A stretch of 64,000 nt of DNA, from the NCBI RefSeq assembly GCF_037975245.1, contig NC_092577.1, forward strand, positions 15,390,013 through 15,454,012, written 5' to 3'. Positions 1-64,000 of this stretch are shown here, in pieces. The translations under genes and the position numbers were made by a program. The number at the start of each line of letters is the position of its first letter. Positions within the stretch are counted from its first letter, which is position 1. Under the pieces are notes generated by a model. It was not told the origin of the DNA. It worked only from the letters and a program-made list of their open reading frames with translations, and made no database searches. This stretch comes from Apostichopus japonicus. Its lineage: Eukaryota; Echinodermata; Holothuroidea; Aspidochirotida; Stichopodidae.

Positions 1-1330
1 TACCATATGTCACGCCTGCATTGTATTTTAGCATTCCTTGTGGTTGGAAATTTCCACCGGGCAGCCTAGGCCTTTGCAAATTGTTCATTTCTGCTTTCGA
101 GTAATGTATGCAAATTCCAGGAGGTGAACAATGGGGAGACGGGTTCTTCTCGAGTAATGTATGTAGATCCGAGCAAGTGCATAATGGGAAACGGGTACAT
201 CGGAATTCGTAGATTGTGCTTTGGCGGGTAAGGGCAGGGGTCAACTTAAGGTCGCTATATAAGGATTGGGGTGTGGTTGGATGAGGCATTCTGTGTGAGT
301 CTCACCACCGTCCGGTCTTCGCCGTCTTATCCCTCGGCTTCTGTGTGTTAGCCGTTATCCAGGCTTCTTTGTATGAGCCTAGGCTTCTTTGTATGAGCCT
401 AAAGACTGGGAACGTTGATATTTTGTGGCGTTGCGTTTTAGCCTAAGCCATATCAGCGTATCCTGAGGATTACTGTGTGTATCCGTTCTTGTCTTATTCG
501 ACGAAATCATTTTGGACACATTTCTGTGTGTATGTACACCGCAAAGGGCCGTTTTACTGTGTGTTACGTCCCTGGCCGTTTGACCAAGTTAATCCGGGAT
601 TTACTAATAGGACGATCCCGTAAGTTGATTTTTTGTCCGTGTTACGCATTTAAGTGGTATCTGTATTTTTGATCGCACAGTAGGGTTTGTGGAGAAATTA
701 ATGTATTGTATTTCAAAGAGTCCTCGATCTATGGCTCGCAATTCAGTCAGTTTGGTAAAATGTTTAGCCATGCTTAGGCATACGAATTTGTAATTGTTTA
801 GGGTCAAATGCGTTTAAAGCATTTAAGGTATTTTTAGGTCGTATAAGTGTGTGCGAATTATAAGTTCGCCTTAGTGCCTTTGGTTGGGTTGATTGATTTT
901 GTATATTACCATATGTAGTGGAACGGGTAGTTATCGCCAATTTGAGGGCGTTCTAACCATGCTCTGTTTCCAAACATCGGGCTGCCGCCATTTTGTTATT
1001 GTGATATGTAGTATCGAGTAGCTATTATGTGTTTCATGGTAAGGGTTGACCCGGAGGTTCTTGGTATTATTTGGTAAATAGTGATACCATATTGGTTGTG
1101 TGTTGCTTGTTGACTTTACGTCAGATAGAGGCTCTTGACGTCATAGTTTGACAATATTCGTTGGTATAGATATAAGTATAGCCATGTGTTTGCCATTTGG
1201 CGCATGCCTGAGAGTAGTTTTGTTGTGTTTTTGTCATATAGGGTCGCAGTGTTGGGGCCCGACGGCTACGCTGGTGTGAGGGGCTCGCCGTACCGTCCGG
1301 AGCTTCCTGCAGGGTACCAGCCGGAAGAGA
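1..1330 (+). mobile_element. LTR-like retroelement leader (tentative)
   Basis: No coding region is convincing here. A TATA-type box lies at 256-262 and is followed by a GC-richer transcribed-looking leader with CTTCTTTGTATGAGCCTA repeated in tandem near 365-400. At 1253 a TGGGGCCCGAC stretch follows a CA dinucleotide, which looks like an LTR end followed by a primer-binding site. This arrangement (TATA box, leader, possible PBS) is typical of LTR retrotransposons, but no second LTR, gag or pol was found in the window, so the assignment is tentative. It could equally be an unclassified intergenic repeat. Confidence 0.25.
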
Positions 1331-1484
1331 TCTAAGCGATAGAGAAGAAATATAAGCGATAGAGAAGAAATCTAAGCGATAGAGAAGAAATCTAAGCGAT
1401 AGAGAAGAAATCTAAGCGATAGAGAAGAAATCTAAGCGATAGAGAAGAAATCTAAGCGATAGGGAAAAATTAAGCCATAGGGCA
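1331..1484. repeat. 20-bp tandem repeat, about 7 copies
   Basis: Six clean head-to-tail units of TCTAAGCGATAGAGAAGAAA run from 1331 to 1450; unit two starts TATAAGC. A degenerate seventh unit (AGGGAAAAAT ending) and an eighth fragment follow to about 1484. The near-identity of the units points to recent slippage or expansion. The array lies directly downstream of the LTR-like leader, where such leader repeats are sometimes found. No coding potential is apparent. Confidence 0.9.
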
Positions 1485-2224
1485 AATCCTTAGTAGAGTT
1501 ATTTGGAAGGGTTGGTCGGGTTAGCGAATGCTAACCGACGTGTGTATTTTTGTGTTGGGTATGTTTCTTTTGTCGAGACCAAAAAGTCATTGGTCGAGTT
1601 GTAAATAAATTATATGTTTCATTTCGCAAAATTCTTGGTGGTCTGTCATTTATTTATGTCATTCGTCTCGGGTGTCGAACGCTAAGCAGATTGAGACGTG
1701 TCCAGGTGGGGGATTACTCCTTTACTTGTGACACCATACTTGCCAAAACTTACCCACTGTGTGTTAGGGAAATACGGCAACAATGAAGTTTGGACTCCTA
1801 AAGTTCGTAATATTTTACCTCTGCAATTATCATTTTTTGTTGTAGCTGTTGCATTCCCTATCCCGTACCCGCCCTCCGTTGGGGAGGAAGTTAGGTTTAT
1901 ACTATCTCTCCCTCTGTAAAGATGACTATGAACGCAATGTAGTTGCCGTTGTATTTCCTCTAACATCTAAATATGTATGCATCTGCTCTAATTATTGATA
2001 TAATGAACTCAATTGCCTTTTGAATGTCGAAATGCTTAAATTTTATGCGGGACAAAATATGCTATGAAGTATTTGCGGACATTCTGTACCAGGACATTTC
2101 GTCCGGTGGGACTATATTTGCTGTGAGGGTGGGACACAATTTTCAGCAGATAATGTCCGACCGGACTAAATATGCTGGTACAAAGTGTCCGCGGAGACAC
2201 TTTGTACAGGGGACACTCTGTACT
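1485..2224. other. No gene seen; GTCC/GGAC-rich palindromic repeat at the end
   Basis: No open frame here resembles a known protein. From about 2045 to 2224 the sequence is full of short inverted words (GGACA...TGTCC, GTCCGACCGGAC). It contains a perfect 12-bp inverted repeat, GTACAAAGTGTC at 2178-2189 and its complement at 2196-2207, with a 6-nt spacer. It abuts the truncated LINE copy at 2225. Confidence 0.6.
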
Positions 2225-3029
2225 GTCACACCGGCCCTCGTTCACAGTTCGTTGAGGGATAAGGCCTTGAATGCAATTTTTGTCCAGGGACGTCATTCTG
2301 CCGAAGTATGGCGTTCGGTGCATTCAAGGCTGAATGGTTGCAGGCTCCGTGATCTTGCATGGAGAGTTGCACACGGTGCCTTGGTGACCAACCTAAAAAG
2401 ATATCATTGGCGATTGGGTGATGGACTGTGCCCTAGGACCGGCTGTGACAGCTTAGAGAGTACTGCTCATGTTTTTTGGCATTGTTACTTTGTAGTAAAC
2501 TTATGGGAGTGGTTCCAGACCTGGACCGACCGTGTTACGGGAGACCGTTCATGGTCGGTAGGGCAGGGCTTTATTTTATATGGGGTAGACCCTCCAGTTT
2601 GTTCGGTAGCTGTGTTGCACCGCATCATTTTTGTTTGCTCTATTGTAAAAAAACATGTTTGGCGGAATAGATGTAATTTGGTTTTTAGGGGGAAATTTGC
2701 CAGTTGGCAGGCAGTCCTGGAGGCGGTGAAGTCTGACATTCGCCTTCAGATTGAAGGCGATTTTCGCCGTTTATCTGGGGCTGCCTTTTTTGGACGCTGG
2801 TGTGCTGGGGAGGGGTTTTTCGTTTCGCTGCGTGCGGGTCGTCCTTCTGTACGTTTTTGAATGTTTCAGTGGGGGGGGGGGGTTGGGCGTTTTGTCTCTG
2901 CAGGTCGGCGGGCGTATGCTTTTTTTTGGCTCGCTAGACCTTAGTTTCGTTTGTCAGAATGGGATGGTTCGGTAGTGCCGTTTGGCCATGACGTTTTGTA
3001 TCCCGCATGGCGGGTCACGTAAAAAGCAC
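2225..3029 (+). mobile_element. 5'-truncated LINE copy 1 (Tx1/L1-like)
   Basis: Homology to the 3' part of the full-length LINE at 9615-14598 starts at about 2225 and runs to the shared 3' end (hairpin CCCGC-ATG-GCGGG, then CACGTAAAAAGC). It keeps the C-terminal part of ORF2, the poly-G tract in the 3' UTR and the terminal hairpin. 5' truncation is the usual result of incomplete target-primed reverse transcription. The flanks share GGGACA (just upstream near 2209-2215 and downstream near 3033), a possible but unproven target duplication. Confidence 0.9.
2229..2860 (+). pseudogene. LINE ORF2 C-terminal fragment
   Basis: The reading frame is open and ends at the same stop as the full-length ORF2 (both end PSVRF). 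It covers only roughly the last 210 residues: the region after reverse transcriptase and the C-terminal Cys/His segment (CPRTGCDSLESTAHVFWHC). Differences from the full-length copy are few, for example Glu-Gly for Glu-Arg in CAGEGFF and Ile for Val in CSIVKK, so this copy is young. The upstream in-frame extension to 2024 is chance and not LINE sequence. No reverse transcriptase or endonuclease remains, so the fragment is non-functional. Confidence 0.88.
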
Positions 3030-3227
3030 ATGGGGGACAATTGATAGGTTACTGAAAGCTTATTGTCCATTGTTGTGACAATCTAGGCATATACTGTACT
3101 TTAACCGAATAGATACTGTAATGAATTAAATTGGAAGATTACAGGTAGGTGGCTCAACAACTTACAGAGAATTACCAAAGGAAAAAATTGGATTCTGCGA
3201 GATAGAATTGACATGAATGAAATGCCA
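3030..3227. other. No gene seen
   Basis: AT-rich sequence without a supported feature, between LINE copy 1 and a dispersed repeat. Confidence 0.5.
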
Positions 3228-3515
3228 AGCAGTTTAGTGAATTGGTAATAATATGCTAATATATAAACATGTTTTCAATTATTATAATTGTCTATATTTT
3301 GGTCAGGGGTAGTAGATTATGTGCAGCTGTTCTTGTGAATGTGGGGCTTAATGTCAAATTTCCATTTATATATGGCATGATCCTATGCACATGGTCTGCA
3401 TAACATTTGACTTGAAGCTATCAGTGAGCAAGAATTAATATAATACATGTCATAATCTCATATCATTTATTTAAGTGTTGTTGCACAAGATCATTTAAAT
3501 TAGCTACAGGTGTTA
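3228..3515 (+). repeat. Dispersed repeat, copy 1 (partner at 59985)
   Basis: This segment matches 59985-60245 in the same orientation. Long shared blocks include AATACATGTCATAATCT and TTGTTGCACAAGATCATTTA, with scattered substitutions and small indels. It has no coding potential. It is a dispersed repeat family, class unknown. Confidence 0.85.
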
Positions 3516-3769
3516 AAGACATAAGTATTAGTTGTAGCTGTGGGTGCTATTCAGACAGTACTTGAAAGGCCCTAAGTAGTAGGTCGGTGATATAATTGAA
3601 TGTTTGGACTGTTTATGTATAACTGGGGGTGATATACAATAACTGGAAGTCATGTGATGTGGATGGTGTCCCTTTATGGCTATTGATAACATACAAAACT
3701 GGGATATCTGGAGGTTTAAGGTCTATCATATGCCAAGTGAATTGCTGCTTAGGCTTAAGTAAATCGTAT

Positions 3770-3868
3770 TGCTAAATTAAATCTTATTGTTTCATAACAT
3801 GTCAGGGAACCTTCAACCGCATGTACTGCATGTGATGCATCTAGTTAATTGCATATTGTAATATTGTG
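3770..3868 (+). repeat. Left fragment of the ~195-bp satellite
   Basis: Contains satellite words (TTTCATAACATGTCAG, CCGCATGTACTGCATG, CATCTAGTTAATTGCA) that recur in the array from 4494. It is separated from the array by the LTR-like insertion at 3869-4480. Confidence 0.65.
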
Positions 3869-4480
3869 ACGAGCCCGGCGATAGAAAGGTACTGGGGTTA
3901 TCTTGATGCCGTATTTATGATTCTTCAGGAGACGTCTCGAACGGGCGATAGAGAAAAACAATGAGTTCTGAGAAAAATAATTTGACGAGATTTGATTTGA
4001 TTATTGATTCGGTATAATTTCCTCTCTGTCGGTTTTCTTACAAGTAAGACAAAATTACAATAATTTGACTCCGTCAATTACGCAGTTTGAAGGAGTGATG
4101 AAATGGTGACGAAGGCTTGCGGGAACGTGCCGCCTTTTATACTTTACTCTAACGAAAATCCCTCTGCGCTCAATCAGAAGGCAGCTAATAACCTGCTCAT
4201 CCTGCATTAACTTAACGATATACAAATTAGTCTAGAAAGCAGGCTGATCTGCCCTGATTAGTTCGGAGTTTGGAATTCCACCCCTTTCTTATGGAAACTT
4301 CCACACCACGTGAGAAGAACCTTCTCGAATGTTCTACAGACACATCGAATCTATTTTGGGAAAAGGCCCTGTAACAAGATTCAATAAGATTTCTCGTGGG
4401 AAAACTGAATCCTCGACCTAGATGAATATATAAGGGGCCTGTAAGGTGTCTCGATGGAGTGTTTCGGTAACATCAAAGAG
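3869..4480 (+). mobile_element. LTR-like insertion in satellite (possible solo LTR)
   Basis: This block is unlike the satellite on both sides. It starts TGTGACGAGCCCGGCG, carries a TATA-type box (GAATATATAAGG) near 4423 and ends near GGTAACATCA. A TG...CA segment of about 610 bp with a TATA box near its 3' third fits a solo LTR. No target duplication could be identified and no internal retroelement genes are present, so the class is inferred. Confidence 0.4.
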
Positions 4481-4493
4481 GCAGTATTACTAT

Positions 4494-6918
4494 TTCATAA
4501 CAATATAGCAGATGACTCATCTGACATATAAACCATTGTGTAATAGACATAAAAGAATAACTGTTTTATAACATGTCAGTGACCGCATGTACTGTACAAG
4601 ATTGGTCCATTGAGTCACATTCTAATGGCATTGAGTATTGTATATGATATTGTGGAGAAGGGAGGTGGGAGTGAGACTTACGTGCATCTAGTTAATTGCA
4701 CTTAGCAGATGACTTACCTGAACTGTGAACAATTGTTTAAAAGACATATAAGAATAACTGTTTTATAACATGTCAGTGAACCGCATGTACTGTACAACAT
4801 TGGTCAATTTAGTCACATACTAATGGCATTGAGTATTGTATATGATATTGTAGACAGGGGGGGGGGGGGTAGGAGTGAGACTTAGGTGCATCTTGTTAAT
4901 TACACTTAGCAGATGACTTACCTGAACTGTGAACAATTGTTTAAAAGACATATAAGAATAACTGTTTTATAACATGTCAGTGAACCGCATGTACTGTACA
5001 ACATTGGTCAATTGAGTCACATACTAAATGCATTGAGTATTGTATATGATATTGTAGAGAGTGGAACTTAGGTGCATCTAGTTAATTGCACTTAGCAGAT
5101 GACTTACCAGAACTATGAACCATTGTTTGATAGACATATCAGAATAACTGTTTTATAACATGTCAGTGAACCGCATGTACTGTACAACATTGGTCAATCG
5201 AGTCACATACTAATGGCATTGAGTATTGTATATGATACTGTAGAGAGGGGGGGGGGAGTGAGAGTGAGACTTATGTGCATTTAGCAGGTGACTTACCTGA
5301 ACTATGAACCATTCATTAATAGACATAAAAGAATAACTGTTTTATAACATGTCAGTGAACTACAGGTACTGTACAAGAACGGTCCATTGAGTCACATACT
5401 AATTGAGTATTGTATATGATATTGTAGAGGGGGGGTAGGAGTGAGACTTAGGTACATCAAGTTCATTGTACTTAGCAGATGACTTACCAGAACTATGAAC
5501 AATTGTTTAAAAGACATATAAGAATAACTGTTTTATAACATGTCAGTGAACCGCATGTACTGTACAAGATTGGTCAATTTAGTCACATATTAATGGCATT
5601 GAGTATTGTATATGATATTGTAGAGAGGGGGTTGGGAGTGAGACTTAGGTGTATCTAGTTAATTGCACTTTGCAGATGACTTACCTGAACTATGAACCAT
5701 TGTTTAATAGACAGAAAAGAATAACTGTTTTATAACATGTCAGTGAACTACAGGTACTGTACAACATTGGTCAATCGGGTCACATACTAATGGCATTGAG
5801 TATTGTATATGATACTGTAGAGAGGGGGGGGGGTGAGAGTGAGATTTAGGTGCATCTAGTTAATTGCACTTAGCAGGTGACTTACCTGAACTATGAACCA
5901 TTCATTAATAGACATAAAAGAATAACTGTTTTATAACATGTCAGTGAACTACAGGCACTGTACAAGAACGGTCCATTGAGTCACATACTAATTGAGTATT
6001 GTATATGATATTGTAGAGGGGGGGGGGGTAGGAGTGAGACTTAGGTACATCAAGTTCATTGTACTTAGCAGATGACTTACCAGAACTATGAACAATTGTT
6101 TAAAAGACATATAAGAATAACTGTTTTATAACATGTCAGTGAACCGCATGTACTGTACCAAATTTGTCCATTGAGTCATATACTAATGGCATTGAGTATT
6201 GTATATGATATTGTAGAGAGGGGAGAGGGGGAAGGAGTGAGACTTACGTGCATCTAGTTAATTGCACTTAGCATATGACTTACCTGAACTTTAAAACATT
6301 GATTAATAGACATAAAAGAATAACTGTTTTATAACATGTACTGTACAAGATTGGTTCATTGAGTCACATACTAATGGCATTGAGTATTGTATATGATATT
6401 GTGGAGAGGGGAGGTGGGAGTGAGACTTAGGTGCATCTAGTAAATTGCACTTAGCAGATGACTTACCTGAACTATGAACCATTGTTTAATTGACATAAAA
6501 GAATAACTGTTTTATAACATGTCAGTGAACCGCATGTACTGTACAAGATTGGTCCATTGAGTGACATACTAATTGAGTATTGTATATGATATTGTAGAGA
6601 GGGGGGGGTAGGAGTGAGACTTAGGTACATCAAGTTCATTGTACTTAGCAGATGACTTACCAGAACTATAAACAATTGTTTAAAAAGAATATAAGAATAA
6701 CTGTTTTATAACATGTCAGTGAACCGCATGTACTGTACATTGGTCAATTTAGTCATTGGTCATTGGTGACATTGGGGGGGGGGGGGTGAGAGTGAGAACT
6801 ATGTTCATCTTGTTAATTACACTTAGCAGATGACTTACCTGAACTATGAACCACTGATTAAAAGACATATAAGAATAACTGTATTATAACATGTCAGTGA
6901 ACCGCATGTACTTTTAAT
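4494..6918 (+). repeat. Satellite array, ~195-bp unit, about 13 copies
   Basis: Units begin at about 4494, 4705, 4905, 5094, 5282, 5475, 5672, 5871, 6066, 6269, 6452, 6646 and 6826. Each carries GCAGATGACTTACCTGAACT, then AAGAATAACTGTTTTATAAC, a short GCATGTACTGTACAA box, GAGTATTGTATATGATATTG and a poly-G run of about 5-13 G before GAGTGAGACTTAGG. Period varies between about 180 and 210 bp, partly through the G-run. No coding potential is seen in either strand. Confidence 0.93.
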
Positions 6919-7537
6919 CTGGGGGGGGGGGGCACCGACGTCGAAGGGCACTTTACAGAAATTCGATTGGACTGATGCAGCCTGATATTTAGTACCCTTT
7001 ATAACTCTTATTTGTATTATCTTATTTGCGTATACACATCACTCCATCAACGCCCCCCCCCCCCCTCCACCCTGAAGGAAAATATGCATACTAGCACTGC
7101 AATAACCAATATGCAAATTGGGAAACAAGGAACAAGGTTTCTGTTGAGACAGAATGAGGTGAAATCATGCTAGTTGCTAATATAAGAACTTCAGAACTCT
7201 AATTCTGAACAAATTTTTCCCAGTCGAAAAAACTTTGAGTTTGACCCACAGAAATTCATTAAAAGTCAGGGGCGTAGCCAGGATTTGCAAAGTTGTATGC
7301 ACGACTATCTGAGCGGAGCGCCACCATCGGTTGGCGCGGAGCGTACAAGAAAATGTTTTGGGTTTACAATGCCCTCAGATGGCCGGAAACGGCCCTTCCC
7401 GAGTGTTCATTCTGATTCCCTGGCCTCTTGCTAACTTGAGACACCTCAATTTTTATGTAGAAAAAGGGCACATTTTTAACCTGAGGAAAAGTGGGGGGGG
7501 CACGTGCCCCCTGTGCCCCCCGGTTCCGCCGCCCTTA
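6919..7537. mobile_element. Insertion interrupting the satellite, with a MITE-like 3' part
   Basis: The satellite stops after a G-run near 6919 and resumes at 7538. The intervening ~620 bp is unrelated. Its right part (about 7267-7533) starts CAGGGGCGTAGCCAGG, contains GGCACGTGCCCCCTGTGCCCC and ends in GGTTCCGCCGCCC. The ends are imperfectly inverted, in the style of short GC-ended MITEs of marine invertebrates. The left part has no recognised feature. Confidence 0.45.
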
Positions 7538-8005
7538 GCAGGTGACTAACCTGAACTATGAACCATTGATTAATAGACATAAAAGAATAACTGTTTTATA
7601 ACATGTCAGTTACCGCATGTACTGTACAAGTTTGGTCAATTGAGTCACATACTAATGGCATTGAGTATTGTATATGATATTGTAGAGAGGGGGGGGTGAG
7701 AGTGAGACTTAGGTGCATCTAGTTAATTGCACTTAGCAGGTGACTTACCTGAACTATGAACCATTCATTAATAGACATAAAAGAATAACTGTTTTACAAC
7801 ATGTCCGTGAACCACAGGTACTGTACTGTACAAGAACGGTCCATTGAGTCACATACTAATGGCATTGAGTATTGTATATGATATTGTATAGCCGGGGGGG
7901 GGGGGTTGGGAGTGAGACTTATGTGCATCTAGTTAATTGCACTTAGCAGATGACTTACCTGAACTATGAACAATTGTTTAATTGACATTTAAGAATAACT
8001 GTTTT
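7538..8005 (+). repeat. Satellite array, right segment (about 3 units)
   Basis: Satellite units resume at about 7538, 7735 and 7946 with the same word order and G-runs as 4494-6918. The last unit breaks off after AAGAATAACTGTTTTTTAAC. Confidence 0.9.
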
Positions 8006-8340
8006 TTAACAAACCTGCTGGAAATTTCATGCTTAAATTTTAAGACTAAAATAAGGCTGAAAAGGTTTTGTCGAAATTGGAACGTTTACATGCTTAATTA
8101 TTCACTCTTACTTTTCATTCTTCAATTTAATTAAGACTGAAATAAGGATGAAAAGGTTTTGTCGAAATTGGAACGTTTTTATGCTTTATATTTCAGCCTT
8201 AATTTTCTTGCTTAATTCTGCCTTGTTTAATGATTAAATTAAGGCTGAAAAGTTTGGTGAATTCATGCTTAATCCATCTTTAATGTTCATGCTTTAAGTC
8301 AACCTAATTATGTCATGCTTGAATTCTGTAAAATTTGGTT
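8006..8340. repeat. AT-rich repeat with internal ~105-bp duplication
   Basis: Begins CCTGCTGGAAATTTCATGC. The phrase AAGGTTTTGTCGAAATTGG occurs twice about 105 bp apart. The same AAATTTCCAGCAGG edge, inverted, closes a related stretch rich in CATGCTTAA/AAGCATGAA words at about 59820-59970, so this is probably a low-complexity TE family. No coding. Confidence 0.5.
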
Positions 8341-9134
8341 CAGATATGCTGGCCAGACAATATGGCTCCCAAGTATGTTCCTCTGCATATGCAGTGATAT
8401 AGATAAAACAGTACCTTAATGATCAGGTAAGTCTTCAAATGAATAAGACAAAAAAGAAGTAGACAACAGAACGATGATAAAAACAACATGCATCATCTAC
8501 TCATCAAATGAATTAGCTGCATACTAAGTTTGAAACACTGAAAATACTGTGTGAACAAGAAAAAGAAATTTTGATCTTTGTTGACCTAAAAGAAATATGA
8601 CCTCCATGAAAGTACATTTTCTCAAAAAGTTGAAAATGTTTCAAAATCTTCATCTCCTGGCTTCAGAACACTTGGGATTTACAATTCTTGTAAAGTTGGG
8701 CAAGCCAAGGACCGGCGGCTTTCATTTCTGTCCACACTTTCGAAGAACAAATTCTTTAAGAGAAAAAGATGTTAAAGGTGTTGTTAAATACAACAAAATA
8801 ACAATTCATGGTGACCAAATAAATCATAAAACAACGTTGGTTTTGAAATAGGTTTGGGCCAAATTGGCAATCCATATTGGGAAACATTAAAACACCTCAG
8901 AATGAAAATGCAAAACCCTTTATTAAGAAGCAGATTATTATGCCGAATTTTGCTTGCAACATGGATATTAAGCATAACATCTATAGGTTGTCCTTTATCT
9001 TTTACCCATCAAGGTTCATATTATGCCCTGAGGTGCAATTCTGTGAGGCATGGCACATGCTTTTCACTACTTTCAGGGCATTGTTTTGAGGACTAATGAA
9101 GCTAAAAAGAATCACCATCATTTAAGGATCATAC
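8341..9134. other. No supported gene
   Basis: Several short plus-strand frames (8597-8851, 8854-9096, 8877-9089) overlap here, but none resembles a known family and none has convincing splice context. Probably 3' intron or flank of the minus-strand BEN gene. Confidence 0.4.
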
Positions 9135-9371
9135 CTCTTGCTGCCTGTAAACGAACAGGATCCAGAGGTACACTCTTCTCACAAGAGTTTTTGTTGACGG
9201 CGTGCCGTTTTCCCTGAGCGCACCCATTCTTCATCTCTTCTGGCGTGAACAGCAAATCTAAAACTCTCCTCAAAACTTTTTTGCTGTCTTCCCATTGGAC
9301 TGGAGATGAATGTTAGCAAGTTGCGCTTTTGTAACTAATGCTGCATACCCTTTCACCAACTCTACTTGGTC
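9135..9371 (-). CDS. BEN-domain exon
   Basis: Read on the minus strand, a CTACAG acceptor at 9372-9373 opens an exon starting DQVELVKGYAALV and continuing through LDLLFTPEEMKNG to SVPLDPVRLQAAR, closing at a GTATGA donor at 9133-9134. The order of a basic/aliphatic helix, an F-(T/S)-x-E-E-(L/M) motif and a late LDP-x-R-(L/V) motif is the signature of the BEN domain, a DNA- or protein-binding module of chromatin regulators. The frame shifts once at an A6 run (LQSNGKTAKK to KVLRRVL). One extra A would restore continuity, so the break may be a sequencing error. Upstream exons lie beyond the inserted LINE. Confidence 0.72.
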
Positions 9372-9604
9372 CTGTAGAAGAAACTGGAAAACGTTTACTT
9401 GATTTGTGACGAAACAAATAAGTTGATGCTTTTGTTAAATACCAGCCTATATAAAGCAGATTACTTACCATTGTCACTTATGTACACCCCATTGAAAAAA
9501 AAAAACTCTAATTTTGATCTGAAGACTAGTTGAAGCCAAACATGTGCTGAAGTGAAAAACTTTAAAGGATATTCCAGATGGGAAAATTATTCTTCATGAA
9601 AAAA

Positions 9605-9614
9605 GTCTACACGT
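9605..9614. repeat. LINE target-site duplication, left copy
   Basis: GTCTACACGT, identical to 14599-14608, directly flanks the 3' end of the minus-strand LINE. Confidence 0.85.
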
Positions 9615-9642
9615 GCTTTTTACGTGACCCGCCATGCGGGAT
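9615..9642 (-). other. LINE 3'-terminal hairpin
   Basis: In sense orientation the RNA ends CCCGC-ATG-GCGGG, then TCACGTAAAAAGC. All three copies keep a perfect 5-bp stem. Copy 3 has CCCGT-ATG-ACGGG, a paired substitution that preserves the stem. A 3' hairpin recognised by the reverse transcriptase is known for several LINE clades; here its role is inferred. Confidence 0.75.
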
Positions 9643-9786
9643 ACAAAACGTCACGGCCAAACGGCACTACCGAACCATCCCATTCTGACAAACGAAACTA
9701 AGGTCTAGCGAGCCAAAAAAACATGCGCCCGCCGACCTGCAGAGACAAAACGCCCAACCCCCCCCCCCCCCCCCCCACTGAAACAT

Positions 9787-12700
9787 TCAAAAACGTACAG
9801 AAGGACGACCCGCACGCAGCGAAACGAAAAACCTCTCCCCAGCACACCAGCGTCCAAAAAAGGCAGCCCCAGATAAACGGCGAAAATCGCCTTCAATCTG
9901 AAGGCGAATGTCGGACTTCACCGACTCCAGGACTGCATGCCAACTGGCAAATTTCCCCCTAAAAACCAAATTACACCTATTCCGCCAAACATGTTTTTTT
10001 ACAACAGAGCAAACAAAAATGATGCGGTGCAACACAGCTACCGAACAAACTGGAGGGTCTACCCCATATAAAATAAAGCCCTGCCCTACCGACCATGAAC
10101 GGTCTCCCGTAACACGGTCGGTCCAGGTCTGGAACCACTCCCATAAGTTTACTACAAAGTAACAATGCCAAAAAACATGAGCAGTACTCTCTAAGCTGTC
10201 ACAGCCGGTCCTAGGGCACAGTCCATCACCCAATCGCCAATGATATCTTTTTAGGTTGGTCACCAAGGCACCGTGTGCAACTCTCCATGCGAGATCACGG
10301 AGCCTGTAACCATTCAGCTTTGAATGCACCGAACGCCATACTTCGGCAGAATGACGTCCCTGGACAAAAGTTGCATTCAAGGCCTTATCCCTCAACGAAC
10401 TGTGAACGAGGGCCGGCTGTGACAGGTCAACAGGGGGCAACTCAATCAGAGCGGAGCAGATGACACGCACCACCCTGTTTGGAGTACTACTATGCGGTTC
10501 TCTGTTGCTAAACAGCGCCGGGACCCATCGACGCAGGTGCAAACCGCCCCAAAAACGTACAAAATATGAACAAGGCAACCCTGGGTCAGTTACCGCTACA
10601 AACAACTGCTTAAATAACAAAAAGGTCAATTTACTTCCCAGATGAACCACCCCTAGTCCCCCCTTCTCCAGTTTTTGGTACAATACCGCCCTCTTGACAA
10701 GCTCTGTACCCCCAGACCATATGAATGAAAAAATCGCCCTCTCCAACCGTACCAGGACGCGACGCGGAATAGGGTACACCGCGCCCGGGTACCACAAGAT
10801 GGGCGAAACGAAACGATTAATAACAGTGACTTTCCCCAAGATCGAAAGCCAGCGGGTGCCAAAGGTTTCGAGTCTGCTCTGAAATACCTCAGCCCTCTCG
10901 TTCCAGGTGACATCACAAGGTGCATCGTAGCCGAACCATATACCATTAATTTTGATATTCTGATCCGACCACGACGCACCGAATGGTAAGTCTCTGTATC
11001 TCCAGCTACCAAGACGAAGGCCCTTTGTCTTTTCTGGATTCAACTTCGCCCCGGTAGCTCTCTCAAAAATAGATAGATCCTGCGAGAGTGCGCGAAAGGA
11101 GCCGAGACTCGAAACAATACATGTCACGTCATCTGCATATTGAGCGCATTTCACTTTGGCACCCCCTGGCACAACGAATGGAACAAGTTTGGAGTCCCTT
11201 TCCAAAAGACGAGAGAGGGACTCGCTAAACAAAACATAAAGTAATGGAGACAGAGGGCACCCCTGGCGCACCCCCCTCTCTACGTTAAAAACCTCCGAAC
11301 AAAACCCATTTACGATAACAGAACTGAAACTTTGTTCATACAAAACAGAAATCCATTTACGAAAATTTGGGTGCAACTGAAACGTCTCCAATACATTCAT
11401 TAAAAAACCGCGATCCACCATGTCAAAGGCCTTCTGCTGGTCCAGAGACACCAATGCACATGGCAGATCACGCTCAATAACAAAGTCGGTCAAGTCGCGC
11501 ATCAACCACAAGTTCTGCTGGATGCAATGACCCTTCACTGCACAAGTCTGGAGATCACCAACAAGATGCGGCATAGCCAGTGCAAGGCGGTTGCACAAAG
11601 CCTTAGCCAGCAACTTGTAGTCCACATTTAGCAAGGTGATCGGACGCTTGTTATGGGGATCCAAGGGGTCCCCAGACTTTGGCAGCAAAGTAATCATGCC
11701 CAGACGTTGACTTTGGTTTAACAGTCCGTTTTGGAAGGCGTCCTCGAAGACGGCTCTGATGTCGGGTCCTATTGTTGCCCAGAAGGTTCGGTAGAACTCC
11801 CTCGGAAGCCCGTCCGAACCCGGGGACTTGCCATTCTTCATCTTCGAAAGCGCCTTCCAAAGCTCAACAGTGGTTATTCCGCCCCCCAAAATATCATTGA
11901 CATCGTGGGGAACGGTTTTTGAGATTCCCCTCAATAAATCAGACTGTGCCGACAAGTCGACATTGCCACGCGTAAACAAACTCGAATAATACTCTTTATA
12001 TACGCGGACAATGCCGTGAGGGTCACTGACCACGGTCCCATCGGTAGCGCGCACAGACGGGACGCGTCTGTCACCCGCCGATGAGCTAACGGACTGGTAA
12101 AACCTCAGTGAAGGGCGCTCCTCGGCTTCCACCGCTTCGACACGGGCCCTGACGCGGGCGCCGTGGTACTTTTCATCGAGATACGTCTGCAAAGCGATGA
12201 CTGCCGAAGGGTCGCCAAACTTCACCTCCGCGCACAGCTTCGAGAATTTTTCTCTTCGACGCCGTGCGCGGGTCACGCAATACTGAATTGCGTAGCGTTT
12301 GATGCGCAACTTGATATTATCCCACCACTGGGATGTAGAAGCAAAGGCCGGCTTCAATGTTTGCCATCCTTTGTACCTGGTCTCGAAACCTTGGCGGAAT
12401 TCTGCCTCGCCAAGAATCCGACAGTTAAGCTTCCATAGGCCCCGCCCGATCGGGAAAATGGAAGGCAAAACAAAACGTGCTACCACAGTGTCATGGTCAG
12501 AGAGCGGACAGCTGAGCGTCTCGCAACCCGAAAATTTAAAACTTACGGGCGCATACACTCGATCTATCCTGGAGGCATCTTCTCCGTTAGGCCTCACCCA
12601 CGTATACACCGTACTACACGGGTGTATACGCCTCCAGACATCGGCTAAAAGGTGTGCGGAAGTGAATCTGTCCAATTCTGTGATCCCAGCGTCGGGACTA

Positions 12701-13179
12701 GCAGACACAGAAGCCCCGAGTCTGTCAAGACCCGAGTCTGGGACACAGTTAAAGTCTCCGACCATGACACATGGAGCACTACCAGGAACAAAGGAAGGCA
12801 GTGTGTTAAAAAAATCTCGTCTAGCAGAAGGCCGATTGGGAGCATACACATTGCAAAGGGAGATATTACCCTGTGGATACTTGAAAAGAATGCAAACCAA
12901 TCGGCCCTCGTGATCCGTCTCCACCCTAGTGGCACAACCCGCCTGACGAGGTGACAGGAGGATGACAGTGCCACAGGATGAAGACGAACCAAACGAAGCA
13001 TGCAGCCCACCACCCCACTCATAGGCCCATAGAGGGACATCTTCTTCCAAAATATGTGTTTCTTGTAGGCAAACGCAGTCGACTTCCATTGAAATACAAT
13101 ATTGGAAAATGCGACTGCGCTTGCGATGATCCCTCATGCCATTCACGTTCAAAGTGGCAACTGAAAATGTATGGGCCAT
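9787..13179 (-). CDS. LINE ORF2: APE endonuclease / reverse transcriptase
   Basis: An uninterrupted frame of 1130 residues. The N-terminus is an apurinic-type endonuclease: TLNVNGMR (residues 9-16), LQETH (38-42, catalytic Glu), VYAPN (111-115), GDFN (141-144), SRIDRVY (204-210) and SDHD (227-230). Reverse transcriptase follows at about 450-720: PGSDGLPREF, KRPITLLNVDYK, catalytic Asp in SLDQQKAFD (580), RGVRQGCPLSP and the YADD box (681-684). A Cys/His segment CPRTGC...H....C lies near the C-terminus. The protein nicks target DNA and primes cDNA synthesis on the element RNA (target-primed reverse transcription). It starts 20 nt after the ORF1 stop, so coupled translation or reinitiation is likely. 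All catalytic motifs are present. Confidence 0.97.
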   Translation of the reverse strand: MAHTFSVATLNVNGMRDHRKRSRIFQYCISMEVDCVCLQETHILEEDVPLWAYEWGGGLHASFGSSSSCGTVILLSPRQAGCATRVETDHEGRLVCILFKYPQGNISLCNVYAPNRPSARRDFFNTLPSFVPGSAPCVMVGDFNCVPDSGLDRLGASVSASPDAGITELDRFTSAHLLADVWRRIHPCSTVYTWVRPNGEDASRIDRVYAPVSFKFSGCETLSCPLSDHDTVVARFVLPSIFPIGRGLWKLNCRILGEAEFRQGFETRYKGWQTLKPAFASTSQWWDNIKLRIKRYAIQYCVTRARRRREKFSKLCAEVKFGDPSAVIALQTYLDEKYHGARVRARVEAVEAEERPSLRFYQSVSSSAGDRRVPSVRATDGTVVSDPHGIVRVYKEYYSSLFTRGNVDLSAQSDLLRGISKTVPHDVNDILGGGITTVELWKALSKMKNGKSPGSDGLPREFYRTFWATIGPDIRAVFEDAFQNGLLNQSQRLGMITLLPKSGDPLDPHNKRPITLLNVDYKLLAKALCNRLALAMPHLVGDLQTCAVKGHCIQQNLWLMRDLTDFVIERDLPCALVSLDQQKAFDMVDRGFLMNVLETFQLHPNFRKWISVLYEQSFSSVIVNGFCSEVFNVERGVRQGCPLSPLLYVLFSESLSRLLERDSKLVPFVVPGGAKVKCAQYADDVTCIVSSLGSFRALSQDLSIFERATGAKLNPEKTKGLRLGSWRYRDLPFGASWSDQNIKINGIWFGYDAPCDVTWNERAEVFQSRLETFGTRWLSILGKVTVINRFVSPILWYPGAVYPIPRRVLVRLERAIFSFIWSGGTELVKRAVLYQKLEKGGLGVVHLGSKLTFLLFKQLFVAVTDPGLPCSYFVRFWGGLHLRRWVPALFSNREPHSSTPNRVVRVICSALIELPPVDLSQPALVHSSLRDKALNATFVQGRHSAEVWRSVHSKLNGYRLRDLAWRVAHGALVTNLKRYHWRLGDGLCPRTGCDSLESTAHVFWHCYFVVNLWEWFQTWTDRVTGDRSWSVGQGFILYGVDPPVCSVAVLHRIIFVCSVVKKHVWRNRCNLVFRGKFASWHAVLESVKSDIRLQIEGDFRRLSGAAFFGRWCAGERFFVSLRAGRPSVRF

Positions 13180-13198
13180 GAGAGGGCAATGGGCAAAA

Positions 13199-14374
13199 CT
13201 ACGCCGACGTCGATTCTGTAAGCTTCAAGCGCGCTCTAGACGACATATCGTCGTCGGAATCGTCACTTGAGGCCGACCTTTTCAGTGATGGTTCCCCCAT
13301 CTCGTCGTACCAGCTCGTCCCAGTGGCACGTTTCGGCTCGACGATCACCGAGCCTCCGGAGTCGCTGTCATACATAGCCTCCGGAGACCGGACGACCGAG
13401 TCGTCGTCAGACAGAGTCTCCGGATCTGGCGATACCGGCGGCGGACTGGGGACGGAACTGGACGGGTTGATGAGGGAAGCTGGTGGAGACCCCGTGTCCG
13501 CTTCGCTGTGTGGTGGAGACGGTGTTGGCACGGGGTTCATGGGGGAAGCTGGTGTAGACTTTCTCGGTGCGGGCACGGGGTTGGGGTCTGCAACTACGGG
13601 GGAGGGTGAAGGAGGTGCGGAGAGTGAATCCGCACCCGTTTCCCCCTCCTTGCGTGGAGCTTCCTCCGGGGCAGTAGGTGCGCCAGAACTTGGCGCCTTT
13701 GCTTGACCCCCACTCTTTGTCATAAAGACATAAGAGGAGGGACAAGCGCGAAAGACATGTCCCTCCTTCCCACAGAGTGAGCACACGACTTCGCTTGGGC
13801 AAGCAGAGGTATCATGCCCAAGACGAAGGCAGCGCCCACACTTTTTATTTGGGCAGCCCTTGGCTTCGTGCCCGGTCTCCCCACACCTGAAGCAGGTACG
13901 GGGCTGACCGGGGTAACGCACGTGAGCTTTATGCCCGGCAATAAAAAGGAAGGAGGGAATGTCCTGCTTGAGGTCGATCCGAACCTGTCGGTGCCCGTTG
14001 AACACCCCAGGGGCCTGTGCGTAGGAGCACATTTTAATAGCCTTGACAGCCCCGAACCGACCTAAAACAGTTGCGACAAGTTCTTGACGCACCTCTAATC
14101 CTACGTGGATGACAGTTACCCATACGGAACGTTCGTATGGAGTAACTGTCAAACCGTCAACCCCACTCAGCAACGTGACACCCTTCTGCCGGGTCACGTC
14201 ACTGGTAAAACGTAGATCATACGTATTACGACCCTGGAGAGCTTGTAGAGCATCAACCTCTCCAGGCACAACAACACCCTTACTTTTTAAAATACTAAAA
14301 ACTTGCACCGGTGGAACCGCTTGTTCACCGGTGAAGGTCAACTTAACAATTTTCGAATCACGGCGCGATGCCAT
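13199..14374 (-). CDS. LINE ORF1: CCHC zinc-knuckle RNA-binding protein
   Basis: The frame is open from 14416, but the likely start is the ATG at 14374 (MASRRDSK; ATCATGG context), 14 codons in. That gives about 391 residues. An N-terminal domain of about 150 residues (possibly RRM-like, not confirmed) precedes three CX2CX4HX4C knuckles: CFRCGETGHEAKGC, CGRCLRLGHDTSAC and CSLCGKEGHVFRAC, at about 161-211 counted from the chosen start. A Pro/Ser-rich linker and an acidic Ser-rich tail (SSDDSDDDMSS) follow. ORF1 proteins of this kind coat the element RNA and act as nucleic-acid chaperones. No break was found. Confidence 0.94.
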   Translation of the reverse strand: MASRRDSKIVKLTFTGEQAVPPVQVFSILKSKGVVVPGEVDALQALQGRNTYDLRFTSDVTRQKGVTLLSGVDGLTVTPYERSVWVTVIHVGLEVRQELVATVLGRFGAVKAIKMCSYAQAPGVFNGHRQVRIDLKQDIPSFLFIAGHKAHVRYPGQPRTCFRCGETGHEAKGCPNKKCGRCLRLGHDTSACPSEVVCSLCGKEGHVFRACPSSYVFMTKSGGQAKAPSSGAPTAPEEAPRKEGETGADSLSAPPSPSPVVADPNPVPAPRKSTPASPMNPVPTPSPPHSEADTGSPPASLINPSSSVPSPPPVSPDPETLSDDDSVVRSPEAMYDSDSGGSVIVEPKRATGTSWYDEMGEPSLKRSASSDDSDDDMSSRARLKLTESTSA

Positions 14375-14598
14375 GATACCGAAGGTGGCCAGGCCACAGA
14401 GGAGTAACAAAAACAAACTATAAAGACAGGTTTAAACTTAAAACGATATACGATAACTATATACGACAAACGCACACACCCGCCTGGCGGGAAGTATAGC
14501 ACAGTACAGTACAGTAAGGTAAGGTAAGAAAATAGCTGTATCAGATGGAGAGCGAGAGCGAAACACGTCTGCACTCCACGAAAGCCAACTTTCGTTTT
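14375..14598 (-). promoter_or_regulatory. LINE 5' UTR / internal promoter region
   Basis: About 220 nt between the inferred 5' end and ORF1. It contains a perfect palindrome, CCCGCC-T-GGCGGG, at 14479-14491, and short TTACC/TACTG microrepeats. LINE 5' UTRs normally hold the internal Pol II promoter. Nothing here proves promoter activity. Confidence 0.5.
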
Positions 14599-14608
14599 GT
14601 CTACACGT
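14599..14608. repeat. LINE target-site duplication, right copy
   Basis: GTCTACACGT, identical to 9605-9614, directly abuts the 5' end of the LINE. Confidence 0.85.
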
Positions 14609-14941
14609 TTTGACAAAACTTGCAGTCAATTCGTATAGGCCATTTATTAGATTTTGGTTAAAACATTTGCTACCAAATTGAAATGGAAGCAAACTTGATT
14701 GTTTGACCAATGGAGATGGGAATTAAATACCAATGCACACATGTGATGCATTTACATTATGAATGATTCAAATTTTGGCATAGAAATTTTTTTGTGAAGA
14801 AAACAAAAAAATTATTCCTCAGTGTGCACCTAGGCTATCATATCACACCTGTATGCTTCAAGTCTATTCTTGGTACAAAATTTGAAAACTTCATATGTCA
14901 ATATTCGAGAACAAAACATTAGATTTGAATGTAAGTTTTAC

Positions 14942-15052
14942 CCGACTGTTCAGATTATAGTACTCCTCGATATAAATTTTGTCTTCTTCAACCGATGACT
15001 CTGATGGTGTAATGCCATCCAAAAATGAAACTTCTGGTTCTGAAACACTTGT
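14942..15052 (-). CDS. Internal exon of the BEN-domain gene (acidic)
   Basis: On the minus strand a CTTACAG acceptor and a GTAAAA donor bound exactly 37 codons without a stop, from TSVSEPEVSFLDG to IYIEEYYNLNSR. The composition is acidic and Ser-rich. Position and strand put it upstream of the BEN exon at 9135-9371, with the LINE inserted in the intron between them. Membership in the same transcript is inferred. Confidence 0.6.
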
Positions 15053-15420
15053 CTGTAAGAAAAAGTATGAACAACTTTTGTTATAAGCAACCTCAGGCCT
15101 AGAGGGGAGATGATGGATGGCTGTGGAGTGTCATTCTTCCCTTTAAATGAGGGACTATTATTCAAAGAGTTCTATCAATTGTTCTGATTCAAGCCCTTGC
15201 AGCATATAAAAACAAAAAGCAAAAAGAGAAACAAAGCAAAGATGGTACAATTTATATGGTATATCAACATCACTTCCCCAACCATATACTACTTTAAAGA
15301 TGAACGATAATGACATTTTATATTACTCTCTGTACAGTGGTTTATATTTGAACTTTCCTTTAAACTGGGACGTTGACTTTCAAACACAAACCGTTTCTTT
15401 CTGCTGATTAAAGAAATGAA

Positions 15421-15770
15421 TTGGTCGATGGAAATTCTGCGTCTTGGGATGGCCATGAAGGTGGAGTTGGTCCTCTCGGTGAAGGTGACTCTGGTGGTGG
15501 TGGTGGTGGTGGAGGCCCTTGTTGTGTGGTGAGTGGTGTTAAGTTGGTCACTGGTTGTGCTGGTGTTATTTCTGTTGATGGTTGAGGTGTTTGAGGTTCA
15601 AGGATAGGTGCAGGCGTTGGCCCATATGATGATAATGGGTCTCTGAACCAGGAAATTCGAAAGATGATTTCAACCTTTGCTCAATCATTGTCTTGAAGAT
15701 TTTCTTTTAAGCACATGCTTTTGCATGAATGCTTGTCAATGGTGCTTCACAATTCTGCTTCTTTGAGGCT
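15421..15770 (-). CDS. Pro-rich exon region of the BEN gene
   Basis: A TTTCCAG acceptor near 15771 opens minus-strand coding. One frame reads MIEQRLKSSFEFPGSET and a second, shifted frame reads SSYGPTPAPILEPQTPQPST, a GPPPPPPPPESPSP run and PTPPSWPSQDAEFPS. A frame change near 15645 is needed to join them. The GTG/CAC-type microsatellite encodes the polyproline stretch. Low-complexity linkers are usual in BEN proteins. The exact exon borders are uncertain. Confidence 0.45.
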
Positions 15771-16159
15771 GGAAAGAAAAAATCAATAATTTTAGAGTTC
15801 AGGGCACAAATGGTGTCTATGTAACCACTCCTTTTGCAAATTTTCCCCTATATATTTCCTTTACAGTTAAGCTGTCACTTTTGAGTAGCGCTACAAATAC
15901 ACCATCCATCAAATGTAGTGGTACTTAAATGACTGTCCCTTATCCTAAAACATGTACCAAACACACTCTGTGTCATTGGAAAAGTAAATTAGTGCACATT
16001 TCACTTTCATGTCTTAAAAATGTCTCTCTCTTAACACCACCCCCCCCCCCCCTTAATTTCAGATGGATTTGGAACAATGTGAGGGCATATTGCTCATCAG
16101 GTATAAGGCATAGTCAGGTGTAAGGTATAATAAATGCAAAATGGTTCAAATTAGATTAC

Positions 16160-16350
16160 CTTTGACTTTTCCTTTTGTCCACCACCTTATCTAGATTTCC
16201 TTCATCTCCATCAGGGCTGTCTCTCACAGTTAATTGCTGCAGCTATAAGTTTGGCAGTTTTCTTCCTCTTCCTACCTTTGGATGAAACATCTTCATAAGC
16301 AGTTTCTTCTGCACATCTTGTGCTGCTTTTAATGTTTCTTTGTCATCTAA
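16160..16350 (-). CDS. Upstream exon of the BEN gene (basic, degenerate)
   Basis: Minus-strand segment after a TTTTTAG acceptor, opening DDKETLKAAQDVQKK. In another frame it reads CAEETAYEDVSSKGRKRKKTAKLIAAAIN, and it ends near KRKSQR before a GTAATC donor. A frame shift is needed to use both. The basic RKRKK stretch resembles a nuclear localisation signal. Attribution to the BEN gene rests on strand and proximity only. Confidence 0.35.
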
Positions 16351-16550
16351 AAACAATATAAACAGTCAAATCAATGCAGTGTATTTAATGGTTCCTTGCT
16401 GAAATTATTGGTTGACAAAACTTGATGTTTTTAACCAGAAAGTCAAATAACTTAGTGATTCCTAGCCGATGAATATGAAAGGGAACTTTGAATTTTCCAA
16501 CATCTCATATTTGCTGACCAGAAATAAGCAGAAGGACACGGGTCTTAAAA

Positions 16551-16672
16551 TTACTTCGCTCTTCGCTTACCTGTCTCCCCACAGCCTTAGCACACTCATT
16601 CTACCGCGCCTAGAATGTCCTGGTAACCTTTTAACACTGTGCACCCTCTGTTACCGCCCTTTCTTCTCATTC
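16551..16672 (+). repeat. DIRS-like left inverted terminal repeat
   Basis: CACACTCATTCTACCGCGCC and neighbouring blocks (CTGGTAACCTTTTAACACTG) occur as reverse complement at about 50492-50610. Inverted, non-identical termini plus an internal complementary region are the hallmark of DIRS1-type retroelements. Confidence 0.85.
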
Positions 16673-17055
16673 TACCAACCAAAGCGTCTACCTCGTAAAT
16701 TTTCGAGCGGATTTTTTTCCACCGAATTTCGTCCACTTTTGGTTTCTAGGATCGGAAATGTTTTCCCATCCACTGTTCTTGGAAGTATTTGAAGACTTTG
16801 CAGCCCGATAAGTATCCTTTTCTTATTCTTAGAGAGGTTTTTAGGGCTGTTTCTCGGGAGCGGCGTTCGCTCCGTTTTTCTGTGCAGAACACTACAACTA
16901 GTAGCAGTTCTGCGAATTGTTTACCATAGTTACGCTAGTTCCTGACTTTTTGGGCTACACATGCTATTGCGTTAGTTTTCCCTCACCCGTTGTTTAGTTG
17001 TTAACTATTCTTCTTCTCTTGTATTTTCGTGGCCTTATACTTTAAATATATATTT

Positions 17056-17197
17056 TTATTTACTTGCCCCTTCCATTTCCCAGGCTCGTTCCTGGTTTTT
17101 CCCCACTTTTGGGGGCTGGCCTTAGGCCTATTCTGTTACCTTGTAAGCCGCGGGCCTCTAGCCGAGGCACGGTGTTAAGGTAATATTGCATTGACTT
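17056..17197 (+). repeat. 142-bp direct repeat, copy 1
   Basis: Nearly identical to 44103-44241: TTATTTACTTGCCCCTTCC at the start, GTAAGCCGCGGGCCTCTAGC inside, ATATTGCATTGACTT at the end. The two copies bracket the DIRS A/giant-element insertion. Confidence 0.85.
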
Positions 17198-17199
17198 AT

Positions 17200-17814
17200 T
17201 TACTTCGTTCCCCACTTACCTGTCTCCCCACAACCTAAGCACCGCATTCTACCGTGTCTAGTATGCCCTGGTAATCTTTTAACACTGACCCTAGTGACCT
17301 CCTTCGTTTTTCTACCACCAAAGTGTCTCATAGTGTTTTCGGATTGGGAAAAATTTTCGCCGAAATTCGCCCGGATACCTTGGATTATTATACCTAAAAG
17401 TTTCCTATCAGGAGTTGTAGACTTCCAACATGTTTTCCAGCCTGATAAGTATCCTTTTCTTGTAGGGAAGGGTGTTTTGGGGGGCTGTTTTTAATGTACA
17501 CTCTCGCCCATGCGTTCGTTTTTTAGCGTAACGTTCTTTTCACAGGTAGTAGTTCTGCGAGACTACTTCGTTCGTTTGCCTTTTTCCGCCTTGTTTACGC
17601 GGATAGGCATGTGTTTTCTTATGTACATGTTTTTCAGCTTTCATACTTCTCATAGGATGTTTTGCTTGTTTCATGTACTTTCGTTACATTTTACGCTTTT
17701 AGTGTGGGTTTTCACTTTTGTAGCGTAGTTTGTAACCACGTTCCGCTATATCCTACCTAGTCGGGATAGACGGTTCGTTTCGTTGTTTTGTCATGTTAAG
17801 ACGGGAGTAACCTT
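17200..17814 (+). mobile_element. DIRS-like element A, left part
   Basis: Begins with a diverged version of the DIRS left end (TTACTTCGTTCCCCACTTACCTG) and a copy of the following ITR words (ACCGTGTCTAGTATGCCCTGG). The 5' leader continues to 17820 and resumes after the giant element at 41264, where the same leader style (GCGTACCTCGTAGCCTTGTTCC, GTAAGCCGCGA) continues. Confidence 0.7.
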
Positions 17815-17820
17815 GTTCTG
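17815..17820. repeat. 6-bp target duplication of giant element, left
   Basis: GTTCTG, identical to 41264-41269, immediately outside the terminal inverted repeat. Confidence 0.85.
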
Positions 17821-18090
17821 TATGAAGTGCCATATGTGACAATATTATATACCATATATATTGATTATAACGAGTAATATATATTGGTTATGCAGTAATA
17901 TATATGACTTATGTTTGTTCTTCATATATATACGTTATGCATAACCTATATATATTTCATATCATATATATATCGCATAACATATATTGTTCGTTATAAC
18001 CTTTATATATTATATACTATTTTGTCATGTTCGGCGCGGTTATATATATATAGATTATAAAAGTGTGAGTGGCACGCGAGTGGGAGGAGC
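17821..18090 (+). repeat. Left terminal inverted repeat of giant element
   Basis: Reverse complement of 40985-41263 with small indels only. It is AT-rich with many TATATATA runs, GTTATGC boxes and the palindrome GGTTATGCATAACC-like, ending at GTGGGAGGAGC. The repeated GTTATGC/TATATA words are candidate transposase-binding sites, and the end nearest the HECT start could serve as promoter. Confidence 0.9.
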
Positions 18091-18314
18091 CGTTATGCAA
18101 ATCGCGTTCGCGAGCACCATGTGTACGATCGGTAATGTTGATAAACTTTTTCGACGGAGCGCGGGCAAAAGGACTTGTATAGTATATATACTAGTGCTTC
18201 AGTATATACCTACACTGTAATGCAATAGAAGAATAGGGCAAAAGCCACGTTATCTGTCCGCAATACACTATCGAACCTTTCAACCACTGACCTATAACAC
18301 TCAGTGCTTTCAAC

Positions 18315-21300
18315 ATGTCGAATAACTTAACGGAAAGCGAGTTTTCTTCCTTGGTAAATAGGCTTGCTGAGCCTGTCGCAAGACAAGTAATGAGAGTGGT
18401 GGGAGATCGAGAGCGTCCAACAAACACTAACAGGTAGGCTTAGCCTAACAAATTGCATAACTGTACTGGAGAGTTAGCCCAACTGCAGTGTTAGTACCAA
18501 CTTATCTTAGGGGCCCCTAGGCTAGGCCTAGCCCTATAAGCCTAGGCTAGCTATGGTAAAGTGATATATAGCCTAACCAGTTAGCCTACGCTAGTGCTAG
18601 TCCATGACCTAACTACGGTACGTTACACAAAGCTTCATATAACTAGTATGATTAAGGTTTTTGTAACATACTGTAATTACTAAGTTAGGCCTAGGCTAGG
18701 CCCCTACAGGGCCCTAGGTCTTTGTAGACCTGAGGCGGAAGCACAAAATCACATTTAGGATAGGCCAAAAAAATCAGCTTTTCAAGAAAATTCTTCTCAA
18801 AATAGGAAAGCAAAACTGAATCAGGGTCCCAATTTATGACCAAGCCATCAGACTCATTATTTAATGAAAATACATTTTAAAAGGCCAAGAAGAAAATAAA
18901 ATTGTTACTTAAATTGTATCAAAGTTATTATACTTACATTATTATTTTTTTAAATTAAACTTTAATAGACTTTCACACTTTAGGACGATTGTATTTGTAC
19001 CCTGAAAGTGCAATTTTGTTTCCTTGTTTTGTATTTCATCGTTTACATGTGGGCAAATGGTACATGTAGGTCTTCACCTCTGTGCATGATGCGCGCATGT
19101 AGACACAAAATGTGCATGTATGCACAGGACAAATTTTGACTTGCACAAGAATATAACTGATACCAAATTCATGTAGGGCTGAATCTACATGCACTATGCA
19201 TGTGGGTCAACATAACTTTGAAACAGTTTGTGAGAAAAATGCTAAATCGATCAGGAAGATACTTAATAAGGGTATGAACTCAATATATTATATATAATAT
19301 AATTCAATGTATTCTACACTCATTAATATAATATGTGACAAGACAGTTATCAGAAAGAGACATTATCTTATCAGATTTCACAAATACATAATTATACACG
19401 TTAGGCAGCAATCTTGCAAATGAAAATGGAAAAGAAATTATTTCCCCAAATGGTTAACTACAAAAAAACATTGTTCACAATTAAGTGACACATGACATAC
19501 CTTTCATAGTTTTTTTAATTTACATAATGCTCTTTTGAAATTCATTGTAGGAATGTGTTTCAGACTGCCCATGAGGAAATGCGGAACCTGTTCCGTTTTG
19601 GTGGTCGAGGGCAAGGACGTGGGCAGGCTCCGGCTAGGAGAGGATCATCTAGCAGAGGGACCAATCAAAGGTATCGCCCATATACCCAACAGGCATCAGC
19701 TGGGAAAGCTATTGATGTTGTCCTCCTTTTGACCCCAAATGAGTAAGTTTGACCTTCCTTCAATGTTGAATCACACTAAATTTCACTGTGCACATATGCC
19801 TAAGTAAAAAATTATTATAGATTACCTGTATTATGTAAATTCCTGAGTGCTCAATTTTTCATAGGGTTTTAAACATGGTATGATTTATTTTTGGTAGTGA
19901 CACAGGCAGACTACATCAGGGCCCACAGTGGGGGGGGGGTGAGGATTTTTTTCAAGATCAATTTAACAACCTTGGCAAATACTTAGATAATCATCACATA
20001 TATCAGACCCTACAAAACATGACTCTGACAATTCAAAAAGTGGGCGACATACTTGCCTTGGCCACAATGAATCTATGCAATCATGTTGGTATGTGCGGAC
20101 ATGTAGGGTAATAACGTCCGAGGCCTTGTACAAAGGAAGTTCTTGGAAGTAATACAGTACAATGTGATTTTCAACTTTCAAGTCATTAGAAGACAAAGGT
20201 TAGGGTATTGTCAATTTTACGTCTATTAGGTTAGGATAAAGGAAATTTCAATGAAGTCCTCGCACTGAATGTAATGGACACCTGTGTTTGTGTGTGATGC
20301 CAAGCTTGTAACCACGTTATCTCAGCAGTCCCAAGTTGGATTAATATCTTACTTGGTACATATGTTAGCCATATTGAGTAGATGATTCCTATTGATTTTG
20401 AAATAGGTCAAATGTCATATGAGGTCAATAAGGGTCAAACACTGAAAACCTTGTAACCAGGTTATCTTAGCAGTCCCAAGTGGGATTATTCTTACTCTTG
20501 GTACAAATGTTACCCATATTAGTAGAGTAGGTGAACCCTAATGATTTTATAAGAGTTCAAAGGTCATTTGAGGTTAACATGGGTAATTTGCTGAAAACCT
20601 TGTAATCAGGCTAGCTCAGTAGAGGAAACCTGGATGAAACTCGTAGTTAGTATGTAGGTCACCCATATTGGGGAGATGAATCCTATTGATTTTATAAGAG
20701 GTTAAAGGTCACTTGATGTAAGCATGGGTCAATAGCTGAAAACCTTGTAATCGGGCTAACTCTATATGGGAAACTTTATGAAACTCATAGTAGTTATGTA
20801 GGTCACCCATGTAGGTTTCTCAGAGTAGGGGAAACCTAAAATATATAATTTGGACAGAAAGGAGTTTAAAGCAATTTCATCATCAGAATTTTCAATTCAA
20901 GCAAGGAATCACAAAACCTTTTGGTTTTTTTATAGCAATTATATGCATGCAGTGTTCTCCACGAGGGGTTTTAGGGGGCGGCCCACCCAAGTGAAAATTG
21001 CCACCCCCAGAAATAGTTACAGCCCCTAAAAAAATCATGCCCCCTAAAAATAATCTGCCCCCTGAAAATTTGAAATGTTCCAGAATGTTTAATAAGATGT
21101 TTGTTATCAGTTATTGCACAAATTTTTCCTAAGTACCAAATTTTCATCATTCCACTGAGTTTCTATTGATTTGCTAAGAAGAGAAATGATCTCTGATGTA
21201 TTAGGACTGTCAATTTCCGTTTAATTTTCTATCCGTTTAAACGGTACAAATGAACGTTCGTTTAATGTTTAAACGGTATCCAATTCCGCGATGTTTGTCC

Positions 21301-24300
21301 ATAAACTTAACTTAATGTTACAGATACAATACACAAATAATGTAATAGTAAACTGTATATGGTGCACAAGTATGTATGCCTACGGTACAGTATCTACATG
21401 ATGCCTTGCACGATGTACACATGAGATTTCAAAATAAAAAAGGTTTCGAAGCAAAGCCTGGGAATTAAGTGTCATTTCCCGTGATCTAGCTAGGAGGTTT
21501 TTTTTGCAAAATGTTCTTGTATATTTGTGGAGAACACTGGCATGCCTAACGTTAGTGCCTTAGACACAAATAGTTACTTATAAGTAGCGTATAAATTGAC
21601 CATTTTGTGATGCATAGAAATCTGCTAGCCTATATACACCGTGGCTAAAATTAGCCGAATTAATACGTCTGGATTATTTTGTCGGTTACCGACGGGTATG
21701 GTCCAGGGTATCTTGGTCCGATTTTTCTCCCCGGTGCATATACATATAGGCTATGTACGTACATACATATTCTACTCTACAGATCCTCAACAATTAGAGG
21801 ACAGAACAGAGCAAGGCTGCATGAAATAGGATGCATTATTGATAAGTTCTTTTTCCACAAGTCATGGCAATCTGAAGAAGTAACAAGGAGGCTCCAAGAT
21901 GCTTTTGCTGATAGACTGAATGATGGATCTTCCATGAGGTAAATTATATGAAATATGCAGGGTTATAGGCAAGGAATCTGTGAGTGGCGGTTGATTTTTC
22001 GGGAGTGGCAGTCATATTGACACCCATTCATTTTACAGTACATTCATTTTAAAACACTGTTTACCAAATTTTGTACCAGTCGATGGGAAGCTATATCTTC
22101 TAACTTCCCTATCCCCACGGAAATAACTCATTTTGACGATTACAAGTATAGATCAATATGTTAGTTTATTATAATAGCATCAGAACCACTCTTGCACTTT
22201 TGCATATTTACATTCCGGATTTTGTCTCAAAGTTTTCAGATTCTAAAGCCTGAGGGGCAAACCTTGGTAGTTCCAAGATTAGCACAAGGAGAAAAAATGT
22301 CTGGAGCAAAGGTTTGTGACATTTTTGCTCAGAAAACCATGTACCTGCGCCCAGAGAGAAGGATATCTGTAGATACCTCGGTATGTATATTTCCTTTCAT
22401 ATATTAGGGGCAATTGGGAATTCAGTTAGCCGTGGAGGTTAATTTGCATGGGATAGGTGCTGTTATATCATGGGATAGTCAGCTATCCCCCAATATGAAA
22501 TAGCAAAATATTAACAAAATATTTATTAAACAAAATGACAAAAATAGAGACATTTTCATTAGTCACCTTGCTTAATTAAGGAAATATGTCAAATGTCATG
22601 TACCTGATGTTTCACTATACTTTAACCTCCCCAGAAACCCACAATGTGTAATAGAGCATCATGGGAAGGTGCTGTATTACAATCATTTTGTAACAACCAG
22701 CATTACAAATTGCTCATTATGACAATGTGCAAGAACATCAGAGCCTACAACTAGTCATAAACTACATTAAAAATATATTATTAAGTATATTTAAACAGAT
22801 AGGCATGATTTTATCACAGAAATTACATACCTAACATTTGAAACCTAAACTTGGCATAGATCTAGACTTAGCTATATACAGTAGTAGGCCTACTAAGCAT
22901 ATTAAGTGACCATTTTGGCTAGTCGACAATTGGCTGAATTTGACAAAATTTATATACAGATAGATAACTGTATTCCCTACCTACATATGTCAAATGGTTA
23001 TATTTCGAAATCTCATATTCATAGTATGAGGGGGGGGGGGTTTGGGCATTGGAGGGGGGGCGGTTAGAAATTTACATTATAGTTTTACCTGGCCACATTG
23101 TTTAACAAATAGGTGTGGCATCATTTATATTAGGCCTATAAATTATTACTGGCCAAAAAGTAAAACACTTCTTTTATTTCGGGGGAAATTAAATGTATAT
23201 ATTTACAGACATGAGACAAAATGGGAAACGTCGATGACGGTAGCCTGAAGCAATACATTTTGGTCTTAGGGAAGCTGGACCAACTTCGGGGCCCATGACA
23301 CCTATCGGATACCGAGTTTTCGATGACATAATATTAGGGTCACATTCATGACTGATCATTTCAGTCTCGCATGCAGTCCACCTGTACGGCCTATACATCT
23401 ACAGATACTACCTTGATAGAGGATTCGGTGAAGTTAATCATGAAGTGAATGGGAGAGGTATCCAAATTAGCCTTTTGTCTTTGCTACACATCCCGATGGG
23501 GCTGTGGCCCCCTCTGACTTCCACCCCTACAGTGATTGGTGCTAAACACAACACATTTTGCACAAATTACATCCGAAGACAATACCAGCTGAAAGTAATA
23601 TATAACTGCACACAAAGCGCGCTGATAATTCGCAATGTTCCCTTTAAAACCGGACTCCAGTCCGGACTCGGGTCTGAGATATTAGTTAAATTTATTGCAG
23701 ACACTGGTCAATCGCTGCAGAAGCACTGAATATTTGACTGTTCTTTGGTTGGGTTGGGTTGTCCTAGATTTTAATCCAAGATTGCTTATGGTTTATATCT
23801 GGTGCTCCTTGATATATAGGATGAGGAAGATAATGACATGCCAGACCCGTTCTTAGGACCATCATCATCATCACCATCATTAGCACATGCATCCTCATCA
23901 TCTAGATCTGGTTTGAGGTCCACTGCCCCTCAAAGGACATCAGCATTGACATCAGTATCCACAGCACAATGTGCCCCTCCAACAGCAAGAGCTTGCCCGC
24001 AGTGCACCTTTCTTAACTCATCTAACACAGATTACTGTGAGATATGTATCAATTTGAAAACAGCTACTCTGATAATATATGCTTTTTCTTTCTCTCAATT
24101 TTTGCACAAATCCACATATATATGACTCTGCACTCTGATGAGTATATGTGGCTTCAAAATCAAATTCATAAAATTCCATATCCTTGCCACATATCTGGTT
24201 TAGGGATATATATTTGTATCATGTCCACTAGAAGTTTACATACTCTAACCCTTGAGCTAGTGCAGAATGGACTCATTGGACTGGGGATCATCTTTATTAA

Positions 24301-27300
24301 TTAGGAGGATTTGTTTTATGGGCTTTTGGATATTTTCTTAATCATAAATAAAATATGATCAAATAATTAATTACTTCATTGCTAGAATGGTCAGGCATCC
24401 AACCAGTGTATATGGATGGGTCAGGGTTAAAGTGTCATCCAGCAGGGGCGGTGCCCATCGGGGGCACAGGCCCCTCCCTGCAGCGGAGTGCCCCCCTCCC
24501 CGTCTCGGAAAAAATAGGGCCTTTATGCTTTACCGTATACAATGTGTACAATAACACTTTTTGTTGGGGAATTTGGCACCCACGCCGGGGAACTCGGGCC
24601 CCCTCTTCGGGAAAATCCTGGCGCCGCCCCTGTCATCCAGTGGAACTGGGCCATAACTACATCATATTGAGTTTTCAGCTTTTTATTTTTAATTTCAGCC
24701 ACTCTGTCTCCATCAGTCAGTTCTGACAGTCAGTCAGTCTGTCAGGTCCTGCCATCGTCAGGGGATGATCCTTCCCAGCAAAGTAGGAAACTGAAGAATC
24801 CAGCTTCACTGATACAAGACTTCATATCCCTCATTCACTTCAACAACAAACCTACAAACAACCTATATGTTCATAGAGATGAACTACTTAATGACAACAT
24901 TGCCTTCTTCAAGAATTGCAGGTTTGATGCTAAGAGTGGACATCAGAGTGCACTTTGAAGGAGAAGAAGGCATTGATGCTGGAGGACTTATCCGTGAAAA
25001 TTTTTGTATCTTCTTTCAAGAGGTCCAGTCACCGGAAAAAAACCTAGTAATATCAACGCCTACAGGAAAACTGCTTCCTTCAAACAATCAATTCCACACA
25101 TTCTCAGGGATGTACCAGGTGTTGGGGAAAGCGATTGGCACTGCACTTCTGAATGAAGTGTCAGTAGAAATTCCCTTACATAAGGCAGTGATTGCAGTCA
25201 TACTAAAGAAGACACAGGAAGAAATTTATGCACAGCTGCATAAAAATGACATAATCGACTTGAGCCTCCAAGATTTCATAACAGAGGTAATGAAAATAAT
25301 ACATGTAGGAAAACAATTTTGAACCAAATGTTGATTATATATGTACCAAATTTCATGTGGATTCAACAATGTTTGGTAATTTGACCTAAAATGAACCCTG
25401 GTGACATCCATATGACCTTCAAATTCCTTGCCATTGTGATCATTCTTGTTAAATCAGTCAATCATTGGTCAAAAGGTCCTAAATTGTTGAATTCCCCATT
25501 TTGTAGTTAAAATTTGCATTAACTGGCTATTTTTAAAATGAACATTTAATTAGTGTAGTGTAGTATTAATTAGTGACAATTAGCAGTCCATGCTTATAAT
25601 CCCCCCTCAAAAAAAAATGTGTAAACAAGGTTTCTAAGCTTCATTTGTAACTTATAATAAGTGTTATACAATTGCACCAAAACAATTCTTTAGTAATTGC
25701 TTTTCCAACTATATGTAGCCAATTTGTGTCTAGTCAGTGACGTAGAATGCATATAGGTTCGGATGGCTGGAGATCATTTATGTGCTGATACACCAAAACA
25801 AATTATTATGTGTGCATGATTTTTCAGATGATAGTTAAAAGAATATTCCAGAGGAAAACTGATGTTCAACTTTGTAATGATTATTCAGAATCAGGCAATA
25901 TCTGTGACATCACAATTGCACATTGAATCCAGAAAGCTTTCGTTTTTCTTAATTTAATGATTTTAAATTATCCATGGAAATAGAATATCCAAGTAACAAC
26001 TGTTGTAAAATACATTTGTAATAAAAATGTTATAAACTTTGGCATACCATTTCAAATTGGAATTAACAAAGACTTTTCCACAGCAAGTGAGCTGATGACA
26101 TCACAAAAGTGGCCACATACCTAACCAAAATGATTTTGCTCTCGACTATTTCATATGATAAAATTTATTAATGCATTTTTCCTAATTTGTTTTTTTTTTC
26201 TGTCCTTAAAGCTATTGGAAGAGACAGATGAGGACATGTTTCAGCAACTGTTGTCTGATGAGAGCAAGCCAACACACTGGCTTGACAGCTGTGGGTGGCC
26301 AGCTGCAAAGGCAATGAAGGTGAGTGTACCAATTTAGATTGGCATACATGGGCAATATCATTCAATGAAAGAGTGGTTTAGTTGATGAAGTAATTGGAAG
26401 AGCTTAAAAGCACAAAGTTTAGCATATAAGTCATGCAAAGGAGGACCTTGTGTAAGTTGTGTAGCTTGGAACATCCAGTGATTTTGACAGAAATATATGT
26501 CCATAGATATGTTCCAGGAAATTGACATGTTATGAATTTTATTAAAGCCTGTATTTTCAAAGTTAGGTCCTGTTTATGGTTTTCATGACAGTGTACATGC
26601 ATGACTATCACTAGTTTTAAAAATGTAGGTCAGGGCTAATTATGACTGCCACCCCCCCCCCAAAAAAATACAGTTGGCAAATCAGCTGTACACCAGAGAC
26701 ATTATGTATAAAAATCAGAAAGAAATCCCCACCACTCAAAAAATGACCTTATTAGGCCACTGACTACCATGGTTATGTTAGATGAGATTGTACACAATTA
26801 CAGGCTGATAAGTTAATTAGTTGTTTATTGTTTTGTACAGGTAGAAAACAAACATGACATAGCTCTTTGTCTCATGTTCCATTATACCATTGGGATAAGG
26901 AGGGATGCCATCGATGCCATGCAGAAGGGTCTCTTGGATTGCATTCCAGAGCTCCACATGGTTGATCTAGAAGCCTTTGCAGATCTCTAGGCTATCAGAC
27001 CAATCTTGGCCAAGGATTTGAAGATCATGGTGCAAGAAGCTTTGCAAAAGCTTGACAGACCTGCAGAGTCTGAAGGGTATCGGAGGACTGTCAGCTTTAT
27101 ATCCAGCTTCTTCACAGATTTGGGTAATTAATTACCTCTAATTATGACACTTCCAACATATCGTAAGGCTCAGTTATTTTGGTCTGGAAATTCAAGCTCA
27201 CTACATGTGCAGACTACATTTTTGGTTGCAATTCCAAAGGCCGAGTAACCTTTGCAACCCTGTCGGTATGTTTGTATTATATATTAATATTCGTGAGTGG

Positions 27301-29630
27301 GTGGGGCTTAATGCTTAATCCCTCAAAGTAGTTTGTAAACATGGAATTGTAGAAACAATATGATGAACTACTGTCATATTTAATTGTTAGGTGCTCCATG
27401 ATTAGATGTGCCCTATTTTTTTGTTTTCCATGACATGAATATTAATGAGTGGCAGGACAGTCAAATTCTTAAAATGTCAGTATTTTGCTATTGCATGTCC
27501 AATTTACTTCATACTTTGTCGTGTGATGTTAGATGATCATCGATGAGAGATCCTCATTAATATTCATGAATGCATTATTAATGCTAAATTTATCAGAATG
27601 GCCTGTAAACATAAAAGAAGTATATTGAATTTATGTCAACTTGAACTGGTAGATGTCCCAAGATATGCCGTATAGTTGTCTATGCCATGAATAATTGTTA
27701 GCGGGCGGGCTAAAATGTCAATATCTTTGCGAATGTATGTCTGATCAGCTTCATCCTTGGTATGGTGATAGATGATGAGATGTTCATTGGCACATGACAA
27801 TGGAATTCCTCACCTCTCTCCAATGTTCAGGTATGTCAGATAACTAATAAAATTTCACCAATGGCATTGGAACCACTAAATCTTTTGGTTTTCTGGTCAA
27901 ATACATTCATATTCAAAATTATATGAAATGCAAGGTTTAAAACAATGATGTGTTGCAATAGCCTTTCATGAGAAATTTGTATAAACAGACTGTCTGATGG
28001 CTTTTATATTGCCAACTTGGAAATACTTATGATATTACTTATTGATTCATACAAACACTTATTATTACATATTATACCCATGCCTTTAATACTCATTACA
28101 ACAGAATAATCATACGGATGATCTATACCACAAAATAGCCAGAGTGTCATTTGTCATACATCAAACATGATATACCTGTATATTTTCATCAGAATTTGAA
28201 ATATTTTTATATAAAATATATATTATGAGGATGCTTGGCTTAATACTTAACCACTGGAAATAGCTAGAGATTACAAGTACAGATCAATATGATTTATGGT
28301 TACCATACTTGATATTTGTATTGACAGTACTTGACTACTAATCCATCATTTTTTTAGTTTTTTATTCAGTGCCTCATAGATATTAATTAAGTAGGATATT
28401 TATACAGTTCTATTAGTAAAATTTTAGTAAGGCTCAGGGACCTTTGTGATCATGTATGTGTGTTTGTCACTCGAGAACAGGCTCGGCCAGCTGGTCTTGA
28501 TGACAGTATCTATCAGCAACTGGCTTTTTGATCCTTGCCTTGGCTGCAAGGAATCTATGCAATCACGTTGGCGTGTGTGGACGTGTTTTGCAGCAGGTCC
28601 GAGGACTTGAACAAAGGAATTCCAAGTCCTTGGAAGACAAATTCAATAGAAACAAAAGGTCTTAGGACGTTCGGACAATGGTAAGGGTATTGTCAGGTTA
28701 GGGCGCGGACAAAGCAAATTACAATGGAGTCCTCAGACATAGTGTAAAACCCACCTGTATGCGTAAATGTGTGTGTGTGTGTATGGACATGTAGGGTCAT
28801 AACGTCCGAGGACTTGAACAAAGGAATTTCAAGTCCTCGGAAGACAAACAAAGGTTAGGGTTTTGTCAATGTGAGGGTCTATGAGGTTAGGATAAAGGTA
28901 ATTTAAATGAAGTCCTCTGACTGAATGTAATGTACACCTGTGTGTGTGTGTCATGTGTGTGTGTGACACCAAGCTTGTAACCACGTTATCTCAGCAGTCC
29001 CAAGTTGGATTAATCTTATTCCTCGTACATATGTTGCTTGTTATGTCTTAAGAGTTGTCTGGTGAATGTGCTTGACTTGAATTGACTACCTCACTGTTGT
29101 GTGTAAACATGTGACAGCTTGCCAGTCTTGACAGGCAGATGCATCATGTTGTATAGGTGTGGTGTGGACCTATTGGTTTCATTTGCAATATAATGCATAT
29201 TAGCTTACAGTATTGAAAACTTTGCAAAAAGGCTAATGATAACACTTTTTCATATTTTATGGCATTGGAACCACTAAACATTTTGGGGTTTATGATTGTA
29301 TAGTATTCACAAAAATATACTTATCATAGCCTGATCAATAAAATGTATTTATGATTCCCATTGGTTCATAACAAAAAATATATGTTCTATTTTTTAGATG
29401 ACACAGACGCACATATTCTTGCAAAGTTTGCAACTGGCAGCCCTTCATTCTCCCCTGACCAGAAGCTAACAATTGCTGTTAACACCTTACGTCCTGAGGA
29501 GGTTTCACCCATCGCCAATACTTGTCAGTGTTCAATCATGTTTCCTCAGGGCCATACCACCTATGCCTCTTTCAAAACAACAGTACTGGACAGGATGGCA
29601 CAGACTGGTGATTATTTTGGGAGGTTTTGA
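18315..29630 (+). CDS. HECT-type E3 ubiquitin ligase with RanBP2 zinc finger (transposon-borne)
   Basis: Nine exons join with consistent phase: 18315-18433, 19551-19742, 21783-21938, 22233-22380, 23820-24045, 24699-25286, 26212-26319, 26841-27123 and 29398-29630. The order is a short N-terminus (MSNNLTESEFSSLV), an RG-rich stretch, a domain with FQILKPEG and MYLRPERR, an acidic/Ser-rich linker, a RanBP2-type finger (CPQCTFLNS...YCEIC) and the HECT domain (EEGIDAGGLIREN, catalytic Cys in ANTCQCS, C-terminal GRF). HECT ligases take ubiquitin on the Cys and pass it to substrates. Two breaks are seen: a +1 shift near 24931-24937 and an in-frame TAG at 26988-26990. This copy is therefore probably non-functional unless these are assembly errors. 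Resemblance to G2E3-like HECT families is from memory. Confidence 0.82.
18434..19550. other. HECT gene intron 1
   Basis: GTAGGC donor and TTGTAG acceptor. AT-rich; includes a CCTAGGC-rich stretch (18500-18720) and ATGCACA microrepeats near 19080. No feature supported. Confidence 0.6.
20040..20350 (+). repeat. Dispersed repeat shared with 28540-29030
   Basis: Shares GGACATGTAGGGT, AACGTCCGAGG, GAATGTAATG and ACCACGTTATCTCAGCAGTC with 28540-29030, same orientation. Non-coding, in HECT intron 2. Confidence 0.8.
20305..20815 (+). repeat. ~147-bp tandem repeat, about 4 copies
   Basis: Degenerate head-to-tail units each opening CTTGTAA(C/T)C, then TCCCAAGT-type or GGAAAC-type words, CCCATATTG, CTATTGATTTTATAAGAGGT and GGTCAATA...CTGAAAAC. 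Lies in HECT intron 2. Confidence 0.75.
20950..21539. mobile_element. 590-bp non-autonomous TIR transposon in HECT intron 2
   Basis: Starts CAGTGTTCTCCACGAGG and ends TTGTGGAGAACACTG, a 14/15 terminal inverted repeat, with a 5-bp duplication GCATG on both sides (20945-20949 and 21540-21544). The interior has GCCCCCTAAAAA-type repeats and no ORF. A second family member lies inverted at 39870-39983. The superfamily is not assigned. Confidence 0.8.
23820..24045 (+). CDS. HECT gene exon 5: Ser-rich linker and RanBP2-type zinc finger
   Basis: Opens DEEDNDMPDPFLGP after an ATATATAG acceptor, runs through a Ser-rich linker and ends in CPQCTFLNSSNTDYCEIC. The C-x2-C-T-F-x-N...C-x2-C pattern is the RanBP2/NZF finger, which typically binds ubiquitin or RNA. 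The only usable GT donor (24046) falls inside the last Cys codon, so splicing to 24699 would change that Cys to Ser. Either the real donor differs or this copy has lost the fourth zinc ligand. Confidence 0.7.
24443..24632. mobile_element. 190-bp MITE with 8-bp target duplication (hAT-like)
   Basis: Ends CAGGGGCGGTGCC and GGCGCCGCCCCTG (12/13 inverted match), flanked by an exact 8-bp duplication TCATCCAG at 24435-24442 and 24633-24640. Eight-base duplications and CAGGGG ends are typical of hAT MITEs. No ORF. Sits in HECT intron 5. Confidence 0.88.
24699..25286 (+). CDS. HECT gene exon 6: HECT N-lobe
   Basis: From a TTTCAG acceptor the frame reads TLSPSVSSDSQS...NNLYVHRDELLND and, after a one-base shift near 24931-24937, VDIRVHFEGEEGIDAGG, LIRENFCIFFQEV, HTFSGMYQVLGKAIGTAL to DFITE and a GTAATG donor. 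GE-x-G-x-D-x-GG and the (G/M)xxxGKAI motif mark the HECT N-lobe that binds the E2 enzyme. The shift is not in a homopolymer. Confidence 0.85.
25287..26211. other. HECT gene intron 6
   Basis: GTAATG donor and CCTTAAAG acceptor. AT-rich, no feature supported. Confidence 0.55.
26841..27123 (+). CDS. HECT gene exon 8 with in-frame stop
   Basis: Begins VENKHDIALCLMFHYTIG after a TTGTACAG acceptor and ends at a GTAATT donor in phase with exon 9. Codon 50 is TAG (26988-26990) within AFADL-stop-AIRPIL. The frame is open on both sides, so this is a single nonsense change in the HECT domain. Confidence 0.8.
27124..29397. other. HECT gene intron 8 with repeats
   Basis: A 2.3-kb intron. Includes several TATTAATATTC(A/G)TGA microrepeats (27280-27570) and the dispersed repeat at 28540-29030, with TGTG microsatellites near 28770 and 28940. 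Confidence 0.55.
28540..29030 (+). repeat. Dispersed repeat shared with 20040-20350
   Basis: The unit TGTAGGGTCATAACGTCCGAGGACTTG is present one and a half times (about 28575 and 28795), followed by the CTTGTAACCACGTTATCTC block also found at 20305. Non-coding. Confidence 0.75.
29398..29630 (+). CDS. HECT gene exon 9: HECT C-lobe with catalytic Cys
   Basis: Starts after a TTTTTAG acceptor (DDTDAHILAKFATG), with SPDQKLTIAV, PIANTCQCSIMFPQ and DRMAQTGDYFGRF, then TGA. The Thr-Cys pair in NTC is the thioester site of HECT ligases, and the short aromatic tail matches the usual C-terminus. Confidence 0.88.
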
Positions 29631-32600
29631 ATCAATATTTCTGTCATAAGTTATATGTGGGCATATGCAGTTATACACACTAACTCAAGGGAGTGTTTGT
29701 ACTAACATGGCATCCATGATTACCTTCAAGGTAACACTTTAGGCATAGTACCAAATTAGTTGTACAATATTTTATCATCTTGTTCTTTTCACTGTTTTTC
29801 TTTGCCTAGAAATAGTTCCTTTGTGATCATTCAGTGTTTTATTAACTTGTTAAAGGTATACAATTCTGGCTCCAAAGTGAATTTCACAGACCTCATGAAA
29901 TTCATGATTGGATCAAGCCCCATTCATTAAATCAAATGAGCTGACCAGTCTAGAACATGTTTAGCATACTTGGGGTGAGCATTGTTTACCTTTAAGGTGT
30001 TCAAAAATGTATGTTTTAAAAGCTCATACCAAAATGAGCTTTTGTGATCATGCTCCTATGTATCTATCTATTCCTCTGTCCACAATTTTTCAAGTTTTCC
30101 TTTGCATGATTTTATTTTATGATATTTGGACTTAAATATAATCATTGGGTGATGAGCTATTTTTGGGTGATAGGAATTGGAGGTAACATGTCATCTAGGG
30201 AGCAGCTGAGGTAATTACCTGAAAATGCTTTAAAGTGTACAGCTTTTATTGCATTTGAAACTTGAGTGGTGCTTCCTTCATGGTGTTCAGGTATTTTATA
30301 GTCATCTAGGTTTCATTATCTGAAAACACTTCAAAACTGCCGCCTCTCACGGGTTGTACTGAACATTACTGAAAATAACATGTCCTTGGGGAGTGCTTCA
30401 TACGAAGTGTTCAGGCAGTTGAAAGTCAGATGTCATCTTGGAAGCCTTTCCTGCTTTTTCGTTCCTTTGCATCTATTTTTTTTTTATTCATCTAGCTGGT
30501 TATAAATTTTGGAGGATTTTCAGGCTATTTTAAATTTTCATAACACAAGTGGCTTTCATGGGCCGGTGTTGAAATAATGATATTATTATACATCATCTTT
30601 TTCAAGATTTTTTTTTTCCTTCCAATTGAGATGAGATGTGGTTGTACAACAGTATGTAATGATGAACAGACATTGTTAAAATCAAATTAACTTTTTATTA
30701 CTTATATTGCCTTGGTCGACTAGAATATTCCTATATCTTACCAGATAAAATTTATAATCAGGTTAGCTCAATAGTGCATTTTGTAAGAGGTAAAAGGTCA
30801 TTTGAGATCAAGAAAAAGGTCAAATGAAGAAAGGATTGGTGTATCCCATACTATAAAGTTACATATAGTGTATATAGATTAAACCTGCTAATTTTGCAGC
30901 AGGCTGTTTGATATGGTCCTTGAGAATTTGTAAGCAAGCTAGATGAATATCTTGAACATTAATGAGTCATATTTTGCCCACAGTGAACAGAGAACTTTTA
31001 ACAGGTAACTTAATGTAAGGAGGGGAACAATACTAAATACTACTTTATGTTAATTTAAAAGCAATGAATCACAAAAACACTGGGTTTTCTACTAAATTTG
31101 GGATAGTCCCTTTAGTGATGACATCACAGCCTTACCATTGCAGATTTTTTTAATGCTTTTACATTTTCAAATTTATAAGTTAAATCAAAATGGTTTAGAT
31201 TCCAAATTTTCATTGTTTTCTGTGAAACTTACTGTATTTTACAACAACAGTTCAAATGTCACCAAAATCCATATATAAGTTAACACATTGTAAGAATCTG
31301 GCATATGCAGGCATACATAATTATTCTGTAGGTCTGAGGCAAGTCGATTTTTTTATGCGGGCAAGTAGGTTTAGCGAACAGCTAGCCCAACAGGCAAGTA
31401 TTAAAAAACGATTTGTCAAAGCCTGTGAAGTATTAATTACTATTGATGATATCAATTTATTAGACCATTCTAATGTTGTACGAGCTGCTGTACCATTGTT
31501 TGTCATATTCCAGGTAAATAAGCTTGTTTTGAGATGGCTGCCTTTGTGATAGGGGTGGAAGAGATCACTGATCTGGTGTAAAATTTGTCACCATTGATCA
31601 GGAAAATATGTATTGACACATTTGAGATGTATAGATACTTAGATGATAATGGTAAATCATTGGCAAGTTTGACATTTTTTCCCCCTTTTTGAGCATAATT
31701 AAATCTAGGATGCAATTAATGGTATGAGTAGAGGAAGTGATCCTCTGGGATAGGTACATGGAGTACCAACAATTTTTTATACCAGAGGTAGCTAAAATAA
31801 TTTACATTGTGTTATGATTATCTGTATATTACCAATAGTGTTATCATGATAATGACATTTACTGATATCTGAATATGGGCTCAACATGGCAGAAAGGGTT
31901 TTTGGAACATTTGCAGTGTGTTGGTGTTTGCACTGTATCAAACATGTAATGTAACGTGGTACCCATGGATATACTGAACACAAGAGTCTGATATATATCT
32001 AGTTGCATCAGTCTAGCAAAATTTTGTGTTACTGAATAGTCACCATTACACACAATTCAAGCTTGCCCACAAGTTCCATCTCTATATAAAATACAAAGTG
32101 ACAAAATTTGTTTTGCTTTAAACATTTTCTTATCTTTCTCTTGTTTCATGCTTCACCAACCAGTCAACAATATATATCATATGTGAAATATTTTTACTCT
32201 TTTAATTATTTGGTAATCAAGAAAGTTTAAGAAATTCATGTGTTTGTTCACATTTTGATCTGGACAGGTTAATGCTTATAAGAGTATTTGTTAGATTTAA
32301 CTATCTGTTGCCTATGTTGCAATATAGTTCTTGGATATCACCATAGATTAAAGCCTGCAATTGTCAAACATACGACTGTTGCAATATCATTAGTGCAACT
32401 TTTCATCAGAGGTCAAATCATGAAATAACTTGAAGGTGTGATGTTTTAAACATTCAGTTCATTGTTCATCTTATAAAACAATTATATTATAATCATTATC
32501 ATTCATTAGTGAGAAATATACCTTAGAATACCATCAGTTCTCTTGGTATGAAAAGTCTTTGTTATTCTTTACATGTTTCACCCCTTTTAATACCAATTTG

Positions 32601-32937
32601 AAGTGGTATGCCAAAGTTTGTAATATATATGAAAAATGCATTATGCATCAGTTGTTACCTTGGTATTCTTTTTCTATGGATAAATTATTTCTAGAAAAAA
32701 AATCACTAATTAAATTATCAAGAAAATCAAAAGCTTATGGATTCAGTATGCAACTGATGTCACAAATGTTGCCAGATTCTTAATGAAATTGAAAATGTGA
32801 ACTTATTTGAAACATTCATATCTTAGCAACTAGAAATGGGACTTTCACCACCGAGTGTAGTTTACTTCGTCCTCATTCTCATCACTATTCTTTTAACATT
32901 TCACTTTTTGTTATGCATAGCTTAGAGTGCTATGCAT
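29631..32937. other. Region between the converging genes; no gene assigned
   Basis: AT-rich. A 97-residue plus-strand frame at 31256-31549 has a TCTGTAG acceptor (31332) and a GTAAAT donor (31514) around LRQVDFFMRASRFSEQLAQQ..., but I do not recognise it. Two degenerate ~130-bp units occur near 30200-30460. Nothing else supported. Confidence 0.4.
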
Positions 32938-32940
32938 TAG

Positions 32941-34592
32941 GGCGATTCCATGCAAACAGGGACATGACCCCAAAAATGAAAGAATCCTTTCTGACCCAAT
33001 ATATTGCTTTTGGTTCATGCTAAGGTATTCAGGGTCCAGATCAGAAACTTTTTCCTAGCATACAGTGTCATTTTACCACAAAAAAGTGCAGTGATAGCTG
33101 ACTGTGATTCTGCAATTAAAATGCAAGTGAGTCTGTGTGGATTTTTCAAAGTCCCATATTCCCTTGTATGAAAGTAACTTGTACAAGTGTGAAATATTTA
33201 TGAGTAATACAAAATATGATATTTTAAAATCACATCACATTGCCCATTCACCATTTTTGGCTTGTAGGTATATTGCTGTAGTTAAAAGGCGTCTATGTTG
33301 ACATGTAATGCGAGTTCCTGGGCAATCAAGATTTTAACATTATTGCTCTCCTGGAGGCGATAATTTTCTGCCATTCCATATTTTGCTTTTTGGCCCAAGT
33401 ACTGAGTTTAACAATAATCAAAGGAATAGAAAGTCCATGCATATTTTGATATGAAGGGCCACTGAAAGCCGTAATGCGAGTTACCGGTAATGCAAGTTAA
33501 CAGTGCTGTAATGCGATCGAGTAACCACTGTAATGCCAGTTGTCATACTGAAAATAACTGAATATTGCCTTATGACAAAGAATGCAAAACCTTTGATCCA
33601 TGATGCTGAATGATAAAACAAGTTGAAAAACCCTATTCCAGCTTTAGCTAACATTTAAATTGTGTGTGAATCATTGGAAATGAACATTGTCATCATTGTT
33701 CATCACATATTTTAATTTGGCCAGCAATTATTAGTAAAATTATTGACAGAGGTATAAGTATTGTTGTTTATTTGTTGCTACAATGCTTTTAGACTTCTAC
33801 AATGGTTCTTCAGAGCAAATAATTCTCCAGAATTTGATGAAGATGAAAATACTGACTGGGCAATTTGTAATGCAAGGTACCTTAATGTGAGTTACCAGAT
33901 TCTTCCCCCCCTCCCAACCACTTCTAAGTTGTTTTATATTTTCTTGTGCTACAATGTAATCTTCAGGATATAGTAGATATCTAGTACATACATTCAATTG
34001 AACAAAACATTGTTTGTTTGACTAAACTAGTATCTCCATTTTTGCTGTGTACTTTTTGTGTAATGCGAGTTATCGATTTTGTTTATCCCCCTGTCATGAA
34101 CTACTTTTTGATAAATTTTTGGTTATTTAACTTTACATATAATGTAAGTCACCTTCCACTAGAAATAATAGTTTCAGCATTTTATTTTCCATTTAGATTT
34201 CATTGATGACTGGACAAAGTGAAATGCGAGTTACCGTTATGCGAGTTACCGGATTATTTCCCCTTCCACACCACATCTTAAGTTGTTTCATATCATTTAG
34301 TAGTTTGATGTAAACACCAGTGGAATAGATATCTACTACATACATTCAACTGGATACAACATCTTTTGTTTGAGCAAACAACTGCATTGAACTTGCATGA
34401 ATTTTTTATGTGTCCTTTTTGGGTAATGCGAGTTACTGATTTTCTCAAGAGCACCATACATAAGACAAAGCAGTGCCATCACCCCGAATAATTTTAGATC
34501 ATTGCTTTGAGTGTTTGCTTTAATACCACAAATAATCAACCTGCAATAAAAAAAAATTGAAAAAGTGTAATGCGATTTACCGTGGAATCACC
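32941..34592. mobile_element. Non-autonomous element with repeated TAATGCGAGTTACC boxes
   Basis: Ends GGCGATTCCA (32941-32950) and TGGAATCACC (34583-34592) are near-perfect inverted repeats. Inside, TAATGCGAGTTACC or close variants recur at about 33306, 33472, 33520, 33888, 34060, 34222, 34237, 34423 and 34568. A ~355-bp unit (about 33880 and 34236) is duplicated in tandem. No ORF is convincing. The repeated boxes look like subterminal transposase-binding sites. The class is not assigned. Confidence 0.55.
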
Positions 34593-34603
34593 TATTAGCA
34601 ATA

Positions 34604-35395
34604 TTAATTGTGGACATTGCATTCTGTAACAAATGACCGAGTGTTCAGGTACAATTGATATCCATGACTTCCATCATTCTCGAGTGGATTAACAGTGTTC
34701 CTTAGTCTGGCAATCTGATCATCAGAAAGTAGTGACTCAGTTTCTGGAACTTGTACTCCATCTTCTGTTTCATTCATAGGTGCATCTCCATCAGGGTCAA
34801 TCCCATACAACTCCCACTGTTCATTACTATCAAACACACTCTCTACTCCAGTATAATCTGAATGAAACAGCCGAAAACACCTTGGTGGAACAGTTGATTT
34901 GGGGACTGATTATGACATGAACTAAGGGGGTGGTTGTTGTACTGAAGTACAAATTCTGCTAGAGCCCTATTGATTCGTGGTATGAAAACAAACTGAAGTG
35001 ATGAAAGATCAATTTCATTCAATGGATCTAGAACTTGATCATCCTGCATGGCCATAAAAACATTTTTGAAGTAACGGACAACCTTTACATTCACATCCCT
35101 CCATAACCTCTCTATGCGCTGGTTATGCACGCTCCTCCCTGTTATCATACTTCCTCTGTTTAGCCCTCGTCTTGCAAGCATAAACTGTGCCACATCATAG
35201 TTTTCAACACCCAAGTCTGACCTGACGTGGGAGGGGACACCATAGAGATTAACAGCTTCCTGAAATAAACTAAGGACTGTTTGGGCACGATTATTGTTGG
35301 TACACCTGAGATACACTACCCGTCTGCTGTATCCATCGATCCCACCATGGATGACCAACCGCCATGGAATTAATTTATGGTTACCATCAATATGC
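34604..35395 (-). CDS. Transposase exon 4: catalytic DDE core and C-terminus
   Basis: After a TTCACAG acceptor: HIDGNHK (first Asp), IHGGIDGYSRRVVYL, VRSDLGVEN (second Asp), HNQRIERLWRDV (Glu). The last two acidic residues are 34 apart by direct count, close to the DD35E of IS3 and retroviral integrases. The tail reads VESVFDSNEQWELYGIDPDG and ends TRSFVTECNVHN. A one-base shift separates QLFHQGVF from the tail frame near 34885. Confidence 0.88.
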
Positions 35396-38300
35396 CTGTG
35401 AAGGGGAAACAGTAAAAGATAATGGTGCAAATCCACTCAGAACCATAAACAACTTGCATTTTCAGGCTGAAGGTAAAGCATTGCTTTGTTTTGTTCACAT
35501 TTTATTGTGAGTTCCTGATCATGTTTGCATTCTGATAATAAAGAACCAGAATGAAACCCAAGGATCATTGCATCCATGTTTCACTAAAATCCATGAAAGA
35601 CTATGCTATGATAATGCTCTTCTTACAAAGAAATCACTTCATAACCTTTGACCTCAAATTACTGAACACCCCAAAGGTACCACTAACTCAATGATCATAA
35701 TGTGTTACTTTCGACATAATTTATTAATAACTCTGTGAGAAGAAGCATTTTAAGAATTTTCAGGTAATGCCCTTAAATAATCCCTACAGTAAATGACCTA
35801 CATCACCCCTGATTCCCCCTCATCCAATGAACATTGTGTCCAAGGTTCCTCAAAATCCATCAAAGCCTGTACGAGAAGAACAATTTTGAACAAGTATCAA
35901 CAGACGGATACTGTAGATGCAGCTTGATCATATAGGCACGATCATATGTATATATGTGACATAGTTTATTTTTAAAACTTGCATTTCAGGCTGAAGGTAA
36001 AGCATTGCTTTGTTTGTTCACATTTTATTGTGAGTTCCTGATCATGTTTGCATTCTGATAATAAAGATAATAAAATATTGAGTAGGCCTATATTATATAT
36101 AAAAGTATATATATTAAGCAAAATGAATATTAATGAGAACACATTTCATTTTCGACTTTAACACAACGATAGCAAACTGTATGATTACTTACGGCATGGT
36201 AAAAACTATGTCACATACATTTGATCATGATACATTCATGATACATCTACCTGTGAAGAATGACTTGATACGTGCTACCCATTCATTAATGTTCAGGTAA
36301 AGAAACACCATATGGTACATCTACACATGGCACAACTACCTGTCATTGATCTAACATATCAATAACTGGGTTAATAAATCAAACATGTCATTGGGGATAC
36401 ACTGTGTTAACGAGCCAGCCGTCACATACACACACCTTTGGCTTTCGCGTTGTAACCAAAACTAAAAAAAAAATCTCCAAGCTTATTAATATCTGCTGTG
36501 ATGATACACTTCACCTTCTTGCCATATTCTCAAGTGGAAATAACAATTTGGAAAATTAAAATTATATCAGAAAATCTTAATAGACAATTTCAGATTTTGT
36601 GTTTACAAGCTATTTTGTGTGGTTCACAAATAATGTCATCCCATTCTAAAGTAAAAAAAAATGGTGTCACTTATGAAGTTGATACAGTTACAAAGATATT
36701 GACATCTTAAGAATTGTATTTTAAGCCCAGACCACTCATTAATATTTATGATTTGGATACCAAGAACAAAGCACATCTACTCCATAAGTGTCATGTACCA
36801 GTCCAATATTATATTAACATGCCATTTTTGAGATGTTGTGTTTATGAGCTATTTGTGTGGCATTAGCTATTTTGTTTGGCATTAAGCACCCACTCATTAA
36901 TAATGAAACAAAATTTAGTGAAACTTACGAGTGAGCTTTCACACACCACACACATACACACAGTCACTTTTGGAAATGCAAAATCCCTGGTTCCCACCAC
37001 CCAACATACATAACACTCCTGACCGAGTCTATATATGTCTACATAAATATAGTCTGTCCACACGCAAAAACGACCTCAAAATCAAATCTATTTGTCTGTC
37101 CACATTTGTTCAGCATGCTTCTCCTCAATGGAGTTTGACCAAACTTGAACACAATGTTTATTTGATGAGGGGACATCAGGGGTATTCCAAAGTTACACAT
37201 TTTAATCATTGAGTAAATTGGTGCATGTGCAGTTTTTAGCGATTTGAGGTCACATGTCATAAAATGGAAAATAGCATTGATCTTTTGTTTTTTTTTATGG
37301 ATTTTTTAGTGTAACACAAATGCAATGATCATTAGGTGTTGAAACATAAGTGGTGTCCATACATTTCGGGTCAGAGGTCATTTAGGGGTTATTTGAGATC
37401 ATTATCTGAAAATGCACACCAACTTTAACACATTGCTAGAAGTGAATTTGTTACAAATGAACTCTGACCACTTCATTTCAGCCATGAATATGAAATGTAA
37501 CTTGTGATAAATGAACAAATATTTGTAAGAGCCACTGCACCATTGGTGCACTAGTTGGAATATGCAATAATAAAAGTGATTACCTACATGCATCTTGATC
37601 TTCAAAAGAACAACAAATTCCGGAAAGTATGCAATGCTAGTTGGGTAAGATCCCTCAAACCCACCCAAATTGAGGTTTATTACCACAAATCTGTTGATAA
37701 CATGCGTGTAGGGGATCTCGAGGATTAGTATGTCTGTACATGCACATTACATGAAACATTTCATTAGCAACAGTACTGTACATACTCACACATAATACAG
37801 CAATGCAAGTGTTACTGTATAGCTGCCTAACGATTGCTTACCATAAATGATTTGGGCAAGGAACATGGTATGTCCCACGACAAATTGCATATGATCTTCT
37901 GAGCAATCTACTGATGGGATCCACTCGAGAAATGGACTGTCTCAACCGCCATCTTTGAGTTCTTACTCCTCGTCCAGTCAAAGCTCCAATGACATATCTT
38001 TCACCTTTAAAAATGGAAATATTAAATTCATCAGATACTAACTACTATAAACTACAGTATATGGGTATGAATATCAAATTTTTATGTAGAGATACTGTAC
38101 ACCCTCATCAGTCACAGTCTTGGATGATATACTTTTTTATTACAACAATTCATCACTGTTAACAAACCTGTACATTTTGCAACAAACCGGTGTTGTTTTG
38201 TTTTAGCAGTCTTTATTAATATCATCACAAAACAGTTTATTTTTTATCATGTTTTAATGCCAGTGCATAAATTGAAAATTGTCATGGATAGCTACAGTAC

Positions 38301-40890
38301 CATTACATCCAACAAACAGCTTTAAAGATATGCTATAATCTGCTTAAAATGGTCAAATTATGTGAAATGTATTTCTTTAGTTTCAATAGATTTCTTTGGT
38401 CAGTTATACTTTCAGTAGTGTAAGACTGTATGATTGTTCTTCCTTATCCTTGCATCAGTCTGGTGTTAATGAACAAGCACACAAAATGCACTCTGGAATG
38501 GTGTTGGGCCAATTATCAGTATACAGTATCGGTATCGATTGATATTGTCATTATCTGCCTCATATCGGTATCTGTGAAATTTGTGTCAATTGCTGATAAC
38601 ACCCTACCGATATCACAAGCAATTTTATACAAACAGTTCATCTGTGAGTAAATTTTACTTCATCCATTTGCCGTAAAAATTCAACTGGCATTTGTTCACA
38701 TACAGTATTCAATATCTATAACAACGTTATCTTAAACATAGCAATAGCTCGGTAACTTTACCAAATCACACTAAATGTGGCCCGACAAATACAAACACTG
38801 CCGCAATGCAAACACTGTTTTGTCTTTCTCTTTTTCGTTTTAGCATCCCATCAAGTTGATGGATGATACATAGAATCAAGGAAAATGTCTCTGAAAAAAA
38901 AAAGTCTTGAATTCCATTTGGGCAGATATTTGGCTTTAGATCACTCATCCATTAACATACACAATATTTAACCTACATGTACACTATAACAAAATTTACA
39001 TTGCACTCAGGAATTTCCCCAATCTATGTTTTTCTATGACTTGAGCAAGTAAAAATTCCAATGACCAAATCATCATGTGGCTTTGTGAGTTTGTGTACAG
39101 TAGTTAACGTCAGTGTCTATAGGCCTAACGTGAGGTAAACAGTGGTTTGCATGTCACTAATTGCGATCACAAATAAAACATTTATTATAAAAAAAATCAG
39201 TAAAAAGAACTTATACAGTTCCGTACAATTTGACAGTAGTACAGTACAGACCTTTAATCAGAACAAGAGTACCAACTGTCACTGATTCCTTATCTTAAAG
39301 GGGAAGGTCTTCATGTGTAATAGACAATGTATTATGTATATTTCTCTGATCAACCCCCTTGCTTTGAATTGAATCAGACTAAGTGGTCAATACAAACATT
39401 TTCAACTGAAATGGTTACTATAGGTGATAAAACATTTTCAAATGAAATGCTTAATAAAACTGAAGAGTACTGTCACATTTTGTACTGTCACATTAGATAG
39501 ATTACATTTGGACTTTACCTGCATCTGGTGAGATTTGTAATATCAAGATCATCATCTGTGATTTGACTATAGCCGCTTCCAAGGTGTGTAGGCATCTGGA
39601 ACTCATGTCTTCTTCGAAGAACGGTTCTATATGATATATTCAGTGTTGAAGCCACTTGTTTCCAAGATCCAAGAACGTGATAATGTTCTTCCAACTGTGG
39701 CATGGTCAAGCAAAACCTAAATAGAAATAAGGATTTGTAATTCAATGAATACTAATAGTTAAACTATACATACATGTATGTACTTTTTGCACACATTTTG
39801 ACAGCCAAATGTTTGGGCAATGACATAAACAAAGATAAATGCAAAATGTGACATTTTGAGATTGTCTAGAGGGGAGGGATTTTTTAAGAGGGGCGGCAGC
39901 TATTTTCAGGGGGGCCCGGGCGGGTGCAGCAATTTTCACTTGGGTGGCATGCGACCACCCAAAAACCCTTCATGGAGAACACTGTATAGGGAATAATTTG
40001 AACAGTGCTGGCCATTTTGGGAATTGATAAAAGCTGATAAAACACATGATTGCCCACAATCCAAAGTTGATTTGAATGTGCTGCAGTTGTTAATTAATGG
40101 GGGTTCTCCGCTTCAGGTTGTTCGGCACGGCTGTTGCACAGTGGTGACGGGCAAGTTGCTTCCACCTCCCCAGACTTTGAGAAAGTGGTCGAAGTATGGG
40201 GTACTCTCACGTCCATGGGATGGGGACGTTAAATGGCGGTCCAGGGAGCAGGATGGGTTCACGCCTGTCTCGTTATCATCTGAGCACTTGGTCGTGAAGA
40301 GAAGGCTGAAAAGCCGGTGTTCATCCACAATCATACCTGGCAGTCTGGGTTATCTGTGTGTGGTACAGGGTCGTTCATGAGGACAAATGTCCTTCCTGAC
40401 CCTTGATCTACTAAACTAAACTAGGCCTAACTGTTCGGCCTAGGTCCTAATGTTAGGCCAATGCTACACAGCTACATTATATAGGCCTAGCCAAGGCGAA
40501 GGGCCATGCCCGGATTAATCTCTCAAGTCTTATAGTCTTACCGTGGTCGGCCAGCATCACCTTGGATCGTCGAACACTGAAAACTGTAGTCAATATCGTC
40601 GTCAGCCTCTCCACTGTAGCCGGTTTGCAAATTTTCTAAAGCTCCAAGGAGCTGCTGTAAGCCACTTACAAGCATCAAATTAGCTTCATCTCCTGGAACG
40701 GGCAGATGTTGAAGGTAATCTAGCGAAACACGTACCAAATGTATCGCAGATTCAACCCTCCTTGTACGATATGTGCTCTTTGCGCGTCTGCCGTATTTTG
40801 CAAACGAATTGCTTCACTATAGATGTTTGGGAGCTCAGAAAAGGCGTCTAAATAACTATTTTGTTGAAGATCCATCACTTGTTGAACCAT
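34604..40890 (-). CDS. Integrase-type (rve/DDE) transposase, four exons
   Basis: Minus-strand exons 40542-40890, 39519-39716, 37842-37997 and 34604-35395 join in phase. The start is the ATG at 40890 (MVQQVMDLQQ), about 370 bp inside the right terminus. Exon 1 ends GDAGRPR. Exon 2 carries a helix-turn-helix (VLGSWKQVASTLNISYRTVLRRR). Exon 3 has RGVRTQRWRLRQSISRVDP. Exon 4 is the catalytic core. It belongs to a widespread animal family I recall as paired with repeats. It would cut and join the element ends. One-base losses near 40790 (exon 1) and 34885 (exon 4, T4 where T5 restores the frame) break the frame; both can be explained by homopolymer miscounts. Confidence 0.85.
35396..37841. other. 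Transposase intron 3 with a 90-bp direct repeat
   Basis: GTAAGC donor at 37840-37841 and TTCACAG acceptor. It holds a nearly identical direct repeat at 35453-35543 and 35977-36066 (CAGGCTGAAGGTAAAGCATT at the start, ATAATAAAGA at the end). The rest is AT-rich with no supported feature. Confidence 0.6.
37842..37997 (-). CDS. Transposase exon 3
   Basis: Acceptor GTGAAAG at 37998-38004, donor GTAAGC. Encodes YVIGALTGRGVRTQRWRLRQ, ISRVDPISRLLRRSY and TYHVPCPNHLW, the linker joining HTH and DDE core. Its last two bases complete the Trp codon with exon 4. Confidence 0.8.
38005..39518. other. Transposase intron 2; no feature
   Basis: AT-rich intron; short frames on the plus strand look fortuitous. 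GTATCGG microrepeats near 38520-38590. Confidence 0.5.
39519..39716 (-). CDS. Transposase exon 2: helix-turn-helix
   Basis: TATTTAG acceptor and GTAAAG donor. FCLTMPQLEEHYHVLGSWKQ, then STLNISYRTVLRRRHEF, then SQITDDDLDITNL. The segment has the form of an HTH that would bind the terminal repeats. Confidence 0.8.
39870..39983 (-). mobile_element. Fragment of the CAGTGTTCTCC MITE family
   Basis: Ends CATGGAGAACACTG on the plus strand and contains CACTTGGGTGG, matching the start of the 20950 element in reverse. The left end was not found. Lies in transposase intron 1. Confidence 0.6.
40030..40400 (+). repeat. Possible SINE or LINE-tail repeat in transposase intron 1
   Basis: A GC-richer block (TGGGGACGTTAAATGGCGGTCC, GTGGTACAGGGTCGTTCATG, TTGATCTACTAAACTAAAC) unlike its AT-rich surroundings. 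Composition and tail suggest a retroposed element, but no boundaries or internal promoter boxes could be confirmed. The overlapping 118-residue frame is probably fortuitous. Confidence 0.35.
40542..40890 (-). CDS. Transposase exon 1
   Basis: Starts MVQQVMDLQQNSYLDAFSEL; after a one-base loss it continues YGRRAKSTYRTRRVESAI and SLDYLQHLPVPGDEANL to GDAGRPR at a GTAAGA donor. The length of 349 nt needs one more base to reach the phase required by exon 2. Confidence 0.75.
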
Positions 40891-40984
40891 AGAAATTTAT
40901 CCTAATCAATTTCTATGTGTTGAACACATTGACATGTACCTAGGCTTTATGCGGCGCGAATGTTCAAATAATCAAGGCAATTAA

Positions 40985-41263
40985 GCTCCTCCCACTCGCG
41001 CGTGTCACTCACACTTTTATAATCTATATATATATAACCGCGCCGAACATGACAAAATAGTATAAAATATATAAAGGTTATGACGAACAATATATATATA
41101 TGTTATGCGATATATATATGATATGCAATATATATAAGGTTATGCATAACGTATATATATGAAGAACACACATAAGTCATATATATTACTGCATAACCAA
41201 TATATATTACTCGTTATAATCAATATATATGGTATATAATATTGTCACATATGGCACTTGATA
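40985..41263 (-). repeat. Right terminal inverted repeat of giant element
   Basis: Reverse complement of 17821-18090, ending ATGGCACTTGATA. Differences are small TA-run length changes and a few substitutions. Confidence 0.9.
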
Positions 41264-41269
41264 GTTCTG
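41264..41269. repeat. 6-bp target duplication of giant element, right
   Basis: GTTCTG, identical to 17815-17820. Confidence 0.85.
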
Positions 41270-43200
41270 ATATATTGTTGTATATTTTCATGTTTTCTCC
41301 AGTTGTTGCTACGTGCGCTCCCTGAGTCTCATGACTTGGGGCGTACCTCGTAGCCTTGTTCCCCCCTCCGCTGGTTCGCGGTTAGGGGGGTTCTCCCTTA
41401 TATACATGTTTCGTCCTTTTACAAGTTTTTCGATGCATATATGTTTAGTTACGTTGCTTCCATATGTCGGAAGTGTTTCACCTTGTAACGTATCTTGTAA
41501 GCCGCGATCACGTTGTTGTTGTTCATGTTTGAACCTTCATATATTTGTATATATTTTCATGTTTCTCCATGGGTTTCGCTACTCGTGCGCCTCCTAAGTG
41601 TCGGGAGGTTCACTTGGGGCGTACCTCGTAGCCTTGTTCCTCCCTTCCCGCTCTTTACGCGGATAGAAGGGTTCTCTCCCTTGTTTACATGCTTCGTCCT
41701 TTCCTTCATGTATTCTAGTTACGTGTTCGCTTCTAAGTGTGGGAAGTTTTTGCACTATTGTAGCGTACTTTGTAAGCCGCGAGCCTCTAGCGGGGCGCGT
41801 TGTTTTTGTCACGTAACTTTACTCTCTGTTAGCATACGTCCCACCCTACTTCCTCCTTATAGTCGTTCCGTTTGATATACGTTAGACTATTCGCCGTTAG
41901 TCTCTCCTTAACGTGGGTTTCTCAGACATGTCTCGAAGCCACCTTAAATGTGTGAACTGTTCGTTGTTCCGAGACCTCTGTCTAGTCTGTATTGTTTTCA
42001 CACCAGACAGTGGCAGCACATCGACACCTGGCTAGCAGGCCGGGACAGGTTAGATCTATCACGGAGTTGGTGGGAGTTGAGGTGGAGAGAAGAGGAGGAG
42101 AGTTTGCCACCCAAGGTGCCGGCGTTGTCCGGATGTAGTACCAAAGGCAAGGCTTCGGCCAACCAAAAGCCCATGAGAAAGACGGCCAGAGCGGACAGTC
42201 CGTCCGGGTCGCAGAGAGCGGCACCCGTTGTGGTGCGGGCAAAGAGAGGGGCTCCGGAGAGCCAGGGTCCGGCGAGACCTCAGAAGGAGCCCGGAACAGA
42301 GGTTCCCCTCCGAACCAAGGAAGGCAAGGCTCAAGGCCAATAAAAAGCCCATTAGAAGTTCCGACCGGAACGGACGGAATGTCCGGGTCGAGGAGAGTGG
42401 TACCCGGCGTGGTACGCACACAGAGATAGGCTCCGGGAGCCCGAGTCCGGCGAGAGAGGCCGGAGGAGAGAGAGAGAGAGGAGAAAGAGATATTGCCCCC
42501 CAATGTCCCGGCACCGTCCGGATTCTATGAACAAGGGGGAAGGCAAGGGCAAGGCTCAAGGCCAATAAATAGCCCATTTGAAATTCCGACCGGAACGGAC
42601 GGAATGTCCGGGTCGAGGAGAGTGGTACCCGGCGTGGTACGCACACAGAGATAGGCTCCGGGAGCCCGAGTCCGGCGAGAGAGGCCGGAGGAGGAGAGAG
42701 AGAGAGGAGAAAGAGATATTGCCCCCCAAGGTCCCGGCACCGTCCGGATTCTATGAACAAGGGGGAAGGCAAGGGCAAGGCTCAAGGCCAATAAATAGCC
42801 CATTTGAAATTCCGACCGGAACGGACAGAATGTCCGGGTCGAGGGGAGTGGTACCCGGCTAGGTACGCACACAGAGACTCCGGGGGCCCGGGTCCGACGA
42901 GACCGCGGGTCCGGCGAGACTTCACAGGGAGTGCGGAACCGAGGTTCCACTCCGGATCACAGGAGCCGGGAACCGATGATATCAACAACTGCTGGGCCCC
43001 CAGAACGGGGTAGTAAAGGCTAACGCCCAATCCGAAAAGAAAGCCGGCCCGAGCGAGGTTCCCACGGCAAACGGAGATATACTTATCCCCAGCCTCAAAG
43101 TAAATCCCGCTTCCAAGAGGGGGAAAAGTCTCTTTCATCAGGGGAGTGTTGCCCCCCGGAACTAGCAGCTTCAGCTGCGACAACAGGTTCGAATCAATTG
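41270..43200 (+). mobile_element. DIRS-like element A, right part (leader and gag-like remnant)
   Basis: Resumes the leader broken at 17820. It contains two ~265-bp leader units (each with GGGGCGTACCTCGTAGCC) and a gag-like start at 41928 (MSRSHLKCVNCSLFRDLCLVC) comparable with 44347 (MSRS-stop-LKCLNCSMFR), but lacking the second Cys cluster. Near 42975 NNCWAPRTG parallels ISCWDPRPG of element B. No RT or recombinase follows, so the copy is truncated. Confidence 0.65.
42320..42990 (+). repeat. ~224-bp tandem repeat, 3 copies, in gag-like region
   Basis: GGCAAGGCTCAAGGCCAATA recurs at about 42324, 42548 and 42772, each followed by TCCGACCGGAACGGACGGAA and GAGAGGCCGGAGGAG. Units two and three are almost identical. 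Long minus-strand frames across it are by-products of the repeat. Confidence 0.88.
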
Positions 43201-44102
43201 CGGAAAAACACTGCAATCGCTACACCATTTATCACTACACATCCTAAATGTGTGTCTAACAAGACTGTACCAGCAGAAACCAGGACATGACATAGATTTC
43301 CTGGGCATTCATGGGTCATATTGTCCTCGCTAATTATACTTCTCTCTCATTATAATTTATCGCCATATGTCTAGGTTTGAAACCTTACTTGTGTTTTGTT
43401 GTTTAAAACGCTTGTGGAACCCCCTCCAGAGCATGTTAAAATGCGCAAAACTGAAGCGATTCTAGTACAGTCTCGTTACTTAGTACCTTGGCAAACTGCC
43501 AGGATGAGAACGTTCTCGAAACTTGGCAAAGTGCCAGGAAAACGAAGCCTTCTTAGAACCTTGGCAAAATGCCAAGAAAATGTACCCGCGCTGTATATTT
43601 GTTATGAGAGGAGGGGGCCAAGCAGTCACCTGGATTGACACGTGTAAGCTCAACGTTTGCTGCAACGAGCTGTCGACTACGTGAGCGATCCCATGGAATA
43701 AGCCTCTCTCTATTTTTTTGGGTGAATTACCAAGACAAACGCGTTAGTAAGTTGGAAAAGGGGTAGGATAAAACCCCAGCAAAGGTACAAGCGCTAACGC
43801 GCTCCGAGCATACAGTATGCGCTTCATGAATAATGTTCGATGTTCCGACATTTTAAGCACAGTTGCATTTCGTAGCACCTGATAGCCTAGTCGTGACTAT
43901 GCGCTAGGTGGTTTCAATAGGAAGTTGGAAACTTCTACTGTACTACACTACGAAATTGACACGTCTCGGCATTTTGAGCATTTGAGGATTAACGGGTACG
44001 TTATCATAACATTTATTACGTGTTATTATGTTAAATGTGGTGTTGTAAAAACGTCGACATAACGTTTCTATGAGATATTAATGTTATATTAATGGCACTC
44101 GT
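43201..44102. other. No gene; short TTGGCA/TGCCA repeats
   Basis: Near 43490-43580, TTGGCAAA(G/A)TGCCA occurs three times at ~40-60-bp spacing; each copy is itself an inverted repeat. Nothing else supported. Confidence 0.5.
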
Positions 44103-44241
44103 TATTTACTTGCCCCTTCCATTTCCGGGCTCGTTCCTGGTTTTCCCAACTTTTGGGGGCTGGCCTTAGGCCTATTCTGTTACCTTGTAAGCCGCGGGCC
44201 TCTAGCCGAGGCACGGTGTTAAGGTAATATTGCATTGACTT
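44103..44241 (+). repeat. 142-bp direct repeat, copy 2
   Basis: Partner of 17056-17197; differs by a few indels (CATTTCCGGG versus CATTTCCCAGG). Confidence 0.85.
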
Positions 44242-44346
44242 TTCCACATGTATATTATATTATCTCTCCCTTGTTAGCTTCCCCCACCTCCCCCTTCTCC
44301 TATCTTTTCAGTCAAAAATAGTTTCTTTAACCAGGGGTTTTCAGTC

Positions 44347-46241
44347 ATGTCTAGGAGCTAGCTGAAATGCCTTAATTGCTCCATGTTCCGGCCAGGGAGG
44401 GCCTGGGATGAGCACGATCTTTGCCCCAAGTGCCGTACGTGCACCAGGAGGGATCCTTGTTTGGTGTGCAGAGAGAGAAAAAGTGCCTCCCACGGTCCCG
44501 GCGACGTCCGGATTAGTTTTGACCAAGGGGAAAGGCAAAGAGAAGGGCAAGGCTCCGGCCAAGAGAAAAGTGCCCAGGAAAAAGTCCGGCATCGCCGGCC
44601 CCGAGAAGGCTTCCCAACCCGGGTTGCAAAGAAACAACCCAACGGAGAGGCAGGTGCCACGGGCACCGGAAAGCCCAGTCCGAACCCCTTCCGGGACGCA
44701 CAGCAGAGAACCGGCGGCCGGAGGGTCGCTGACAAACCACAGCCGGCCCCGGAGCGGGGACCGAGAGCCACAACCAACACGATCTCCTGCTGGGATCCCA
44801 GACCGGGACAGCAGAGGAAGGAATACCTCACGTAAGCCAGCTAGACGGGAGCGCACCAGATCACGGTCCCGATCTCCCAGACGAGGCACTAGGAGGGGAT
44901 GGTCACCAGCCTCAGACCAATCTTGTGACTCCTCCGACGATGGCTATAGAAGGGCTAAGAGGAGGTATCGGCCTCACAAACAACGCCACGAGGAAGAACC
45001 AGCGTGGCTGGCCCAACTAACAGGCCTTCTAAAACCGCTCCTGGAGAGAGAGCAACAGAGAGCCGGAGCGGAGACAGAAGCTGGGGGCCGGAGAACGGCA
45101 GCAACGACCGCTGCGGTCCCGGTACCACCACCGTCCTAGGAACCGGAGGCAGCCATTCTCGGAGAGCACACTCTGGACTGCAGAGCCTCTGTAAACCTCT
45201 CGGGTCTGGAGGACGAATCCGACGTTCTCCCGGAGTTCGAGGCCCTAGAGGAGGAGTTCTCAGGTAGCCTCGAGGAAGAAGAAACTCCCATGGCGGGAGG
45301 TACATTACCCCCCGGAACTCACGATGCGGGCGGCCGAAATCTTCCGGAAGCATCTGGGTTTCGAAGATACACCCGAAATGCCAGCCAAACCAACCAGGGT
45401 CTCAAAACTGACGGCTACAGGGGAGGTCACTAATCGACCAAGATCCACCATGCCAGTCGACGCCTCGTGCTATGATAGGTTCGAGGCGATCGCAGACAAG
45501 AAGAGATGGACCGCGTTTCCAGCCAAAGCGCAACGATCCATCAGGTTTCCAGACGATGCTTGGAAAACCCTCTTCAAATGCCCAGCCATCCCACACGAGG
45601 CTAGAGAAAAGCCGAGGTCCGAACAAGGCTCCTCATCCACACATATTTTCAGAAACCCTAACCAGAAGAAGTTACAGGAACTGCTAGTCGACGTAGACCT
45701 AGCCGCACGCTCCGGAATGAAGTTCACTTCCGTCCTCATGCTTAGCGCGGAGGTGCTTATGAGACACCACCAGCAACTCCCCCAGGACGACAATCACGTG
45801 TCCAGAAACGAGGCCGGGCAGCTATTGCTACTCCTGGGACCGCTCGTGAGGCTGGCGTTCGACCAGTTCGCTCGAGTCGCCACACGCTCAGTGAAGGCCA
45901 GAAGGGAAAACGTCGTTTCCTCCATCCACTGGCCATCCGTGGAGGCTAAGGAGAGGATGCTAGCCTTACCCTCCCTGGGAGATATCTTTTCGCTGGCAAC
46001 TTCCAACAGAAACTGCAGGAAGAAGTTTCACGCAGAGAAACCCTGGCCAAATCTGAATTCCGCTCCTCAGAAAGATTCAGAGCAAGACCACACCGCTCAA
46101 GAGAATCCAGGCCAACCACCAGAGGAGGCAGAGGAACGTCCCCCAGAACACCCACAAGAGGAGCCCCACGGGGCAGGGGACGAGGAACGTCCAGTCGGCC
46201 ACATCGTCCGTGGGGAACGAGAGGCTCACGCAGAGGCCTGA
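44347..46241 (+). pseudogene. DIRS gag-like ORF1 (broken)
   Basis: Start MSRS, then TAG at codon 5, then LKCLNCSMFR and CPKCRTCTRRDPCLVC, a Cys-rich N-terminal cluster. A basic Lys/Arg/Pro-rich middle follows (in the frame 44408-45139) with an SR-like run SRKPARRERTRSRSRSPRRG. After a frame change near 45137, the capsid-like half spans 45324-46241 (PMPVDASCYDRFEAI, AWKTLFKCPAIPH, VDLAARSGMKFTSVLM, ending in an acidic Pro/Glu tail). The ORF would form the particle. At least one stop and one shift break it. Confidence 0.75.
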
Positions 46242-46379
46242 CAACGACCCGACGGGACGGCGACCGCTCCTCCGCTAGACCGCCGTTCGCCGCCCGGCCC
46301 CTAGGGGTGCCCACCTCACCGCGGCAATTCCGCAGGTGGGGGGGGGAGACTATCACTTTTCACCCAGCAATGGGAAACT

Positions 46380-47970
46380 ATGGGCGGGGACAAGTGGGTG
46401 TTGGAGACGATCACACAAGGGTACAGAAGAGTTCACCTCCTGCCCACCCTCCGGGATGGAGGAAGACTAACTCCAACACCCACGGACCCCGTCCAAGAAG
46501 CAGCACTAGAAGGGGAAATTTCAGCCCTGCTGGCAAAGCGGGCAATTGTAGAGGTATCGCGAGAGGCGGGACCCCTCTTCCGGTCCTCTCTTTTTCTAAC
46601 ACAAAAACGGGACGGACCCTGGCGCCCGATCTTAAACCTAAAACTCCTCAACAAAAATTACATAGAGCCAAAACGTTTCATGGAGACACTAAATCTAATC
46701 CTACCCCTACTCAGAAAGGGCATGTGGGCGGCAAGCGTAGACGCCTACTTACATATACCGATACATCGACACCATCAGCGGTACCTAGCCTTCCAATACG
46801 CCGGAAGGAAATTCACATTCAGGTCACATTCAGGTCACAAGAGTTTTCACAAGAGTGGCGGGAACGGTAATCTCCCACCTCAGAAAAAGAGGAGTGACGT
46901 TATACGCCTACCTCCACGACTGGCTCATAGTAGGAGAGTCGAAGTCCAACACGTCAGACAACATACAAAAGACGGTACGAACCCTTCAGGAACTGGGTTG
47001 GATAATCAACGAAACAAAATCACAGCTGGCACCAACACAGACGATCCAGTTCCTGGGGGCCATACTAGATTTCACTACAGGGATAGCCAGGCCCTCAGAA
47101 CAAAGGATCGAGGCAGTCAAAACGACCACAGCCTAAATCATATCATCACAAGAGTCACCCAGAGGAACGTGGCTCCGAGCCCTGGGGCTGATGGCCAGTC
47201 TGGTCGACGTGGTGAGATTATGCAGACTACGCATGCGCCCGCTGCAACTCCACCTGCAAAAGACGGCCAACCTACAGACCCTGGACAAGACGGCGCCGAT
47301 CCGCCGGTCGGAAGAAATCACACCTCATCTGCAATGGTGGCACGACACAGAAAACTGGGACCAAGGGGTCCCCTTCATCATCAACCTGCCACTAACATCG
47401 GTCACGACGGACGCCTCACTGACAGGGTGGGGAGCCCACTGGAACAACCTAACAGCTTGGGGACGTGGTCCTCAGTAGAAAAATCATGGCATATCAACTC
47501 ACTAGAGATGTTGGCTGTCAAACGTGCCCTAGAGTCGTTCCACGGAAACCTACTAAACACAGCGACCACCGTCTTCACGGACAATACCACCGTGGTAGCA
47601 TACATAAACAGGCAAGGACGCACCCACTCCGAGAGGCTATGTCAGCTGGCCTGGGAAGTCCTAATGACAGCCAGGGACTCCGGCATGACACTACGAGCAT
47701 CCCATATCGCCGGCAAAACTAAATGTGATGGCCGATGCCCTGTCCAGAGGACAGATGGACCCCAACGAGTGGGCACTGTCTCAAGAAACATGCAACAGGA
47801 TCTTCAAAGTCCTCGGCAGACCGATGGTGGACCTGTTTGCGACGGCGGAGAACGCCAAACTTCATATATTCTGCTCCAGGCAATTCCACCCCAGGGCGCA
47901 CCACATCGACGCCATGTCCTTCCCATGGACGATCTGGAAGCCTACGCCTTCCCGCCGCTCTGCATGATCG
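46380..47970 (+). pseudogene. DIRS reverse transcriptase / RNase H (frameshifted)
   Basis: The RT starts in frame 46380 (ALLAKRAIVEV, SSLFLTQKRDGPWRPILNLK, SVDAYLHIPI with the first Asp). After a shift near 46855 it continues HLRKRGVTLYAYLHDWLIVG; the usual YxDD is YLHD here, so the first Asp of the box is His. RNase H follows: TTDASLTGWGAHW, NSLEMLAVKRAL and VFTDNTTVVAYINRQG supply Asp-Glu-Asp. The C-terminal part reads ADALSRGQMDPNEW, PMVDLFATAENAK and DAMSFPW. At least three frame changes are needed. Confidence 0.85.
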
Positions 47971-48170
47971 GCCAGGTCAGGTCCTGAGAAAGATCCGTCA
48001 CTCCAGGGGGAGAGTCATACTGGTAGCCCCATTCTGGCCCCGCAGACCATGGTTCGGGGAAATCCTACAACTTCTAATGGACACCTCAGCGATCCTACCG
48101 GACACGCCTCACCTGCTGTCCCAAAGACGGGGGACCCTCAACCAACCATCAAAGGGCTACAATTAGTTGC

Positions 48171-49250
48171 TTGGAAGTTGTCAGGACTTCCCTCCGACAG
48201 AGGGGCTTTTCGGAAGCGGCTGCCGCTGTGGCGGCTGACGCCAGGAGACCAACAACGGTTGCAACTTACGATTCCCGACTACGTAAGTTCGGGGAATGGT
48301 GCCACAACAGACAGGTACTGCCAGCCGAAACCTCTCTGGCACAAGTGGTAAACTTAGTCCACTCCCTCTTCGAGGAGGGCAAGCAATTGTCGACCATGAA
48401 AAACTACAGGTTGGCAATTACCGCTATACATCACGGCTTTGTAGATGGGTCCACCCCGGGCAGCAACAGGGACATTGCCCAGCTCATCAGGGGGATGGCA
48501 CACAGGCGTCCTCGCATTAGACGACTCGCCCCCTCGTGGAGTCTATTAGCAGTGCTGCAGACACTCACCAAACCGCCGTACGAACCCTTGGCCTCAGCCT
48601 CGCTAGCAGCCCTTACTAAGAAAAGCCTGTTCCTGATCGCCCTCGCGTCAGCAAGAAGAAGGAGCTGTCTCCATGCTCTGTCTACTAAACATAACCATAT
48701 CAGGTTCGAGAACCACGGGGTAAGAATGGTCCCCGATCCGTCCTTCATAGCCAAGAAGCAGGTCTTATCCTTCCTGCCGGGGGACATCTTTATCCCCGAA
48801 ATAAAGACCCTCCCTCTCCTCAGTCGCAGAGGACAAACTGTGGTGCCCAGTCAGGGCTCTCAAATGGTACCTAAACAAGACCCAATACCTGAAAGGAACA
48901 ACCACGGCCTTGGTTCATATTAACCCAGAGCACCTTATTCAACGGCGTCTAAAGGACACCATTTCTCGGTGGCTGACAGAGATCATCCGCCCTTCGCAGT
49001 CGGCACAACTACACCGAGAGCCCACGACATCAGGGGAGTAGCGGCCTCGACAGCTCTCTTTGCTGGAGTCTCAGTTGAGGACATCCTTAAGGCTGTAGCT
49101 TGGCGGACACCAACGACGCTCGTCACCTGTTACCTCTCAGACTCTTTACAGGCTGAGGCGGCATTTTGTAGCGCGGTGATGCGAGGTCCGGCGGGTACTA
49201 GGTCCCACCCCTCGGGCCTCCCACCATCGGGCAGTGCCACTCGGTGCTAA
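48171..49250 (+). pseudogene. DIRS tyrosine recombinase (frameshifted)
   Basis: The N-terminal SAM-like half is TVATYDSRLRKFGEWC, QVVNLVHSLFEEGKQLSTM and NYRLAITAIHHGF. The catalytic half has LASARRRSCLHAL (Arg I), then in another frame LWCPVRALKWYL, and in a third PRAHDIRGVAAS (His-x-x-Arg), AVAWRTPTT (Trp) and TCYLSDS (nucleophilic Tyr). All expected catalytic residues are visible but lie in three frames, so the copy is inactive. It would insert the circular or linear DIRS cDNA by recombination. Confidence 0.87.
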
Positions 49251-49341
49251 GGTTGTGGGGAGACAGGTAAGCGAGGAGCGAAGTAAATACTCCAAAACTT
49301 ACTGGTTTGGATATTTACGAGTGACGAGCTTACCTGTCTCC
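49244..49341. repeat. DIRS internal complementary region (ICR)
   Basis: Starts GTGCTAAGGTTGTGGGGAGA and ends GAGCTTACCTGTCTCC. Its reverse complement reads as the element's right end (through GTTTTGGAGTAT) joined directly to the left end (TTACTTCGCTC). In DIRS1-type replication the ICR serves as a template to join the two ends into a circle. Confidence 0.88.
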
Positions 49342-49344
49342 ATT

Positions 49345-50204
49345 CCCGCCTCCCTCCCCCGAGGAGGGTGGAACACAGCCGGACGGAGGAGCGGTCGCAC
49401 TGACTTGACAAAACACCTTCCAGCACAAGCCAAGAGACCTGAGGAAAGGAGGTGCCACTACCAAACGAGTCCTCGTGCGATCACCTATTATTATCGGTGA
49501 GTTCATGGTAATGTAATGTAGTATGTAGTTATATCCCCATCATATTACTTTAAACATTTGCTTCCATGCCTCTTTGTCATAAGAGTAACTATTTACTTCC
49601 TGTTCATGACTTATTCACCCTACACCCACATCATATTCGTAGAAGCCCCCTTTGTCTTAATTCCAAGAACTATTCATGCTGACCCACAGATGACAACCTG
49701 TTGCATCTCATGTGTATTACAAATAAGGTTAGTCATAGTCATCTCTATGTGCCTTAGTAATTATAAGTAAGACCAAGTGTTTCTGTCACAGAGAGGTTAT
49801 CGCCCCCTCACATGAAGTTGCAATGACTTAAATACTGTAGTATTTTAATATGTAAAAGACTAAGATCCCAGACTTCAGAGAGTGTACTTCAGATACACTC
49901 CAGCAACAAAACTCATATTCTATACAATTATATCTATGTCTGGAGTTTCTCTTTATCTGTTGTTCATTGTACCTATTTAATAACGGAGCCCAAACTAATT
50001 GAGCCGGAGCACACCCCAACGTAACAGTAAAGATTGTTTTATCTTGACCGGTAGTAACTTGTAGTAACCGGTAGTAACTCTCAGTAACTTGTGGTAACTT
50101 GGAGCCACTATGAGTTACTGGGGAAATAGTGTCTTAAAAGCCTTTTATATTTATATGGAGTAACGTTAACATACATTTCATTATTTGGTTGTCACTATAA
50201 TTAC
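49345..50204. other. DIRS 3' non-coding region
   Basis: No ORF supported. Contains GTAGTAAC(C/T)/GTAACTTG microrepeats near 50045-50100. Part may be a later insertion. Confidence 0.45.
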
Positions 50205-50402
50205 CTGTCTCCTCACCACAGCGACACTACGGTGTTCAGGGCGTTGGGTCTAACTTTTAGAGTACCTTCTGCTATCTTAGGCCTCTTTGTTAGAGCTAAG
50301 GGGTACAGACGTGGACGGGGTCGTAGAGGGTAGTCTCCCTCCCCACAGGGCGGGGAGTACTCCCCCTCCCGTCGGAAGCTTCAGAAATTCGATGTTAGAC
50401 TA

Positions 50403-50456
50403 GGAGTCGAGGGGTTGCCCTCCCCTTCTTGTCGGGGAGGACTACTACTCGACTCC
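50403..50456. repeat. Nested hairpin in DIRS right terminus
   Basis: Outer arms GGAGTCGAG (50403-50411) and CTCGACTCC (50448-50456), inner arms CCTCCCC (50419-50425) and GGGGAGG (50434-50440). Confidence 0.8.
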
Positions 50457-50491
50457 AAGGCTGAGACCACTTTGGAGGGGCTTTGGTCTCA

Positions 50492-50654
50492 TGAGAAGGA
50501 AGGGCGGTGACCCATGAAGCCGGGTAACAGAGGGCGCACAGTGTTAAAAGGTTACCAGGACATTCTAGGCGCGGTAGAATGAGTGTGCTAAGGTTGTTGG
50601 GAGACAGGTAAGCTCGTCACTCGTAAATATCCAAACCTGTAAGTTTTGGAGTAT
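50492..50654 (-). repeat. DIRS-like right inverted terminal repeat
   Basis: Inverted match to 16551-16672, then GAGACAGGTAAGCTCGTCAC to the boundary at about 50654 (GGAGTAT) set by comparison with the ICR. Confidence 0.85.
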
Positions 50655-51207
50655 ATTGATTAATGCATGTATGCTTATACATATCAGGTTAAGGTTAAAA
50701 CCAAAATTTCACTTCCTCAGTGATTATATTTATTCAGATTAACAGGAACTTTGTACCTCTATGAAAAACAGTAGGCATCATTTACTTACTAAGGGCTACA
50801 CTAAGTTCAATCAACTTCCACTTCTTGAAATATGGTGTTTACAAGGTTTTCAGACTTTGACCTGTGTTGACCTCCATGAAAAAAATATGGATAATCTATT
50901 CACTAAGGGCTACCTACTCACATACCGACTTTTAAGTTCAATCAACTGGTGCAGTGGCTCATACCATGTCTATTTTTGTGATAATTTGTTTACAGAATAT
51001 ACTATATTATGAATGAAATAATTTATAATTTTATCAAATTGAAAGTTAGATCGAAAAGAATAGTTACAAATCTTAAACCCTTTTCATGTCCACTATAAAA
51101 ATTTCTTTAAGTCTATTTACTATTGGTGTACCATTTACAGTGACCTGAATCCAGGCCAACAATGTGTAAAATAGTCTGTGCTATATTTAAAAGCAATGCT
51201 GTAATTT

Positions 51208-51625
51208 TTACTGTGCGTTACTCACGATCACAGGATTAACGCGATTTTACCGTCTTCCACCATACAATTCGTCCCTTGTTTCGCGGACTAACGAATATGC
51301 ATATTAGGCCTATTTTGTTTTACGCGTAGTGACATCTGTTTTTGAAACATCTATAGCCTAGGCCTAGACCCTTAAAATTGTTCTACATCATTTAGAACGG
51401 CAATTAAATATTATTTGTTTTCTGTAACCATGAAACTAGGAGACGGCTTGAAAGGTTTATTAGTGATCAAAACTTCAGTTGCAAATCAGTGGAATGAATG
51501 ATTTGGACAGTGATATATAGCCTATTTATTATTTTATCATTCGTCAGTACGCGAAAAAGGGGACGAATTATTGCGTTCATCCGCCGGTAATTTTACCGTG
51601 CGTTACTCACGAATACAGGATTAAC
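51208..51625. repeat. ~420-bp element-like unit with direct and inverted repeats
   Basis: TTACTGTGCGTTACTCACGA...CAGGATTAAC at 51211 recurs at 51594. Between them, AATTCGTCCC...TTTCGCG...ACGAAT (51269-51298) recurs inverted at 51537-51568. No ORF. Possibly a small MITE. Confidence 0.55.
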
Positions 51626-52680
51626 AGCGATCAATTGACCTTAATGTAGCAATATGATATAGTAATTTTTACTTAGTATGAACGTAAGGGAAAGCCCCTT
51701 TCTATGAATATATAAGGGACTTACCACTTATAATGATTATCTTCGCACTGTACGGACCTCTCCCTTTCCATTTCACTTTGCAAATTGAATTTTCATTTGC
51801 GTTTTTCTTGTCCACGACTGAAGACAAGGGTTCAGTGCTAACCTGTTTGTCTGCAACCAAATTCACAACGCATTTCATACTCATTGGCTTTTTAAGTTGC
51901 TTTTCAGTCTGCTAACTGGCCATTTTTCTCCAGATAGATCTAATAATTGTTTGACATTCATGTTGAGCTTAACGAATTTCACAGTTCCGTATAAAATTGG
52001 AAGAAAAACCGAGGCTAGGCTCAAGTCAACTGTTGTTGTTTTGATCCGTGATTGTGTGAAGCAACATAAAGCTGAATCGGCTAGGCCTTTGTTAAGACTG
52101 TACTCGTAGGCCCCTGGATAACTTTGATGAATGATGGAACTGTTTATTTCCAACACAAAAGATAAGCACATTTTAAACAAGAATTCAATACATAGCCTAT
52201 AAATATAATCAAATAATCATGGTATTAATTATTTCAATGAAAACTAGCAAAGATCTAATGTGTGGAAAAGGAGAAAAACTGAAGTGCAATACATAAAATC
52301 CTGTGTTGAAAGCACCGTTGGTTATAGCAATTCTTCGGTTAATATCTTCTTCTTCAAGCTTCCAACATATTTGCACTTCTTTCTCTTGCTGGTAAACGAC
52401 TTACGGACTGAACCACGTATAATGCAAGTGGTATAATGCAATCGGTAGGCTTATAGTATAGGCTACTACAACATGACCGAACAGTTGAAATTCGAAAAAT
52501 GCACTCAACTAAATCATTGGAAATAATGAATCTTTACCGCTTTAAACACTAGATCCGTTGACAAAAACAATAAACCTTGATACTTGAGTGAACACGACAG
52601 GAGGTGTTCACCAAAATGAACAAAAAACGAGAAAATTTCCGAAGATGATGCCGACAACACGCCACTGATGTCTTCCGATA
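51626..52680. other. No supported gene
   Basis: Short frames on both strands (51733, 51881, 51897) show no recognisable family. Confidence 0.45.
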
Positions 52681-52689
52681 TCTATAATA

Positions 52690-53325
52690 CTGTAATTATC
52701 TTGGAAAGTGTATAAGTTTTACCGCCGAACTTGATAGTCCTTGTAAATGTGAACTTTACAAAATTTCGTGGGTAAAACAGGACAGGTGTAAATAATTTAA
52801 ATAAATTTATGGAGAAAATCTTGGTTTTGGTTTTTTTTTTTGGTATCGTTTTTCTCGGCTTTAGAAGACCAGACAAAAAAAAAAAAAAAGGAATAAACGT
52901 ACCAGGCACGCCGTCTGCGGTTTTGTCCGCTTCGGTACGGTCGGTCATTATGCATATATGCATACATGCGATGGACACATTACCATTCAACCAATTTACC
53001 GTTCAAACAACGTTAAATAATATACTGTGCGCATGTCGCGATATGCTAGAGACAGATGACTGTTGTCTCTGAAAATGTACATTTTACAGCCGAGATTGAT
53101 AAAGCCCCGAGTGTAGTTCCTTTTGATTGTGAACCTTAACAATTCAACAACGAAAAATATATATATTTGCTTTGTGTTTCTAGCGCAAAGAACAGGGTAC
53201 TTTTTTAAAATAAAGAAATTGGGGGTTGTTCTTTTCTTGGCTTGAGAAGACGAGACAAAATTAAAATTTAATGCACAAACGTACGTAAATAGTATATTCT
53301 ACTGTGCGCACATCGCGCGATATGT
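52690..53325 (+). repeat. Diverged ~390-bp duplication upstream of Tnp2-like gene
   Basis: Paired words recur in the same order: GTATAAGTTTTACCGCCGA / CATTTTACAGCCGAG, TTTTCTCGGCTTTAGAAGACCAGAC / TTTCTTGGCTTGAGAAGACGAGAC, and TACTGTGCGCATGTCGCGATATG / TACTGTGCGCACATCGCGCGATATG. Probably transposon subterminal or promoter sequence. Confidence 0.55.
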
Positions 53326-53468
53326 ACAGACCTTGCGTACCTTGTCCTTGGACTTTTAGAGTAAGTACTCACGACGTTACTTGTATGCTCTAAGAAAATT
53401 CCGGGACTTTTGTCGATCAATTTTGAGTCTACAATGCCTTCTAAATAAAGAGACAAGCAACCCGTTGA

Positions 53469-53685
53469 AATGTATGCCACGAACCACACGGTGGCGACTA
53501 AGCTCATCTCAGTTAGACCATTTAGACAATGGGGATGAGATGCCTTACGTTAGGCCCAATATTACTAGTGACAGTGTTGCCGTTAGCCCAGCTAGTACTA
53601 GTTCAACGACTTGTCTGAATACTGCTAACGTTGGTGCCACTCAACTCCCAACACAAGGAATCGATGAAGGAAATGGAGCTGAAAG
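53469..53685 (+). pseudogene. Possible first exon of the Tnp2-like gene
   Basis: Frame starting MPRTTRWRLSSSQLDHLDNG with Ser/Thr-rich sequence to EGNGAER, then a GTTGGT donor-like site. Assigned to the downstream gene by strand and position only. Confidence 0.35.
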
Positions 53686-53825
53686 GTTGGTAAAATGACT
53701 TTTTTAATTCAGTTACGATGAAACTGGATATTTTCCCACCATGAACAAAAAGGTATACAGCCTGTGGTATTGGTAAGGCTATAGGCTGCCAACAGCAAGC
53801 CTAGGCCTAGTACTTTTTAGTAGGC

Positions 53826-54540
53826 CGTGGCTATTCTTACGACTAGTCGTAACAATTATTTATAAACTATTCTTACGACATCGGCGAATTCAAGCGCAGT
53901 AAAGTAAATAAAGCAACTGCGCATGTAGTAGGGGTAACCCTAACCCTAAACACTAACCTGACCCTAACCGGAAATTATTGTTACTCCTAGTCGTAAAAAT
54001 AGTACTCCTAGTCGTAAAAATAGCCATGTTAAAACTGCGCATGCGTACTTAGAATTTATTCTTACGACTAGTCGTAAGAATAGCAACTTTGTTTTTAGTA
54101 GGGTAATAATTGTGAAAAGGCCTAGGCCTATATCTATTACTATATCTGCTGCGGTCCATACCTAGGCTTAGCCCTATAACCTAGTCAAGCAAAATTACAT
54201 GGGCAGGGTATACAATTAAGCTTCTTTAAAGTTAGGACCATGGAACTGCCAAAATTAATGCCCTTAAAGTTAAAATGCATAGCTGGAGGTGAAAACAATT
54301 TTCTTTTTTTCAAAGTGGCTATTCTTACGACGAGTCGTAAGAATAACATCCGATTACGCATGCGCAATTGCTATTTTTACAACCAGGAGTAACAATTATT
54401 TCCTGTTAGGGTAAGGTTTAGGGTTAGATGGACCCCTAATACACGCGCAGTTGCTTAATTTACTTTACTGCGCATGAATTGGCTGATGTCGTAAGAATAG
54501 TGTATAGATAATTGTTACGACTAGCAGATTCAAACTGACC
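53826..54540. mobile_element. Foldback (long inverted repeat) element with telomere-like motif
   Basis: Left arm about 53826-54030 and right arm about 54315-54540 are inverted copies. Shared words are TATTCTTACGACATC, GCGCAGTAAAGTAAAT, GCAACTGCGC, CCCTAACCCTAAAC-type runs and AATTATTGTTACTCC. Each arm carries TTCTTACGACTAGTCGTAAGAA-like palindromes. No ORF. Confidence 0.85.
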
Positions 54541-55779
54541 AGAAACATGATGCAAAACGCTCATGACCATACTGGTGACTGTGTGACGTCATTGTGCGGA
54601 GTGTACCGCAATCACAATGGACTTTCCATGTATTTCTCGTAAGACAGTGAACCTTTTCTTAACTTCACTCTTCCAATTAACATTTAGCTCCAATTAGAGA
54701 AACAACTGGTTGTTAGAATTGTTCACAAATACAGTATTTGAACGAACTAAAGGATGTTAAAAAACCACCAGCTATGCATTTGAATCAATTAAATAAATTG
54801 GAACTGGAACAAATGTACCCTCAAACTTTGACTAATGTAGCCCACACTGGAAAGTATGTATGTTACGCCGAATATCTACGGCGTGAAATAATACCTTTTA
54901 ACGCCAATCAAATGGCGTGATTTTCCTAGAAAAACAAGCTGGCGTGGTTTAGCATGGCGTTATATATTAGCATATAAAAGTTGGCATAATTCCTCAATTG
55001 CAGACAACTTTGAACACCCGCCTCTGGCAGAATAGGCTAGTGTAACGTTACTGTGAGTGTGTCTAGGCTACTGTAAGCTATAGACTGAGCATAACATCGA
55101 GATTTAAATAACTGGCGAAAAAATAATTCGGGGGAGCAAATACAAACTTTCCACTATGGACTGTTGCCTAAGCTACGATAAGTACTACGATAAGTACCGA
55201 TAAGTAACAGTAATATCACTGTATGTTGTTATACATACCTGGATTCTGGTGGCTAGCCCTCTAGAACTTGGATCAAGATATTATTAAACCAAATGCAGCA
55301 CTAGGCTTTTGCTGATCTCTACTTTGCAAACTGCCCTAGATTTTTGCACACTCACTTAGGTATTAGGCTGCAATTAAGGTATGCTGAACTGACATTTATT
55401 CCAGCAATTCCCCAATTTCCATGCATGTAATATAAATTTGGGTGGTTCTACGTGAGACAATCAGAAAATTAAATTGTAAAACTATTTTTCCTAATTTTTC
55501 CTTTCAATTTGTATGTACCTTTTATTGTCACACAAATTGTTTAATGTAATGTTGTAAGCTATACATGGTTACTTTTAAAACTGGGAAGGCTGACCTACAG
55601 GACAATCTTTGATCTCGCTGCACTTGCTTAAGAAAAAAATAGTAAATTTAATGAATCATGCACCTTCCATAAAGTCAAACTGTAGTACAATAGTTTTTTT
55701 TTTAGAGAGTGTGTTTCTAAAGTTGTTGTTTTTTTGTTATATTTCTTCATTACTTAATTAATTTGCTCCCAAGTTTGGA

Positions 55780-58130
55780 AGAGGAATTAGAAGATCCCAT
55801 TGAAATGAATACTCCAGAAGAAGATGTCTGGTAGGATGATCTAGACGATGATTGCAGGTGGTGTATGATTGTCAAGAATCTGCGTCAAATGAAGAAAATG
55901 CTTCTAGTGGAAAGAGCTCTGACAGTTCTCAAAAGTTGTTTTCTGGATGTCCTCTCTCCATAAGGGAAAGTTTGGTACTCATTTTGCTCTTCAGCATGAG
56001 GCATAATCTTACTGGAGAATGCCTTGCAGACCTGCATAAATCTTAATTATGCAATTCCCAACTTGTGTACTTCAAGTTTGTATCTTTTTAGGAAACATTT
56101 TGCTGATCTCAAATCGCCAATTCTTTTTCATAAATTTTGCAGTTTCTGTTGCAACCCATTAAGTGAATGTGTTGTGACTTGCCCAGATCGCAAGAAAGTG
56201 ATAAAAGAAGATAATGTGTCTTTTTTATAGAATGCCCTATTGTGTCCCAGTTGCAAGCATTGTTTATAACAATTGGCTTTTATGATGATCTCCAGCACAG
56301 ATTTACACGGTGAAAGCAATGTCAGCAAAATATTGAAGACATTTATGATGGTTCTGGATATGCCAGACATTTCGGACCTGATGGGCTATTAAATAATAAA
56401 AACAACATTTCTTTCAAATCCTCAAAATTGTGTTTATGGCCAATCTGTTTTTCAATTGATGAACTGCCATATAGCAAACGCATGCAAAAAGAAAATCTTG
56501 TCTTTGGTGGTCTGTGGTATGGGGAAAGCAAGCCTCTTTTCCATCTTTTTTTAAAGCTTTCTTTTGAAACATTTGAACACTAACTAAGGGAATTGAAGTT
56601 CAACTTCCAGATAATGAAAAGATAACTGTTAGAGGAATGCTGTTATGTGACACGTGTGATTTACCCGCCAAATATGCTGTTCTAAACATCAACCAATTCA
56701 ACGGAAAGTTTGGTTGCCATAAATGCTTAAAAAGGGGACAGTCTGTGGAAACTGTGGGAGGACATACATGGGTCTATTTATATGATATTGAAAACCCATC
56801 CTCAGACAGAACCCATACTCAATGTTGTACAGATGGTACAGTACTAATGCTACTTTTAACAGGCAAACCACGAAGTGGTGTAAAAGGTCCTTCTTGGCTT
56901 TATATGTGTAAGGGCATTGACATTGTCAAAGGTACAGGAATAGACTACATGCATTGCGCATTACTCGGTATTGTAAGGAAACTTCTTCACTTGTGGTTTG
57001 ATACAACCTATTCAAAGGAAGGGTATTCATTATCCACAAACAGAAGTTGATCAAAGACTAAGGAAAATTAAACCAACCTCATATATCAGAAGGACTCCAT
57101 GAACAGTAAAAGAGAATCTTAAATATTGGAAGGCTAATGAATGTCGAGCTTGGCAATTTTTTTTATTCCGTGCCTGTTTTACTTGGACTCATGGAACCTT
57201 TTTTTTAGCATTACTGTTTATTTGTTGAAGCTATTTTATTTTGAATTCTTCATCAACTTCCAAGCTTGCATTAAAAAAGAGTCAATTGTTGATTGAAGTG
57301 CTATATGGTGCACAACACATGAGTGCTAACCTTCACCAAATTTTACATCTGCCTAAGTGTGTTCATGAACTGGGTCCTCTGTGGGTCTTTTCTTGCTTCA
57401 AATATGACGATTTCAATGGTCAAATGATCCAAATGTTCCATGGCACTAAGTCTCCACAGGTTCAGATTTGTTCTACCATTGCAAGCTGCTAAATTTGCCA
57501 TCAATGATTCAGAGTTTCCAAGCAAACATATGTCATCCAGCCAAGAAATTTTTTAGCAAACTTCAAAGCAAGCATGTTGAATATGGTGCTCATATTTTGG
57601 ATCAATGTAATTTATTAGGTTTTACAACAAATTTTGTGAAATGTTGATTCAGAGCAAGTATTAAACCAATGTTGTGACAAAAAAACAATTCAACAATTGT
57701 TTACTCTGGGCTAAATAACGTGAAAGCTTTTGGACGGGTTGAATATTTTCTGAAGTGCTGCTGTTGTGATATGCAGTTACAATGTCATTCATTTTGCCAG
57801 CCAACATTTGTGGCAGTTGTTTTTTGCCTTCCAGTGTTACCATGTATATTTCTTGTTGATGAGTTTCAAATGATGAAGTTGGTCATATTTCCCATGTCTC
57901 ATCAACTACTCATTCCATTGATATAATTGAGATCACTTCTATTCATTCAGTTGCAGTGTTTATGCCAGTTGCTGCTGATGAAGGGAAAGCATTTGTTGCA
58001 GTGCCACCAAATATTAAGGAAAGTGACTAAAACAACATTTGGTTTTGATGACTTTGTTACCTATGCAATCATGAGAGCAGGGAGGTGTTACTTTAGAAGG
58101 AGATACAACCAGTCACTAAGATCTAAATGA
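55780..58130 (+). pseudogene. Tnp2/DUF4218-like transposase, decayed
   Basis: Pieces in several frames: IPNLCTSSLYLFRKHFADLK, FYDDLQHRF, WPICFSIDELPYSKRMQ, LWYGESK, MLLCDTCDLPAKYAVLNINQ, FGCHKCLKRGQ, SGVKGPSWLYMCKGID, DYMHCALLGIVRKLLHLWFD, QLLIEVLYGAQHMSANLHQI and LGPLWVFSCFKYDDFNGQM. This order matches the animal Tnp2/EnSpm-type transposases with the GPS...DYMHC...LHLWFD core. Multiple stops and frameshifts (for example near 57048, 57110 and 57230) show it is dead. The longest clean part is 56637-57050. Confidence 0.75.
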
Positions 58131-58139
58131 ATGGCCACT

Positions 58140-59690
58140 CCAGATTTGAGCACCTCTTTTCAGAAATGGCAAAACCTTGCACAATAGAAGTTTAGAGAAC
58201 AATATTTGATCCAGGACTTGTTGCCGACAAGGTCACAGCTATCTCTACTATCAACATTAATATGGCTGTTACGGTAACAGTAATTAAATTTCGCACAGTT
58301 TCGCATAATAAGTCAACGACGTTAATTCCTCTCATGATATTTTGAACAACCTCTGATAGGTGATTATCGCATTGCCTAACGTTGATAATCTCAAATTTCA
58401 ATTTGGCTACTGACGGCTGGTAGCAGCTTAGTAGTTCAGGTTCCAGCTTCCCGACATCATGAAAATCGGTATTGTATGGTTGGCATACCCCTCTTGAGTT
58501 TCTATTGAAGTATTAGTAGCGTAACAAAAACAGGATTACTGTCAGCAACAAGTTGGATTTAAAGGAAGTCTTGTGTGATTATGGAAATATATGATATTAT
58601 TCACGTCACCTATTTCAGTCTAAATGGTATGAAATATACAGTCTCACTCTTGATTAAAATCATCTCACATTAAAGGGTCTTCACTTCTGTGTCAGCCTCA
58701 AGTAAATAATCACCCAATCCATTAATATTGATCAAGTTGGGGTTTAAATGACATATATGCAGTCCCCTTAATCTCTTAACCAATAACCACAAAGGTGAAG
58801 TTCTGCCCTTTGCCATAAATGTTGTTGGTTCCAAGTGCATGAATTATGTTGACATATATTCCTCCTTTGTTCTTCTTCCTTTTCCCCCTCCCTGCAACCA
58901 TTCTCTTGAAACTTTATTCAATCTGGAGTAAATTAATAATAAGACTCATCCATGTACTCTGGTCTGTAGAACTTGCAGAGTTTTGGTGACTCTATATTGT
59001 TCGGTGAATTCTGGGTTACCTTGAAAACACTGTTACTTGAAAAGTGCAGCTACTGTAGGAGGATGATGCCTGGTATATTAATATACCTCTCTATAAAAGT
59101 TGTCGCGATACCCACGGTCGTTGGTCAACAGAGGTCAAAGTCTGGAACTCTTCAAAAACGGATAACTCAAGAAATACATAATGCATGAACTTGATACTAA
59201 AAATTATTAAAGATAAAAGATCGCTTTAAGTTGAAATCTAAACCCTCGTAAACATATCTCGAAGTACGTCATGACTGAGCTTCATATCTTGAGAAAAGAA
59301 ATCAGAATTGAACTGGATGGAGGTAAAAGTTGATTCATTTGAAATCAATAAACGTAATCTAGGAAGAACACTTTTTACAGGATATAACAACAATGCTTGC
59401 TGATTAGCAGTTTGTGGTTTATATTAGTATTGGGTGAATCCATGCCAAATCATTAACAGATTTTTTGACCGATTCCACGTCAGCCCTCTCAGATTTGGCT
59501 GAAACTGATATGGTGTGTTGCCACATGCCTCAAAGGCAGATATTGGGCAACAAAATGTTGAAAACATCATATGACATCCCATACACTTTCTGCATTCTCT
59601 CAGTAAGTTATGTACAGTACAGCCTGTTTTTCATTCTGTGCAGAACTTGTGTGTGTTTTCAATGAGCAAGTTCCATGCTTAAGTGTTGTG
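58140..59690. other. No supported gene
   Basis: AT-rich flank of the Tnp2-like pseudogene; only short frames. No feature supported. Confidence 0.5.
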
Positions 59691-59819
59691 AACAAATTTC
59701 TATAGTCTCAGCAAGTTTCATGCTAAAGTGTTGTCAACAAATTTCTAAGTATGATATGCATTGCATGTTGTTGTATAGTAGATTTGTGTGAAAATTCCAG
59801 TTTCTGTCTTAAATCTTGC

Positions 59820-59970
59820 TTAAAAAAATTTCACACTTCATTTTCATACCAAGCATGAAATTGGTTGAAATTAGGCTGAAATAAGCATGTTTCAAGCATG
59901 AAAGGAAGAATTGAGCTTGTTTCATGCTAAAAAAGGGCATTCCAGTCTTAATTCAGTATTAAATTTCCAG
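59820..59970. repeat. CATGCTTAA-type AT-rich repeat
   Basis: Words AAGCATGAAA, AGGCTGAAATAAGCATG and the edge AAATTTCCAGCAGG relate it, inverted, to 8006-8340. Confidence 0.45.
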
Positions 59971-59984
59971 CAGGGATGTAACAT

Positions 59985-60245
59985 TTAGTGAATGGTAACA
60001 ATATGCAAATATATAAAGATGTTTCATTTCAATAATTGTCTATATGTTAGTCATAGGTAGTATATTAGGTGCAGCTGTTGTGGAAAATTTTCAATTTATA
60101 TTTGGAATGATCCCATGCACATGATCTGCATGCTATTTGGCATGGAACTATCAGTAAGCAAGGATTTAAATAATACATGTCATAATCTTATATAATTTAT
60201 TTAAGTGTTGTTGCACAAGATCATTTAAATTAGCTACATGTGTTA
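59985..60245 (+). repeat. Dispersed repeat, copy 2 (partner at 3228)
   Basis: Same order of blocks as 3228-3515 in the same orientation. Confidence 0.85.
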
Positions 60246-61500
60246 AGGGAACATAGCCAAATCTAGTCTGGGCCAGGCGGAGCCACAACTGCACAATGAC
60301 CCCTTTACACTCTGTGCACACACCGTAAAATGAGCTTCCTAACCCTGCAGAAGTCCTATGCAGAATGGGAGGAGCTTAAAGATATGCATGAGTAACTCCG
60401 AGGCAACTTGGACGATCCTGGTCTCAGCGTTGCTACTTTCTTTTGTTCTGCAGACAATACACTTTATCGTGGCAAAGTGTGCCGATCTTTTCTAAAGTTT
60501 ATCTTTGCTGAAACGGTTACCTTTACAGTGTTTAAACACAGACTACAGAATAAGAAAATTGTTGTTTTGTGTCATTTCGATCTTCTTATCATGTTATTTT
60601 CATGTTCACATGTAAATTATACTGAACCCGAACGAACTTCCATCCCAGTCGTACTTACAAAGATAACAAAAAGGAAAGAAGGAAAAGAGAATATACGCCT
60701 ACATTTGCAACATCGACCTTACGATACTTTACTACCACGTTTGTATGCAAATTCCATTTGTTTTATTAACATTTTCTTAAACAAAATTCGTTCAAAAATG
60801 CCACACTGTGCTCTGGGACCGGTTTTGCGATAGTTACGTGTCAGCTACCTCAAGACAAATGTAAGAGTTTATACAGTACTTCAACGGAAATACGCAATAG
60901 ACTTTACTGTATGTGAGACTCAGTACTAATTTTCCATAGATATTTATCGGCGAGGCAGTGTTGCTGGTCGCCTTATTTGATTGGACAATAATATTCCCGA
61001 TATACTTGGGCTATGTGTGTGAAGAATTAGAAATTTTTAATGACTTTTTTATTGAACAACTTTGAGATGCATCCTATTTGTAACAAATATACAGAAGTAA
61101 AATCTAGGCCACTTAGATAAAGTTATCGTGCAGTTGGTAAACGTTGTGCGTAACTTAAGAATTTACTAACATGACCACGTACAAACACAGTACGACAGGT
61201 AAAAGGCTATGACAAATAAGAAGAGAAAGGAAAGAAAGAAGTAATATTAAAAGCAACGGATACATGTAGAACTTTCTGGTTAACTTTCAATAACGTTATA
61301 AAACATGACATATCTTTAGAGAGAAAAAAACGAACTGGTGTAAGAATAAACCTTACTATAACAAATGACTGATTAACGTCCAACTATTTTCAGAAAGGTG
61401 AATGTTCCATCAAGCTCTTTGCAAGTCCCAGAGAGTTAGCAGAGTTGAAAAGAAATAATAAAAAAGTCACTTCTAAACGGCATCCTGTCGAACATGGTGC
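60246..61500. other. No recognised gene; one 141-residue frame
   Basis: A plus-strand frame at 60408-60833 starts MDDPGLSVATFFCSADNT. It matches nothing I recognise and has no coding signature apart from length. The remainder has no feature. Confidence 0.3.
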
Positions 61501-61534
61501 ACAACTCTCCTGAATTCTTAGTTAATGGCGTCTC

Positions 61535-62418
61535 TCATTCTCGAAAAATTCGCCGCTTTGGTTGAGTTGGGAATTCTAGTTCGACCTGACCTAGGATGGC
61601 CATGATGCGATCTCGGTCCAAACATTTTTTTACGGTCATCCCTATCGCCGATATCACTGATCCTCCGCTGAAGTTACTTTCGGCCAGCTCCTCCTCTGAA
61701 AATATACATTTCATTAGTTCCCTCAGGAAACTCGTACCTTTATTCGAATCGTCAAACATTCGACGGTAAATTTCTTTTCTACCAAACCAAATGCCGGTTG
61801 GATCCTCTTCCCGTTGTTATTGAGATTTCTCTGCTGTTCCTGGGTTTTCTCTCGAGCGGCGACCCTGCCTTTCATCAAATTTTGAGTTTCGCGTGCAGTG
61901 TCATGACTTTGGGTAATAGCTTCAAGTACGGCCTGGAATTGTTGGGTATTATTTGTATTTATATTTGTATATTTGTATTTGTATTTTGAAGTTCTTGATT
62001 ATTCTTTCTCAGTTCTTTCAGTTATGTTGCCATTGATGCCACAGTTTCTTCCAGCATGACGATTTTGTCTTGGAGCTCTTTCACATGAGGAGACCTATGT
62101 TCTTCCTGTTGAACTTTCTCTGCAATAACTCTGGTATGCTAGAGGCATATCGTCTTCCGAATCAGGCTCACTTTCGTTGGCTTTTCTTAAAACTGCCGGT
62201 TGACGTTGGCTGGAACTCTGCTTGCGTTTAATTTTCGCCATTAGATTGTTCAAAAGCGTTGCCTTGTAAACTCGGCCAGTTGACCTCCATTTAGCTTTAA
62301 CAACAGTTCCAGACAGAATATCCTTTGAACGATCACCTATTTAGTCCGTCAATTTGACAAATGTAAGCTTGCCGACGTCCCTTTCTGGTTCTAGCCAACG
62401 GACTCCAATTTTAGCCAT
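61535..62418 (-). pseudogene. Second BEN-domain-like gene, decayed
   Basis: Minus-strand start MAKIGVRWLEPERDVGKLTF at 62418. An in-frame TAA comes after VKLTD, then SKDILSGTVVKAKWRSTGRVY and a basic/acidic linker (KIKRKQSSSQRQPAV, ESEPDSEDDMPLAYQ). A further frame (61759-61535) gives SFLRELMKCIFSEEELAESN, FSGGSVIS and LDRDRIMAILGQV. The (L/I)FSEEEL...FSG...LD-x-(D/E)-R pattern is BEN-like. The nonsense codon and frame changes suggest a pseudogene. Assignment is by motif only. Confidence 0.5.
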
Positions 62419-62910
62419 GGTAAACCTGTCTCAGTTTAGGATACTACGAGTTAGGAGGAATATTTTGAAGCAACTTGTCTGACGACGAAGCCATCCAATG
62501 TAGTATTAACCTACAGTAGATAGGATATTTCTTGTTAAGCAGTGGGTTTCAAGCACGCTACCGTACTCGATTATTTCTTATCTATTTAGAAATATATCCC
62601 AGCAATGATAGATAAAAGTCTCACAAGTTTACAACGCGTTAAGAATTAGTTTAGTCTTGCATTATGATCGACTTAAAAATAAATTGACCGCACAAATCAG
62701 TATGCTCAAATAATGTGTCTCAAACCCTTGTTAATATGAAATCAATTAAACTACCGCGCCAATCATTGACCAAAGTCAGGCGGGCAATCGCAATGAAAGG
62801 GGCTTGGTACTACAATAACAGGACCGACACTATTGTTTCCGCGATAATTACAATGATTACCCACCAATCTAAAGCCATCACTTGTAAGTTCTACATCTAT
62901 ATATCAACAC

Positions 62911-62951
62911 CTTCTCGGCCTTTTGGCTAAGATCATGTGTAGTATCTGTTC
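62911..62951 (+). ncRNA. U2 snRNA-like 5' head (41 nt)
   Basis: CTTCTCGGCCTTTTGGCTAA, then GATCATGTGTAGTATCTGTTC, matches the 5' end of metazoan U2 snRNA (stem I and the U6-pairing region) at all but one of the 41 positions. After 62951 the branch-site recognition region of U2 is absent, so it is not a normal U2 gene. A TATATATC box lies about 12 bp upstream. Confidence 0.85.
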
Positions 62952-63090
62952 CCTTTCGAGGGGAATGGTGATACACACCCGACGATGATCACACAGTCAC
63001 AGTCCCGATGCAAGGGGACTGGGGCTGAGAGCGGATCAGTCGTTTGGTAGTTTGGTTTTCGTGCCCAGGTTCTTTCCTGGGTGACTTTCT
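62952..63090 (+). ncRNA. Structured non-U2 tail following the U2-like head
   Basis: Three hairpins can be drawn: CCCTTTCGAGGGG (62951-62963), AGTCCCGATGCAAGGGGACT (63001-63020) and TGCCCAGGTTCTTTCCTGGGTG (63062-63083). Head plus tail would be ~175 nt, near normal U2 length. An Sm-like site is not convincing (GTTTGGTTTTCG before the last hairpin). Could be an snRNA-derived SINE-like head or a leader. Confidence 0.5.
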
Positions 63091-63661
63091 TAAAAAGTAT
63101 ATGAACACCTTGAAATGGATTTCTTCGTCAATGAAAATTCATGCGACTCTATATTTGACACTTCGCTAGATGTTTTCAGTATTTCGCAAGGTGATACAGC
63201 AGAAGCTTCCGTAAAAGTGCCTGTTAACATACCGTCGCCGCAGAAATGGAAATCTCGAAACAAGGAGCCCCGAATCGGAGCCGGCAGAAAACCTCTTGCA
63301 GAAAAGTTTCCCCAGTTGGTTCCGACAATAGACAATTTTATTCGACAAAACGGATTTGCCGCAGACAAACGTCGCCGCTCCAAAGTTGTTTCATTGCAGC
63401 AAACAGCTCAGTTCGTTTCAGGAACTATTCATGGCTTAGAAAGCCCATAAAAGTACAGTCCACAGACTAACAGAACCACCGAACAAAAAATTCAAGGCTT
63501 CGGAACGGTACCAAGGGAAGGTACATGCAAAGGTACCAAGGAAGAGGATGATGGTCGAAAGGAAGAACCTGATGCCCAGTATAATGCAGAACGAGTCAAG
63601 TATAGAGTTCAACTTCCTATCAAGTATGCTGGTTCATGCTGTCTACTTTCATGTGACACAA

Positions 63662-63668
63662 TGAACAA
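63662..63668. repeat. LINE copy 3 target duplication, left
   Basis: AACAAAG next to the LINE 3' end, mirrored as ACAAAG at 63976-63981; a 6-7-bp duplication, allowing for one or two shared bases. Confidence 0.65.
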
Positions 63669-63977
63669 AGTGCTTTTTACGTGACCCGTCATACGGGATA
63701 CAAAACGTCACGGCCAAACGGCACTACCAAACCATCCCATTCTTACAAACGAACCTCAGGTCAAGCGAGCCAAAAAAGTACATACGCTCACCGACCTGCA
63801 GAGACAAAACGCCCAACCCCCCACTGAAATATTAAAAAACTACAGAAGGACGACCAGCACGCAGCGAAACAAAACAGCCATCCCCAGCACACCACCGTCC
63901 AAAAAAGGCAGCCCTGGATAAACGGCGAAAATCGCCTTCAACCTGAAGGCGAATGTCAGACTTCACCGCCTCCAGGA
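63669..63977 (-). mobile_element. 5'-truncated LINE copy 3
   Basis: Minus-strand 3' end of the LINE: hairpin (CCCGT-ATG-ACGGG in sense) and 3' UTR with a shortened C/G run (CCCCCC near 63818). It also has the last ~35 codons of ORF2, and truncation comes after CTCCAGGAC. It is inserted in the coding region 63115-64000, interrupting the frame between MNK and VNVGTL. Confidence 0.88.
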
Positions 63978-64000
63978 CAAAGTTAATGTAGGGACTCTAG

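Follow-up and report, generated by a model that had tools for sequence, protein, structure and literature searches.

The genome of the sea cucumber Apostichopus japonicus contains, on contig NC_092577.1, a 23-kb stretch of DNA (17821–41263) in which a gene for a HECT ubiquitin ligase faces a gene for an integrase-like transposase. This arrangement raises the question of whether the stretch is a single mobile element and, if so, what a ubiquitin ligase is doing inside it. All coordinates refer to the window, which is the whole stretch of 64,000 nucleotides that was analyzed. A first-pass annotation of this DNA had read the locus as one cut-and-paste unit of the IS3EU superfamily and had treated the ligase as an unusual companion for a transposase.

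The unit is bounded by two inverted arms of about 275 bp with termini of the TAT..ATA type. Its features at the two boundaries are the following.

17815–17820, unstranded: left target-site duplication GTTCTG, identical to the 6-mer at 41264–41269
17821–18090, plus strand: left terminal inverted repeat, starting TATGAAGTGCC, from the arm alignment and assembly matches
40985–41263, minus strand: right terminal inverted repeat, ending CACTTGATA, from the arm alignment and the reading of copies
41264–41269, unstranded: right target-site duplication GTTCTG, identical to the 6-mer at 17815–17820

The main ungapped pieces of the two arms are 97–98% complementary, and identity is 94.6% across 279 aligned columns when gaps are included. 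The sequence GTTCTG lies directly outside each arm as a perfect 6-bp duplication, so that the inverted termini and the duplication are both present as first described. Chance does not plausibly account for an inverted repeat this long and this well matched, and copies in the assembly confirm it. The segment from 17821 to 41263 is a real mobile element.

The expectation that these termini would recur at other loci was borne out. The first 300 bases of the element matched the assembly at least 81 times, with 40 of 68 candidates scored, and these matches group into at least 24 loci, 16 of them close and 8 at 71–80% identity. Twelve of the 16 close loci were read, the window and L003 among them. 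Ten of these 12 copies have an exact adjacent 6-bp duplication, each with a different 6-mer; copy E5 is clipped at its 3′ end and has the 6-mer ACGAAC one base further on, and copy N4 has a truncated 5′ end. The left end reads TATGAAG in 11 of the 12 copies, the exception being the truncated N4. The right end reads CTTCATA in nine, CTTGATA in the window and CTTCGTA in E2, and is clipped in E5.

Three further long copies, of 28.2, 41.5 and 37.0 kb on contigs C17, C20 and C17, respectively, are collinear with the window unit across almost its full length, with internal extra stretches and some pieces absent (E2, E3 and E4 below are long copies). With one repeat-rich stretch left out, their divergence from the window copy is 1.2, 2.1 and 1.8%, and divergence among the three is 2.2–2.5%. 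Differences this small (1.2–2.5%) show that the family has been mobile recently. All four long copies, the window included, hold both the transposase and the HECT gene. No transposase was found in any of the other eight copies read, and among these an early stretch of the HECT side is kept in E5 alone. This is the usual pattern of full elements and their deletion derivatives. The first-pass annotation had expected many copies, with both genes in the intact ones; four long copies do hold both, but an unbroken transposase is present in none of them. It had also counted termini without the HECT gene as evidence against its reading. Such termini occur in 8 of the 12 copies read, yet these copies lack the transposase as well and resemble deletion derivatives.

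The transposase gene lies on the minus strand, and its likely start is about 95 bp inside the right terminus. Four exons make up the gene.

40542–40890, minus strand: transposase exon 1, one base short at 40760 relative to E2 and E3, and without aligned sequence in E4
39518–39717, minus strand: transposase exon 2, helix-turn-helix, with an HTH_23 match below the cut-off and without 17 bases present in E2 and E4
37842–38004, minus strand: transposase exon 3 (ERYVIGAL..NHL), from comparison with full-length relatives
34604–35395, minus strand: transposase exon 4, rva_4 integrase core (PF24764) and C-terminal part, with a frame shift near 34878

The core matches the rva_4 model PF24764 at 34846–35436 on the minus strand with an E-value of 1.2e-75, and a weak helix-turn-helix match lies upstream of it (HTH_23, E 0.0029, below the cut-off). 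All 16 aligned proteins, including the window core, share residues D187, D227 and E264 (P0002 numbering), which in our reading probably form the catalytic triad. We also read the rva_4 family as standing for IS3EU. According to the part of PMC10045372 that was available, IS3EU elements have TA..TA ends, usually a 6-bp target duplication, and an integrase-like core with no HHCC motif upstream. By its ends, its 6-bp duplications and its rva_4 core, the sea cucumber element appears to fit the IS3EU kind, in agreement with the assignment made at the outset. The same features, together with the copies, back the claim of one mobile unit of the cut-and-paste type.

When read together with full-length relatives, the transposase proves to be broken in all four long copies. 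The core exon is split over two frames in the window, E2 and E4, and it contains a stop in E3. Frame breaks are present in both genes of the window copy, a point absent from the first-pass annotation, and this copy is no working element. It is by now a broken passenger, able to move only with a transposase supplied from elsewhere.

The HECT gene lies on the plus strand inside the same termini and converges with the transposase gene. Eight coding segments can be identified, one fewer than the nine exons originally counted; their limits are approximate, and the N-terminal ones come from reading of the sequence.

19552–19737, plus strand: first identifiable HECT coding segment (RG-rich, then AIDVVLLLTP), from sequence reading, with approximate limits
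21787–21939, plus strand: HECT N-terminal coding segment, from sequence reading, with approximate limits
23820–24047, plus strand: HECT segment with a weak RanBP2-type zinc finger (PF00641 below the cut-off)
24700–24941, plus strand: HECT linker and start of the domain, 47.8% identical to L029 over 46 columns
24942–25283, plus strand: HECT N-lobe exon, with PF00632 above the cut-off and a PDB match to UBE3A
26212–26314, plus strand: HECT domain exon, 48% identical to an exon of L029 over 50 columns
26841–26987, plus strand: HECT domain exon, 59% identical to an exon of L029 over 32 columns
29397–29630, plus strand: C-lobe exon of the HECT domain, with the codon for the catalytic Cys (29523–29525) and the stop; Thr-Cys is invariant in 12 aligned rows

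The two genes had been described as converging from starts just inside the termini. This holds for the convergence and for the transposase start, but the first identifiable HECT segment begins only at 19552. The coding status of 19552–19737 is not proven by dN/dS because the value for the N-terminal part, pooled over the segments from 19552, 21787 and 23820, is 0.95 between the window and three copies (6 synonymous changes, 18 not). The RanBP2 finger that had been reported is present as a weak match below the cut-off (E 0.042, 13.6 bits against 27). Relative to the window HECT gene, copies E2, E3 and E4 are longer by 23 bases at 24048 and by 2 bases at 24941–24942. The HECT domain is detected by PF00632 at 24813–25319 on the plus strand, with 27.4 bits against a cut-off of 23.9, and the part from 24942 to 25316 matches UBE3A in the PDB with an E-value of 5.6e-6.

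HECT domains at other loci of the genome also exceed this cut-off, with 28.0 bits at L029, 45.3 at L030, 32.0 at L031 and 26.1 at L033. The Thr-Cys pair is invariant in all 12 aligned HECT rows (nine loci of this genome and three relatives), and a profile of these domains matches HUWE1 with an E-value of 3.4e-17, the Thr-Cys being aligned with the HTC of HUWE1. The fold was compared by way of P0121, a relative 68% identical to the L030 HECT and a different protein from that of the window, whose weak structure model (mean pLDDT 62.8, pTM 0.42) matched HECT ligases in all 50 of the 132 PDB matches that were listed, with TM scores of 0.25–0.40 by query.

Rates of substitution suggest constraint on the HECT domain, as far as small counts allow. 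Between L030 and L032, dN/dS is 0.047 for the HECT (6 synonymous changes, 1 not) and 0.27 for the transposase (5 and 5). Between the window and three copies it is 0.34 for the HECT domain (9 synonymous, 11 not) and 0.51 for the transposase core (8 and 15). The L034/L039 pair of HECT domains speaks against constraint, with a value of 1.27 (2 synonymous, 9 not). In five deeper comparisons, synonymous sites are saturated.

The ligase had been seen as an unusual partner of this transposase, which misplaces the emphasis: a HECT gene is found at nearly half of the related transposase loci of the genome. The N-lobe exon of the window HECT gene found eight pieces at seven loci, and all seven converge with an rva_4 locus. 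A search of the assembly for rva_4 gave at least 143 matches (150 of 224 candidates scored), grouped into 81 loci, and a search for HECT domains gave 96 matches (122 of 122 candidates scored). The resulting 62 HECT loci comprise 58 from the Pfam model and 4 from the search with the window N-lobe exon. A convergent HECT lies within 30 kb on the 3′ side of 38 of the 81 rva_4 loci (34 by the Pfam model alone), compared with none downstream on the same strand and one upstream. Random placement within contigs, whose extents were in part taken as the highest coordinate seen, yields 0.38 such loci on average and never more than 3 in 1000 trials. Contig C17 alone holds 35 of the 81 rva_4 loci, 33 of which fall between 15 and 28 Mb, and for this reason HECT loci were also shifted locally. 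Shifts of up to 200 kb give a mean of 2.3 and a maximum of 8 (2000 trials), and shifts of up to 1 Mb give a mean of 1.2 and a maximum of 7.

No HECT match was found by the assembly search at 43 of the 81 rva_4 loci, many of which are fragments. Among the 20 rva_4 cores that extend over at least 170 positions without a stop, the search placed a HECT at 14; reading of the flanks at three of the other six added L033 and L037 (decayed), and at L036 it recovered only an N-terminal exon. In the other direction, 24 of the 62 HECT loci are not convergent with rva_4, and several of these are multi-part strong matches, as would be expected of ordinary host genes. The evidence on pairing by locus comes from one genome, and in this genome the HECT gene is a regular partner of the rva_4 transposase, which is new.

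Individual loci give the same picture. Long open cores were the reason for taking eight of them (L030–L037) from the list of transposase loci, at a point when the outcome of the HECT search had yet to be seen; L029, L038 and L039 were picked with knowledge of a HECT match. A convergent HECT domain is present at seven of the eight. The decayed one at L037 has no Pfam match; its 25% identity to the HECT of L031 (E 2e-16) makes it recognizable. The exon at L036 is of the HECT-gene type, being 37% identical to the exon upstream of the L034 HECT, and the A. japonicus HECT protein P0124 starts with the same domain. L030 and its near copy L032 each have an unbroken HECT frame of 362 amino acids together with an rva_4 core without a stop; the termini of this family were sought at its loci, and none could be delimited.

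The distant rva_4 locus L038 carries its HECT in an open frame of 601 amino acids. This HECT is 99% identical to P0127 of A. japonicus, and P0131 of the fish Oreochromis niloticus is 33% identical to it over 97% of the query. Viral contigs contained 33 stretches that match the pattern of the 16-row transposase alignment; because none of the 33 encodes a relative, no locus from another species was gained there.

In elements of this kind, the two termini are brought together by the transposase, which then cuts and joins the DNA with a stagger of 6 bp. The sea cucumber transposase would thus bind the termini, excise the element and insert it elsewhere through 6-bp staggered cuts. Its partner would be an active E3 ligase, transferring ubiquitin by way of its cysteine to some protein by which the element is otherwise limited. 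The recurrent pairing suggests use of the host ubiquitin system by these elements. We consider it somewhat better than an even prospect that the locus is a young DNA transposon of the IS3EU kind with two genes, in which the HECT gene is a working part, predicted to act as an E3 against such a limiting protein.

Whether the two genes share one history bears on how this partnership arose. Trees were built from eight loci (the window, L029, L030, L031, L033, L034, L035 and L038), the decayed L037 being left out; the transposase alignment has only 97 columns, with supports of 31–73. The transposase and HECT trees have four of five splits in common, which 112 of 40,320 label permutations equal; neither alignment rejects the tree of the other in AU tests (0.305 and 0.302), and the two sets of distances are correlated (Mantel r 0.405, p 0.011). 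Congruence of the two trees, as first predicted, is thus supported between families of this one genome. L038 is discordant: its transposase is by far the most distant (23–29% identity), yet its HECT, at 16–33% identity to the others, is not the most distant one.

It is conceivable, if on balance rather unlikely, that the site beside the transposase has captured a HECT gene at least twice, or has had one swapped, so that the ligases of the window and L029 and the single-exon types stem from different captures. The HECT genes of the window and L029 are split by introns and share only 16–21% identity with the HECTs that occupy a single frame at L030, L031, L033–L035 and L038, and for this reason a single common capture is not proven; the window transposase, by comparison, is 35–45% identical to those of L030, L031 and L033–L035. 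Fungal TET+ IS3EU elements, which have a TET/JBP dioxygenase and, opposite to the transposase, a gene for an alpha-kinase (accessible portion of PMC12730594), would fit a site open to various genes. Against separate captures stand the shared splits and the AU tests, which do not reject one history, and fast evolution could yield the same picture.

The preferred reading of a working ligase leaves a choice of target. Our first choice would be a host factor that silences or restricts the element. It is favored because a selfish element would gain most from its removal, and because of the fungal precedent, in which TET/JBP genes of IS3EU elements are proposed to aid escape from methylation-based silencing (from what was available of PMC12730594). 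The second choice would be the transposase of the element itself, marked for destruction after cutting or capped in its level. Such self-regulation would explain why one element encodes both proteins and why their trees agree in four of five splits, but it would pay a selfish element less than freedom from the host, and we regard it as unlikely.

Transposons do catch host genes, and the ligase could in principle be a passive passenger, picked up from the host at random and never removed. Its absence from 8 of the 12 copies read and the elevated dN/dS of the L034/L039 pair would agree with this. However, the same eight copies also lack the transposase, the Thr-Cys pair is kept in every aligned row, and the same convergent partner recurs at 38 rva_4 loci, including L038 with its remote transposase, all of which makes idle cargo quite improbable. 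Finally, the notion that HECT genes and rva_4 elements merely occupy the same repeat-rich regions, to which the crowding on C17 (35 rva_4 loci, and 15 of the 38 HECT loci that are paired) might seem to point, is exceedingly improbable in light of the strong orientation bias, local shifts that reach 8 at most, and long copies that hold both genes inside the same termini.

If the ligase is indeed a working part of these elements, a DNA transposon lineage that keeps a ubiquitin ligase over deep divergence would be a rare instance in which a cut-and-paste element has its own enzyme directed at protein turnover. The pairing also makes the identity of the protein tagged by the ligase a directly testable question. 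Furthermore, some uncharacterized HECT genes in annotations are transposon genes, a warning that follows from the 99% identity of P0127 to the L038 ligase, which adjoins an rva_4 gene. The IS3EU elements of animals may even be an ancient two-gene system in which a HECT E3 removes host factors that silence or restrict them; taken with the fungal alpha-kinase and TET genes, this would turn the superfamily into a general carrier of counter-defense enzymes. We offer this wider view tentatively and hold it to be less likely than not.

The superfamily itself is known. A regular HECT partner was found nowhere described in the literature searched, in which no paper connected HECT with IS3EU or transposons, Repbase Reports being outside the reach of the search. 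Neither “hect” nor “ubiquitin” occurs in the main texts of PMC10045372 and PMC12730594, as far as these were available. Among cellular ligases, G2E3 is placed after the split of chordates and echinoderms, in an account whose accessible text does not contain “transpos” (PMC2837046).

With the cellular HECT E3 ligases HUWE1, UBE3A, AREL1 and NEDD4, the ligase of the element shares its sequence signature, catalytic cysteine and, judged from the model of a relative, probably its fold. It differs from them in being encoded by a transposon and in its strong divergence, its own families being as little as 16% identical to each other. The element resembles IS3EU elements, as the available part of PMC10045372 describes them, in its TA..TA ends, 6-bp duplications and integrase-like transposase core, and it departs from that description in having a HECT gene as a regular partner. 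A parallel in organization is offered by the fungal TET+ IS3EU elements (PMC12730594, in the portion available), which likewise have 6-bp duplications and, opposite to the transposase, a gene for a second enzyme. Those elements carry an alpha-kinase and a TET/JBP dioxygenase, with TAYGG..CCRTA ends in rusts, whereas the sea cucumber element carries a HECT ligase between ends of TATGAAG..CTTCATA.

An N-terminal domain of HECT genes was recognized by sequence identity at two rva_4 transposase loci elsewhere in the assembly:

L034:8838-9161, minus strand, shared HECT-gene N-terminal domain
L036:3192-3515, plus strand, shared HECT-gene N-terminal domain

This domain is common to L034, L036, and the A. 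japonicus HECT protein P0124, with identities of 37% and 34%. Tandem repeats were encountered both in the window and inside a related element, L030 on contig C16:

window 4506-6912, tandem array, units of ~186-204 bp
window 42323-42902, tandem array, units of ~226 bp
L030:4594-7433, tandem array, units of ~161 bp, lying in the C16 element between its HECT and transposase genes

The ~161-bp units are much fewer in the sister copy on contig C1 than in the C16 element.

The window also contains retroelements and a small RNA match:

window 2024-2860, plus strand, second, partial copy (3' end) of the following element, recognized by reading; zf-RVT match slightly below cut-off
window 9787-14431, minus strand, non-LTR retrotransposon
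window 45249-48923, plus strand, retroelement matching the RNase H family RT_RNaseH (E 1.1e-5)
window 62907-62983, plus strand, U2 snRNA match (51.4 bits vs cut-off 46)

In the non-LTR retrotransposon, a 1145-aa frame encodes endonuclease and reverse transcriptase (Pfam RVT_1, E 4.1e-31) and is preceded upstream by a 410-aa frame with zinc knuckles. Frame 48078-48923 of the plus-strand retroelement, which has no Pfam match, is suspected to encode a DIRS-type recombinase. Because the U2 match comprises only 77 bases of a 192-position model, it is probably an incomplete copy.

Of the 81 rva_4 loci found, 33 lie at 15-28 Mb of contig C17, a span of 13 Mb in an assembly of 671.6 Mb. Among database proteins, P0001 shares 99% identity with the window transposase across 52% of the query; it originates from contigs no longer than 1018 bp with the source 'lgn'.
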